Positions 1 to 64,000 of a stretch of 64,000 bases of DNA are shown here, piece by piece (positions within the stretch are counted from its first letter, which is position 1; every line of letters begins with the position of its first letter). The translations under genes and the position numbers were made by a program. The notes beneath the pieces are model-generated. The model searched no databases. It saw only the letters and a list, made by a program, of their open reading frames with translations, and had not been told where the DNA came from. This DNA is from Misgurnus anguillicaudatus. Its lineage: Eukaryota; Chordata; Actinopteri; Cypriniformes; Cobitidae. The stretch spans positions 2,217,501-2,281,500 of the forward strand of contig NC_073343.2 of NCBI RefSeq assembly GCF_027580225.2. Reading direction: 5' to 3'.

Positions 1-627
1 CATGTTGAACATTTATGATTATCACCAAATACTAGCTATTCATAAATTAATTAAAAGTATTAATTGACTGAAAACCTAATTATATAAAAATTACCCACAT
101 GTGCACAAATTGATATAACGTATGCAATATAAGTAATTTATGTTTATACAAAAAAAAAAGATAAAATAAATAACATTTGATTAATTGCTGTCTTTGATTT
201 ACTGGATGTAGAGTAAAACAAAGTAAGTAAATGTAATGTTTGTATGATTTTTGTTTCGCATAAATAAATATGTTGTAAAAATAAGCGACTGCAAGAGATT
301 TAATGTAGCTAATTTTGTTCATAACTATGCCAAATTAAGAATCTAGCTGAACTGAATGTTTTAGTATTTTATTGCAGAAAAAAAACTTAAAAACAAACAT
401 TAATCTTAAAAATGCTGCTTTATTTCTTAAATAAATAAATACATAAATAAAATAAAAATGTTTTTATTTCTAATTAAAATTTTAACTGAATGTTGAAGGT
501 CTGTTTGGAGGTCTATCTGTTCAGTTTTGCCTATTATACAGCAGATGGCGGTATTTCCTACTTTTCCCAAACTCCATTTTTCCTTCCCAAATTTGAGGAG
601 TTTGAAAGTTTAGGAAGTGCTTCAGTC
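1..627. other. 5' flank of gja1a, no gene seen
   Basis: AT-rich flank with homopolymer and TAAATAAA runs. The only open frame (80-322, minus) is low-complexity and has no recognisable domain. The distal connexin promoter presumably lies here, but I see no distinct element before the AP-1 sites near 628. Confidence 0.5.
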
Positions 628-665
628 TGAGTCAGCTGACTTTTAACTTTTTCACTTCTGACTCA
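628..665 (+). promoter_or_regulatory. Paired AP-1 sites of the gja1a promoter
   Basis: Two perfect AP-1 (TRE) heptamers lie 24 bases apart: TGAGTCA at 628-634 and TGACTCA at 659-665. Between them is a T-rich TTTTAACTTTTT stretch that may act as a weak TATA-like element. They sit about 145 bases before the splice donor of the presumed noncoding exon 1. Mammalian GJA1 proximal promoters also use AP-1 sites close to the start of transcription, so the placement fits. The transcription start itself is inferred. Confidence 0.55.
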
Positions 666-669
666 GACA

Positions 670-811
670 CTCCAGCGGATGGATGAGGAACATCTGCTGT
701 AGGAAAACTTCCTTTTATGTTAAAACTGCTTATTTTTGGTTGTTTCGAGTTTAAATGTCGTACAGATAGTGACTAACTGTCAAGGAGTTTGTCATTTTAA
801 AGAGATTCCAG
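670..811 (+). other. gja1a: Presumed noncoding exon 1 of gja1a
   Basis: A good splice donor (CCAG followed by GTAGGG) lies at 811/812, just downstream of the AP-1 pair. A matching acceptor (TCTGCTCTCTTTGTCAG) ends at 1530, 45 bases before the connexin ATG. This reproduces the usual connexin layout of a short 5' UTR exon, one intron, and an uninterrupted coding exon. The 5' boundary is a guess. Confidence 0.5.
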
Positions 812-1575
812 GTAGGGAAATCTGTTCTTTAGAATCTGGCTATATTTAAGGAACTGAATAGTCAGCATGCTTTAGACAGATGTTTAAACTTTACATTTTT
901 TTTATGTATGTTTTTACATTTGTCTTTTACTGCTTATGTTTTTAGATTTGTTTTCCCATGTACGACAGTTAAATGAATCTTATGCTTGTTCTTATAGATA
1001 TGCTACAGTATATATAGGGGCAGAACTGTCATAATGTACACTATAAGAAAAACTGACCAAAAACTGTCATTCGGGGCAGTACCCCTTCAAAAAGCACACC
1101 TTTGTGCCTAGATGGGTGCATATTAGTACCATAAAGGTACTTAACTTAATTTTTTAAGTTGAACTAACTTTTTTTTACAGTGTAGAGAATATACATAAAC
1201 AATTTGGAATTATAAGTGTATATGTATGCGATTATACTTTAAATAATTTTGTTCTTACTGCTTTAGTAACACTTTTCTTATTGGCTTGAAATTTATTTTT
1301 AGTTATGAAGTTCAAAATACTTTAAATGTTGAATCACTGCTCTTCATAAAACATGACCATTTATTTAAAGCAGAGATTGACCTATGAACATTTCTGAAGA
1401 TGTTTTGCCAAGGAGTATGTTATTTTATTTGGCAGAAACATGAAGAGCAAAGACCTCTCGGATGTGTTGAGATTTAAAGCGCTGGCTCTTCTGTGTTTAT
1501 AATACTCAATGAATCTGCTCTCTTTGTCAGTGAGAAGTTTGGTCCTCTATTGCCAAATACAGACCATCTTTCATC

Positions 1576-2661
1576 ATGGGTGACTGGAGCGCGCTGGGGA
1601 AACTTCTTGACAAGGTCCAGGCGTACTCAACGGCAGGAGGCAAAGTCTGGCTCTCGGTCCTCTTCATCTTCCGGATCCTGGTTTTGGGAACCGCCGTGGA
1701 GTCCGCGTGGGGAGATGAGCAGTCGGCGTTCCGGTGCAACACGGAGCAGCCGGGTTGTGTGAATGTGTGCTACGACAAATCTTTCCCAATCTCACACGTG
1801 CGCTTCTGGGTGTTACAGATCATATTTGTGTCCATGCCGACCCTGCTGTATTTGAGCCATGTTGTGTTCCTCATGCACAAGGAGGAGAAGCTAAATAAGA
1901 AAGAGGAGAAATTAAGAGACATCCAGAGCAAAGGAGGAGACGTGGACACCCTTCTGCGGGAAATCGAAATGAGGAAGTTCAAGTACGGCCTGGAAGATCA
2001 CGGGAAGATCAAAATGCGAGGTGGAATATTTTACACGTATATGGTGAGCATCGTGTTGAAGTCCATATTTGAAGTTGGCTTCCTGTTAATTCAATGGCAT
2101 CTTTATGGATTCAAGCTGTCGGCCATTTATACGTGTCAAAGGTTCCCCTGTCCCCATAAAGTGGATTGTTTCCTGTCTCGTCCCACAGAGAAGACAGTTT
2201 TTATCGTCTTCATGCTGGTTGTCTCGCTTGTTTCTTTGGCTCTCAACATCTTTGAGTTTTTCTATGTGATTTTCAAACGGATGAAGGACCAAATTAAAGA
2301 GTCGGAGAGAAAATTCGACAGAGCCTGCGATGTCAAGCCTTGTCCGCGAAACCTGTCCGGTTACGGGTATTACAATGACTGTTCTGCATCTGCACCTGTC
2401 CCCAATCTGGGGTACAATCTGAATACGGGTGATAAGTCGAACTCTTCTGACAACTACGACAAGCAAGCCAACGAACAGAATTGGACGAATTACAGTACAG
2501 AACAGAACCAGCTGGGTCAAAGGGACTATTGCCACACCCACCGCTTTCCATACCCCGAGAAAGGGACTTTGGGAAAAGATCTTCTCTTGCTTAAAGAGCT
2601 CGAACCTCGACCTAGTAGTCGAGCGAGTAGTCGGCCCAGACCCGATGATCTGGACATATAG
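1576..2661 (+). CDS. gja1a: Connexin, Cx43-like duplicate (Cx40.8)
   Basis: Gap-junction alpha connexin of 361 residues. Six subunits form a connexon in the plasma membrane, and two docked connexons form a cell-cell channel. Four membrane spans lie near residues 21-43, 77-99, 152-175 and 208-230. Extracellular loop 1 has Cys54, 61 and 65 ([12 protein letters not shown]) and loop 2 has Cys187, 192 and 198 (C-x4-C-x5-C), the same numbering as Cx43. The tail ends [15 protein letters not shown], nearly the Cx43 ZO-1 PDZ ligand, with the RASSRPRP phospho-region kept. Cx43 is about 20 residues longer; the shortened tail and mass of about 41 kDa fit fish Cx40.8. The coding sequence is intronless and the start is the universal [11 protein letters not shown]. 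Assignment to the a rather than the b copy rests on length and on the fabp7/trdn linkage. Confidence 0.93.
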
Positions 2662-2944
2662 CAGAGACCTTAATGAAAGGCCTCATAGACAATTTCTTGA
2701 AGTTATGTAGTGAATGTTTTACAACATCGCTGAAAAGTGCAGAGTTGAATCTGACATCCAAAGAATGCAGCCTCAGCTTTTTTATATTTATTTTTAGATT
2801 TTTTATTTTATTAGTATTAGTAGGCTATATGACATATGGCTGGTTCTTGTGAAAATAGTATTTATGGTTCTGATAGTGAAAATATTCAGCTACTTATAAA
2901 AAACATTTAATATTATAAGTACATGGCTGGTTGACATACACTCT

Positions 2945-3060
2945 TTAAAAAGAAGAATGGAAGATGTACAATGTTTTGGCTGAATGGTTCTTAGAGGAAC
3001 CAGAAATCGTCCTTCTATGGCATCGCTGTGAAGAACCTTTTATAGCACCTTTATTTAAGT
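2945..3060. repeat. Dispersed GAAGAACC-type repeat
   Basis: Contains GGTTCTTAGAGGAACC and GGCATCGCTGTGAAGAACCTTTT. A related inverted piece lies at 4885-5000 (GGTTCTTTGCAGCGATACCC). This looks like a common fish interspersed repeat, possibly two halves separated by later insertions. Confidence 0.45.
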
Positions 3061-3075
3061 GTATTTTTTGTATAT

Positions 3076-3538
3076 TTAAAGGTCACGTTCCCAGTTAGTG
3101 TGTAATGTTGCTATAATAGCATAAATAATACCTGTAAAATGATAAAGCTCAAAGTTCACTGCCAGGCGATATATTTTCTTTAACAGAGTTCGCCTTTCAA
3201 AGCCTACAGCGAATGGCTGGTTTGGACTACAGCCCTCTACTTCCTGCTTTAATGACGTCAGTAGAACAGTTTTTTGACTAAACTCCGCCCACAGGAATAC
3301 GTCAGTCGTCAGATAAGCAAACAAACAGCAAGCTAAGCTGCTATCGAATCACAACACACTAAACAAGCTACACAATCAGAACTCGTTACGTTTTTCTAAA
3401 GGAGGGACTTCATAGAACAAGAAAGAAATCAGCCTGTTTTGAGGACATTGAAAACAGCGCTATAGAGATAAGTGTGAAAAATACAGCGTTTTTTTACACG
3501 TGAAACATGAACACATGTTATATTGATGGGACCTTTAA
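3076..3538. mobile_element. TTAA-bounded MITE
   Basis: Starts TTAAAGGTCAC and ends GGGACCTTTAA, with TTAA at both edges (3076-3079 and 3535-3538) and no complete transposase. The open frame inside it (3076-3324, minus) has no recognisable domain. Confidence 0.6.
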
Positions 3539-3589
3539 CATTAAGATTTTACTTTATAGTTTAATTTAAAGTTTAACATATATACACTC

Positions 3590-4500
3590 TATACCGAGCC
3601 AGACATTGTAAAAATTGGGGGCTTAGCCCAAATCTAGGGTTCAAAATGGTCCCCTGCTGATATTTTTTCTCCATTTACGGCAGCTTTATAAACTATTTTT
3701 TTAATCTAAGTGTTCTCTGTATTATCATTTTGAAACCGTAAAATAACAAATTTTGACAATGGCACTTTAACTTCTCTTATCGAAAAATAGGCAAAATATG
3801 TTTGCTGTAGGCTAATGCAGTAATTATAAAGCTACATAAGAAAGAATAAAAATTTTGACTTCACTTGTAGAACAATTTCTCACCTGCTTATTAGAAGCGT
3901 TTTAATGCAAGAGATTGAGGATTCACATTTTATAACTGTCTATTAATGTATTTCTGAGGTGAAATCATTGCGACTTTCAGTGAAATCCATATGGACTTTA
4001 ACTATATCCTTTCTTACCTTCTTACTTCTGACGACTTTTTTTTTATATTTATCTGTAAAAAAGAGATATGTGCAATGAGCAAGTTCTTCAAAGTTTTAAT
4101 TCGCTGTGATTAAATGTACTTTAAACATAACGTTATCAATGACAGTGTGCAGCAGCAGATCGCTAACAGTAGCCGTTAGCCATGCAGATAACATATTAGT
4201 TGACGCTATCACATAACTATTAATATACACTTTTACAGTAATAACGAAGGTACTGTAATAATAAACTCTTTGAAAATGCGTTTACTGTGGAGAGATTCAG
4301 CATGTTAATTTGCCTTCAATTTCAGTCTCTCATTCGTTGCCTGGAGTGGGGGACTGGAGCGTTTTAAGCTGAACGCCGCCACCTAGTGTCCTGGATTAAT
4401 TCGTTTTTAAAGATCTAAAAAGATTCGGGGCTTTTGACAAAACATTCAGGGCTTGAGCCCCAGAAGCCACTCCCTCGCTCCGCCCCTGCTCTATAACCAT
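3590..4500. repeat. Interspersed element relic
   Basis: Begins near GGGGGCTTAGCCCAAATC and ends with GGGCTTGAGCCCCAGAAGCC followed by a GC-rich CCACTCCCTCGCTCCGCCCC. The 'ggggcggagcgaggga' edge and the low-complexity interior look transposon-derived. No coding remnant was found. Boundaries are approximate. Confidence 0.35.
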
Positions 4501-4699
4501 GATTGGGTAAAATATGGAAAAACTTTTTTAAAAAAGTAATGCGAGTTACTTTTCAGTTTAATTAATTAAATTTAAAAATAAAATAATGTACTGAATTAAA
4601 CTGAACATATTAACGTAGAATTACGCACTCTGTGCACCTGAGCGGGAACAGTTTGAGTCGGAAACAGAGATGGCAGGTCAGAGCTTGACATTTTTTCGA

Positions 4700-4882
4700 T
4701 CATAAAAAACACCTGCAAGGCCTGAAAGAGATCAAGCCTCATCCAAGTAAGAAAAAGTAACGCAAAATATTGTAAGCATTACTTTCCATGAAAAGTAACT
4801 AAGTAACGCAATTAGTTACTTTTTTGGGCAGTAACTTAATATTGTAATGCATTACTTTTAAAAGTAACTTTCCCCAACACTG
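4700..4882. repeat. Repeat edge rich in AGTAACTTT/AAAGTTACT
   Basis: The right edge reads, on the minus strand, GTTGGGGAAAGTTACTTTTA and then alternates TAATGCATTAC and AGTAACT words. It resembles the terminus of a non-autonomous DNA element that is widespread in fish genomes. The left edge is not clear. Confidence 0.4.
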
Positions 4883-5387
4883 CTGCAGTGACAACTGGTT
4901 CTAAAAAGGTTCTTTGCAGCGATACCCAAGATAGAAGAACCGTTTTAGTCAAAGGTTCTTAGAATAATGATTTCCATGTTTTTATAGTCACCAGAGAACC
5001 ACACTGTTAAAAAATGCAGCATAAAGTTAAAACAACTTGGTTTTTGCAAGTCAATTCAACCTACTATTTTAAGTTTTGGCTTGTAAAAAGTTGACATAAC
5101 TTATAAAATCAAGTTGAAATTGTTTAACTTATTTTTTTTTAAGTTAAAGTAACATAAAAGTATTTGTTGATTTGACACAAATGCTGCATATTTTTGTACA
5201 GTTGTGCAACAGTTCTGTGGATGTTAATGGTTCTTTATTGAAAGACAAAGACAATTTTTGGAACATTTATTTTTAGGAGTGTTGTTGTGTCATGATGCAC
5301 CAATTGAGCTACATGTCATTCCAAATAGTGTGATTTAATATGGTGGTTTTTGGAAGGAGTAAATCTTTAAACACTACATTTTAAGTA

Positions 5388-6678
5388 GGGGAGAGCGGGG
5401 TAAGTTGTCACACGGGTAAGTTGTCACACTGTTCATAACTGCAACACTAGAGGCTCTATGTCAAAAATCAAATAGCCACTTTATGTGACTTCTTCTTCTA
5501 TAGTCAACTTCCTGTTCACATGTGGTCAAGATCACTGTAATCTGAGGTTAGCACAATTTTCTTATTTTTCTGCTTAAAAAGTAAAAAAAAATCACTTTAC
5601 ATTTTATGCAATACAACTTTGTTAGGTGTGAATGTTTAAAATGATTATTTTGCACAAAATAGAGGAGACCGTAAAGTGTCTTTTGATACTTTAGCTAAAG
5701 TGATATGATGAGCTAAACTTGAGATTTAGACAACATTAGCACACAAGTAAGTATGGGGCAAGTTGTCTCAATGACTTTGGGGCAAGTCGTCACATCTGAC
5801 AACTTGCCCCTGTACAAACAAACACATCGAACATGCTCAGAAAACATGATATAGAAAAGAATAAGCCTCAATCTAGCAAAAAGCTGTTTCAAAAGAAAGG
5901 GAAGCAGAAATCTGGACCTATGAAAAACAAGGCAGCTAAAAGAAGAAAAATCATGCAAGAGTCATCATCAGATGATGAAGAGTGCTTCTGCCTCGTCTGT
6001 GTAGAGCCATTTTCAAAGAGTCGTCCAAAGGAGACCTGGGTAAAATGTGTAAAATGCAACAATTGGGCCCATGATGCTTGCACCTCAGGCCAGGCAATTT
6101 ATGTGTGTCAGAATTGTGATTCTGGAGATGAGTCCTATTAGTCATACAGGGCATCTGTTTTGTTCAGAGGTTAAACATGTTAAGTTAAGCAAGTTATCTG
6201 CAGCGTTCCATTCAGTTATCTGGTTTTATGTGAAAGCCATAGAACATTTGAACCAAAGTTCAAAGTAAAGTGGTCTTGCCACTTAATTGAAATGTGCATT
6301 ATTTGGATTGAAATAATTGTTTTTCCAGATTCTCCAGGCACGGATGTTTATATTTCCAGTTTGGTTTGAGTTTAAAAATTAAAATCAATATTCACAATTA
6401 AGTAGTTGTGTTCTTATTTTTAGATAATCTAGTGTGACAACTTACCCGCCCTAGTGTGACAACTTACCCTCCGATGGGGCAAATTGTCACAAGTGCACAG
6501 TCACTATTCAACAGTCTACAACTCTGTAATGAGATAAGATATAAAGATGTTATGAATACAACATATGTGCCCAAGACTTCCTTCTTTCATTTGGTATGAG
6601 ATTTATACCATTTTGATGTATGGTGCTCAGTAAATGTTAGACAGTGTGAAAAGTGTGACAACATACCCCGCTCTCCCC
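5388..6678 (+). mobile_element. Deleted pogo/Tigger-type DNA transposon
   Basis: Terminal inverted repeats GGGGAGAGCGGGGTAAGTTG (5388) and the complementary CATACCCCGCTCTCCCC (ending 6678) are flanked by TA on both sides (5386-5387 and 6679-6680), the target duplication of Tc1/mariner/pogo elements. Subterminal TAAGTTGTCACAC words recur inside both ends. The body is only 1.3 kb and keeps just the C-terminal end of the transposase frame, so the element is an internally deleted, non-autonomous derivative. Confidence 0.8.
5833..6141 (+). pseudogene. C-terminal PHD-finger remnant of a pogo-like transposase
   Basis: Open frame of 102 codons inside the 5388-6678 element. A basic stretch (KKGKQKSGPMKNKAAKRRK) and an acidic linker are followed by a C4HC3 zinc finger: C-x2-C, C-x2-C, W-x-H-x2-C and a final C-x2-C, closing with CQNCDSGDE. 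Fish pogo/Tigger-family transposases with a DDE domain often carry such a C-terminal PHD finger. The DNA-binding and DDE parts are missing here, so this cannot be a working transposase. Whether the fragment is transcribed is unknown. Confidence 0.6.
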
Positions 6679-6680
6679 TA

Positions 6681-8719
6681 CTGTCAGTATTGTAAAGCTC
6701 AGTTTTCTTATTGTCTTACTGTTTAACCACTGAAGAATAAATCCAAGTAAGATCCGAAGTCTATCCAAGTAAGATCAGCCTAATTCAACCCTACTGGAAT
6801 AAATTAAGATCATTCATTCTTTTCCAGAAGGATCTTAACTCTGAACATTTTCTGTCTATTCTTCTTTTTCCGACAGCATTTTTCCATTACGGGAAGTTGG
6901 CCAGCACATATAAATGGAGCACTGTTTCTAGTTTTTTTTAACTGAGTAACTGTACTGTGGTCTTCTGTAAAGTCTCCAGTAAAGTTTAAAATCAAGCCGC
7001 TTATCATTTCGCTAAAGTGTTGACATAAATGTTGGTTATTAAATTTACGTAATAATGCACAAGCGGCAAATTGACTCCCTGTGATTGACCAAACTTTAAA
7101 AGAGTTTGAAATTGAAATGACTTAATAAGATTCAACCTTTTCCTCTGTTCTCAGAGTTTCCTATTTATCCGATGAACTAAATGAAAACATGTGCTTTGAC
7201 TCAGGTCTGCCAGCCACATGTGGCTAAACAGAAAAGCAAAGGTAAAGTACTTGAATTATGTATGTGAAAACATTTTTGTAATATCTGGGCTATGTGCATC
7301 AAGCCAAGAGAAAGTGCAGTTATGTAGTAAGAGGGGATTAACGAAAAAACTTTTTGCCCTTGAATTCCAAAATATTCCACATTATCAAATGCAGATTTGT
7401 AAGGATTAAAATACTTTAGAAGGTAAACCTTTCTCTGCATTTCATACAATACATTCCTCATTTGGATGATCAAACATGACCTTTCACCAAGATATGTACA
7501 ACTAATGAAATGTGAAACATTTCCTAACTCAGTTTAACACTAGCTTTGTTTTTTGTGTCTCAGGACAGTCTTTATACAATTTTATATCATTGCAGTATGT
7601 GTGTTCCCTAAAGATCGAACCCTGCAATGCTACCAACTGAGCTACAGGAACAAAACTTTTTAGTAACCATTCATACCAATCACATGAACCACTGCATATC
7701 AACACCCAAACTAGCAGTGCCCTAGAAACAGAACAGTCGTGAACTCTGTACACCTTCAGTGTTCAAACTACACAGGGCTTATAACAAGCAAACTTTAAAT
7801 CTCTTTCACACTGTCAGAAAAAATGGTCCCAAGCTGTCACTGGTGCAGTACCCTTTGAAAAGGCCCCCAGCGAGCAAAAGCCATTATTCACCAACTACCT
7901 ACATACCTAAAATAGTCTGGTTATGGGTAACCTACTTCTAGCCAAAATAAACTTAAAATTTGGTTAAATAAACCTGAATTACAAGTCGTCAAAATAACTT
8001 AAGAGATGTGTTTAGTTTCATTTATTTTATTTTATTTATTTTTGGGCTATGGTTAGACATCTATTAAATACAAAATTGCTTACTGGGTCCTAATATGAAC
8101 CATTTACAGTACAGATATGCATACATTTGGTACCAATATACACATTTGAGGTCTTTGGATGAATCTTTGTTAAGAAATGAAGTGTGCCCATGTTGCATTT
8201 TTGATATCTTCATGTGTGGTGACGTTTAAAGTCCTCAAACAAAGTCTGTAGTTCCAAGTAGCAACTTGTTAGCAAGCACCCTTTTAAAGACAATTTGAAA
8301 GTTTTAAAAAGTCACGAGTAGGGATATTAAAGGTTTTCTGTCATAGAATAAAACATGAAAATATATTGGGCTTATGTTATCCCAAGATCTTATTTAAGGA
8401 GTTTAACCAAAACCCATTGACTTCGGGATGATGGAACCGAAAGTGCTAAAATGCTTACTCGCTTCGGGTTTTGCCTACAAAAAATATGTCACACGATTTA
8501 AAACAACGTTGTATTTGTACATTTCACAAGACTTTGCATTTTTGGGGTGTGTCCTTTAAAATGCAAATGAGCTGATCTCTGCAGTAAATGGCAGTGCCGT
8601 GGTTGAATAGTGCAGATTTAGGGGGCCGTATTATCCCCTTCTGACATCACAGGAAGAGCCAAATTTTATAGACCTATACTTTTACATGCTTGCACAGAAT
8701 GGTTTACCAAAACTAAGTT
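6681..8719. other. Intergenic, no gene seen
   Basis: No coding evidence; the open frames are short and unrelated to known families. Around 7815-7870 and 8090-8150 there are pieces of a dispersed repeat (CTGTCACTGGTGCAGTACCC, GGTACCAATATACACATTTG) that also occurs near 1060-1140, 25130-25215 and 62480-62660. From about 8500 a repeat related to 40128-40535 begins (TTTCACAAGACTTT, AAATGAGCTGATCTCTGCA). Confidence 0.5.
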
Positions 8720-8925
8720 ACACTGAAAAAAACGATTCATTGAATTTAATCAATTTTTTAAGGTAAGTGGTTGCAATCAATTTATTTAAGCTCCATTTAA
8801 ACAAAAGTTTTATATTTTATTTTAGTTTACTAATCTTTTTTGTTTAAATGTGGCTTGGGTGAGTTGATTGCGGCCACTTGCCTTGGAGGAATTGATTGAA
8901 TTCAATGAATCATTTTTATCAGTGT
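8720..8925. mobile_element. Palindromic MITE with TA duplication, copy 1
   Basis: Foldback element with ends CACTGAAAAAA and CAGTG flanked by TA. Its two arms pair along almost their full length (AAGGTAAGTGGTTGCAATCA on one side and its near-complement on the other). It is inserted in a larger repeat (about 8500-9228) that resumes after copy 2. Confidence 0.7.
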
Positions 8926-8953
8926 ACTGGGATGATCTTTTTCACATTATCTA

Positions 8954-9163
8954 CACTGAAAAAAAATGATTAATTGAATTTAATAAATTTTTTTAAGGTA
9001 AGTGGTTGCAATCAATTTATTTAAGCTACATTTAAACAAAAGTTTTCTATTTTATTTTACTTTACTAATCTTTTTTGTTTAAATGTAGGCAGCTTAAATA
9101 AATTGATTGCAACCGCTTACCTTAAAAAAATTGATTAAATTCAATTAATAATTTTTTTCAGTG
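8954..9163. mobile_element. Palindromic MITE with TA duplication, copy 2
   Basis: Second copy of the same family, only 28 bases after copy 1. TA lies at 8952-8953 and 9164-9165, with the same CACTGAAAAAA termini. The inverted arms are cleaner than in copy 1, suggesting a younger insertion. Confidence 0.72.
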
Positions 9164-9229
9164 TAGGTTCATACAGCACTGGGGACCCAGTTATAGCACT
9201 TAAACATGAAAAAAGTCAGATTTTGTCCC

Positions 9230-10498
9230 CTTTAACATTATAAATACGTTAGCTGACATGAACTTATGAACAATATAGTTTTCAGCATTTATTCATCTTT
9301 GTTAATGTAAATTAATGTCATGTGTTCATGTTATTTCATTGTGCATTAACTAGTTAACTTTACAAATTTTGATTTTAAAAATGTATTTGTAAATGCTAAA
9401 AATAATAATTATTTCATGCTGTAGAAGTATTGTTCAATGCTAGTTCATGTTAGCTAATGCTAATAACTTTGAAATATGTTATTTTCCAGTTGTTTGTGTT
9501 AAAATCAGTCATGTGACTTTATAAAATAAATAAAATACCTGTATGAAAACGTTCCTTAAGTTTGTCTTCTTTTTTGACAAATGTCTAGATTTTAACTAGT
9601 TATATTACATTTTTGTGTTATAATTTTGTTTTTTTCATACTGATAAAAAGATTTATATCTTGAATTTACAGTAAGTCGCTTCAGAAAAAAGTGTCAAATT
9701 CATAGATGTAAAATCGAAAAATACAAAATACACTTTCCTAGACTCATCTTTTTGCTCTGCCAACTGGAAGATCTGAAGTAACCGGACATACTTTCCAGCC
9801 TGCCAGTTTAATTGAAAACAGCAGGCTGTAGTTCTCGTTCTGAATGTTGTGTCGTACCAATTACATTATAGAGTAAACTAGTCTGAATGCCGGTGTGTAA
9901 TTGTGTGTAACGTTATGGAATAGCACATGTTTGATATCCTACTTGCAGAAATTGTAAGTCCAGATTAGCTGTGTTTAAAAATAAGTGTTTTGTTCTCTGT
10001 CCCTTGGGGATAGTTTTTAGTGTAGTATTAAGTTCTGTGGAAACATCTTGTTTTAATATATTAGGCAAACTTTATATGATAGTACAAAGAACAACATCAA
10101 TCCTTTTAATAACATCAGTTACTAAAGTATACCCACGGAAAGCTCTGGGGTCGGGCTACAGTCGGGCCTCCTCTGAGTTGTAATTTAGAAAATAAGGGAG
10201 AGGCCACAGGGTTTATGGTTTGTGGTGACAACAAGGTTCATTCGCCCTCTGCAGTACAAACTCAAGTCAGTTCAGCAGCATCACATGGTGCTTCCTTTAT
10301 TATGTTAAACACTCTGAGAGTTTTAAAGTGACCTGGTCTTCGATTTGCGGTGTGAATTATTAGAAACGTTTATAGATATCTGTTCAGCATGTTTACTTAT
10401 TTAGTTTTAAAGAACCACTGAAGTGCCTTGAAATGCACTGCTTTGTTGGCATAATTTCCACTGAAACGGAGCATAAGTGGGCCATATTGAGTGGCCCC
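9230..10498. other. Intergenic, no gene seen
   Basis: AT-rich sequence with no coding frame of note. 9290-9480 resembles the TTAGTTCATGTTAGCTAATG repeat that also appears at 33370-33490 and 45590-45690. Confidence 0.45.
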
Positions 10499-10501
10499 TC
10501 C

Positions 10502-10568
10502 CCCTTTTAAAATAGCCAATAGCGGTTGATTTACGGTAAACATACCGCTATTGGCTATTTTAAAAGGG
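10502..10568. repeat. Perfect 25-bp inverted repeat (hairpin)
   Basis: Arms 10502-10526 and 10544-10568 are exact reverse complements (core AAAATAGCCAATAGCGGT) around a 17-base loop. It could be the relic of a foldback element or a cruciform-prone site. Confidence 0.75.
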
Positions 10569-10598
10569 AAAGGGTCCATTTACCTCACAACCTGGAAC

Positions 10599-11003
10599 GT
10601 AGGCCCTGTCCCAAATGGCACAATCCGTACTTGTGGACCTCCTCAGAGTCCACACTTTGATGACATCATGTAGTGCAGACCTTAGGGACACTTGACGTGA
10701 GTTCAAGAGGGCGCACCGGAGTCGTATTTTCGGACAGACTTGATTTCACGCCGGAAATAGGAAGTTACAGTGTGAACTCCTCCCTTCCGTCGTCTGATTG
10801 GTCTGATTGCTCTGATTGCTCTTTCGCAAGGACTTCTGGGTTGGTACGTGCACAAAGCCTGTAAAGGGGGCGCTGATGAGCACACTTCGGAGCATAAAAA
10901 TGACTGATGGGAGACCCTACGTACTCGTAGACTAAGCTAGCATGCGCAATTTAAGGCCACGAGACCGAAAGTCTACATGAAGTGCGCCATTTGGGACAGG
11001 ACC
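10599..11003. mobile_element. Non-autonomous DNA element, CCCTGTCCCAAATGG ends
   Basis: Inverted termini GGCCCTGTCCCAAATGGC and GCCATTTGGGACAGGACC enclose about 400 bases with no transposase. The small open frames on both strands are by-products of the GC-rich interior. Confidence 0.65.
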
Positions 11004-12034
11004 ATAGACTGTAAAGAAATATAGACGTAGTGTCCATGATGTCACCCATAGGTTTGTAAAAAGCTTTTTTGAAGCCAATAGTGGGCAGAGCCTGCCATTG
11101 CCATCTTGGCCGTTCGTCACTGCGAATCACTTACGGATAATCGAAAATGGGTAAAGAGGCAGGAAGTGGGTGAAGCTGAGGTGGCTGGTTGCTGAAACTA
11201 TGCCCGCCTAGCTTGACAGTAGTGAAAGTAGTGGCAGTTCGCCCTTAATTATGCAGAACTTTAAGGCTTAATATAATTTAAACGGATGAGTTACAAAAAA
11301 TTCACCCCCCTCACAGTTGTTATGAAGGGCAAAATTAGCTATATAGACCAAAAATACTTTTTGTACCAGGCTGTGAACATGTTTTCTACTGTAAAGTTGG
11401 GCATTTTAACATGGGGTCTATGGGAATTGACTCCCTTTTGGAGCCAGCCTCTAGCGGCCAGTCAGGGAATTGCAGTTTAAGTCACTTCCGGTATTGGCTT
11501 CATCAGAGAGATCGGAATATTGCCCCTGGAATCTTTTATTTTCTTATTATATTTTGAACAAACATACAACATGACGAGAAGCTAAAGTGCAGAATTGTCA
11601 TAAAAATCATTGATTTGTACTTAATTTTTCTAAATATAAAATTTTTACATGTTTATGTTTTGAGCACACCAATTTAGATATCATAATAGCTTACTCATCC
11701 TAAAAGTAAAAAAGTTCAATTTTGATTCCATAGGGACTTTTAAAAACCATAATAAAATCAAGCGGATTTACATTTGGCGGTTTTTACACATTTTAGGTAA
11801 ATAAAATCATGACATAATTGTGTTGGACTTTTTTTAATAACCAGTTAATTTTTCCATCCTTTTTGCCTTTTTGCATAATTTTTAAAGCTTGGGTAGTGCT
11901 ATAATACGACATTTGAGTGACTCACCTTGAATGTAAAAGTCACGGTACACACCAATGGTCCATTTGTTCAAACAGACACTATTAAGTTATTTGTGGTTGT
12001 CTGATGCATAGACATTATATACTGTCTATGGTCT
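11001..12034. mobile_element. Element with GACCATAGACTGTA termini
   Basis: Starts GACCATAGACTGTAAA and ends TATACTGTCTATGGTC, inverted relative to each other, directly abutting the preceding element. The interior holds no recognisable protein. Confidence 0.5.
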
Positions 12035-13200
12035 GATGTCTGAGGAAATCTGCTAAACCATCCGCCTGCAGACTGAAGTGAACAGTAAGCGTTTGTTCAA
12101 GAATGGTGAACGGCTGCCACCTAGCGGCTGATTATAGGAAGCGCAACGGGCGAAATGGCAATGGAAATGAATTATTATTATTATTATTTTTTACATTTTT
12201 AACAGTCTCAGGTGCTGGGTCGAGTTATATAATATACATTAAAAATCCCTTTTTTGTTCAATAGCAATTTAAAGTTTCTCAGGGTCATTATTATTAGGGT
12301 CCATAACGGTCCGGACTGATGCTGTCAAATGATACACTTTTCTCAGCGTTGGTCAGGATGGACCAATCATAGCCGTTTGTGTTGAATAATTATGCTGATT
12401 ATTTAATCGTTTAATTTAAAGCGGCTTGTTTTTTATTTGTATGTGAATTGACAATCATTTGAATTGATATTTGCAAACGTTAACTTATACATGAAAGAGT
12501 ACAATTTTCCCTATACTAGATAATCGTGTCCTCGATAGATAATCGTGTTTCAGCCGTCTGAGCCATTCGCCCCCTAGAGGAAAACTTTATATTCAGAGGA
12601 GACTTAACGTCCAATGCTTGTATGTACATGATTTTGAGTAACTGTGCTGCAATATTTCTTATCAGCAGTGTGAAGAAGAAGACCAAATTATTTATTAATT
12701 AAGCAATTTAGTCTATAATAACGCTCACAACACATCTTTCGTGCAAGTGACGTAACGAATGCGTAAATCTGATCAGTCAGTTATTGTGCATGAATAAAAA
12801 CAAAATATTGTACAGTTTGATGTTGTTTAATTGGATCGTTTATTCAAATCACGTATAACGTTAAAGTTACCCATCCTGTAAAGTCAATTTATTTGTGCAA
12901 TATGTTTCTATTCCTTAAGCTTATGGATGGCATAAAGATACACATCTATATCATTTGGATAATTATATACAAAGTACTAATGTCAGTGCAATAATTACGA
13001 CAATTTTATTCCGTGCACAAATGCAAAGTCCAAGACCGGTCATCGGATTAGACCCATGAAATTACAGTGTCACTTCTCGCCATGTATTCGAACCAATCAC
13101 AGCTCGTAACTCTATCCAATAAGCAAATGCGTCTCTTTAAGCCCCTCCTCCCCTGCACTATTAATTGCTTTGGGCTTTGCGGTCCGTGCAGACACACAAG
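12035..13200. other. Upstream region of fabp7a, no gene seen
   Basis: Contains a short TTATTATTATTATTTTT microsatellite near 12175 and otherwise unique-looking AT-rich DNA. The last 150 bases are GC-richer (CCCCTCCTCCCCTGCACT) and probably hold the fabp7a core promoter. I do not see a TATA box. Confidence 0.4.
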
Positions 13201-13265
13201 AGAAACTGTGGACCTTATAATAACAAATTCCTGAGTATTTGACCACTACATTTTTATCTGTCAAT

Positions 13266-14082
13266 ATGGTTGATGCATTTTGTGCAACCTGGAAACTGGT
13301 TGACAGCCAGAATTTTGATGAGTACATGAAGGCACTGGGTAGGTAACACTAAAATGTTTTATTAGATAAATAAACATCTTTGCACATGCAAGGTGCAACA
13401 GTGCAGTCTGGTGATGTTGCAATCATTTTGTTGTGTCTGTTATGTTGATGCGATTCGTTTTTTTTTTTATTTACAGGTGTTGGCTTTGCCACCAGGCAAG
13501 TAGGCAATGTTACTAAACCAACAATTATCATCAGCCAGGAGGGGGATAAAGTTTCTGTTAAGACACAGAGTACCTTCAAAAATACAGAGATTTCTTTTAA
13601 ACTGGGAGAGGAGTTTGATGAAACCACAGCGGATGACAGACATGTGAAGGTTTGTGCTTTACTTTTTTGCATGCAATGGTGCACAATATCCAAAATCTTG
13701 ATTAAAAGATCAACTCTGCAAAGCACTTTAAAATTATAGTTTGGTTTGTCAATATACAATACGGTATAATATTTCTGTATGTCATTTACTAATGCAAAAC
13801 TAAACAACTGAAATCTTGTTTCAGTCTACTGTAACTTTGGAAGGAGACAAACTTGTTCATGTTCAGAGGTGGGATGGCAAGGAGACTAAGTTTGTTAGAG
13901 AAATCCATGATGGTAAATTGACTATGGTAAGCAGCATTATTATCAGTATTCGTGTACCATACATGTCCTGTTTGAATATTTATTATCAACTAATATTGAT
14001 TTAACTATTTCTTCCTATTTATTATTTGCAGACCTTGACTTTTGAGGGGGTCGAGGCTGTCCGCACGTATGAAAAGGCATAA
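13266..14082 (+). CDS. fabp7a: Brain-type fatty acid-binding protein (4 exons)
   Basis: Cytosolic lipid chaperone that binds long-chain polyunsaturated fatty acids; FABP7 is typical of radial glia. Coding exons are 13266-13338 (73), 13477-13649 (173), 13825-13926 (102) and 14032-14082 (51), exactly the family's usual exon sizes, all with GT/AG borders. They join to 132 residues, the normal length. The start [12 protein letters not shown] and the block [20 protein letters not shown] are diagnostic of FABP7. Arg127 and Tyr129 near the C-terminus (VRTYEKA) are the fatty-acid carboxylate ligands. Linkage to a gja1 duplicate suggests the a copy, but fabp7b cannot be excluded from sequence alone. 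Confidence 0.93.
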
Positions 14083-14298
14083 TGTCAAACTGTTGGATGT
14101 TTCAGGGTGACCCTGGAAACTTGTCAAATTTAAAAGGGCATTTTTACTTCGTATTTTCAACTTTAAAGATTTCCCCTTTTTAAGAACGCGTGACATTTTT
14201 TCTAAGACCTTTTATATGAAATACACATCGTGAAGTTTTTTTGAATGCTGCAGATGTTGGTGAAATGTATAATTGAAGCTTGCCTTTGTGTCAAACTG

Positions 14299-14304
14299 AA
14301 TAAA
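14299..14304 (+). terminator. fabp7a: fabp7a poly(A) signal
   Basis: Canonical AATAAA about 215 bases after the stop codon, followed by a T/G-rich stretch. This implies a 3' UTR of roughly 235 bases. Confidence 0.7.
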
Positions 14305-14319
14305 ATACTTGGTCTACTT

Positions 14320-16029
14320 GGTCAAATACATACTTGGTCTTCGTTTTTTAAGTCTTATGTAAAATGTTTTATTCTTTATTGGTGTAATATTGTCACTGGC
14401 TTAAAAAAAATTCCCACAAGGTGTTCATACTACCTTAAGAGAGTATATAACATAATAATGTACAGGGTGGATATATAATTTACCAAAACATATTAAGAAA
14501 TTATAATTTTTTGTTAATATACAGCACATTTACATTTATTCATTATGTCCAGTGACTCACAAATGATTTAAGTACAATGAACATACAGCCAATTTACAAA
14601 AAAAAGGTTAGAGATCAGAATAATTGATTTGTTATTTACACTTTTATTTAACTATTACATCATGAAGCAGATTAGATAGCAACCACCAAACCTTTATGCA
14701 AATAATTGATGAGCATCCATTATTCAGTACATTCATGATTGATTGACAAAGTTTAAATGTAAAATTAAATAATGTTTTTCTTGTTTTATAAGCATTTTGT
14801 ATAGTTGTTAACTACATTATGTTTGCATGACTTGTTTTAAAATCTGATTATGACTTGATTAGTTCTAATAGTTTAACAACCATTAATAATTATGATAAGC
14901 CATTGTTGATAATCCAACTCTGTACCCACTTAATCCACTATTCATTTCTTTTGAGTAAGAAATCTTTCTTGGTTCAAATATCTGACAAGATTTAACTTCA
15001 TTTGTTATTTTGACTATTTCTTTGTTTTGAATTGGCTGCTTTTCACACTTGGATTCGAGAAGTGAATGAAATATAAAGGCCATCTGAAGGATAGTTTGTT
15101 TTACTTTAGACACAGTTTGAACATAAGCAACAGACTCAACAGACAGACTCTTTGCAGCAGGCCAGAGATATCTGCATTTGAATTAAAAGTGCCTGTCTGG
15201 AAAAGGACAATCCTACTTCTGTGTAATGTTGTGCTGCTATGACTGTGTATCTCTATCAAAATGACCTGTAGTAACCTCAACACAATTTGAATCTGCCAGG
15301 AGGAGACACGCCAACACTGGGTCAAAGTTAATCCTATAATCCATGCTGTCGTAGCTGCATCATTCGACCAATTTGACCAACCATGATGAGATGTTTCATT
15401 TGAAACCGTCCGAAAGCAACCATCCTTTTTTCTGTAATGTGATGTCACTGTCCCAATTTTGTTTTATGATAGCTATGACCTACACTACGTGTCAAAGGTT
15501 TTGATGCACATATGCAGTACACTGTAAAAATTACATGCTGCACTTAAATGTTTAAGTTTAAAACTTTTTTACAACTTTAGCACTTTAGCTGCTACAAAAT
15601 ATATAAATTATAAAAATAAAGTCGTAATAACTTACGCCCATTTAACTATTTTTCATTTATTTATACCAACTCCTCACTAGTCAAAAAAATTGAAGTGACT
15701 TGTTAATTCAAGTTGTTTAAACTTAAAGATTTATGTGCAAAAAAGAATTAAATGAATAAAAGAGTGATTAAAGTGACATCAGCATGATTTTTAGATTCCT
15801 TAAAGTTGCCACCTTTTACCTACTGTACATTACAGCTTTGCACATTTGGACAACGTCCCAGACAACTTCACAAGTTGCATCATAAAATCTTTTAAATGCT
15901 ATTTAACCCTTTTGCATTGTTCAAATTCACTACTGTTTTGTGTTGTTAGTGGCAAAAAAGGCCACTAAATTAAACGGCTGTAAAAATGTATCAGATAAAT
16001 ATATTTTTCAAATTTGTACAAGCCAGAAA
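14320..16029. other. Intergenic, no supported gene
   Basis: AT-rich. A 115-codon frame on the minus strand (15101-15448) has no recognisable domain and no splice context I trust. 15520-15740 contains words typical of short interspersed elements (CACTGTAAAAATTACATG). Confidence 0.4.
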
Positions 16030-16760
16030 TTAAAGGAATAGTCTACTCATTTTCAATATTAAAATATGTTATTACCTTAACTAAGAATTGTTGATACATC
16101 CCTCTATCATCTGTGTGCGTGCACGTAAGCGCTGGAGCGCGCTGCAACGCTTCGATAGCATTTAGCTTAGCCCCATTCATTCAATGGTACCATTTAGAGA
16201 TAAAGTTAGAAGTGACCAAACACATCAACGTTTTTCCTATTTAAAACGAGTAGTTATACGAGCAAGTTTGGTGGTACAAAATAAAACGTAGCGCTTTTCG
16301 AAGCGGATTTAAAAGAGGAACTATATTTTATGGCGTAATAGCACTTTTGGGAGTACTTCGACTCGCCTGAAAAGTCCGCTCCCCTTCTCACTCTCATAAT
16401 GTGAGAGGGAGGGTGTTACTGCGCTGAGTCGGGGGACTCCCAAAAGTGCTATTGCGCCATGGAATGTAGTTCCTCTTTTAAATCCGCTTAGAAAAGCGCT
16501 ACGTTTTGTTTTGTACCACCAAACTTGCTCGTGTGACTGCTCGTCTTGAATGGGAAAGGCGTTGATGTGTTTGGTCAATTCTAACTTTATCTCTAAATGG
16601 TACCATTGAATGAATGGGGCTAAGCTAAATGCTATCGAAGCGTCGCAGCGCGCTCCAGCGCTTACATGCACGCACACAAATGATAGAGGGATGTATCAAC
16701 AATTCTTAGTTAAGGTAATAACATATTTTAATATTGAAAATGAGTAGACTATTCCTTTAA
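16030..16760. mobile_element. TTAA foldback element, copy 1
   Basis: A 731-bp element whose two halves are near-perfect inverted repeats of about 330 bases each. Ends are TTAAAGGAATAGTCTACTC and GAGTAGACTATTCCTTTAA. A GC-rich centre with CTCACTCTCATAATGTGAGA forms the loop. The same family recurs at 23636-24291. The 118-codon minus frame it contains is a by-product and is repeated in truncated form in the other copy. Confidence 0.85.
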
Positions 16761-17387
16761 GCTCTGTTTTTTGCAAAGGCCTACTAAAGGGTTAATGGTG
16801 CCACATGGTGATCAACCGTAAAAATGACAAATGGCCACGAACCATAAATGACGGAGAAAAAATAAAATCTGATGCTGCACAAAAACTAAAAATGCATCAA
16901 AGCCAATGTTTTTACTAATCTTTGACATGCCCAAGACTGTGAAAAAGGTTAAAAAAAAATCACAATCATTTGTTATATTGAAACATTTTGTGTGTTTTTC
17001 CCCCAAATCAGTGACACCACTTATGAACTTGGCAATTAAAGAGTTAAAATCATGGAATTTTTGTAGACATTTGGTAGGTTTGATCTGAGGTTGATTAACA
17101 GATTTATGCTAAAAAATATGAATCTGAAGAACAACACGAAAGGGTAGTAAATTAGCCACGGTATGAGTTTTTGAAAAATTTCAAAGCATTCTCTTAAAAT
17201 AAGTGTAAATATAAGATTTGTCATCAAGAATCATTCCATTTGTTGACACCCTGAGAAAGTTGTGGCCAAATTAAGACAATAAAAAACAAATATGGCCAAA
17301 AATGGCCCCAACACATAAGGGTTAAGACGTTGCCATACTGGGCCCTTGCTGGCTCTTACGCCTTTAATATCCAGTTAAATTTACCGT

Positions 17388-18354
17388 TTTTTTCAGTCTA
17401 TAAGCCGCGTTTTTTTTCATAACTTGACTGGTGCTGCGTGTTATAGTCAGGTGCGCCTTGTAAGTCAGTATAAATTAATTTTGACATTTATGAGACAACA
17501 TTACCGTCTCGAGCGAGAGTCCGCCATATGCTGCACTGCAAAAAAAGATTTTCAAGAAAAAAGTTCTTTGTATTTTTGTCTTGTTTTCAGTAAAAATATC
17601 TAAAAATTCTTAAATTAAGATGCTTTTCTTGATGAGCAAAACGACCCAAGAAAATAAGTCTAGTTTTTAGACCAAAAATATCAAATTTAAGTGATTTTGG
17701 GCATAAAGCAAGCAAAAAAAATCTGCCAATGGGGTAAACAAAAAACATTTTTCCTAAACACTAAATTCAAGAAAAAAAATTGCTTACCCCATTGGCAGCT
17801 TTTTTGCTTGTTTTATGCACAAAATCACTTAAATTTGATATTTTTGGTCTAAAACTAGACTTACTTCTTGGGTTGTTTTGCTCATCAAGAAAAAGCATCT
17901 TAATTTAAGAATTTTTAGATATTTTTACTGAAAACAAGACAAAAATACTAAGAATTTTTTTCTTGAAAATCATTTTTTGCAGTGTGCTTCTGTATATGTA
18001 ATTCAATGGATTCAGTAATGTGGAATCACGCTAGTTGGCTTGTTTGGTTAATTTAGCCTATTCAACTTTCTAGGTAAGTTCTGTTTGCTATGGTTTATCG
18101 TTTAAATAACTGATAATATAACTTTAACGTACAGACATCTATTCAGCCTGCTGTTCTGTCTGCTATTGTTTAGTTGAATAACTTGCCTTTCCAAATTAAA
18201 TGTCGATTCTTCGGCTTGGATTTTGTGAAATAAATTTCTAAATAAACGTGACGTATAGTCCACTGCGACTTCTATATGTTATTTCATCTCAATGACGCAT
18301 TTTTGAATGATGCGGCTTATACTTCAGAGCAACTTATAGTCCGGAAAATACGGT
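17388..18354. mobile_element. Element with TACCGTATTTTCCGGACTATA-type ends, interrupted
   Basis: The left end reads CCGTTTTTTTCAGTCTATAAGC and the right end ACTTATAGTCCGGAAAATACGGTA, inverted relative to each other and typical of a non-autonomous DNA transposon family found in many vertebrates. A separate foldback element (17534-17984) has inserted into it, so the uninterrupted length would be about 515 bases. Confidence 0.6.
17534..17984. mobile_element. Foldback element nested in 17388-18354
   Basis: Ends CACTGCAAAAAAAGATTTTC and GAAAATCATTTTTTGCAGTG. The left and right arms (about 200 bases each) are near-complete reverse complements, with mirrored GATGAGCAAAACGACCCAAG and CTTGGGTTGTTTTGCTCATC. 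No coding capacity. Confidence 0.8.
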
Positions 18355-18367
18355 AATCAAAAATTTA

Positions 18368-18572
18368 CACTGAAAAAAATGATTAATTGAATTTAATACA
18401 TTTTTTTAAGGTAAGTGGTTGCAATCAATTTATTTAAGCTACTTTTAAACCAAAAAGATTAGTAACGTAAAATAAAATATAAATTTTTTGTTTAAATCTA
18501 GCTTAAATGGGTCGATTGGAACCACTTGCCTTAAAAAAATTTATTAAATTCAATGAATCATTTTTTTCAGTG
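18368..18572. mobile_element. Palindromic MITE with TA duplication, copy 3
   Basis: Third member of the CACTGAAAAAA family (see 8720 and 8954), TA at 18366-18367 and 18573-18574. It lies 14 bases after the nested pair above. Confidence 0.72.
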
Positions 18573-18599
18573 TACCAAGTATATGCTACACCAGTGGCA

Positions 18600-21500
18600 G
18601 CTCGTGACTGCTATCCGAGTGGCGCAAATTCAAAATATATGTTCGGGGTGTCGTGTGTTGCTCGTGTTTTTAAAATGTGTGTTTGTAGCGTCATGTGAAC
18701 CATGTGCATCACGTGTTTTGTCAAAATAAGTGCCTGCTGCACACGCGTCAAAAATACTTTTTGAAAGGCTACCGCCCATGATAGGGACCATCTTGTGTCT
18801 ATTTTTTCTAAAAGTGTATAAAATGTAGTAAATACTTTTCAAAAATACAATACAAAAAAAAATCACGTGTAGTTGTAGATTAGTAAAATAGATGGACATC
18901 GGCACGTTTCACTCTTCTCACTTTAAGTGCATCGCTCAAAATTGCATGGTTAAAATAACCGTTTAGTCTGACCCCGGATTGTCACGATGGTTTTAATCTC
19001 ACAGCAAATTATGAAGGAACTGATTTAGTCACAAAAGCGTCACAATTGGAGTGGAACGTAATCGGTCATTGTTCTCTTTACTCGGCTGACCTACAGTAAC
19101 AGATTCTCATCGGAGCAACTCGCTCATATTCAGAAACAAATGCCGAGCAACTTTATGTAGATCTCAGTGACATTCATTTGAACCATAGGCTTTTGTTTAG
19201 CTATAGAGACCATGCAACTTGTGTTTTTATTTATGAATAGACTTCTATATGTTATTGATAATGCTACAAACATATACAATACAAAACTTCTAGTCTTTGT
19301 GGTTAATTCTCTTTAATAAGTTACAATAATCCTTTTCTTGCAAACATACTGGTTACTTTACACAATTCAGGTAGCGTTCTAAAACCTATAGAAAAGTAAA
19401 CCTTTAATTTTCTTTAGATCACCGCAGGTGCTTCCAATAGAGCCAAGAAGACTAGCGTGTAGACTAATTTTGTCTACAAACTAACTGAGCGAGACAAGAA
19501 ACTAGAGGGGATATGGGGGGTCTATTCAGCCCCTCAGTCCATGTCAAGTCTCTGTGGTCATTTGTCAGGAGGCATGAATGCCTGCCTTCATCTTCTCCTC
19601 TCTTTTTTTTCTTTAGGGGAGCAATGGTTCAGCTTTAAGCTGATTCTACCTCTTCTTTGTGGGGCGAGAGTAGTCCGTTCCCCTCTGGCCAATAGTCTAT
19701 AAGATTGGGAGTGACATCACTGGCAAATTATGCTCTTGCCAAGTGCCATGAAAGAAACTCTCCCGTTGTTCCCCAATGAAAAGAATAGAGGCGAAGGGGC
19801 TCTGGGAAACGCAGACACTCCTCCGCGTCTACCATGGGAACTGTTAACACAGAAGAGAAAATATTTCGGTTGACAATACACAGATTGTAATCAGGCACGG
19901 TTCCAGGACCCTGGTTTACCCGGGACTGCTTTTACATTTAGGTTTAGGCATAAAGGCTTGCAATGTTTAACGGGAACGATCGGTGCGTTTCTAATATAGC
20001 ACTCTTTGCATGTAGATCCATTATTAAAATTCAACAGCTGATTCACATACAAGATAAACAAGTGAACTCAATAAAACTAAAAATATGTTTCATATATTCA
20101 ATTTTAATTATCACATAAATGTTAAGGTGTGTTTTTAGGGCAAGAGCATGTTGGGGCAAGTAGTGAAAATTGTTTAATCATTGGATTTAAAAAAAAGAAA
20201 AATGTGGAACTGGCAGGATCCTATTTGACAGCTTACTACATAACAAGATCAACGCGTGCTGAACATGAAACTGTACCGTTTTTATTTTTACAATACAACA
20301 TTGTAAAGTTGTGAAAGTGCTCTGTTGCACCCTATAAATTTGCATATAGGGCGTTTTTAAATATATAGATCAATATAACTGATAAATTGGGAATGTTAGG
20401 ACAGACTCGGTTATGAACAGTTTCTGTTGGTACTTCCAGGATTTTTTTTGGGTGCTTGAATAGGAGTCTGGCAGGAGCCTTGAAACCAGCCTTTGCATAC
20501 CAATGCATCTTTACTTGCAACTATTTTGGCTTCTTTTGTAGCGTTGTGAGAGTGTTAGATTAAATACATTTAGATTAAATAGATTATGTGCCCAATCATT
20601 TCTCTCTAACCTTTTTTAATCATCTTATTTAAAATAGCAAGATTTATACGATTCATTCATCTTTGTGACAACAAACATACTGAAATTATTTTACAGGAGT
20701 GTGTATTTTTAAAATGCTATTATTTATATGAGTAATTGAGTGATTTATTAAAGTGCTTGCATTTAACTAGCCTATAGATTATATATGGACATAAAGGTTA
20801 GACGAGATCACAATGCCACCTACTGGTGAAAGTAGATAACTGCATAAGTGATTAGTTGCTCAAACCAGTATTATTATACATTCAATGTGTTATTAAAGAG
20901 ATTTTTGTGTAAATATAAAAGACAATCAAACATTAATGCTTTGATAACTGCAAACATTTATTACTTTTCTTAACTCTTCAATAACAGATAGACTTTGGTT
21001 TGTGTACATTTATCAGAAGGTAATTTTTGACAGTTTTAAATGTTTTAAAAATCTCAAGTCTCAATTTAAGTTTTTTTATAGACATTAAAATAAAATAAAA
21101 ATACAGCTTGGCCTATTAAATTTTCTTTGCATGTATAAAATTTGAGTGCAACACCATGCAAAGGAAAAAAATTAAATAAAAACATTATACAACACATTTT
21201 TGAAGAATTCAGCACATTCCTAAAATTTAAACATTTTTAGGTTTTTAATCTCAGTATGGTTTTGATTCATTTCTTAAACAACAGCTCACACTTCATGCAT
21301 GCAATATTTATAAGAACAGGCTATAAAAAGAATATTTAATGCTATGCCAATGTTTTTAAATAATTATATTAATAATTTGTAGAGTTGGACAGATTTTACA
21401 TTAGCATGCTCAGCTTTCATGAATACACAACGAGAAGCTCAAAACGTCAAAGGTCCATTTAACAAAAGGCATTTTTTATAACTATCAAGTTTATACTGCT

Positions 21501-22050
21501 ATATTACAACATCATCTTTTTACAGACATAAATTTATCCTCTATGGAGTCGCATGCTGAACTGCAAAAAAGAAAGTGGCCTCTGAGGGTCCTTTAAGCGG
21601 TTGTAGACGTCTCACCCCACATTGCAGACGTCTCACCTTAAATTCAGGTAACGGAAAGCTCTACTAATGAGCTGATGCATTGAATTCGGCATGTGCAGTG
21701 CTGACAATCACTGTAGGGAAATATCCCAGCACATTACATACAATAATAACATTTCATCTTACACAAAATTGTCTTAGAATGAAAAAGACAACAGATTATT
21801 TTATAAATGTCTTAAATCGGGTATTTTCACCCATAAAATACTGTAACAACACATCCACGTTTTTACAGGTATTAACCTTTAACACCTCGCATGTGGAAAT
21901 TGTAAATATAAATCTTATGCCACAAGTAAAAACCATATTTTTACAATATACTCACTTGTGTAGTAAAAATAGCACAGTAGTGCAGTTCATAACAGCACAA
22001 TACTTCATGGTATATTTAAATGTATTTTTGTACAAAATTCAGTGTGGTCT
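18600..22050. other. Intergenic, no supported gene
   Basis: No frame with recognisable protein features. The stretch upstream of about 21000 is increasingly AT-rich and may include the distal 3' UTR of trdn, which is transcribed leftwards; a minus-strand AATAAA near 20955 would be a candidate distal end. Confidence 0.35.
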
Positions 22051-22436
22051 TTAAAGGTGCAGTGTGTAAATTTTAGTGGCATCTAGTGGTGAGGTTGCGA
22101 ATTGCAACCAACTGCTAAGTCCACAGCTCACCCCTCGCTTTTGAAACACATAGAGAAGCTACAGTAGCCGCCACCGGACATCATGTCATCATTGGAGACA
22201 ACTTAGTAAAAAAAATTGTCCGTTAAGGGCTTCTGTAGAAAAATGGCGGCTCAAAATGGCGACTTCCATGTAAGGGGACCCTCTGTGTATGTAGATAAAA
22301 ATGTCTCATTCTAAGGTAATAAAAACATAACGGTTCATTATGAAAGGTCTTTATACACCCCTGATAATATAGTTTTGTATATTATTTTGCATTTCTGTCA
22401 AAAGATCCTTCTAAAAATTACACACTGCACCTTTAA
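22051..22436. mobile_element. TTAA-bounded MITE
   Basis: Termini TTAAAGGTGCAGTGTGTAAA and ATTACACACTGCACCTTTAA are inverted repeats with TTAA on both sides (22051-22054 and 22433-22436). It may lie inside the trdn 3' UTR if the distal poly(A) site is used. Confidence 0.75.
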
Positions 22437-22997
22437 TGGAGAGCACTAACAAAACCTATTTGTGATTCCACTGTAAAGCGTACAGATGTATAACATTGTT
22501 CGGCATCCTGCTTAACAAACAATATTAATAAACAAAGACAAATATTAAAAGTAGTGGGCTTGCTGTCCTAAACCCTTTAAATCTCAGTAAAGGTTTTTAC
22601 CTCTGTAAACTGTTCTGTAAACAGTAAAAGTAAAAAAATAGAAATGAATCCTTTGTTATTTAACCAGATCTACTACTGTATGTTCTTGGTTAAGTCTATT
22701 CCGGTTGAACCGTCTCAATGACAGCAAACAACTCTCAAACCTCATTCTGACAAAAATGACAATGGAATGCTTTTATGTAGCACCCCATCAAAATGAGGTA
22801 AATATACCTTATGAAATAAAGGTAAAGTCATGGATGATATAAGATTGTATAGTCTCTTGAATGCAATACTCCCCGACACACTTATTTGTTTTACAAAGGA
22901 AGATGTTTAATCAATTCCTCTTTGTGCTGTCTCAGGTAAACTGTACTTATAGTCCTTCTTGGTCATATACATGTACTGTATAAAGCTTAAATAGATA

Positions 22998-23003
22998 TTT
23001 ATT
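22998..23003 (-). terminator. trdn: Candidate proximal trdn poly(A) signal
   Basis: AATAAA on the minus strand 280 bases after the triadin stop codon. It is the nearest canonical signal I noticed; a more distal one lies near 20955. Confidence 0.4.
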
Positions 23004-23282
23004 ATTCAAAAGAACGGCAACAAAAGGCCAGTTCATGAGATGGACAGCCTTAAGACAATATGACACGTTTTTACGAGTGCAAGTGTTTGCAACCTCCGCC
23101 CTCCAAAACAAAATAATCTGTACCCCAAATAAGACAACAAAACGAAGTTTTCCAGCTTAACAATTCTTGGTCTCCTTGTGTTATGTATTTGAGGACCATC
23201 GGTGTACCTCTATGTCACATCAGAGCAGCAGATATCTCATTCGTCACGGGTTTGGTTTTCCACTGGCTTTGCTGCGTCATCT

Positions 23283-23383
23283 TCAGACTCCGAAGTTTGT
23301 TGAGAGTGGAGGTGGAAAGGGAAAGAATGGATATTGAGTGTCATCCTCATCCACGAAAAAACACTGGAAGTAGGGAATGTCCT
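23283..23383 (-). CDS. trdn: trdn last coding exon, conserved C-terminal tail
   Basis: Acceptor TCCACTGCAG, then (G)AG-GAC and the tail EDIPYFQCFFVDEDDTQ continuing through a Phe/Pro-rich end to TGA at 23283-23285. The segment FQC followed by aromatic and acidic residues and then FxFP matches the end of skeletal triadin, whose tail Cys takes part in disulphide-linked oligomers. The phase (2 bases of the first codon) agrees with all upstream exons. Confidence 0.85.
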
Positions 23384-26300
23384 CTGCAGTGGAAAAGACA
23401 TAAGAGGCGACGGATCAGGAATATTAAAGCACACACAAAGGAAATGTGAATAAAATGATTTAGGTATTTGACCTTCGGCTTACTGTAGCTAAATTCGTAG
23501 AGCTGTGGTCTCCAACCTTTTTGTAAGCAAGGGCTACCACAATGGATAAAACAATCTGGAGGGCTACTTTTTGATATAGTCTACTCAAAACTTTTTTGTT
23601 TTACTTGATGATATGTTTTATCATTCTTTAAAATGTTAAAGGAATAGTGTACTCATCTTCAATATTAAAATATGTTATTACCTTAACTAAGAACTGTTGA
23701 TACATCCCTCTATCATCTGTGTGTGTGCATGTAAGCGCTGGAGCACGCTGCGACGCTTCGATAGCATTTAGCTTAGCCCCATTCATTCAATGGTACCATT
23801 TAGAGATAAAGTTAGAAGTGACCAAACACATCAACGTTTTTCTTATTTAAGACGAGTAGTTATACGAGCAAGTTTGGTGGTACAAAATAAAACGTAGCGC
23901 TTTTCTAAGCGGATTTAAAAGAGGAGCTACATGTTATGGCGTAATAGCACTTTTGGGAGTACTTCGAGTCGGCGCAGTAACACCCTCCCTCTCCCATTAT
24001 GAGAGGGAGAAGGGGAATGGACTTTTCAGGCGAGTCGAAGTACTCCCAAAAGGGCTATTACGGCATAAAATATAGTTCCTCTTTTAAATGTGATGATGTG
24101 TTTGGTCACTTCTAACTTTATCTCTGATTGGTACCATTGAATGAATGGGGCTAAGCTAAATGCTATCGAAGCGTCGCAGCGCGCTCCAGCGCTTACGTGC
24201 ACGCACACAGATGATAGAGGGATGTATCAACAATTCTTAGTTAAGGTAATAACATATTTTAATATTGAAAATGAGTAGACTATTCCTTTAACATACAGTA
24301 AATCAAAGCAGCCAAGCTAATATAAAAATATATAATAAATAAATATTACAAATAAAACTATTAATAAAATGTGCTTTTTTGGTGGGCACCATGTTGGAGA
24401 CCACTGTCGTAGAGCATGTTGTTAGCAATGCTAAAAGCTACCCAGTCTCACAAAGTTTCGTGATATAGTCACGTATTTTTTTGATTCTTTTCTCGTGCTA
24501 TTATCACGAAACTTCGTGTTTTTTCGTGATCGTATAACGAATGACTGTTTTCGTGTGATTATCACGTATTGGTTACTCGACTGTTTTTTCCTATTTTTAA
24601 ACCATTGTCGCTTCGGTTTAGGGTTAGATTTGGTGCTTGCATTAGAATGTCACTTTATATATTGATTTTTACTATTTTTTCTGATTTCTTTTTTTATATG
24701 TCACCTGGCGTTAGGGTTAGAGTTGGGTTTGGTTAGGGATGTCATTTTATGTAAATCTAACCCTAAACCGAAGCGACAATGGCAAGAAAATAGGACAAAA
24801 CAGTCGAGCAACCAATACGTGACAATCACACGAAAACAGGAACTCGTCACACGATCACGAAAAAACACGAAACCTCGCGACAATAGCACGAAAAAAGAAC
24901 CAAAAAAAAACACGTGACTATATAACGAAACTTCGTGAGACTGGGCTAAAAATCATGTGTTGAATTATCAGGAAAATCTGATCAAATGTATTCTTTTAAT
25001 TTGCTTTGGATAATAGTGTCTGCCAAATTCACTGACATTCAAAATTGCAAATGGCTATATAATAAATGAAAATGACTTATATCCTCAAGATAAATTAAAA
25101 ATTACTGTACATTATTTTTAAAAAATGACCAAAATAAGTACCCCAGTTGTCAACGGGGCAGCACCCTTTAAAAAGGTACCACTAGGTACAGAAATGTATA
25201 CATTTGGTACCAATATTGTATGAACTCACCCTCCTCTATTTCTGGAGTATCTCTGGTGACATCAGGTTCTTTTCCTTTAATACCAACAGAAGATAAAGTT
25301 ATTCTCAATTAAAAGGATGCACACATAAAACTAAAGCAAATCTTCTATAACCTGTTACTGGAGTTCGTTCAAAAACATACATGCGTGTTTATACATTACT
25401 TTATATCAATTACCTTTGACTTCTTTGTCTTCAGCAACTTCTTTCTCAGTTGGCTTGGCTTAAATAACCAAACATTCACAAAACAAGTTATTTAAAGAAT
25501 TTATGTAAAGAAATAAAAGCTAAATAAAATAAATTCAGCTGTTGCTTTACTTGCATTACTTCCTATAGTGGCTAAGAAAAAATGTTACCCATGATTAGAT
25601 TTAAATACAGAATGCCTTCAGAAATAAATACCTGATTCTGTTTCTTTGACCTCTGGTTCTTAAAGAAAAGTTAAATTAAAAGCATGGTAAAATTTTTAAA
25701 AAGTGTGAAACTGAATTCTTGTTATAAATTGCTCTAATACTCCTCATCTACTATCGGGTTAAATATGAGCCATAATGGAAAATTAAGTCTCTCTTACTAA
25801 AGATTCTATATACAGTAAGTGCACAACAAGTACAGCTATAGTACCTTGATGTAAAGGTTTCTCTGCTTCAACCTCTACATGAGGAATTTCTACAGGAAAG
25901 AGATTTCTTATCAAACACTGATCTTAAACATGCATTCATATTCATAAAGCAATAATAGTGATTTTAACATCTAAATTAAATTCAAGATTATGATATTTAA
26001 AAAAAGAAATTTATGAAGTTGAAAAAGACGAAGTTTACCTTTCAGTTTGGGCTCAGGTCTGATCTTGACCTCTTTTTCTAGAATGGAAAAGATCATTAAT
26101 CTTATATTTAGACAAAAACTACTTTTCAAATTAACATGCAGGGTTGCCAGGTCTGTGTTTCAAAACTAGCCCAATAACCCTAGAACAAACACCAAAACTA
26201 AACATATACCACTCCAAATACCTAAAAACCAAATTTTACAGTCACTGTTATGCCTTGCACACAATTTCTTCTTGAAAAAATAATCACTGTATAATAGTAG

Positions 26301-29300
26301 TAATAAACAGTCTGTTTTCATAAATAAAATAATCATGCATTAATCAACCCACGGCATCAATTTAAAAGTAGCCCAAACCTTGTTTATATGCATCATGATA
26401 TAATAATAATAAGTAAGGGATAACGCTTCGCGTCGGGTCCTGATCACACTGTCGGGGCTTATTTCCCGATAACTACTGGCTGCCTCTACATTATCCTGCT
26501 TATTACACGGCTACTTGTCACATAAGAAAAAAACGGACATGAATATGAATTTGAAACATTTTATTGGCATATTTGTTTTAAATTAAAATTTTTATCCTTC
26601 CGCGAAACTTGCACAGATGCATAAAATGATCGTAATACCTTATTAAGATCCTCTGCTTCATACTTGTCTGTCTCCATTTTTTCTCTTTTATCCAGTCTTT
26701 CAGAAGTTTTAATGCCCATTCTGTATTTTTTTGTATGTTGGCTTCGTAGCTGTCATGCTCTATTTTGTCAAGTTCAGTCTCAGTAAGCTCTCTGTGTCTT
26801 GTCGTTGTTCGTTGTTCTATCCACTGTTTAAATGTTTTGTTTTTTTCCGTACATGTTAAAATGAATGTCAAAATTTTCCATTCTTAATTGTGGTTGTCCA
26901 GTGTTTGTCACAAGATGGCGCCAAACAGTAATCTTTATTGGTCTTTATTGGCGCGGAGCGATTTTAATCGTACAAGTAGTACCGGCCATGCGTTATTACT
27001 TTGGAGCGGTTATTATTTGAAAAGAACGAACCTGCAAATGTCTCAACTGACCAATCAGAATCAAGCATTCCAGAGAGCCGTGTAATAAACTTGTATAACA
27101 GACAATAACCTTTAATTTAAGTAAAAGTTTAAAATGATTAAAAAATAATATTTATACAAACTTTAAAATGTAACTTGTGCAAAACTCATCTCCTGATTTT
27201 AAGTGATATTTACCCAAGATCATGCTAAGATCATTTTAGACATACCTGTCTTTGCAAGTCCAGGTTTAGTGATGTTTTTCAAGGCTTCTGTCTTGTGGAA
27301 ATAAAAGTTTCAGCAGTCATTTGGAACATAAGTTAAAGAAATGAGTGTAAATTAATATAAAGTATATAACAAACAGCAGTTCCAGAATAAACATTACAAC
27401 ATTAGCGAAGGATAGTTCACCCAAAAATTAAGATTTTGTATTAATTTCTTTATTTTGATAAACACAGAGGAAGATATTTTGAGGAATGTTTGTAACCAAC
27501 CCGATCAGAGGACCCATTGACTTCCATAGTGGGAAAAATAATACTATGGGAGTGAATGGGGCTCAGGAACGATTTGGTTACAAACATTCCTAAAAATATC
27601 TTCCTTCATGTTTATCAGAACAAAGAAATTTATACAGGTTTGTAACAACATGCTAACCCTAACCCTTTAAGAACAGACTAATATAGTTTATAACCAAACC
27701 AAACATTTCCTTTCATTTTATACACTGCAAAAAAACTTCTGGACATTGGTTGCACATGATTGAATAAGGTTTTCTTAAAATGAAATTAACATAAATTAAA
27801 ATTACTTTCATTTAAAAAAAAACTTGATTTAATTATGTTGAACTAAATTACGTAGATCCAACAACTTAAACATTTTAAGAAAACTTAATTCAATCATGTG
27901 CAACCAGAGATTTTTATTCAGTGTATCTGAAAAAGTATCTGTATTTGTTTTTATTACCAGGTAGAAACACATTTTCCACGAATTATTCCCCTTAATCTGT
28001 CTGTATACATCTCTACCAGTTTGACACAAACATGCATAGACCCATTCATTACCTCTCTTAAGATGTGCAGTCTTTGTAATGTTCCTTAGCGCTTCTTGTT
28101 CTGTAAATGAAAAATCTTTCACTTAATGTTAAAGGAACACGCCCACTTTTTGGGAATCAACCTCACTCACCGTATCCCCCAGAGCCAGACAAGTCCATAA
28201 ATATCTCCCCCATCTCTGTGCGCGCTGCAACCCTATCCGACGCAGCCCCCGCCAGCCCAGCCCAGCAGAAAGACTGGCAGTGAACGGCTCCAGCTAGCAC
28301 ACTGCTCCCAACAAGTGACAAAACAACGCAAACACTTTCCCATCCACGTGCTGTGACTTGCATAGTCACACTGTGTACAAATAACAAGGCTGTATATATA
28401 CTGAGAACTATAGTCTCAGAATGCGAAGCACTGCTACTTGGGCGGAGTGATTTGCTCGCAGTAGTTCCTAGTATGTATACGGTTAAAAGATAGCTGTGTC
28501 TCATATGACCTTGCTATTCGCTGTGACTAATACAAATCACAACACACAAATAGAAAAATGTTTGCGTTATTTTGTCACTTATTGGGAGCAGTTTGCTAGC
28601 TGGAGCCATTCACTTCCAGTCTTTGTGCTAAGCTAGCGGGGCCGCGCCAGACAGAGCAACAGCACGCACAGAGATGAGAAAGGGGTGCATGGACCTATCT
28701 AACTCTGAGGGACACTGCGAACAAGCCAAATTCCCAAAATGTGGGTGTGTTCCTTTAAAGGTTCATTGCAGGCTCACTTGACTGATGCTTTCACTTTATA
28801 TGAAACCTGCAAAGTGTGGTGTCTGTGCAGCTGTAGCTTAATTTATCCATTGTGACCAAACCTGCATGTAAATATACAATAACTTAGATTTATACAAATA
28901 CCTTTTTTAGCTGGTTTAGCTTTTTCCTTAAAAACTGCAGGTTTTACTTTTCCAAGGACGGCCTCTGTAAAAGACAAAGTATTCAAATATTCAGTAAGTT
29001 ATACACAATTAATCCAGCCTGTATAAAATTTGGAAACAATACCATTGATTGTTCTGTTGTCCATTCTTAAAAGATGAATTTGATTTTGAGTAGACTCCAG
29101 GTCACTTTTCATTTCACCAATGTCTTGCCTCAGTAAATCCAGAAGAGACAGTTTCTGGTTGATGGCGTTCAAGAGCTCCAAATCCAAAGATGCAACATCA
29201 TCTGAAAGTGTTTTGAAACCATAACAATTGCAACGATTCTGGTGCTATTGACACATTGGTTAACTCTTGTCAAATGCACTGACATTTTAGCATTCACAAA

Positions 29301-32300
29301 TTTATTGGATTGACAGATTTTGGCTTAAAGATTTTGAATGTGTTTAATAAGACATTGTGAGGAAATCCCATGTCTTTTGGGTGTTTGTGGTGCTTTTCTC
29401 AGACTCTATAAAGCAGTATCTTGTCACACTTTACACAGTAACAATAAACATAGAATAAGGTCACTGACATGCATACCTTTCTTTACAGGAGCCGCTTTAA
29501 CTTTGTCCTTAATAACTTGAGCCTCTGAAAAGCAAATGATGTTAAAATGATTAAAGAAAAAACTTTTATGGCATCATGTGTCTGGGCTCTGATCTTTAAC
29601 ACAGAAAGGCACATGATGATACAATGACTTTTACCTTTCTTCTCAGGGGCTGCTTTAACCTTTTCCTTGATCACTTTAACCTCTGAAATATTGAAAATGT
29701 GAAAATATTTAGAGAAAATAGAATAAAGTACATTTAGTTATGTATAAAGTATAAAAACAGTAAATCATACCTTTAATTTCAGGGGCTGGTTTTACTTTCT
29801 CCTTGATCACTTCAGCCACTGAAATAGTGAAAGTATTCAAACATTTACAAAGTTACTACTAAGAAAGTAAATATTGTTTAGCATAATATTACATTTAGCT
29901 ATAAATTAAAAAAAGCAGTAAAACACGGTAAATTAAACCTTTCTTCTCAGGGGCTGGTTTAACTTTCTCCTTGATCACTTCAGCCTCTAAAATATTGAAA
30001 ATATAAAAACATTTATTTGAAGTATACATTGTCGAGTATAATATTAATGTGAGTATAATTTTACTATAAACACAGTAAATCAAACCTTTCTTCTCAGGGG
30101 CTGGTTTAACCTTTTCCTTGATCACCTTAGCCTCTTTAATATAGATCATTTTAAATAAAATTAAATGAAGAATACAGTGAGAATAATATTGTGCTATAAA
30201 TAAGCAAAATATTATTTTTGGACAGTAAATCAAACCTTTAATTTGAGGGGCTGGTTTAACTTTCTCCTTGATGACTTCAGCCTCTGAAATAGTAGACATT
30301 TTCAAAATTTGTAGAAAGACAATGTTGTACACATTGTCTACTATTATGCTATATGCATTGTTTAGTACAATATTATATTTAGCTATAAATTAAGTAAAAT
30401 AAAATGCAGTAAAACACAGTAAATCAAACCTTTAATTTTAGGTGCTGGTTTTACTTTCTCCTTGATCACTTTAGCCTCTGAAAGAGTAAAAATATTCAAA
30501 TTTTGATAAAAAGTAGACTTTGTTTACTAGTATGTTATACATTGTTTAGTACAATTTAGTAGCTATAAATAAAGAAAATAACACAGTAAAAAATAGTACA
30601 CCAAACCTTTAATTTTAGGAGCTGGTTTAACTTTTTCCTTTATCACTTTAGCCTCTGAAATAATATAAAAAATATTAATTATATAAGTAATTATTAATTA
30701 TTTATTAAATAATTAATAAAGAATATAGAGAATATATTAATATAATTTTGCTATAAATGAGGTAAAAAACACAGTAAATCAAACCTTTCTTCTCAGGGGC
30801 TGGTTTAACTTTTTCCTTGATCACTTTAGCCTCTTAAAAACAATTAATGAAGAATATAATAGTGAGAATAATATTGAGTATAATTTTGCTATAAATAAGG
30901 TAAAAAACACAGTAAATCAAACCTTTCTTCTCAGGGGCTGGTTTTACTTTCTCCTTGCTCACTTCAGCCTCTAAAATGGTGAACAGATAAAAATTTGAAG
31001 TGGAATACACTGTTAAGTATAATATTACAATCTGCTATGAATGAAGCAAAAAAAAAAAAAACACAGTAAGACACCGTAAATCAAACCTTTCTTCTCAGGA
31101 GCTGGTTTCACTTTCTCCTTGATCACTTTAGCCTCTAAAATTATAAAAATATAAAAAATGTGATAGAGAGAAGACATTGTTTACTATTATGCTATACATT
31201 GTTTAGCGTAATATTACATTTTGCTATAAATGAAGTAAAAAATGCAGTAAAACACAGTAAATCAAACCTTTCTTCTGAGGGGCTGGTTTCAGTTTCTCCT
31301 TGATCACTTCAGCCTCTGAAATGGTGAAAATATAAAAAAAGATGATAGAAAGACGACATTGTTTACTATTATGCTATATTGTTTAGCGTAATATTACATT
31401 TTGCTATAAATGAAGTAAAAAACACAGTAAAACACAGTAAATCAAACCTTTCTTCTGAGGGGCTGGTTTCACTTTCTCCTTGATCACTTCAGCCTCTGAA
31501 ATGGTGAAAATATAAAAAAAATTGATAGAAAGAAGACATTGTTTACTATTATGCTATACATTGTTTAGCGTAATATTACATTTTGCTATAAATGAAGTAA
31601 AAATGCAGTAAAACACAGTAAATCAAACCTTTCTTCTGAGGGGCTGGTTTCACTTTCTCCTTGATCACTTCAGCCTCTGAAATGGTGAAAATATAAAAGA
31701 ATTGATAGAAAGAAGACATTGTTTACTATTATGCTATACATTGTTTAGCGTAATATTACATTTAGCTATAAATTAAGTAAAAAACACAGTAAAACACAGT
31801 AAATCAAACCTTTCTTCTGAGGGGCTGGTTTCACTTTCTCCTTGATCACTTCAGCCTCTGAAATGGTGAAAATATAAAAAAATTGATAGAAAGAAGACAT
31901 TGTTTACTATTATGCTATACATTGTTTAGCGTAATATTACATTTAGCTATAAATTAAGTAAAAAACACAGTAAAACACAGTAAATCAAACCTTTCTTCTG
32001 AGGGGCTGGTTTCACTTTCTCCTTGATCACTTCAGCCTCTGAAATTGTGAAAATATAAAAGAATTGATAGAAAGAAGACATTGTTTACTATTATGCTATA
32101 CATTGTTTAGCGTAATATTACATTTTGCTATAAATGAAGTAAAAAATGCAGTAAAACACAGTAAATCAAACCTTTCTTCTGAGGGGCTGGTTTCACTTTC
32201 TCCTTGATCACTTCAGCCTCTGAAATGGTGAAAATATAAAAGAATTGATAGAAAGAAGACATTGTTTACTATTATGCTATACATTGTTTAGCGTAATATT

Positions 32301-35300
32301 ACATTTTGCTATAAATTAAGTAAAAAACACAGTAAAACACAGTAAATCAAACCTTTCTTCTGAGGGGCTGGTTTCACTTTCTCCTTGATCACTTCAGCCT
32401 CTGAAATGGTGAAAATATAAAAAAATTGATAGAAAGAAGACATTGTTTACTATTATGCTATACATTGTTTAGCGTAATATTACATTTTGCTATAAATGAA
32501 GTAAAAAACGCAATAAAACACAGTAAATCAAACCTTTCTTCTGAGGGGCTGGTTTCACTTTCTCCTTGATCACTTCAGCCTCTGAAATGGTGAATTTTTT
32601 TTTTATAGAAATAAGACATTGTTTACTATTATGCTATACATGGTTTAGCATAATATTACATTTTGCTATAAATGAAGTAAAAAATGCAGTAAAACACAGT
32701 AAATCAAACCTTTCTTTTGAGGGGCTGGTTTAACTTTCTCCTTGATCACTTCAGCCTCTGAAATGGTGAAAATATAAAAAGATTTGTTACACTTTACAAT
32801 AAGGTTGTTTGTTAATTTGTTAAAAGGTCCCCTTACTATGAAGACTTGTATGCTTTAATACTTTATATTTGCCTTCAACTAATAAAATTCATTGATATAA
32901 GCAGATTAAAATTTTCATTACTTCAAAAACCCAACATGTAATACTCATTTTAACATATGAAGGCTACCATTATGTTTGGCGTTCTGAAATTGATGACGTG
33001 TAATAGTATGCTTCATTTATGTTACTTTCTGTTAAAGGGCTGAACAGATGACCAGTTGCTGTATTTTTAAATGAAATTCAAACCAAATATCGCCACCTGC
33101 TGTCTGTGTGCATTTATAACTCTCATATTCCGTTTCACATCATTTTACAATCTACTGGTTGAAGACTTGTTCATCACGTTTACCTGGCTGTAGCATTAAA
33201 AGAAAGGGCTTTATTGCAACTATTTGCCGTCACGTATAGTGATGGCAGCCTCCGTTAAAATATTTTTCAAGTTTAAAATTATTTTAAAACATTTGTAGTG
33301 TTTTTTTTCCACATTCATATTGCCAATCCCAGTGTTAATCTATTAAAACATACATGTTTTTATAACTGGTGGGGTACCTTTTAACATTAGTTATTAAATG
33401 CTGTAGAAGTATGGTTTAGTGTTAGTGAATGTTAGCTAATGCCTTAACTAATTCTTAACAAATACAACCTTATTGTAAAGTATTATTTAAAGAATTTGAA
33501 GTAGAATACAATGTTAAGCATTACAGTATGTTACAATTAGCTAAAACACTTTAAAACATAGTAAATCAAACCTTTAATTTTCACTTTCTCCTTGATCACT
33601 TTAGCCTCTAAAATTCGGAGAAAATAGAATACAGTACATTGTTAAATATAATATTATATCCTGCTATAAATGAAGTAAAAACTTAGTAAAAACAGTAATT
33701 AAAACCTTTCTTCTCTGTGGCTGGTTTAACTTTCTCCTTGATCACTTCAGCCTCTAAAATGGTAAAAATACAAAAAAAAACATTTATAGAAAGTAAAATA
33801 AATTATTAAGATATTAAAATAAACTGTAACATTACATTCTACTTTGAATGAAGTAAAAACATAGTAAAGCAAACCTTTCTTCTCAGGGACTGGTTTAACT
33901 TTTTCCTTGATCACTTCAGCCTCTGAAATGTTGAAATGTAAAAAACATTTACGTGATGTATACATTGTTGAGCATAATATGAGTATAATTTTGCTATAAA
34001 TTAAGTTAATCAAACCTTTTATCTCAGGGACTGGTTTAACTTTCTCCTTGATCACTTCAGCCTCTGAAATATTGAATATATTTATAGGAATTATAACACA
34101 TTGTTTAACATAATATAAAATTATAAATACTCAGGTGGTTAAACAACAGGCTGCAGTGTATATACTGTACATTAATACCTTTCTTCACAGGTTCTGGTTT
34201 TGGTTCAGGTGCCTTTTCTTTGAGAACTGTTGCTGTAAAACAGTGCAATAAATCTTAATCATGTAAAACAAGTTCACAGGATATGCAGGATGATTTTATT
34301 GACATTCATACCTTTCTTTACAGGAGCTGCTTTAACTTTCTTCTTGATGACAACCTCTACAATGATGATAAAAGTAGTTAGACAAATTGTATAATTTAAA
34401 ACTTATTTAGAGATTAAAAATAACTTTTCTTTGCATACTGTTAAAATTCATGTTTAACCAAACCTTTCTTCGTAGGTGCTGCTTTTTCTTTCTCTTTGGT
34501 AACTTCAGGCTCTACAAAACAAATATTTCTTTTTTTAATCATTTTATAATATTACATAATTTTACTTCATACATTTTTTTAAATTATAATTTTAATTACA
34601 GTATATATCAACATTATATACAGTATATGTGACTTTATTGACATTAATACCTTTCTTCACGGGAGCTGCTTTGACTTTCTCCTTGATCACTTTAGTCTCT
34701 AAACAGCATCAAGTTGAAAATAATGTCAAAGAAAATAAAAAAAAATATTCTGCTGCATTACTTTAACTTAGGTAGAAAAACCATGTTTAGGGATAAAAGG
34801 AAACATAAAGTGAAAATTGTAACTCAAACCTTTCTTTTCAGGAACTGGTTTAGTTTTCTCCTTGATAGCTTCAACTTCTAAAATATTAATATCATTATTA
34901 TCATATGAGAAATACTAAAATAGTGGAAAACAATTGTACATTACATGCAGAACAATTATATTGACATTCATACCTTTCTTTACAGAAGCTGCTTTAACTT
35001 TGTCCTTAATGTCTTTAGCCTCTGAAATCACAATGAGGTCAAAATATTCAAAGATTTTAAAGGGTTTTCTTTAGCATTTGTTCAGCTCAATGTTAACTCG
35101 ATCTTAAGTGGGATTGAATGCAAAGGTGAGGATAAAATAATGGAAACTCAAACCTTTCTTTTCAGGGGCAGGTTTAGCTTTTTCCTTAAGGACTTCTGCC
35201 TCTGAAATGATAATAATATTTAAAAGTTTAAATAGAGAGTATGGAAGGCATATTCTTACATTTTTTGGTGTAATAAACAGACTCTTTACTTAGATTTATA

Positions 35301-38300
35301 TCTATACCTTTCTTCACAGGAGCTGGTTTAACTTTCTCCTTAATGACTTCTGGCTCTGAATTATAATAATATTCATACGTTAAGAGATAGTATATACAAG
35401 GCACATTCTTACATATTTTGGGTAATAATAAGACTCTTGTATTGGATTTATATTCTTACCTTTCTTCACAGGAGCTGATTTAACTTTCTCCTTAATGATT
35501 TCTGGCTCTAAAATGATAATAATATTTCAAGGTTTGAAGATAGAAGGCATATTCTTACATTTTTGGAGGGGTAATAAGACTCTTCTGTTGGGTTTTTATC
35601 TATACCTTTCTTCACAGAAGCTGGTTTAACTTTCTCCTTAATGACATCAGCCTCTGAAATGGCAATGATGACAAATATTAAGAGATTGTATAATATTTAC
35701 TGTAGCATCAAATTTATGGGAATGAAATATTCACTTTAACATGTCAAGCTTAAGTAATTGTAACTCAAACCTTTAATCTTAGGAGCCGGTTTAGCTTTTT
35801 CTTTGATGGATTCAGCCTCTAAAATGATGACAATATTAAACAATACAACATTAGGTTTACATTAATAATCCTGCATGTAATTTGCAATTAAAAATGTAAG
35901 TACCTTTCTTTGGTGCTTCTGGCTTGGCCTTTTCTTTGGTTATCTCAGGTTCTATAGAAAATTTAAAAGCAAAATTTGTCAAACATTGTGCAAAATATTA
36001 AATGATAGTCAGAACTGTTGAAGTATTGATATCCTATGAAATATGAAACAGCCAACTAGATAATACCTTTCTCCTTAGGGGCTGCTTTTGCCTTTTCTTT
36101 TGGAACCTCAACTAAGAGGGGTTAGAAAATATAAAAATATGTAAATATATGAGATTCTTGTATTAAAAAATGGCAAGCAAATTTTAAAAGATTCAAAAAA
36201 GTTGGCACAGCTTCCAAGAAATATAATACTATTGAAACGGCAATCTGTCAGGCATTTCGACATAAAAAAGATTTTGAACAATTATTTTCTTTATTGTTCA
36301 CTCATAGTTGCTATGAAAGATTTTACTGGATGGATCTGTGGATCTATTGCGTGGATTGGGGTCAATTTACTGCAACCCCTTAATACACAAATTATGTCTT
36401 TCTGTATTCCATAATAAATATTAACTACCCTGTCAAAACGACACACTCATGTCACTTGCAATATGCTGACTACCAGCTGTAGTGGGTCACCGAAAGTCTT
36501 ACACAAATGAGCTGGATGGTGGATAAGGTGGATGTATTAATACCTTTTTTTGGAGGTTCTGGTGTTGGTTTGGTCGTCTTTTCTTTAGGAACATCAGGCT
36601 CTATCAAAGAGTATTGTTTCAAGTGATCAATAATTATCAAAGTCAAAAACAACCCGCAGGATGACTTCATCAATACTCATACCTTTCGTTACAGGAGCTG
36701 GTTTAACTTTCTCCTTGATTATTTTAGTCTCTATAATAACAACATAAAATGTTTAGAGGGAAACAAAATAAAAGAGCTTAGAAATAATGATTGTTGTTAT
36801 TCACAAAGTAACTCAAACCTTTCTTCTTAGCTGCTGGTTTTTCTTTGGCAACTTCAGGCTCTGCAAAACAGAAATATGTTAAATTATTATTATACCAAAC
36901 ATTTGAAACAAACTTTGCTGACAGGTTTATAACCACCACAGTCTCTGCAATATTGTGTATTGAGTAGAATAACACATAAATATTAAGTATTAAGAAACTT
37001 ACCTCTTTTAGGTTTTGGTTTAGGTGCCTTTTCTTTAACAACTGTAGGCTCTAAAAAACAATACAGTATGATGATTTCTAAACTCAACGCATGAAAAAGG
37101 AGAAATTAACATTTATGCAAGATGGTTTAATACCTTTTGTTACAGGAGCTGGTTTAACTTTCTCCTTGATAACTTGAGCCTCTGAAAGGGAGATGTAATG
37201 TTACAAATATTTAGTATTAGCTTTTGAAAACACACAAAGCTAAAATAACTTGTACTGTATACCTTTCTTTTCAGGAGCTGGTTTAACTTTCTCCTTTATA
37301 ATTTTAGCCTCTGAAATGTTAATCATAAGATTTTTTATTATAGGCATATAATACAAATTTCTTTAGGAATAATATTTTGACAATAAATACTGTAAAACTA
37401 ACCTTTCTTCTTCTTAGAAACTGGTTCAGCTGTCTCTTTGACCACTTTATGTAAATAAATAGCAAAAAGCAAAATATGAGTATTACACTCAGAAAAAATG
37501 CTGGGTTATTTTCAATCCAGCGTTAGGTCAAAAAGGGATGAACCCTTTGGATTGTAATTTAACTTATGCTGGGTTGTCAAATATAAATATTAACAGTTTC
37601 TAAATTAATTTAACCCAATGGCTAGTGATGGTCGCTTTCGAAGCACTGCTTCATGAGGCTTCGAAACATTTACGAATCTTTTGTTTCGAATCAGTGGTTC
37701 GGAGCTTGTTTCAAACTGGCCCAAGTCACGTGATTTTAGCAAACGAGGCTTCATTACGTCATAACTGTTTCGAAACGTTTCGAAAATCCGATGGTTCACC
37801 AGTAGGGGGAGTTGATCACATGACCAGTGTCTAATAAGTTTAGGTGAACTCGGGTCAGTTTTATTATGAAAGTTCATAAAACATTTATACTTCTGACTGA
37901 TAACACTGCCATGTTGTCTACTTTTTGTTTATAGACATATTTAATGACAAAAATGTGCATAATTAAAAGGGTAGTTAGTTTTATTCATTTGTTTGCCCTA
38001 AATAAAACTAAAAACACATAATACACTTTTAACTATGTCTTAATTAAGTTAAATACTTTTTTTAACATATTTTAATAAAAATCTTGCTATTATTTTGTAA
38101 ATAAAAGTGTAAAATGTTTCGACACATCTGCTTTTACACTATTTTGACCAGCAGGGGTCGCCAGCGTGTGTGGGTTTCGAACTGCTTCGAAAAACTGAAT
38201 CAATTTTCGAAGCAATTGGTTCAATTGATTCGAAGCTTCGAAAAGCTTCGTTTTTCCCATCACTACCAATGGCTGGAATAATCCTTTTTTGCACTGGGTT

Positions 38301-41300
38301 GAAAATATATTTTTTTTAGACTGTAACTTCCAGGCATAAACATTTTTTGGCATTATTCTCTAAAATAAACTGAAGTAGTTTTACCTTTCTTTTGTGCTGG
38401 TTTGCGCTTTTCTTTGATTATCTCTGATTCAAAACAGAATACAAAAGTTTGTTAAGACAACTTTGTTACACTTGTTACAGCAAAGTAACCATTCAAACAG
38501 CAGTCCTAATGGGATATATTTAAAACTGGCAGCATTTATAAACACTGTCACAAAAATAAATAGTGAGTCTAAATGTAAAGGTCAATTAAGATATCCACCT
38601 CTGTCTTCTTGAACCGTTTTGACTTTTTCTTCAGAAACCTCGACTGAAAAGGGACAACAGCGTGAATTAAAAAAAGCTTGAACATCTGGATTAGTAAGTT
38701 AATATTCATTTTAATAGAGTAAGGCATATTCAAACCTTTCTTTGTAGGTTCTGGTTTTGGTTCAGGTGCCTTTTCTTTAGAAACTTTAGGTGCTGCAACA
38801 GTTTTGTGTTATGTACCGAGTAAATATCATTTAATGATAAAAACACATATAAACATTAAAGGGACACTCCACTTTTTTTGAAAATATTCTCATTTTCCAG
38901 AGAATAGTTAAATATTTGATTTTTACCATTTTGGAATCCTTTCAGCCGATCTCCGGGTCTGGCTGCATAGCTTAGCATAATCTATTGAATCTGATTAGAC
39001 CATTTAGCATTACACTCAAAAATAAGCTGGAAAATGAGAATATTTAAAAAAAGTGGAGTGTCCCTTTAAAGGACAAGTTCGGTATTTTACACTTAAAGCC
39101 CTGTTTTCAGATTTTTTATGATGAAATAGAACGATTTTGACTGAAATTTCGACACATGTGGCTGCCCCGAGAATTTTCGGATGCTTGTTGTTTCACCTCT
39201 CACCTCTACAATGGGTTTAATGGTGCACTGGAACAATCCTTCCTAAAATGCATTAAACTTTCGTTTACAAAGACGTGAAACTCACCGAGTGGTCAGGAGT
39301 GTTCACTGATGTTCTCAAACAAAAATCTCTGCAAAAGATGCTTTCCAACAGGTGTTTTACCATTTGTTGTAAACTTGTAGACCTATTTTTCCAAACGCCT
39401 CACACCCGTACATTCTTCCGCTGAGAGCTTAAATAATAGACACTCAGTTGGTGGCTATAATTTGCCTTTGCCAATTGCAAGAATACAAACAAGGTTTCCG
39501 GCGGCGGAGTAATACCGTACCTCACAGCACATCTTACACAAGTCAATGGAGTTGGACAAAAACTACGATAAAACCTGTTGGAATGCGTCTTTTGCAGCGA
39601 TTTTTGTGTGAGCACACCAGTGAACACCCCCGACCACTCGGTAAGCTTCACGTCTTTGTAAACGAAAATTTTATGCATTTTAGGAAGGATTGTTCCTGTG
39701 CACCTATAAAGCCATTATAGAAGTGGGAGGTGATACAATAAACATGTGAAAATTCTCGGGGCAGCCGCATATGTCGAAATTTCAGTCAACACTGTTGTAT
39801 TTCATCATAAACAATCTGAAAACAGGACTTTAAGTGTAAAATACCGAACTTGTCCTTTAATGATTTAATTGACATGAATACCTTTCTTAACAGGAGCTGG
39901 TTTAACTTTCTCCTTGATTATTTCAGCCTCTAAATTGGTGATAATACAAAAATGTTTGCAGAAAGTACATTTATTTCTTATACAGACTCTTAATTTGTTT
40001 TTAAACACACAGATTCAAACCTTTCTTAGGTGCTACTGGTTTTTCTTGGTCTTTGATAACTTCAGGCTCTGCAAAACAGAATAATATTTACTAGTAGTTA
40101 TTACACCAAACAATGCAGTTTAAATGGGACATTTCACAAGACTTTTTAAGATGTCAAATAAATCTTTGGTGTCCCCAGAGTAGGTATGTGATGTTCTAGC
40201 TCAAAATACCCCACAGATAATTTATTATAACATATTAAAATTGCCACTTTGTAGGTGTAAGCAAAAATGTGCCGTTTTTGGGTGTGCTTTTAAATGCAAA
40301 TGAGCTGATCTCTGCACTAAACGGCAGTGCCGTGGTTGGATAGTACAGATTAAGGGGCGGTATTATCTCCTTCAGATTTCAATGACTTATTTTTTCACAT
40401 GCTTGCAGAGAATGGTTTACCAAAACTAAGTTACTGGGTTTTTCTTTTTCTAGGTTGATGGAAGCACTGGGAACCCAATTATAGCACTTAGGCATGGAAA
40501 AAGTCAGATTTTCATTATATGTCCCCTTCTCTACACCCAAAATATTGACAAGTAGAACAAAGGTCTTTTTTATTTTATGTTAACTTAATAAATTAAAGGC
40601 GGAGTCCACGATGTTTGAAAGCCAATGTTGATATTTGAAATCACCGAAACAAACACGCCCCTACCCCAATAGAATCTGGACCTTCTGTGGATAGACCCGC
40701 CCCACACATATGTAACCCGGCAAGGATGTCGGTTAGTAGTCACGCTCCTTACTGCTGATTGGCTATTAGTGTGTTTCCAAAAGCGTTTTCCAAAGCGTTT
40801 TTTAAACATCGTGGACTCTGCCTTTAAGTGTTCGTATACTGCCTTAAAATTTTAAGTTAATTGACACAACATATAAAAAGTTAAATTTACTCAAAAGGCA
40901 GAATATAAACTTACTTTTTGAAGTTACAACAATTTAGTTTTACAGTGTGTAAGACAACATTTTATATGATGAAAACATTATGGGGCGGTTTCCCAGACAG
41001 GCCTTATCCTAGTCCCAGACTAAAATGCATGTTTGAGGTGCTTTAATTTCAAAACACCTTACTGACATATTTTACCATATATAAAAGTGTAATGGTTTCG
41101 TCTCAAGATGCACACCAGTATTGTTTTTTGTAAGGGTTGTTTGTAAAAACTACTTAAATGTCCTAAAATAACTAAGGCCTAGACCTGGATTAATCTTAAC
41201 CCTGTCTGGGAAACCGCCCCTATATGCAGGAATATTTTTTTATATTCATACCTTTCTTTACAGGAGTTGGTTTAACTTCGACCTTGATTGCTTTTGCCTC

Positions 41301-44300
41301 TGAAATGGAAATTATGGTTAAAGAATGCAAAAACAGTCAGAACTGAAGACATTTAAAATATTTAATATTGATCAATCAACAATAATTAACAACCAGATAA
41401 TAACCTTTCTTTTTAAGGACTGGTTTTGTTTTTTCTTTTAGAGCCTCACCTGAAAAAGGTTACAGGGAAAATAAGATATATGTTTAAAATAATATGACAT
41501 TTTGTATTTAATCAAAATTATTATTTTATTAATATTCATACCTTTTTTTACAGAAGGTGGTTGAACTTTCTCCTTGATAACTTTAGCCTCTGAAATAGGA
41601 ATCATATAAAATGTTCAGATTTATTTTTCTCTGTATTTAAATTTGTTTACTAAACAACAATCACAAACCTTTCTTGACAGGGGCTGGCTTAACTTTCTTT
41701 TTGATGACTTCAGCCTCTAAAAAAACAACAAAAAATACAACTTTTATATTATCTGACACTATAAAGCCAAAAACATTAACATAATTACTTCACCGGTTTA
41801 TAGCTTGGAAGTGAAGTTTCCATTTCTTTACAGAATGAATTTAAAATGTATTTAAATTGGTGGAAACCATTCACTTGACTCATAACAACCCTTTTTTTAC
41901 AGGGAGTTTTTCTTTGATGACTTTGAATAAAAACATTGAAATAAAGGTTTCTGAGTGTCCTATTACCTATTAAGTTCATTTACTGACTAGATGTCAAAAT
42001 ATTTAAACGGCTTTGAGAAAAGCATAACTTTTTTCAGCATTACATCAGGTGCTTTCAGGTTCTGAGAAACAGTATTTTTTTAACGCAATCATACAAACAG
42101 ATTTATTGTGATCTTTACCTTTCTTCACTGAAGCTGGTGTAGCTTTCTTCTTAACATCAGCCTCTAAAATGGCAATAATGTAAAAATATAAAATATATTT
42201 AAAAAAAGTCACTATCACTATGTGCCAAAGTGAAATGTTAAGCTGATCCTGTGGTAGTGTTCATTTACCTTTCTTTACAGAGGCTGGTTTATCTTTCTCT
42301 TTCACCTCTAAAATCATAATAATACAAAGATGTAATTAGCATATTTTAGCATACAGGGATTGAATTCTTAATACAAAGCAGTAAATCAAACCTTTTTTAG
42401 TTGTTGGTTTAACTTTCTTTTTAATGGTTTGCGCTTCTACATCTAAATAAAAAAAGAAAAAAGATGAGCATTATCTTATCAAGATAAATCATATTTTGCC
42501 TTATTCAAATGAATAAATGTAAGTACCTTTCTTTGGTGCTGGTTTGGGCTTTTCTTTTGTTATCTCAGGTGCTGTAAACATAAAGGAGTTTAATATCAAC
42601 TAAATTCTGTGTCAGAACTAAAATTTGAAAGTTTAACTAGGCAGACATATAACTAACCTTCCTTTTCAGGGACTGGTTTTGCCTTTTCTTTTGGAACCTC
42701 AACTGAAAATAGTTTACAATAGAATTAACAACGAAAAATTTGTATGAGATTTCAGGAAATATAGAAATTTGTTAAGATATAATGTAGTAACTAAATATCT
42801 ATAGTATGTTTATACCTTTCTTTGTGGGTTCTGGTGCCTTTTCTTTAGCAATTTCAGGCTCTGTAAGACAGTTAAATTATCATGTTTCAGCATACATCAA
42901 CAGCATATGAAGAATGATTTTATTGACATTCATACCTTTCTTTACTGGAGATAGATTAACTTTCTCCTTGATGACTTCAGCCTCTGGAAGGCAATGATAG
43001 TATTGATAGTAAGTAGTTATCAAATATTGTGAAATATAGTAAATAATGTGGTTAAATACACAATAAAAGCACAAGTGAAATAGATAAAACAAAAATAAAA
43101 TATAAAGGAAACTAAAACCTTTCTTTTCAGGGGCTGGCTTAGCTTTCTCCTCAATGACTTCTGCGTCTGAAAAAATGTTAATGCAAAAAACATAGAATAT
43201 ATAAACTTGATCACAATCATACATTTTATATGGGTAAAATTCAGATGTAATTTTAAACACAGTAATGTAAATCAAACCTTTCTTCTCATGTGCTTTAGCT
43301 TTCTCTTTGATGGCTTCAGCCTCTAAAATGCAGAATAAACAAGTATTTAAAAATAGTCAGAGAAACAATGAAAGGTTTTATCTTAAACTGGAAAACATTG
43401 AAGTACCCTTTATCTCTGGTGCTGGCTTTGGCAGCTCTTTGGCTACTTCAGGCTCTGCAGAACAAAGTGATTTAACTTAAAACAAGCAGTTGAAATGTTG
43501 GTGTTAACTATGTTCGATTTAGCATCTCAGAAATACAAGAACTGTCATAATTCATTATATACTACATTGAGAAACAATAAGTGGTTACAACATTTGCACA
43601 TACACTGATACATTACTGTGTCATATAATGAATGAAAGGTAAACTTGCATACCTTTCTGTTTAAGAGCAGGTTTTGGCTTATCCTTTGGAACCTCAACTG
43701 AAAAGGCGTTACAGAGATTTTAGGACAAATTTATAAGAGTTATAATATAAGAATCATGCAATATGATTTATGGAGGTTTGTGCTCGTTATTTACTGGTAC
43801 ATGTAAGGAATAGTTCACGACGGGCCATTCAATTTTTTTTAAATAATGCACACCCACAGCGGGTGAAAAGTTGAATGGCCCGTCATCAATAATTCCTTAC
43901 AGATTAGGTGTGCATTTATCAAAAAATAATGCATACCCGTGGAACATTTCTCAACCAATCATATAAACCATTCAACAGCCTATCTTCGTTAATGTGCATC
44001 TTGTCAATAAATAACCTAGAGAAATTTTCACTCCCATCTGCACTTTATAAGCATATTTCCCTCTTACACTATTTTGCCCTGTTTAGTAAATCTGGTCCAT
44101 TGTATCTTACTACCTTTTTTAGGAGGTGCTGGTTTGTCTTCCTTTTTGGCAGCCTTTGGCTCTAGAAAAAAAAATATTTTAATTAAGTGTAATTCAATCC
44201 TTTAAAAAATTAATGGTTTCTGGTTTATGATTAAACACACACCTTTAATTGTCAGATTGCATGGGTTTTCTATAGCATTATCTTTACTTGGCTAAATGAA

Positions 44301-47300
44301 ACTTGATCTTTAAGCCAGGTTGAAAGCTTAAATGAGGATTAAATTGATGGAAACTCAAACCTTTCTTCTCAGGAGCAGGTTTAGATTTTTCTTTAATGGC
44401 CTCTGAAATGATTATAATGTAAAAAGTGTTTAGAGACAAGTAGACAAAGAGAAAAAATAGACTCTTGGATTTATAGCTCACTAAAGTTGGAATAACTTAA
44501 AAAAATAACAGATAAAAATGTAATTGTGGGTGAAAAAGAATTACGTGAAAGATTTAAGTGGAAAAAGCTCACATTTTTCACCCCAAACTTTTTTATATAT
44601 AAAGTGTTACCAATTGAAGTAATTTTTAAAGTAGATTCAACTTTCACTTTTTGCACAGTACCTTTCTTTACAGGAGCTGGTTTAACTTTGTCTTTAATGA
44701 CTTTAGCCTCTGAAATTGCAATGATCAGAAAATATTAGGATATTGTCATTTTTTTTAAATATTAATCTTTACTCTTTGTATTACAGTAACTCAAACCTTT
44801 TTTCTCAGGAGCTGGTTTAGCCTTTTCTTTGATCACTTCAGCATCTAGCATTGCGGCGATGCAAACATATGTAGAGATAGCAAATAATTAGCATTGTCTT
44901 AAAACTGCCAATGTTATAATAACGTAGTGTAATTATGTAATATGTATTTAATGTAACACAGATTGTAAGTACCTTTCCTTGTTGGCTTGGGTTTTTCTTT
45001 GGTGCTCACAGGTTCTGAAAGCACAAAATAGACTGAATCTAATCTGATATCCAAATTCACAAAAATAAAATAGACATGTACAGCATGTATTGTATGTTAC
45101 TGTATATAACACATAATATACTATATAACACCTTTCTTTGAAATGGCTGGTTTTTCTTTCTCTTTTGTAACTTCCGGCCCTATGAAACATGGAAATTTTA
45201 GTTTGAATTATAATAATGTATTGCAGATACACACACAGCTATTTTCAAAATAACTTAAGGCTCTAAGATTGTGGTGAGGATTGCTTTCAAATTGTTTCTT
45301 TGCTGTTGCAGTTTGGCAATTATATAAAATACAGTATTTTTATTTTATAGATTATTTTTATAGATTTTTTACCTTTCTCTGGTGCAGGTTTGGGTTTTTC
45401 TACTGCAATAGTGGTTTCTGTTAAACATTGAAGTAACATTGTAAGATTATGCTTGCTTGTGATTAATATAAAATTGTAAGCTAAATTACATCAGTATTTC
45501 TGATACATCGGTATCGCGCATTAACGTATGTTAACAGTGACAATGCTTGATTTTATAAATGTATCAGCAAATCCCGAAATTACATGAACTAAAATTAATA
45601 AATGTTGTAGAAGTATTGTTCATTGTTAGTTCATGTTAGCTAATGCATCAACGAATTGTTAACAAACACAACCCTACTGTAAAGTGTTACCATATAAATA
45701 AATGGATTATTTTTGTCAACAGTTACCCTTCTGTGGCGGTTTCTTTTCTTTGATTACTTCAGGCTCTAAAATGTCAAAACAGCTTGAAAAAACTATCGCT
45801 AATGCAAATTTTTGTAAATGTCTCATAAAAGCTGTCCTGTTTTATTAATAAAAACTAATACCTTTCTCTGGAAGAGTTGGTTTTGTTTTCTCTTTAATAT
45901 CTTTAGTCTCTAAACAAATTAAGGACAGGAAATTGTCATTTAAAATCAATAAAAGGCAAAAGTATATGTGCAATAAAGTAAATGAAAGGCATAAACTACT
46001 GTATAGAACTTTAGTACTGGTCACACAATAATAGTAAATGTGGTCTTATACCTTTCTTCACAAATGAAGGTTTTGCCTTTTCCTTGGACACTTTAGGCTC
46101 TAAATAAAAAAAAAAAAACATGTAGGTCTATATGACACAAATTGCTAACACCCATTGATGGGTTGAAATTTTACTATTCCTATTACAAAATTAGTAAGCT
46201 TATATTAATAAACAATATACATTATAGAAATAATACTTTTCAGAATTTACCTTTCTTTGTAATTGCTGGTTTGACCTTTTCTTTTGCAACCTCAGGCTCT
46301 ACAATTCAAATAAAACTAGGTGTAAAAGATTAATACTGCATTTATATCAGTCAACATGCTTTGTTAATGTCACGCATAAAGAAATTAATTTAATGAAGTG
46401 CTATATTACTGCATCTTACTTTTCTTCAAATTTAATTTAGTCATACCTTTCTCCACCCGGCCTGGTTTAGCTTTATCCTTGGGGGTTTTGTCCTCTAAAA
46501 AGTATGACATGACATGTTTTGTTACTGGTTAACCAATGATTTTTAAATTAATTGTTGACTATTAAAAGCGTAATAGTCAATTTGTCCTATAATCTATGCA
46601 CATTTAAATTTATAGTTGAAAGAAAGTATTTACCTTTCTTTGAGGGTGCTGTTATGACCTTCTCTTTGGAAACCTCACGCTCTGTAATTTAACATCAGTA
46701 GTTTAAGGACAAGACAAAATTGCATTTCTTTCAAACAGGATTTCTAATTTTACTATAAATTTATACCTTTCTTTATAGGGGCTGGTTTCACTTTCTTTTC
46801 TGCAACTTCACTTTCTAAAGTAAATAAAGTAAACATTTAACGCAAATATAGCGCAACAAAGTCATAAATCTGCAAAGAAGTAAAATTAAGAAACACGCTT
46901 TAAAATGAGGCATGTTATAGTGATTGTAAGAAGCATAGACACAACATGAAGCAAAGTAAAAAGTTACATTCATTTTTTAATAGTTGTAGTTGCGGTAGCA
47001 ACTTTTCACATTAATATATAATGTACCACATGTGAGCTTTTAAATACATTTTACAACGAAAGCTGTTGTCATGCGTTCATTTAATCAAAATGTGAAAATA
47101 TAAAATCAAAATATAATTAGTTAATAAATAGAAAAAATACCTTTCTTCACAGATGCTGATGGTGTCTTATCTTTGATTTTAGCTTCTAAGGGCTCTATCT
47201 TACACCCGGCGCAATGCAGCGCAATGCGCGACGCAAGTGTCTTTCGCTAGTTTCCACCCTAATTTTCACGTTTAGCGCCGTGTTGTTTAAATAGCAAATG

Positions 47301-50300
47301 CATTTGCGCCCCCTTTTGCGCCCATGGGCGTTCTGGTCTGAAAAAGAGGTGTGTTCAGGCGCATTGTTGGCGCGTTGCTATTTTGAGGCAACTAAAATAG
47401 ACTACGCCATTGACCAACAAAAACCTGGTCTAAAGTCTAAAGTCAATGGCGCAATGTGTTTTGTTATTTAAAAAGCGCAATATGCGCCTAAACGGGAGGA
47501 CAACGCGGGTTTACTTATCACAAAGTACATGAATGCGCAGCAGCACAAAAAATGCTTTTAAATATGAAAGATTAAAGGATTGAATGTAAAAGATTATTAT
47601 TGAGTCTCTTGGACATAAATGAGGACTAATTATGAGACGTTAGAAGGCGCAAAGAGCTGCTTCACCTGTAGTCTGGTAAGTAAATAAATGCTTTGCTTTA
47701 AACAAATGCAGCTGTTTTAAAATGTTTTTTTAATGCTACCTCACAGATTTATTGTATTGACTCTGTACCTGTGGATATAGTGAGATGAGAAACATTTTTA
47801 AGTAATGCTTAAAAAAAACTCTTTGCTAAAAAAAACGCTGTTCAAAGTGCTGAAACGTGAGGAGAGCCGTTTCTTTATCTCCTGTTTGTTACAAATAAAG
47901 TATTTTTAGAGTACAAACCTTATCTTACATACTTGTACATTATTTTCTGATGATATTGGATAGCTATACATTTAAAGCAACTATAAGCCTGCTTTTTTAC
48001 TTCCATGACTAAAAGAAAACAGGTTTTAAAGGTTTTAATAAAAAAATAGCAATTTCAATACAAGTGAAAAACAACACAATTATTTAACATTAATCTTAAA
48101 CTGGGGATCTCCTTCCTCCGCTTAGTTTTTCAGTTTACAAAGTCCGTCATCTAAATAGGAATTAGACATAGCGCCAGCGCAACTTGCTTTTAAAGGGAAT
48201 GAGAGCTGTGACTCTCATTGGTTTATTGCACGTTACGCCCAAAATACTCCCATTACAATAGGACCTACCCTTTTCGACCATGCGCTCGGCGCAAAAACAA
48301 TTTTTCCCGTCGTTAAATTAGCAAAAGTGGATTCGGACACGCCCATTTAGACGTTGCTTTGTGCGCTTTAGACAATGCGCTTAGATCGTTAAAATAGGGC
48401 CCTAAATGAAGTAGAAAAAAATTATGTAATTTAATTGAATCTCAGGATAGTTTTGGAGGGGATATCTTAGCAAAAATGTAATTTTCCCTTTAGCAGTTTT
48501 TAGCATGCAACTTTAATTGGATATTTAAATGCAAACAACTAAAGGCAAATCATTTGAAGAAAAAAACCTTTTCAATTATACTTTGTACTAAAAATTATTT
48601 TAATATATTGTGTTGCATAAAAGTATCTGCAAAGTATTGTATTTGAATGTATCAAATATTTTATGTTTGCAGAAAAGTACCTTTCTTTATAGGTGCAGGC
48701 TCAACCTTTTCGGGTTCTGTAAAGCATTTGACATAATGATATAATTGTTATTTACAGTCCTAAAAGGAGAACCCATAACAAAATGTATAGATCCACTACA
48801 ACATACCTTCCTTCACAACTGGCTTGGCCTTTTTCTTGGCAGCCTCAGTAACTAAATAGACACATATGGTTGATCTTTAGGAGCATACAATGCAGTATAC
48901 TGCTTACAAAAATCATATGATGTTACATGATGAATGAGATTCTGAATATAAAAGTATATTTTGGAATGTAATATCTGAATTCATCTACAAGACTATATTA
49001 CTTCATTCTACAATACAGACCTTTCTTTGCGGGATGTGCTTTAGGTTTCTCCTTAACAACTTTAGCCTCTGCGAATATAACAGATTAATAAGATAGATGA
49101 ATAAAGGCGTGTAGAAAAATGCTAAAAGTTTTCCAGACAAAGTGAGTCTAAATAGTAACAGAAAAGATTTTCCACATTAGATATGCATTTACCTTTCCTT
49201 GAACGAGTTGGTTTGGCCTTTTCTTTGGAAACTCTAGGTTCTGAAAAATAAGTGGAGTTAGGTTAAGAAAATGTAACACACAGCAAATGTGAACATTTTT
49301 TAAATAAATATGATGAAGAATCGAACCTTGATCCACAGCAGTCTCTTTAACTTCTTCTTTAGCAACCTCTGTAATGGTGAAATACTGTATCAATAAATCA
49401 GTCTTGAGACATTCTGACATTGATTCAGATCATTTAAACGTTTTAAGATGAAATGTTCTTATTTTGTGCTTTTCTTTTACCCTTTTAATTCTGAATAGAC
49501 CAGAAAGAAAGTACCTGTAACTTGTTTTCTACACTCTAAAAAAACAAACGGTGCTATATAGATTACAGAAATTAAGTATTGTACAGTACATGAAATACTG
49601 TTATGATATATTAGCCACTAAAATCGTCTCTTTAGGTCAGTTATGGACTGTTAGTTGCATGCGCAGCTTTTAATGTCTTTACCTTTGGTTTTGACCACCT
49701 TCTTAGTTACATCATCTGAAAGACAAATTAAGTAAACAGCAGACTGTAATGAGCCATTTGTTTAAGTTTAAATAGCTTGTCAGATTGGAAATAGTTTTAG
49801 AAGTTATTGCAATGTTTTATCAAATCTTCCACATAAATTGCATTAAGAAAGTGATAAATGATGTGTTTAGTATTTGTATGCATGTTACCTTTAGGAATAT
49901 CCACAGGTTTTAGTTTTTCTTTCTTAGCTTCTGTGATAAACACCAATTTAGAGTAAATTATATACATTATTATAGATGCAGCAACTAATTATTTTTATCA
50001 TGTTGTTTCATTGAAGCATAAATACTGGACAACAGCCTCTAGCTGTCATTAAATTCAAAGTAACATTAGGGAAATACTTCAATCATTTATTCCATAAAAC
50101 TACATACAGAAAGATTTTGCCCATGAACAGCAAATTAATGAAATGCATTTCTTACCTTTCTTTGCTGGTTTAATCTTTCTCTCACCCTCTGTACAGAAAG
50201 AAGAGTCACATTCATTATTAACATTACATTTCATTTTAAAAGCTGGATTTATATATTTTCTAATTTCTTCATCATTGTCAAATTCCTCAGAATTTCAGCC

Positions 50301-53300
50301 AGTATTTATTAAAAAGTGTCATTCTGTGTGATGAACTGTCTTTACAAACCTGCTTTTTGATCAGCCTGGTGTTCTTTGTGTTCTTTTATTTCACTTCTTT
50401 TAGGCTTTGATGGCTTTTCCTCTGAAAGACAAAAAATAGGTATTTTATTAGAATAAACTTAATAAACTAAAAAGCACTTTCTTACAATTAATTAAACCTT
50501 CCAAATAATATTTCAATTGAATACATTTAAACGTAACAATCACATAGAATAACATTATTAACTAAAACCATGGGGCTTCACATTACTAGGGATGCACCAA
50601 GTTGTTTTTTCCATTATGATCTAATTTCGATACCTGAATTCTGAGTATCGCCTGACACCGATCCCAATCTGATACTAGTACTGTTTTATTCTTGATCAAT
50701 TTAGAATAGCTTATCTACACATACGTACTGTATATACACGTGTGTGTAGAGCTCTTACAGCTACAACAGGTGCAATAATTTTAAAATTACTATTTGTGTC
50801 ACAAGATTGACAGTGTCCTTAAAGCTTATTAACTCTTTCCTGGCCAGCATTTGCCAGCCAGCACCAGCATTTTTTATGATTCTCACAAAAGTTTATTCCT
50901 TCCAGTACATTTTCTTCTTTAAATATTTAAACAAAATTAAATGTAAGGTGGGTAAGAGCGCCACCTACTGCATAATAGCCCAAATATGGATTGACGTAAA
51001 ACTCGTCTTTGGCAGGGAAGCATTTTCTCTTAATTGACGAGATAACTTGTCAATGGAGGGAAAACAGTTAATCGTGGCAGTGTTTAAGACAACTTATGAT
51101 ACTAGGTAGTAGGTATGACAAATACAAATTAAATAGGCTAAATATATTTTTCTTGTGCGTAATATAAAGGCTCCAACAAAAAGTCTCACAAAACCGTTTA
51201 TGCGCATTCCTGGTGCACAATGATGAACTTTAAGCATCCTCTACTTTTAAAGTCACAGGGATCCTTGTGCCACAATGGACAACTATAACCGTGAAAACAT
51301 AAAGAGAACAGATATTTTAATGTGCTTACCACATTGTGTACTGTATCCCGCCAAGAGTTTACTAAGCCTTTGTTTAATCAGATGTTTAAAATAGTTATTG
51401 TGTTTGTAAATAATGTTTCGTTCAAGACGCTACTCTTCAAACTAAGAAACCCAGTATTGATCTGGATTGGCTCAAGCAGCAAAAAGATCATTATTGGACC
51501 CGAAACAGATTCCAGGTCTCGGACTGATGCATCCCTAACATCTACAGATTCCCATGGATAAGAGCCGCTGTCACAAAACTACTGTAGGCAAAGCTTAAAC
51601 ACTGATCAAAGCAGTTAGCAGTTAACTAGCAGACCATAAAGTCTTACCATAAGCATCTATTTCTACCCGGAAAACACAATAATGTTTAAAATCATAAATG
51701 AACTGTCATATTTTCATAAGATATCATTAGGATTTCTTGACCCTCTGTATTACTCTGTATTATTAAAGTCGCCATGAAACGGAAGTAGCGATTGCCTTAT
51801 TTTCCCCGTGGTGACGTATATCCGAATGAAACGGCTTTTGAGTTGAAATAAGGCAGGGCTGGATTTGAATTTGTCCATCGAGATCTGATTGGATCGTTTG
51901 AAGTTGGGTCGTGTTGCTAATTGGTAATCGCTGCGATCTTCTCCCGGACCCCGCCCACCTGCCATACTTTTGACCGGAAGTGAAGAGATATCGTTTTGAG
52001 GAGGGAAGGAGATTTGCATTTTTGATTAAAGATTATGAGCACACACGAATTTAAAAATAATGAAGCTCACAGATAAGTCATTTGTTAATAATACAACAAT
52101 ATTAAAAATATATATATAGTTTTTCATTTTAATTTCATTGCGACTTTAAAAGTAAGGAATAATTGACGACGGCCCATTGAATTATAAGAAAATAATGCAC
52201 ACCAAGGTGGTAATGCGGCACGGACCGGAGTCAATTATTCCGCTTATACCACGGTTACCACAAACATTGCTCCGGTGCCTATTTTTAAGACATTTGACAA
52301 GTTAGGTGTGCGTTTACAGAAAAATAATCAACACCCATAGAACATTTCTCAGCCAATCAGAATGCAGCATTCAACAGACCCGTGGCATAAAATAGATGTA
52401 ACGAATTCTGGCATTACATGTTAAGCATGTTACGTTGATATCGTTGATATCACTTTACAATTTTATACTGCCTAGGAAGCAGTGCTTGTTTGGGCATTAG
52501 TACGCTACATATACATGTATGTACCAGATTTCCGTTCTTTTTGTTTCTTCTGTTTAAGAATGGGTTCCTCATCCACTTTAGTCTCCTTGACTTTTTTATG
52601 AGGCTTTTCCTTTTCTAGAAAACACATATATATACACATATATATATATATATATACTGTAATGCAAAAACATAATCTCGAAACAGAGAAGCAGCGTGAG
52701 GAACATAATCTAAGTATAATCTAAACCTTAAGCAGCTAATTCTACCCGATAAAGTTTAAGCAATAAAATAAAGTTTATAATCATGAATGAACGGTCATAT
52801 TTTCATAAGATATCATAAGGTTTTCTTGTCCCTCTTCATTGTATTAAAATACATCAAATATTAAAATAGATATAATGAATGCTGATTGCTAACAATGAAA
52901 AATATAGGAATGTACTTTGGTATTGCCACTTTACATTAACATTTAGGCAGTTTTATACCAAAGAGGAAGCAAGCTTGTTTGGGCATTACGTATACATGTA
53001 TCTACCAGATTTCAGTTCTTTATGTTTCTTCTGTTTGAGAATAGATTCCTCATCCACTTTAGTCACCTTGACTTTTTTATGAGGTTTTTCCTTTTCTAGA
53101 AAAAACATTTATACAGTATATACTGTAATGCAAAAACATAATATCGATAGAGAACAGAGAAGCAGTGTGAGGAACATAATCTAAGTAAACCTTAAACCTT
53201 AAGCAGCTATTTCTACCTGATAAAGGTAAGCAATAAAATAAAGTTTATAATCATGAATGAACTGTTATATTTTCATAAGATATCATAAGGTTTTCTTGTC

Positions 53301-56300
53301 CCTCTTCATTTTATTAAAAGATATCATATTAAAATAGATATAATGAATGCTGATTGCTGACTTTGATAAATGCAGGCATGTTATTTTGGTATTGCCACTT
53401 TACATTAACATTTAGGCAGTTTTATTCCAAAGAGGAAGCAGTGCTTGTTTGAGTATTAGTACGTTACATAAACATGTATCTACCAGATTTCCGATCTTTA
53501 TGTTTCTTCTGTTTGAGAATAGATTCCTCATCCACTTTAGTCACCTTGACTTTTTTATGAGGCTTTTCCTTTTCTAAAAAACACATTTATATATAGCGTA
53601 AAAACAATCTCGAAACAGAAAAGCAGCAAACCGATTTGGCAGGGTACAGCAATTTTAACGTGTTTTTACGTAATTTGTAAGGAACATAATCTAAGTATAA
53701 TCGAAACCTTAAGCAGCTATTTCTATCCGATAAAGTTCAAGCAACAAAATAATGTTTATAATTATGACTGAACTGTCATATTTTCATAAGATATCATAAG
53801 GATTTCTTGTCGCTCTTCATTGTATTAAAAGACATCAAATATTGAAATAGATGTATTGAATGCTAATTGCTGACAATGAAAAATACAGGCATGTACTTTG
53901 GTATTGCCACTTTACATTAGCAGTCTTATACTGGAAGCAGTGCTTGTTGGGCATTAGTACGCTACATATATGTACCAGATTTCAGTTCTTTATGTTTCTT
54001 CTGTTTGAGAATAGGTTCCTCATCCAGTTTAGTCACCTTGACTTTTTTATGAGGCTTTTTCTTTTCTAGAAAACACATTTATACATTGTACAAACACATT
54101 ATCTCGCAGCATAATGATTTGGCAGGTACAGCATTATTAACTGAAGTAGGTCTTGACACTTTACATATTCCCCCTTGAGGAAAAGAGTAAATTCTTGACC
54201 TGATGTAAAATCTAGATCTATAGAGCTTCTTAAAGATGAGAAATGAGATGAAGAATGTGTTTTGATAAATGTGATTTCCCAGTCTCACCTGTTGGTTTAA
54301 GAGTTTTGTCTTGTGTAGGTTTCTTGCCCTCTTTGGGCTTCTGAAGTTTTTCAGTCACTTTTTCTTTGGGCTTAGCTTCTTTCTTCTTTTCTATTACTTC
54401 TTCCTCTTCAGCTTCGGCCTTCTTATCTCTCATGTCTTGAAAGAACAGATATGATCATGTGACACAGATCTATTGCTTTTCTCTTGTCTTTTTGTTGTAT
54501 TGCAGGTTTTCATTCTGCGCAAGCACTATGTTCTACTGTGCAAGCGCTGAAGAAATCATCAAACCATTCACCTTGAATCATTTTGTATATCTCCTCTTTA
54601 CTCCGTTTCTCTTTGGCTTCTTTCACGTGTTCAAGAACTGAAATTCACGAGTCAATTTTAAAAGAACGTTACATGTTTTACGTTCATATGATTAATGAAT
54701 GAAAATTAGTGCATGAATTAGTGCACTATAAGTGGGTTAATTTAACATTTGTAATAAGCATAAGCCATTGATTAGAACGAAGAGCAAATGAAATAAAATT
54801 TAGTTGAGCCACATATCTGATTTTGTAAAAACTGCAGCATTTTTAGTTATAGACACGCGTCAACATCTTAGTGTACATAAGACTAGAAACAAACTGAAAT
54901 ACTTTACAGATCAGTGCAAAGATCAAAGCATTTTGTGCTTTTTTTTAAATTAAAAGTTAAATAATTTCATATACACTCAAACAGTAAATTGTCAGTAAAT
55001 TCATCAATAAACAAAATGAAAATAAATAATACATAGGTTCAAAAGACAGCAAACACTATTTTAAAATGTTTGGCCAAATAAAGAAACAACAGGTGGTTAA
55101 TTCACTAACATCAAAGTTAATACAGATGACTATATGCTTATGTAGGTGAGACTGGGGGCATAAACTTGGTTTTATATCTAGTCCAGTTACATAAATGCAA
55201 GGATAGAATAAACAGTTTGTAATTTCACTTTTAATTTGTTTGGAGTCCAAATAAAATCATATTTTGTTATAGATCTTGGATAAAAAATGAACAAAATAAA
55301 ATCACATTGTACATTCAACTAATTGTCAACTAAGAAGTGGATTTTAAAATAAAGTGTAAAAAAAGATGTAACCTGTCCTATTTATTTATTAATAATGTTA
55401 CCTCAATTGATTTATATTAAGCCACATATTTTGCACTTTTGTTTTATAGTAAAGTTTAGTTTTGAGCATAAAATGTTGTCAAAAATGTTTCTCAAAACGT
55501 ATACTTAATAGACTAAACTATCTTATATATAATTATTTTATATAAATATCTTATTTTTGTGGCAACGATTAAATATTTAATATATAATAGACCCTTTACA
55601 GCTCACGTGAGCAAATAGCCTGCGTGCGCGCGCATTTAGGCAACAGAAGTCGTGTTACTTACTGTATATCCATGACTTTGAAAGGAATAAATAGATTGTA
55701 GACTACTGAAATATAAACTTACCCTGAGTAATTAAAAGGTACGTGGAGTGAACTAGCCTCGGTAATCACTTCAGCATGCCAACAAAACGTCTGTTAGCTG
55801 TTTAACGTTTCTTTCCAGAAGCAGTGTTGTAAAGTCTACAGCCGTGAGTAAAACTATTTTTATCCCAAAATGATCGTCTTCTTCGTCCAGAGAAGTGCAC
55901 ATGCTCACAAGAGCAAACATCGTTGTTGATATTGTGCCTCAGACTTTCTCGTGTAATATTGTTTTCCATTATGTTCATGAAATCCATTGTCAAACTCTTA
56001 GTTTTGCAATACAAGAACATTTTAACAACATCATGGCCACCTGCTTTGTTTTGCTCCGCCAAAGAAAATAGTTCCGATACAACGATACAAACGACGAGCG
56101 GAGTGATACAGTGATAAACAATTAAACAAGTAGTGCTTTTAAATTAATCGATTGCCATTTGTATTGAAATTGTTAAAAATACAAATGTTATTCAAGTTAA
56201 TTTCTAAATTAAACTACTATTTATTAGTGGAATTATAATGGGAATAGGAAAACATTTGAGGATGTTAGTTGTTATTCCTAATCCTGCACATCTAGTCGTT

Positions 56301-58761
56301 TATTTTTTTTCCAGAGATGAATTTAATTATTTTAAAATCAAAATATACAAATAATACCGAATTAGTATTTCATGTTTGTTTTGGCCTATATTTAAATTAT
56401 ACAAATATTATACCTTTGTCATATTCTTCATGAAGATCCTTGTGCGCATGGTCTTCTGTGTCAATGGAATGAGTCTCCTTTTCATCTGCCTTCACCAATC
56501 TTCTGCTTTTCCTTATGGTAGTTTTCTTTCTGTCATTGTTATTGTTATTTTCATCTTCTCCACCTGTGATGTTATGTTTAATGGTAGGCAAGACAAGCTC
56601 CTCCTCATATGTTTGTTCTTCTTTGGCTTCCAAAATGGAATGGTCAGACTTTTCACTGTCCTCCTTTACAACCTTTTCCTGATCTTTCTCTACCTCATCC
56701 TGGATGTCTTTTGTGCCCTTATTAGCATCATTAATTGCCTCATATTCTCCTTCCTTGTCCAAGACTTCTAAATCATCTGTGCCCTTGTCTTTATTATGAT
56801 CATCAAGTTCTGCTGCTTCATTTGTTTCTTTATCATCTGTGACATCAGCTCCATCTTCTTCTGTTTCAGGTTCTTCTTCATCATCTGTGTAATAAGAGGT
56901 ATAATTAACTGTTTCAGATTCTGTGTGTTCTGTGACACCAAGAATTTTGTCAACTTCTGCTTCATCTGGGATCTTTTCCGTTGTTTCTTCTGAAATATCA
57001 GAAATATTATCTATTGTTTCAGTTGCTGATTCTTCATCTTCGAAATCAAAACTGTCTTCAGTTCTTTTTTCCTCCTGTGTAATATCAGCAAGATCTATAT
57101 CTGAGGTATCTTTGTCTATTTCAGTAATTTCTCCCTCCTCTTTAACATCAAAGATATCTTCATCTGAGGTATCTTCATCTGTTTCAATAATTTCAACATC
57201 ATCTTTAACATCAAATATATCTTCATCTGAGGTATCTTCCTCTGTTTCAGCAATTTCTCCTTCCTCTTTAACATCAGAGATATCTTCATCTGAGGTATCT
57301 CCATCTGTTTCAGTAATTTCTCCTTCCTCTTTAACATCAGAGATATCTTCATCTGAGGTATCTCCATCTGTTTCAGTAATTTCTCCTTCTTCTTTAACAT
57401 CAAAGACATCTTCATCTGAGGTATCTTTATCTGTTTCAATAATTTCATCATCATCTTTAACATCAGAGAGATCTTCATCTGAGGTATCTTCCTCTATTTC
57501 AGTTATCACATCATCTACAACATCAGATATATCTTCATCTGAGGTATCTTCCTCTGTTTCAGCAATTTCTCCTTCCTCTTTAACATCAGAGATATCTTCA
57601 TCTGAGGTATCTCCATCTGTTTCAGTAATTTCAACATCATCTTTAACATCAGAGCTATCTTCATCTGAGATATCTTCATCTGTTTCAATAATTTCACCAT
57701 CATCTTTAACATCAAAAATATCTTCATCTGAGGTATCTTCCTCTGTTTCAGTTATTTCTACATCATCTACAAAATCAGAGATGTCTTCATCTGATGTATC
57801 TTTATCTGTTTCCGTAATTTCACCATCATCTTTAACATCAGAGATATCTTCATCTGATGTATCTTCCTCTGTTTCAGTTATCACATCATCTACAACATCA
57901 GATATATCTTCATCTGAGGTATCTTCCTCTGTTTCAGCAATTTCTCCTTCCTCTTTAACATCAGAGATATCTTCATCTGAAGTATCTTCATCTGTTTCAG
58001 TTATTTCTTCATCGTCTTTAACAACAGATATATCTTCATCTGAAGCATCTTCGTCTATTTCAGTAGTTTCTCCTTCTTTAACATCAGAAATATCTTCACC
58101 TGATGTATCTTCATCTGTTTCAGTTATTTTTCCATCATCTTCAACAGTAGAGATATCTTCATCTGAGGTATCTTCATCTTTTCCAGTAGTTTCTCCCACC
58201 TGTTTGACATCAGAGATATCTTCATCGAATATATCTTCATCTATTGCAATAGTTTCTTTAGCATCAGTGATATTTTCATCTGCGATATCTTCATCTGTTT
58301 TAATATTTTCTTCCTCCTCCTTGACATCTGAGGTATCTTCAGCGTCTACTTGAATAGTGACATCAGCGCTATCCTCAGTTATTTTAATGCCTTCCTGTTG
58401 ATCATCCAAGATGTTCCCAACTATTTCAGTTTTGGTATCTTCTTTCATCTTGATTGTGTCCTTCTCAACTATGGTCTCCTTAACCTCCTTTATTTCATCT
58501 GTAGTGCTTTCTGTCCTCTTCACTGCGGATCTCACAGTGATGTAGGCAGCATCGTGTTTTTTGCCCATTATTTCTGCAACTTTTGTATGTAGCCATTAGC
58601 TGATTACTGAGTTTTTATTCAGGTTTATGTCCAAAACCGAGGTCACATTAACGTGCAAGACATTACAGATGTTCAGGTTAACAGTTGCAGTCATTACATT
58701 AAATCACATAGTATGCTTTCAGGTGTATGCACATGTTGCGACCCTGGAAAATAATAAGCTG

Positions 58762-58819
<58 letters not shown>

Positions 58820-61800
58820 CTAGTTTTAAAATCTTTTAATCTTAAAATCACAGGGCATAAATATTGTGGACGTCACAATATTCTTGCAACATGTGCCAAG
58901 ACCTCCTACATGCTCTGTGTGAATATACGTATATATACAGATGAATGTATCAGGTTAGACTTTTTCACTACACTGCAAAGAAGAAAATGGAAATCAAGCA
59001 AACCAAGAAATGCAATAAAGACAATTGTTTATTTTTGTATTTGTAAATATGACATGCATTTTACCAGTCTATATAAATACATAAATAAAAAACAAGCAAA
59101 TAGATCAGAACATAAATAAACATGGACAACATAAGCACACATAAAGATGAATAAATATGATGTGACAAGTCTTAAAACTATACAATGTCTATCAAATAAA
59201 AGATCTTGCATCATATGTAAACAAATACTTTACATGCACTCATTCTCTTGCAAGTGCCCAAAAGGAAAACATACAATTGTGTTGTTGTTGTTTTAGTAGT
59301 CATAACATCTAGTCATTTTATTAGTTTTGATTACTAGTATTAATTTAAATGTTAAAGCTTTAATGTAAAGGAATGTTCAATTACTAACCTTTTGTCATAG
59401 GGGGCAGAAATTCTCCTGGGAATTAATTAGGAATTTTGTAAGATTTTAAAGAGGGTGTTAGTAGCCACAGACTCACAAATAAATGAAAGGTATTTAATAA
59501 ATAATACTGATTATTATATCATTAAATGCATTGGCACCAACCTTTTCTTCTTATCACTTGTGGTGTATCATCTGAAACAGACACCAGCTCAGACAGTTAA
59601 ATATGTAATAGCATATTTGAAAAGTTTTGTAACGTTGTAGTGCTTTTCCAGCTGCAGTTTGCTGGTTAGAAGCTCCATGATTGGCGGATGATGATGAGGA
59701 GCTGGAGTAAAAGATACTACATGGGAAGTCCGACCGGAGAGAAATTATTTTCAGTGGTGAAACTGGTCTCCAGTCCCCACCTGTTGTATAATTTCTCTTT
59801 ATCATGGTGTGTGAACTAGTTGTAGTTTGTATAATTTAAGACAGGGATCTCCAACCTTTTTGTGAGCAAAGATTGGATAAAACAACCAGAAGGACTACAT
59901 TTTTTATATAGTCTACTCGAAACTTTTTAGTTTTGATTGCTGACTCTGTTTTTTTACTTTACTTGTTGATATTTTATAATTGTTTAAAATGTTTAAAATG
60001 TTAACGAACATAAAAAAATTCAAGCTTTTATAAAAAATATGTCATAAATAAATATTAAAATTGAGGCTATTAATAAAATGTGCTTTGGCGGCAACTTACA
60101 GACTTCATGTGGACAACCTGTGTTTTGAGTTAAAATCTGCAGGACAATACCTCTCCAGGAGCAGAGTTGGAGACCCTGGCAAAGTAAAAATTGGGGGCTC
60201 GTCCGGGATATAAATTACCTAAAAAACAGAAATTATACAAAAGACGTGGACAGGACACCAGTTTCACCACAGAAAGCAATCTCTCTCCTGTCAGACTCCC
60301 AGGTTGTATCCTTTATTCAAGCTTTTCAACAACATCCACCAATCAGGCTACAGAGCATCTCACCAGCAAGCTCCAGCTGAAAGAGGAAACTGCAACAAAG
60401 CAAAAGGAAACACCAAACACAATACACATCCTCAGATGTAACATTTGTGATATACTTTCACGAATACCTTTGTCTTCCATGAGCATGTTTGAGAGGTAGG
60501 CTAAGAACATGTCTCTCCTGTCAGCAAATTCCTCAACTGTGTCTGTGAGTACTTTCATAGGATCAAAGCTGATGTCAGGAATACCACCTGGTAAAACTGA
60601 TAAAATGATAACACAATGAATAAAAATGGTTTAAGTCAATTAAATTAAATGCTGTTTCAATCTGTTAAATTAGCAAATACCTTTATCACCAACAAATAAG
60701 TTGGATAGGTAGTTAGAAACAGAGTTTTTTAGCTCTATGGCCTCCTCTGCAACATTGCCAACCAGCCTCGTAGGAACAGTGCTCATTTCAGAAGTCCAAG
60801 CTGAATGATGTGATAAAATATTATATGTGACCTTTTCTAAAGATACAATTTCTTTGATAAATCAAGTTTTGGTGATTTGAAGTACCTTTAATGTCTTCAA
60901 ACATGGTTGAAAGATATTGCAAAACAGCTTTTGCCCCACTTAAAATGTACATGGCTGCGTCACTGGCCATTTCCGCAGGATAAACGAAAGCTACGTCCAG
61001 AATGTCTGAACAGCAGGGAGACATTACACAGATATTAGTGAATCTGGCCTGTGCATGTTTTAAATTATATTGAATTTTTTCAGATCTCACTCATTTTAGC
61101 AAGGGAATTGGCGACAGGTTAAAAATCCTGTTTTTGAGTTCAATCTAATTCCAGGTTTCTGATTGCATATCAGCTCGCTAACAACAAAGCAAAATGATTT
61201 CATCACAAACGCAGTTACCTTCAAACATCTGGAATAAGTAGCTCACTGGGAATCGAATCCAATCTGTAGCTTCATCTAATACAGTGCCACCAAATGCCAC
61301 TTTTTCAGTGACTCCAAAATCTCCTGCATGAAAAAAACGCAGAACTATATAAATGAACAAATGTCCAGTTGGGTTTTCTGCTTATTAAAAGAGGTTAATG
61401 ACTGTGAATAAATACTTGACATACCATAGTCACTAAATACATCTGACAGATAAGACACAGATGAGTCAGCTGCTAAATTAACTGCGTCCATTGGATTAAA
61501 ACTCATTTCAGTGACATACTCTGAAACAACAAGAGAGGATGAGAGAGACTTGACATGAACATTGCTGAATATCAATTGAATGTCACCCCATGTATGTTTA
61601 AAGCTGTTTGTACTGTTAAAAAGCCCACCATAAGTATCTGTGAACATATCGTTCATGTTGTTTATTCCATTTTCAATGCCTTCAACAGCCTTTTCTATTG
61701 CTAACATTGGATCAGATCCTAATTCCTGGATGCCTACATGGAAAAAGTTTGGCACAAATCAAACATCCAACAAGAGCAACACTGTCATAAATATAATGTG

Positions 61801-61994
61801 TTATAGCAAAATTAATTCAAACTTACTTGCAAGCTGATCATCGCTCACAAAGTCAAACATGACAATACCAGCTATTGACCATGAGATCAAAAGTGAAATG
61901 ATAAGCAGCCATTGTGCAGGACGATTTAGGATTCTGAAAAGTCCATGGCTCCCGGCCGTGAGAGCTTCTGGATGCACTGGTCTTACTGGGGCAT
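23283..61994 (-). CDS. trdn: Triadin, giant multi-exon gene (spliced, 5' end not found)
   Basis: Triadin is a single-pass protein of the junctional sarcoplasmic reticulum that ties calsequestrin to the ryanodine receptor through luminal Lys/Glu (KEKE) motifs. Here about 114 exons can be read, every internal one phase 1-1 with GT donors and AG acceptors. Together they hold about 2,780 codons, against about 730 residues in human triadin. Order: membrane span, six luminal modules, acidic repeat exon, KEKE-type exon arrays, coiled-coil exon, conserved Cys-bearing tail. Identity rests on the membrane exon (WLLIISLLISWSIAGIVMF; human has WLLVIALIITWSAVAIVMF), on GSDP in the first luminal exon, on the KEKE repeats, and on the tail IPYFQCFFVDEDD, which matches human ISFFQCVYLDGYN. 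The start codon exon is not identified; alternative splicing is likely, so no single transcript need contain everything. Confidence 0.88.
23505..24420. repeat. Dispersed repeat split by a TTAA foldback insertion
   Basis: 23505-23635 and 24292-24420 are the two halves of one repeat (GGTCTCCAACCTTTTTGTAA ... CACCATGTTGGAGACCAC). An uninterrupted relative lies at 59841-60180. The split is exactly at TTAA. It lies in the last intron of trdn. Confidence 0.7.
23636..24291. mobile_element. TTAA foldback element, copy 2
   Basis: Same family as 16030-16760: TTAAAGGAATAG at the left and CTATTCCTTTAA at the right, long inverted arms, GC-rich centre. One arm has a deletion, making it 656 bp. The empty counterpart at 59841-60180 shows that one TTAA became two on insertion. 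Confidence 0.85.
24441..24946. mobile_element. Foldback element rich in CACGAAA/TTTCGTG words
   Basis: Termini CCCAGTCTCAC and GTGAGACTGGG, with CTA immediately outside each. Both arms contain many degenerate copies of a short word (ATCACGAAA/TTTCGTGAT) and mirrored CCTAAACCGAAGCGACAATG. The central stem is AGGGTTAGA-rich. It lies in the last intron of trdn. Confidence 0.75.
25230..28964 (-). CDS. trdn: trdn 3'-proximal exons (8)
   Basis: Exons at 25230-25274, 25414-25458, 25632-25658, 25845-25889, 26039-26077, 27246-27287, 28053-28100 and 28902-28964 (27-63 bases). They are all phase 1-1. They are more diverged than the central array: the peptides run GKEPDVTRDTPEIEE, AKPTEKEVAEDKEVK, EPEVKETES, EIPHVEVEAEKPLHQ, EKEVKIRPEPKLK, EALKNITKPGLAKT and EQEALRNITKTAHLKR, plus a 21-residue AVLGKVKPAVFKEK-containing one. 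The 27246 and 28053 exons share EAL(K/R)NITK and look like an exon duplication. Introns host a Crypton-like relic, a hAT-like MITE and a TTAA MITE. Confidence 0.7.
26578..26890 (-). pseudogene. Decayed Crypton-type (DUF3504-like) protein fragment
   Basis: Minus-strand reading gives ELTETELDKIEHDSYEANIQ then NTEWALKLLKDWIKEKK. After a one-base slip it continues KMETDKYEAEDLNKVLRSFY. That layout resembles the N-terminal part of fish KIAA1958-like proteins of the DUF3504 class, which derive from Crypton tyrosine-recombinase transposons. The frameshift and missing catalytic part mark it as dead. It sits in a trdn intron between exons 26039-26077 and 27246-27287. GTCTCAACTGACCAATCAGA downstream is probably part of the same element. 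Confidence 0.5.
27412..27640. mobile_element. GGATAGTTCACCCAAAAAT-type non-autonomous element
   Basis: Begins with the word GGATAGTTCACCCAAAAATT, which starts a very abundant fish MITE family, and has internal mirrored halves (GGAAGATATTTTGAGGAATG against CATTCCTAAAAATATCTTCC). Located in a trdn intron. Confidence 0.6.
27725..27926. mobile_element. Palindromic MITE, CACTGCAAAAAAA end
   Basis: Left arm GGTTGCACATGATTGAATAA pairs with right arm TTAATTCAATCATGTGCAAC. It lies in the trdn intron between exons 27246-27287 and 28053-28100. Confidence 0.6.
28129..28758. mobile_element. TTAA-bounded MITE
   Basis: TTAAAGGAACACGCCCACTT at the left and ATGTGGGTGTGTTCCTTTAA at the right, about 630 bases. 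The left and right thirds are imperfect inverted copies (AGACTGGCAGTGAACGGCTC against GGAGCCATTCACTTCCAGTC). The 113-codon minus frame inside is not protein-like. Confidence 0.75.
29043..29201 (-). CDS. trdn: trdn-frame exon encoding a coiled coil
   Basis: A 159-base exon with acceptor TTTCAG, donor AATG|GTATTG and phase 1-1, so it fits the triadin frame. The product differs from all neighbours: it lacks KEKE and Pro and runs DDVASLDLELLNAINQKLSL then LLDLLRQDIGEMKSDLESTQ. Leu and Ile fall at heptad-like spacing, giving a likely coiled coil. It could be a triadin-specific oligomerisation segment. It also resembles the coiled-coil part of LINE ORF1 proteins, so an exonised fragment is possible. 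Splicing into trdn is inferred from frame and position only. Confidence 0.55.
29477..31134 (-). CDS. trdn: trdn KEKE exon array, older copies (11)
   Basis: Eleven 48-base exons: 29477-29524, 29635-29682, 29771-29818, 29939-29986, 30086-30133, 30236-30283, 30430-30477, 30607-30654, 30785-30832, 30923-30970 and 31087-31134. Each encodes 16 residues of the type EAEVIKEKVKPAPEKK, including EAQVIKDKVKAAPVKK, EVKVIKEKVKAAPEKK and VAEVIKEKVKPAPEIK. Introns are only about 90-150 bases and are themselves related (AAATGAAGTAAAAAACACAG words), so exon and intron were copied together. Lys/Glu alternation is the calsequestrin-binding signature of triadin. Confidence 0.82.
31268..32757 (-). CDS. trdn: trdn exon-bearing tandem satellite (9 young copies)
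   Basis: Nine 48-base exons at 31268-31315, 31448-31495, 31629-31676, 31810-31857, 31991-32038, 32172-32219, 32353-32400, 32534-32581 and 32710-32757. Exon starts are 180 or 181 bases apart, the last step being 176. Exon and intron are both nearly identical between units (CTATTATGCTATACATTGTT and AAACACAGTAAATCAAACC recur in every intron). The peptide is almost invariant: EAEVIKEKVKPAPQKK-like. This is recent tandem amplification of an exon-plus-intron unit, and copy number probably varies between individuals or assemblies. Confidence 0.85.
32790..33490. mobile_element. Insertion interrupting the exon array
   Basis: Left edge TTACACTTTACAATAAGGTT and right edge CAACCTTATTGTAAAGTATT are inverted repeats enclosing about 700 bases without exon-like sequence. 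The right part shares TTAGTGAATGTTAGCTAATG with repeats at 9290-9480 and 45590-45690. It separates the young satellite from exon 33572-33607. Confidence 0.65.
33572..37444 (-). CDS. trdn: trdn KEKE exon array (24 exons)
   Basis: Exons, all phase 1-1: 33572-33607, 33706-33753, 33875-33922, 34016-34063, 34179-34232, 34312-34356, 34464-34511, 34651-34698, 34830-34877, 34974-35021, 35154-35201, 35308-35355, 35460-35507, 35606-35653, 35771-35818, 35904-35951, 36067-36111, 36544-36600, 36683-36730, 36819-36860, 37003-37050, 37134-37181, 37263-37310 and 37403-37444. Most are 48 bases. The first is 36 bases (EAKVIKEKVKIK), missing the Pro-Ala-Pro part. 34179 and 36544 are longer, Pro-rich variants (KAPEPKPEPVKK, EPDVPKEKTTKPTPEPPKK). 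Introns are less alike than in 31268-32757, so these duplications are older. Confidence 0.8.
37623..38265. mobile_element. hAT-type element with 8-bp target duplication
   Basis: Ends TAGTGATGG and CCATCACTA are flanked on both sides by the exact octamer CCAATGGC (37615-37622 and 38266-38273), the signature of hAT insertion. The interior is full of TTCGAA/CGAAGC words. No transposase. The two minus frames inside it are by-products. It has inserted into a larger repeat (about 37490-38300) with GCTGGGTTATTTTCAA/TGGGTTGAAAATA edges. Confidence 0.85.
38385..43697 (-). CDS. trdn: trdn KEKE exon array (20 exons)
   Basis: Exons: 38385-38423, 38599-38643, 38736-38792, 39882-39929, 40021-40068, 41252-41299, 41405-41449, 41542-41589, 41669-41716, 42119-42163, 42269-42307, 42392-42436 (alternative acceptor would extend it to 42442), 42527-42571, 42658-42702, 42816-42860, 42936-42983, 43119-43166, 43278-43322, 43407-43454 and 43653-43697. 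Sizes are 39-57 bases, all phase 1-1. Peptides are divergent KEK variants such as EIIKEKRKPAQKK, VEVSEEKVKTVQEDR, EADVKKKATPASVKK, EVKEKDKPASVKK, APEITKEKPKPAPKK and DAEVIEEKAKPAPEKK. Several introns have grown by MITE insertion. Confidence 0.78.
38856..39069. mobile_element. TTAA-bounded MITE (left of a back-to-back pair)
   Basis: TTAAAGGGACACTCCACTTT at the left and AAGTGGAGTGTCCCTTTAA at the right. Its right TTAA (39066-39069) is also the left TTAA of the next element. Lies in the trdn intron between exons 38736-38792 and 39882-39929. Confidence 0.8.
39066..39860. mobile_element. TTAA-bounded MITE (right of a back-to-back pair)
   Basis: TTAAAGGACAAGTTCGGTAT at the left and ATACCGAACTTGTCCTTTAA at the right, with long imperfect inverted arms (AAAATTCTCGGGGCAGCC motif mirrored). 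The overlapping frames of about 90 codons on both strands are by-products of the palindrome. Confidence 0.8.
40128..40535. repeat. Interspersed element related to 8500-9228
   Basis: Shares AAATGCAAATGAGCTGATCT, CGGCAGTGCCGTGGTTG and CCCAATTATAGCACTTA-type words with the 8500-9228 region. Edges look like GGGACATTTCAC and TATGTCCCC. In a trdn intron. Confidence 0.55.
40593..40827. mobile_element. TTAA-bounded MITE
   Basis: TTAAAGGCGGAGTCCACGAT and ATCGTGGACTCTGCCTTTAA are inverted ends with TTAA at 40593-40596 and 40824-40827. 235 bases, noncoding, in a trdn intron. Confidence 0.8.
40982..41220. mobile_element. MITE with GGGGCGGTTTCCCAGACAGG ends
   Basis: Perfect-looking inverted termini GGGGCGGTTTCCCAGACAG and CTGTCTGGGAAACCGCCCC. 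The interior carries mirrored AGGCCTTATCCTAGTC / GACCTGGATTAATCTTAAC. Ends 31 bases before exon 41252-41299. Confidence 0.75.
41885..41923 (-). pseudogene. trdn: Decayed trdn KEKE exon
   Basis: The minus strand still reads (G)TC-ATC-AAA-GAA-AAA-CTC-CCT-GTA-AAA-AAA, a VIKEKLPVKK-like version of the array peptide. The donor has become AAAGGGTTG and the 5' part of the exon is lost, so it no longer fits the phase 1-1 pattern. It looks like an exon that fell out of use. Confidence 0.45.
43806..43902. repeat. Short palindromic repeat
   Basis: AAGGAATAGTTCACGACGGG and its near-complement (GGCCCGTCATCAATAATTCC) face each other around CACCCACAGCGGGTG. A related sequence with the same GACGACGGCCCATTGAATT word lies at 52155-52390. 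Confidence 0.55.
44114..47185 (-). CDS. trdn: trdn KEKE exon array (15 exons)
   Basis: Exons: 44114-44161, 44361-44402, 44662-44709, 44797-44844, 44973-45014, 45132-45179, 45373-45417, 45727-45765, 45862-45909, 46052-46099, 46251-46298, 46447-46494, 46634-46681, 46767-46814 and 47141-47185. Sizes are 39-48 bases, phase 1-1. Peptides include EPKAAKKEDKPAPPKK, EAIKEKSKPAPEKK, DAEVIKEKAKPAPEKK, EPVSTKEKPKPTRK, ETTIAVEKPKPAPEK, EPEVIKEKKPPQK, EDKTPKDKAKPGRVEK and EREVSKEKVITAPSKK. The last (EAKIKDKTPSASVKK) has a transposon against its acceptor. Confidence 0.78.
47190..48402. mobile_element. PIF/Harbinger-like non-autonomous element
   Basis: Termini GGGCTCTATCTTACACCC and CGTTAAAATAGGGCCC, with TAA on both outer sides (47187-47189 and 48403-48405), the 3-bp duplication of PIF/Harbinger transposons. 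The subterminal sequence is rich in GGCGCAA and GCGCAATG words on both ends. No transposase in the 1.2-kb body. The left TAA overlaps the splice acceptor of exon 47141-47185. Confidence 0.8.
48681..50421 (-). CDS. trdn: trdn exons, diverged KEK and Lys-rich set (10)
   Basis: Exons: 48681-48716, 48807-48851, 49021-49068, 49193-49240, 49327-49368, 49515-49535, 49683-49715, 49889-49930, 50156-50188 and 50350-50421. Sizes are 21-72 bases, all phase 1-1. Peptides include EPEKVEPAPIKK, VTEAAKKKAKPVVKE, EAKVVKEKPKAHPAKK, EPRVSKEKAKPTRSRK, EVAKEEVKETAVDQ, DDVTKKVVKTK, EAKKEKLKPVDIPK and EGERKIKPAKK. The 21-base exon at 49515-49535 encodes just ECRKQVT and adds a Cys. The 72-base exon carries the EIKEHKEHQADQKA segment. 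Confidence 0.7.
50586..51538. mobile_element. hAT-like non-autonomous element
   Basis: Left end TAGGGATGCACCAAGTTG and right end GGACTGATGCATCCCTA are inverted, resembling hAT families whose ends begin with (C)AGGGATGCACCGA. About 950 bases, no recognisable transposase; the small frames inside are not protein-like. In the trdn intron upstream of exon 50350-50421. Confidence 0.6.
51763..52149. mobile_element. TTAA-bounded MITE
   Basis: TTAAAGTCGCCATGAAACGG at the left and TTTCATTGCGACTTTAA at the right (TTAA at 51763-51766 and 52146-52149). The 89-codon minus frame is a by-product. Confidence 0.7.
52155..52392. repeat. Interspersed repeat adjoining a MITE
   Basis: AAGGAATAATTGACGACGGC followed by TATTCCGCTTATACCACGGT and CAGCCAATCAGAATGCAGCA. 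Related to 43806-43990 (shared TTAGGTGTGC and AACATTTCTC words). Confidence 0.5.
52525..54065 (-). CDS. trdn: trdn tandem 90-base exons (4 copies)
   Basis: Four 90-base exons, phase 1-1, at 52525-52614, 53006-53095, 53484-53573 and 53976-54065, spaced 481, 478 and 492 bases apart. Each encodes 30 residues of the form EKEKPHKKVKETKVDEEP then ILKQKKQKERKS, with a few substitutions (VTKVDEES in later copies). The introns are also homologous (CATATTTTCATAAGATATCA and TTTGGTATTGCCACTTTACA recur), so exon and intron were duplicated together. This is a second, independent exon amplification in the gene, with a unit almost three times longer than the 180-bp one. Confidence 0.85.
54289..54637 (-). CDS. 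trdn: trdn Lys/Glu-rich exons after the acidic exon (2)
   Basis: Exon 54572-54637 (66 bases) encodes VLEHVKEAKEKRSKEEIYKM-IQ. Exon 54289-54435 (147 bases) encodes DMRDKKAEAEEEEVIEKKKE, then AKPKEKVTEKLQKPKEGKK and a short Thr/Lys tail. Both are phase 1-1. They are the first strongly basic exons on the luminal side and resemble the KEKE-rich segment that follows the acidic stretch in mammalian triadin. Confidence 0.75.
54638..56413 (-). other. trdn intron with an unexplained open frame
   Basis: A 1.8-kb intron with no exon I can support. The minus frame 55802-56062 (86 codons, with a stretch HVHFSGRRRRSFWDKNSF) has a somewhat protein-like composition but no recognised domain and no convincing splice sites. 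It could be a transposon remnant. Confidence 0.4.
56414..58573 (-). CDS. trdn: trdn giant acidic repeat exon
   Basis: One uninterrupted exon of 2160 bases. Acceptor TTGCAG|AAATAATGGGC, donor GACAAAG|GTATAA, phase 1-1, so an upstream codon G|AA gives EIMGKKHD. It opens with a mixed segment (AAYITVRSAVKRTESTTDEI), then carries about 19 degenerate copies of a 20-21-residue acidic repeat, typically SDVKEEGEITETDEDTSDED. It ends in a Glu/Asp-rich, then Lys/Arg-containing part (KKTTIRKSRRLVKADEK). Mammalian triadin has only a short Asp/Glu run just after its first luminal segment; this would be a greatly enlarged version. A luminal, low-affinity Ca2+-binding role is inferred from composition. The ATG near 58568 could alternatively start a separate acidic protein, but the splice sites and phase argue for an internal exon. 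Confidence 0.75.
58574..59541 (-). other. trdn intron with microsatellite
   Basis: Contains an A-run followed by a (TA)n microsatellite at about 58760-58812. No exon seen. Confidence 0.6.
59542..59571 (-). CDS. trdn: trdn 30-base microexon
   Basis: Acceptor GTCTGTTTCAG, donor AAAAG|GTTGG, phase 1-1, encoding DDTPQVIRRK. It would sit between the luminal modules and the acidic exon. The acceptor is strong, the donor ordinary, and being so small it needs transcript support. Confidence 0.45.
59841..60180. repeat. Dispersed repeat, uninterrupted copy
   Basis: GGGATCTCCAACCTTTTTGT ... CAGAGTTGGAGACCCTG, the same repeat as 23505-24420 but without the foldback insertion: here AAAATGTTAACGAACATAAA is continuous. 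It lies in a trdn intron. Confidence 0.7.
60468..61733 (-). CDS. trdn: trdn luminal helical modules (6 exons)
   Basis: From the N-terminal side: 61629-61733 (105), 61425-61520 (96), 61219-61323 (105), 60886-61005 (120), 60681-60800 (120) and 60468-60596 (129), all phase 1-1 with clean GT/AG sites. Each encodes 32-43 residues with a shared plan: (F/S)(D/N)PM or similar, a variable helical part, then YLS(D/N)xF and an acidic end. Module ends read NGINNMNDMFTDTY, SSVSYLSDVFSDY, RFPVSYLFQMFE, VLQYLSTMFEDIK, NSVSNYLSNLFVGDK and MFLAYLSNMLMEDK. Human triadin has one such segment (GSDPLKL ... EETTDWIYGFFSLLSDII): the first module keeps GSDP and the third keeps EATDWI. So a single ancestral luminal segment appears to have been multiplied to six. 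Confidence 0.8.
61827..61994 (-). CDS. trdn: trdn membrane-span exon
   Basis: 168-base exon, acceptor TTCTCACTGCTGCAG, donor GCAA|GTAAGT, phase 1-1. A cytosolic part (DAPVRPVHPEALTAGSHGLF) leads into RILNRPAQW and a single hydrophobic span WLLIISLLISWSIAGIVMF, followed by DFVSDDQLA. Human triadin has WLLVIALIITWSAVAIVMFD at the same place. The open frame runs on upstream to an ATG at 62118, but the first 40 codons would read through the acceptor, so I treat them as intron or, with weak support, as exon 1 (62046-62118, MSSSCKRSKEMPNSS, phase 1 donor AAAG|GTTATC). Confidence 0.85.
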
Positions 61995-62045
61995 CTGCAG
62001 CAGTGAGAAGAATGGATTTTATATGATATGGTCTATAAAGATAAC

Positions 62046-62118
62046 CTTTAAAAATCTTAAATCGTACAATGTGTGAGCTATTAGGCATCTCTTTAGATCT
62101 TTTACATGAAGACGACAT
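62046..62118 (-). CDS. Weak candidate for trdn start exon
   Basis: ATG at 62118, 24 codons (MSSSCKRSKEMPNSS ...) and a phase-1 donor that would match the next exon. The implied intron would be only 51 bases, too short for normal splicing, and the peptide lacks the Ser/Thr-rich start of known triadins. Probably a chance frame; the real exon 1 is likely to the right, perhaps outside the window. Confidence 0.15.
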
Positions 62119-62145
62119 CTACAAATGGATTATGCTGCACCTTTG

Positions 62146-62330
62146 TTAACCTCCTAAGACCCAAGCTTTGGTTTGTCTTTTTTCAGATAAACATTTTTTT
62201 TTTAACATGAAGCAGTGTAATTGTCCACGTTTGTGTACAACAGGTTCCAATTACACATTAAGTATTATGGTGCAAACAACAAAAACATGTGATGTCCATA
62301 TATGAACATCCACAGGTCTTAGGAGGTTAA
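62146..62330. mobile_element. TTAA-bounded MITE
   Basis: TTAACCTCCTAAGACCCAAG at the left and GGTCTTAGGAGGTTAA at the right, with TTAA at both edges. 185 bases, noncoding. Confidence 0.8.
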
Positions 62331-62473
62331 TATTGTTTATCACAGATTCACAAACCCAGACAAAAACGTTTTGACACAGATGTTGCTTATTCACCATTTA
62401 GGAGATTCAAGTTCTCAGCTCTGTTTCATTTAAGTGTCAAGTCTCAGATGTTCCCTCAAAAGCTTATAACCTA

Positions 62474-62670
62474 CACTGTCAGAAATGTTTTTTATAATAT
62501 ATACCCCATGTTTTCACTGGAGCAATACCCCTTTCAAAAAGTGCAGCTTTGCACTTAAAATAATTCATATTTGTACCTTGAAGGTATATTTTGTTACCAA
62601 TGCATCCATTTAGTACCTCAGAAATACATATTGGTACTAATTGTATACAAATCTGTACCTAATGGTACAT
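62474..62670. repeat. Dispersed GTACC-rich repeat
   Basis: ACACTGTCAGAAATG, GGAGCAATACCCCTTTCAAA and GGTACCTT/AAGGTA words. Related pieces occur near 1043-1145, 7810-8140 and 25130-25215. Confidence 0.55.
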
Positions 62671-63225
62671 ATTAGGTCCTTTGTGAGATTTCTGGGTCTT
62701 TGTCCTATATCTGAGATGCAAGAGTCTTAAGCAAATGTTTCCATTTGCTCTCATTTTATCTCACATCCCAAGTCTAAAAGAAATTATTAAGATATTAAAG
62801 AGATCTGGTCTGTAATTTTTCTTATGGGAATGAGATAATATGAATGGTGCTATGGCAACTCTTTCCCAAAATTCTCTTTTTTAATCCTATTTATAGTGTC
62901 CAAAAATGGGTTAGAAAATATTACAACTGAATGTTTAGAAGGTTAAAATCTTATAGCTACTATCTGCCATGTTTGGTTTGTTGCAAACTCCAATTAGTTT
63001 TTTGACATATTTGTAACCCTACCTGTGAAAAGCAGGCCTTAAAATAAAAATTTGAGATTATGATTTCAATCTTTGACATGCTCTTACTTAGTCAATATTA
63101 AAGATATCAAGGTTATATTTTCACAGAATGTACTTTACTTTTTGTACACTGTACATTCCTTATTGCACATACATTTTTAAGTTGAATCAATTTAAAATTA
63201 CAATTAATTTAAACTTTCTTGAATA
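62671..63225. other. Non-genic, nothing seen
   Basis: AT-rich DNA upstream of the known trdn exons. No open frame or repeat that I can support. Confidence 0.4.
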
Positions 63226-63390
63226 CACTGTAAAAAGTTGCTTTAATTGGTAACACCTAAAAAAAAAAAAATTAAACTTAAATTTGTACAAGTTTTTAAA
63301 GTATTTTGACTTAAAAATATAAGTTAAAAACATATTTTTTTAGGTGTTACCAATTGAAGCAATTTTTCAGGTTGATCCAACTTTTTACAG
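63226..63390. mobile_element. Palindromic MITE
   Basis: CACTGTAAAAAGTTGCTTTA and CAACTTTTTACAGT face each other, with an inner mirrored pair ATTGGTAACACCTAAAAAAA / TTTTTTTAGGTGTTACCAAT. TA lies outside each end. Confidence 0.65.
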
Positions 63391-63409
63391 TACACTGTAT
63401 TATCGAGCC

Positions 63410-64000
63410 GAGAGCGGGTTAAATCTTTGCGTGTGAGGGAGAGCTCCCTCACTACCTCCCACACTTTTGTGCGCCTCACGCGCTACCTCCCACACCTCAC
63501 ACGCTACCTCCCACACCTCACGCGCTACCTCACACACCTCACACGCTACCTCCCACATCTCCCTCGCTACCTCCCACACCTCACACGCTACCTCCCACAC
63601 CTCACGCGCCATCTCCCACATCTCCCTCGCTACCTCTCACAGCTCCCTCGTGTCGGGGGAAGCTCCCTCGCTAGCTCTCACATATCCCTCGCTACCTCCC
63701 ACATCTTACGCGTGTCAGGGGAAGCTCACTCGCTACCTCTCACATCTCCCTCGCTACCTCCCACACCTCACGCGTGTGAGGGAGAGCTCCCTCACTACCT
63801 CCCACACTTTTGTGCGCCTCACGCGCTACCTCCCACACCTCACACGCTACCTCCCACACCTCACGTGCTACCTCACACACCTCACGCGCTACCTCCCACA
63901 TCTCCCTCGCTACCTCCCACACCTCACACGCTACCTCCCACACCTCACGCGCCATCTCCCACACCTCACGCGCCATCTCCCACATCTCCCTCGCTACCTC
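63410..64000. repeat. GC-rich 21-bp minisatellite with higher-order period
   Basis: Degenerate tandem copies of a unit like CTCACACGCTACCTCCCACAC, running off the right edge of the window. A larger block beginning GAGGGAGAGCTCCCTCACTA at about 63437 recurs at about 63778, giving a higher-order period near 340-350 bases. Because 21 is divisible by three, both strands stay open in places (for example repeated WEVAREV on the minus strand), but this is not a protein-coding signal. Confidence 0.85.

Follow-up and report, generated by a model that had tools for sequence, protein, structure and literature searches.

The window analysed here is a 64,000-nt stretch of the genome of the loach Misgurnus anguillicaudatus, in which a putative triadin gene occupies the minus strand from 61994 to 23283 (114 modelled exons, 8,357 coding nt). 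A Cx43-type connexin gene is located at 1576-2661 on the plus strand, its coding region in a single open frame (E 5e-92 for Connexin and 1e-14 for Connexin43); in human, GJA1 and TRDN both map to 6q22. A minisatellite with a 21-nt unit (63474-64000) reaches the end of the window and probably belongs to intron 1, and by eye it has long open stretches in one minus-strand frame. A long inverted repeat between the last two exons of the gene (23640-24300), also judged by eye, resembles a DNA-transposon remnant.

The first-pass annotation of this DNA had described a triadin gene of about 114 symmetric phase 1-1 exons with GT/AG borders and a coding capacity near 2,780 codons. Our rebuilt model, which arrives at the same number of exons and at 2,785 codons, the first coding exon not included, confirmed this exon series: each exon before the last has a length that is a multiple of three, AG/GT borders, and phase 1-1 (113/113), the last exon begins in the same phase as the 113 others, and the one stop is at the end, 23283. 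The introns are short (median 131 nt). Exons were identified with a self-trained finder that chains by phase 1-1, AG/GT borders, and codon usage; it chained 96 exons on the gene strand, and manual work guided by splice sites and fish relatives then added or redrew 19 of the 114. The finder chained no exon on the opposite strand, on either strand of 1-23250, or in each of 20 dinucleotide shuffles, while the two other phases gave 3 and 0 exons, the 3 being fragments of the same exons. Because the finder was trained on the triadin region, these controls attest specificity and not independent discovery; independent support for the model comes from the N-terminal, acidic, linker, coiled-coil, NITK, and C-terminal exons, which match predicted fish proteins. 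A candidate 21-nt exon chained by the finder (49535-49515, CRKQVT) was omitted from the model, and an acceptor at 58573 for the acidic exon was dropped for 58579 on comparison with the fish relatives P0008-P0010.

Read along the minus strand, to which all exon coordinates refer, the model begins with an exon that holds a single transmembrane segment (AQWLLIISLLISWSIAGIVMF; 61827..61994) and aligns with the fish relatives, followed by six luminal phase 1-1 exons within 60468..61733 (61733-61629, 61520-61425, 61323-61219, 61005-60886, 60800-60681, and 60596-60468), where the N-terminal part matches the same relatives. Two small exons conserved in the fish relatives, DDTPQVIRRK (59571-59542) and GEFLPPMTK (59415-59389), precede a giant acidic exon of 2,166 nt (56414..58579), the two ends of which match P0008, P0009, and P0010. 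Then come two linker exons, beginning VLEHVKEAKEK (54637-54572) and DMRDKKAEAEEEE (54435-54289), with counterparts in P0001, P0008, and P0010, the first linker also in P0009. Four tandem 90-nt exons (54065-53976, 53573-53484, 53095-53006, and 52614-52525) recur at a repeat of ~480 nt and lead into the 88 small KEKE exons described below. Downstream of these are a coiled-coil exon of 159 nt (29043..29201), homologous to LINE ORF1 coiled coils, and eight small C-terminal exons within 25230..28964 (28964-28902, 28100-28053, 27287-27246, 26077-26039, 25889-25845, 25658-25632, 25458-25414, and 25274-25230), including two NITK exons with counterparts in P0010. The last exon, with the stop codon, lies at 23283..23383. 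No convincing first coding exon was found in the window, where 62-64 kb was searched; a weak candidate, MTPATK, is located outside it at 75533-75515 on the window scale, and four relatives start with MAQATK.

Judging from its membrane segment, its C-terminus, and its fish relatives, the minus-strand gene is a triadin, an identity that the first-pass annotation had right. Ten database proteins (P0001-P0010) align with the N-terminal 300 residues, eight relatives from fishes (Pseudorasbora, Colossoma, Pangasius, Tachysurus, Sinocyclocheilus, Danio aesculapii, Cyprinus, and Ameiurus), all of which we take to be otophysans, at 47-65% identity and two others at 34-35%. The UniRef name Triadin, a database label only, is borne by P0004 (E 5e-80) and P0010 (E 5.6e-76), and the other labelled relatives are uncharacterised or hypothetical except P0002, a characin relative labelled microtubule-associated protein 1B, which is likely a misannotation from KEKE-type repeats. 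As in a triadin, there is one transmembrane segment behind a short N-terminus, seen as a single hydrophobic peak across the 2,785 aa, the first coding exon being present only as a candidate. At the C-terminus, PYFQCFFVDEDDTQYPFFPF corresponds to PYFQCFYVDEYDIQYPFFPF in the catfish relative P0010, both carrying the conserved FQC(F/Y)VDE segment, and the luminal repeat region contains 42 KEKE motifs by the formal definition, which includes a proline-free stretch (from the available part of PMC3427183). Asp-B-Hydro_N (PF05279), which would point to the junctin/ASPH side, had no match to the N-terminal part up to E 1 in Pfam, and among seven relatives it was matched only by P0003, at 13.0 bits against a cut-off of 23. 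When the N-terminal part was searched against its own 1.12-Gb assembly, all seven reported matches fell in the triadin gene (scoring covered the best five candidate places), and as far as one search shows the gene appears to be single-copy, in line with the single triadin copy of zebrafish (PMC8471218, in the part available).

The predicted relatives are 196-1,172 aa long, and the N-terminal part, whole or partial, was found in all ten. They came from searches of proteins of ~165-525 aa (seven matches) and ~758-2,411 aa (three matches), 526-757 aa being outside both; the longest relative, 1,172 aa, was found in the latter. No relative was found among proteins of ~1,493-4,750 aa, a search crowded by acidic words. 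By eye, the models of P0001, P0003, P0004, P0008, and P0009 stop 1-2 residues past a donor site of the window, with the ends KSGT, KEKG, KEKGQ, KKGM, and IIQGE, which are read-through ends or predictor artefacts. Structure prediction of the luminal part with AlphaFold (alignment of 7 relatives, P0003 first) gave a mean pLDDT of 32 and was set aside. Among solved relatives, one weak match for the N-terminal part (E 0.54) and one for the coiled coil (E 0.029) were taken as chance.

The acidic exon (58579-56414) encodes 722 aa with 42% D/E and a net charge of -241, and contains a 63-nt tandem repeat of 18.5 copies (TRF). Acidic stretches occur at the same place in P0008 (574 residues, net -145), P0009 (389, net -91), and P0010 (499, net -79), whose ends, including NNNNND, are common with those of the loach exon. 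The models of P0001 and P0002 cross this site with the preceding exon joined straight to the following exon, so the acidic exon is skippable or missing there. It holds 16 SDED motifs and 18 S-x-E sites, a modest excess over shuffled sequences (mean 10.0, maximum 18 in 1,000 shuffles); Fam20C favours S-x-E and phosphorylated co-expressed triadin (available part of PMC6298778). The Ca2+-buffering tail that had been suggested for this gene fits this separate acidic exon (net -241) but not the KEKE exons (net +205).

The 88 KEKE exons (29477..50421) are 30-72 nt long, most of them 48 nt, with the consensus EAEVIKEKVKPAPEKK. In order they are exons 1-12, 50421-50350, 50188-50156, 49930-49889, 49715-49683, 49368-49327, 49240-49193, 49068-49021, 48851-48807, 48716-48681, 47185-47141, 46814-46767, 46681-46634; exons 13-24, 46494-46447, 46298-46251, 46099-46052, 45909-45862, 45765-45727, 45402-45373, 45179-45132, 45014-44973, 44844-44797, 44709-44662, 44402-44361, 44161-44114; exons 25-36, 43697-43653, 43454-43407, 43322-43278, 43166-43119, 42983-42936, 42860-42816, 42702-42658, 42571-42527, 42442-42392, 42307-42269, 42163-42119, 41716-41669; exons 37-48, 41589-41542, 41449-41405, 41299-41252, 40068-40021, 39929-39882, 38792-38736, 38643-38599, 38423-38385, 37444-37403, 37310-37263, 37181-37134, 37050-37003; exons 49-60, 36860-36819, 36730-36683, 36600-36544, 36111-36067, 35951-35904, 35818-35771, 35653-35606, 35507-35460, 35355-35308, 35201-35154, 35021-34974, 34877-34830; exons 61-68, 34698-34651, 34511-34464, 34356-34312, 34232-34179, 34063-34016, 33922-33875, 33753-33706, 33607-33572; exons 69-78, 32757-32710, 32581-32534, 32400-32353, 32219-32172, 32038-31991, 31857-31810, 31676-31629, 31495-31448, 31315-31268, 31134-31087; and exons 79-88, 30970-30923, 30832-30785, 30654-30607, 30477-30430, 30283-30236, 30133-30086, 29986-29939, 29818-29771, 29682-29635, 29524-29477. 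Together with the four 90-nt exons, these form a repeat block of 92 exons (54065-29477; 1,488 aa) that is 73% P/E/V/K, or 83% with A, and has a net charge of +205.

The exons of this block appear to be freely interchangeable. Exons before the last end in G (112/113) or A (1/113); all split codons therefore start with G or A, and none of them can be a stop. The full 92-exon block is open, and so were random subsets with 10, 25, 50, or 75% of its exons kept, in 100 of 100 trials each. The free skipping claimed for these exons is thus supported mechanically, by their symmetry and by the open random subsets. Both the KEKE count and the charge scale with the exons kept, each exon contributing 0.40-0.45 motif and a charge of about +2.2. 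All 42 formal KEKE motifs of the repeat region span exon junctions, and only five of 111 exons of 10-59 residues hold such a motif alone. Taken alone, the repeat region has 43 motifs, compared with a mean of 25.5 and a maximum of 34 in 200 shuffles. The consensus has prolines at the 11th and 13th residues, and most repeat exons bear proline in their second half, so that the proline-free KEKE stretch falls across the junction. From the sequence, joining two repeat exons can rebuild a KEKE motif, a strict motif being formed at fewer than half of the exon joins.

The block grew stepwise. Inside it lies a tandem array of a 181-nt exon-plus-intron unit (31056..32786) that contains ten exons, with nine units at a mean identity of 0.959 and six of nine neighbouring exon pairs identical, and this array is a recent growth step. 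The ~480-nt repeat of the 90-nt exons is another step, and older ones are seen as matches between blocks of 3-5 exons at ~64-70% identity (outside the array, among 40 of 110 matches listed). Single-exon duplication as the sole route was ruled out by these multi-exon matches.

Purifying selection on the repeat exons is indicated by their codons. Of the 58 exons of 48 nt, 57 were compared; they gave a dN/dS of 0.25 to the consensus and 0.29 for adjacent pairs, and codon-position entropy was highest at third positions; gene conversion could lower dN/dS. Of these 57 exons, 51 are distinct. The milder neutral simulation, at half the observed synonymous divergence, led us to expect a stop in 29% of copies, while none was seen (0/57); the chance of no stop is 3e-9 for 57 exons and 3e-8 for the 51 distinct ones, figures that treat copies as independent and so overstate the case. 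Because the finder demands open exons, broken copies were looked for separately: with a translated profile, no repeat peptide turned up beyond the modelled exons, and a DNA profile gave two weak matches there (7.1 and 6.8 bits). Identity between neighbours (78 pairs) was 0.78 for exons and 0.76 for introns, against shuffled backgrounds of 0.63 and 0.66, and none of the 41 neighbouring pairs with exon identity of at least 0.75 had intron identity below 0.62. Introns were duplicated together with exons, and conservation of exons over introns is therefore unusable as evidence.

The coiled-coil exon (29201-29043) is shared with the catfish model (35 of 51 aligned columns identical), and it aligns in register and without gaps with ORF1-type proteins of its own genome, at 36-43% identity over 49-50 residues (loci L014-L017, L025, and L026). 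In eight comparisons the scores were 100-116, against a maximum of 76 among 2,000 heptad shuffles each, a homology to LINE ORF1 beyond coiled-coil composition. Four other places in the genome match the exon (best E 4.9e-6, the rest 3.7e-4 to 4.6e-4). Two of these places, L025 and L026, have ORF1 and a 1,258-aa ORF2, and the ORF2 that was scanned, that of L025, contains RVT_1 (E 4.9e-41) and Exo_endo_phos (E 6.2e-16); the best-matching copy, L014, is a 90-aa frame in surroundings that are LINE-like by eye. ORF1 of L015 matched no L1 ORF1 model in Pfam and five coiled-coil families below their cut-offs, and the exon alone matched UPF0242 (E 0.002). On contigs C6 and C10, L025 and L026 are near-identical LINEs with open ORF1 and ORF2, and the family therefore looks young. 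The coiled-coil exon is likely an exapted retrotransposon domain, and we infer that transfer from LINE to host before the catfish-cypriniform split would be the parsimonious order.

We think it somewhat probable that this gene is a triadin in which a KEKE exon was multiplied to 92 phase 1-1 exons under purifying selection, yielding a splice-tunable multivalent scaffold for calsequestrin and RyR. The KEKE-repeat exon would have been duplicated singly and in blocks, and variable exon inclusion may then produce luminal tails of differing length and charge from one gene. Such a positive tail would bind acidic calsequestrin and the luminal loop of RyR at many weak sites; its capacity and reach would depend on how many exons are kept, and so would the amount of calsequestrin retained at the release channel. 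A Ca2+-binding or calsequestrin-like segment may be added by the acidic exon, and the LINE-derived coiled coil near the C-terminus may join chains into oligomers. LINE-1-like ORF1 proteins trimerise, while the coiled coil of zebrafish ZfL2-1 is a dimer (available part of PMC3905857). Peptide 200-232 of triadin both binds RyR1 and activates it, and the binding of calsequestrin 2 to triadin-1 falls inside that motif (PMC3427183). Counting against the scaffold are the short relatives, the three splice products reported for zebrafish, the lack of a match to the Pfam junctin/hydroxylase N-terminal model, the prolines in most exons, strict KEKE motifs at fewer than half of the joins, and the near-equal identity of exons and introns.

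This last point weighs toward another explanation, to which we give a minor but real chance, namely that most repeat exons are passengers, a few being used in transcripts while the others form a satellite-like expansion that the introns carry. It would agree with the short database models, with the three splice products reported for zebrafish in the accessible part of PMC8471218, and with introns copied along with exons and nearly as alike; the youngest array is near-identical and thus mute on selection. Passengers would not be expected, however, to keep a dN/dS of ~0.25 or to show no stop in 57 exons (again assuming independence), nor were broken copies found when looked for, and predictors overlook exons of this kind, as in titin, where Gnomon found a mean of 73.9 and PEVK_Finder 89.4 (PMC6469411, in part). 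That the exon count is in part an artefact of assembly or copy number, with the 181-nt array collapsed, expanded, or polymorphic, appears very improbable: the near-identity of its nine units and of six of nine neighbouring exon pairs would invite it, but the array accounts for only 10 of 114 exons, most of the compared 48-nt exons are distinct (51 of 57), and the host contig is 41.7 Mb long.

There are two further readings. In one, rather improbable in our view, the gene encodes a charge zipper that is self-contained and gated by Ca2+, in which the -241 acidic exon would fold onto the +205 KEKE tail at low luminal Ca2+ and Ca2+ filling would free the tail for calsequestrin and RyR, with splicing setting charge balance and valency exon by exon and the LINE coiled coil multimerising the chains, a role that disulphides have in mammals. 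In the other, the protein would be an elastic tether of PEVK type inside the SR lumen; the composition (73% P/E/V/K, 83% with A) and the numerous small tandem exons resemble titin PEVK (PMC6469411, as available), but the protein has one membrane segment only, a second load-bearing attachment is not known here, and no Ig-type domain was found in the pieces and relatives scanned. With one anchor seen, nothing here shows elasticity; the elastic tail of the first-pass annotation found no support beyond its PEVK-like composition, and we regard it as highly doubtful.

The splice-tunable scaffold reading bears on how triadin length sets Ca2+ release, which the exon series addresses: with 92 interchangeable, stop-proof KEKE exons that bear a selection signature, the dose of binding sites would be separable from sequence and testable through splicing. 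In the literature searched (triadin, with 20 of 30 zebrafish papers listed, KEKE, exon duplication, and retrotransposon exons, with few subscription journals), the exon expansion and the coiled coil were undescribed as judged from titles and the first lines of abstracts, and no paper was found pairing TRDN with 41 exons. Human triadin is a protein of ~730 residues, and compared with mammalian triadin, the loach gene has a far longer repeat region, a giant acidic exon, and a coiled-coil exon. Mammalian triadin (Trisk 95 and shorter isoforms) is alike in being a single-pass SR protein with a luminal KEKE motif, whose splice isoforms differ in luminal length (available parts of PMC3427183 and PMC8471218). 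The fish relatives share the N-terminal part (all ten), the acidic exon (P0008-P0010), and the coiled coil and C-terminus (P0010), but from linker exon to coiled coil the catfish model P0010 has 160 aa against 1,559 aa here, and such models may be incomplete, as exons may be omitted from it in the way Gnomon omits them in titin PEVK (PMC6469411, in part). Titin PEVK, with 81-116 exons found in 41 mammals, is similar in its PEVK composition in small tandem exons and in a length set by splicing (same part of PMC6469411), whereas gene, compartment, and anchoring differ, both termini here being those of triadin and not of titin; we claim no homology, and the loach gene would parallel titin PEVK in a protein other than titin. 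LINE ORF1, in turn, matches in register and without gaps only in the coiled coil, which a single phase 1-1 exon carries; no other portion of ORF1, nor ORF2, was seen in the modelled triadin gene. If this exon is expressed, a LINE protein domain would have become part of the complex that releases Ca2+ in fish muscle.
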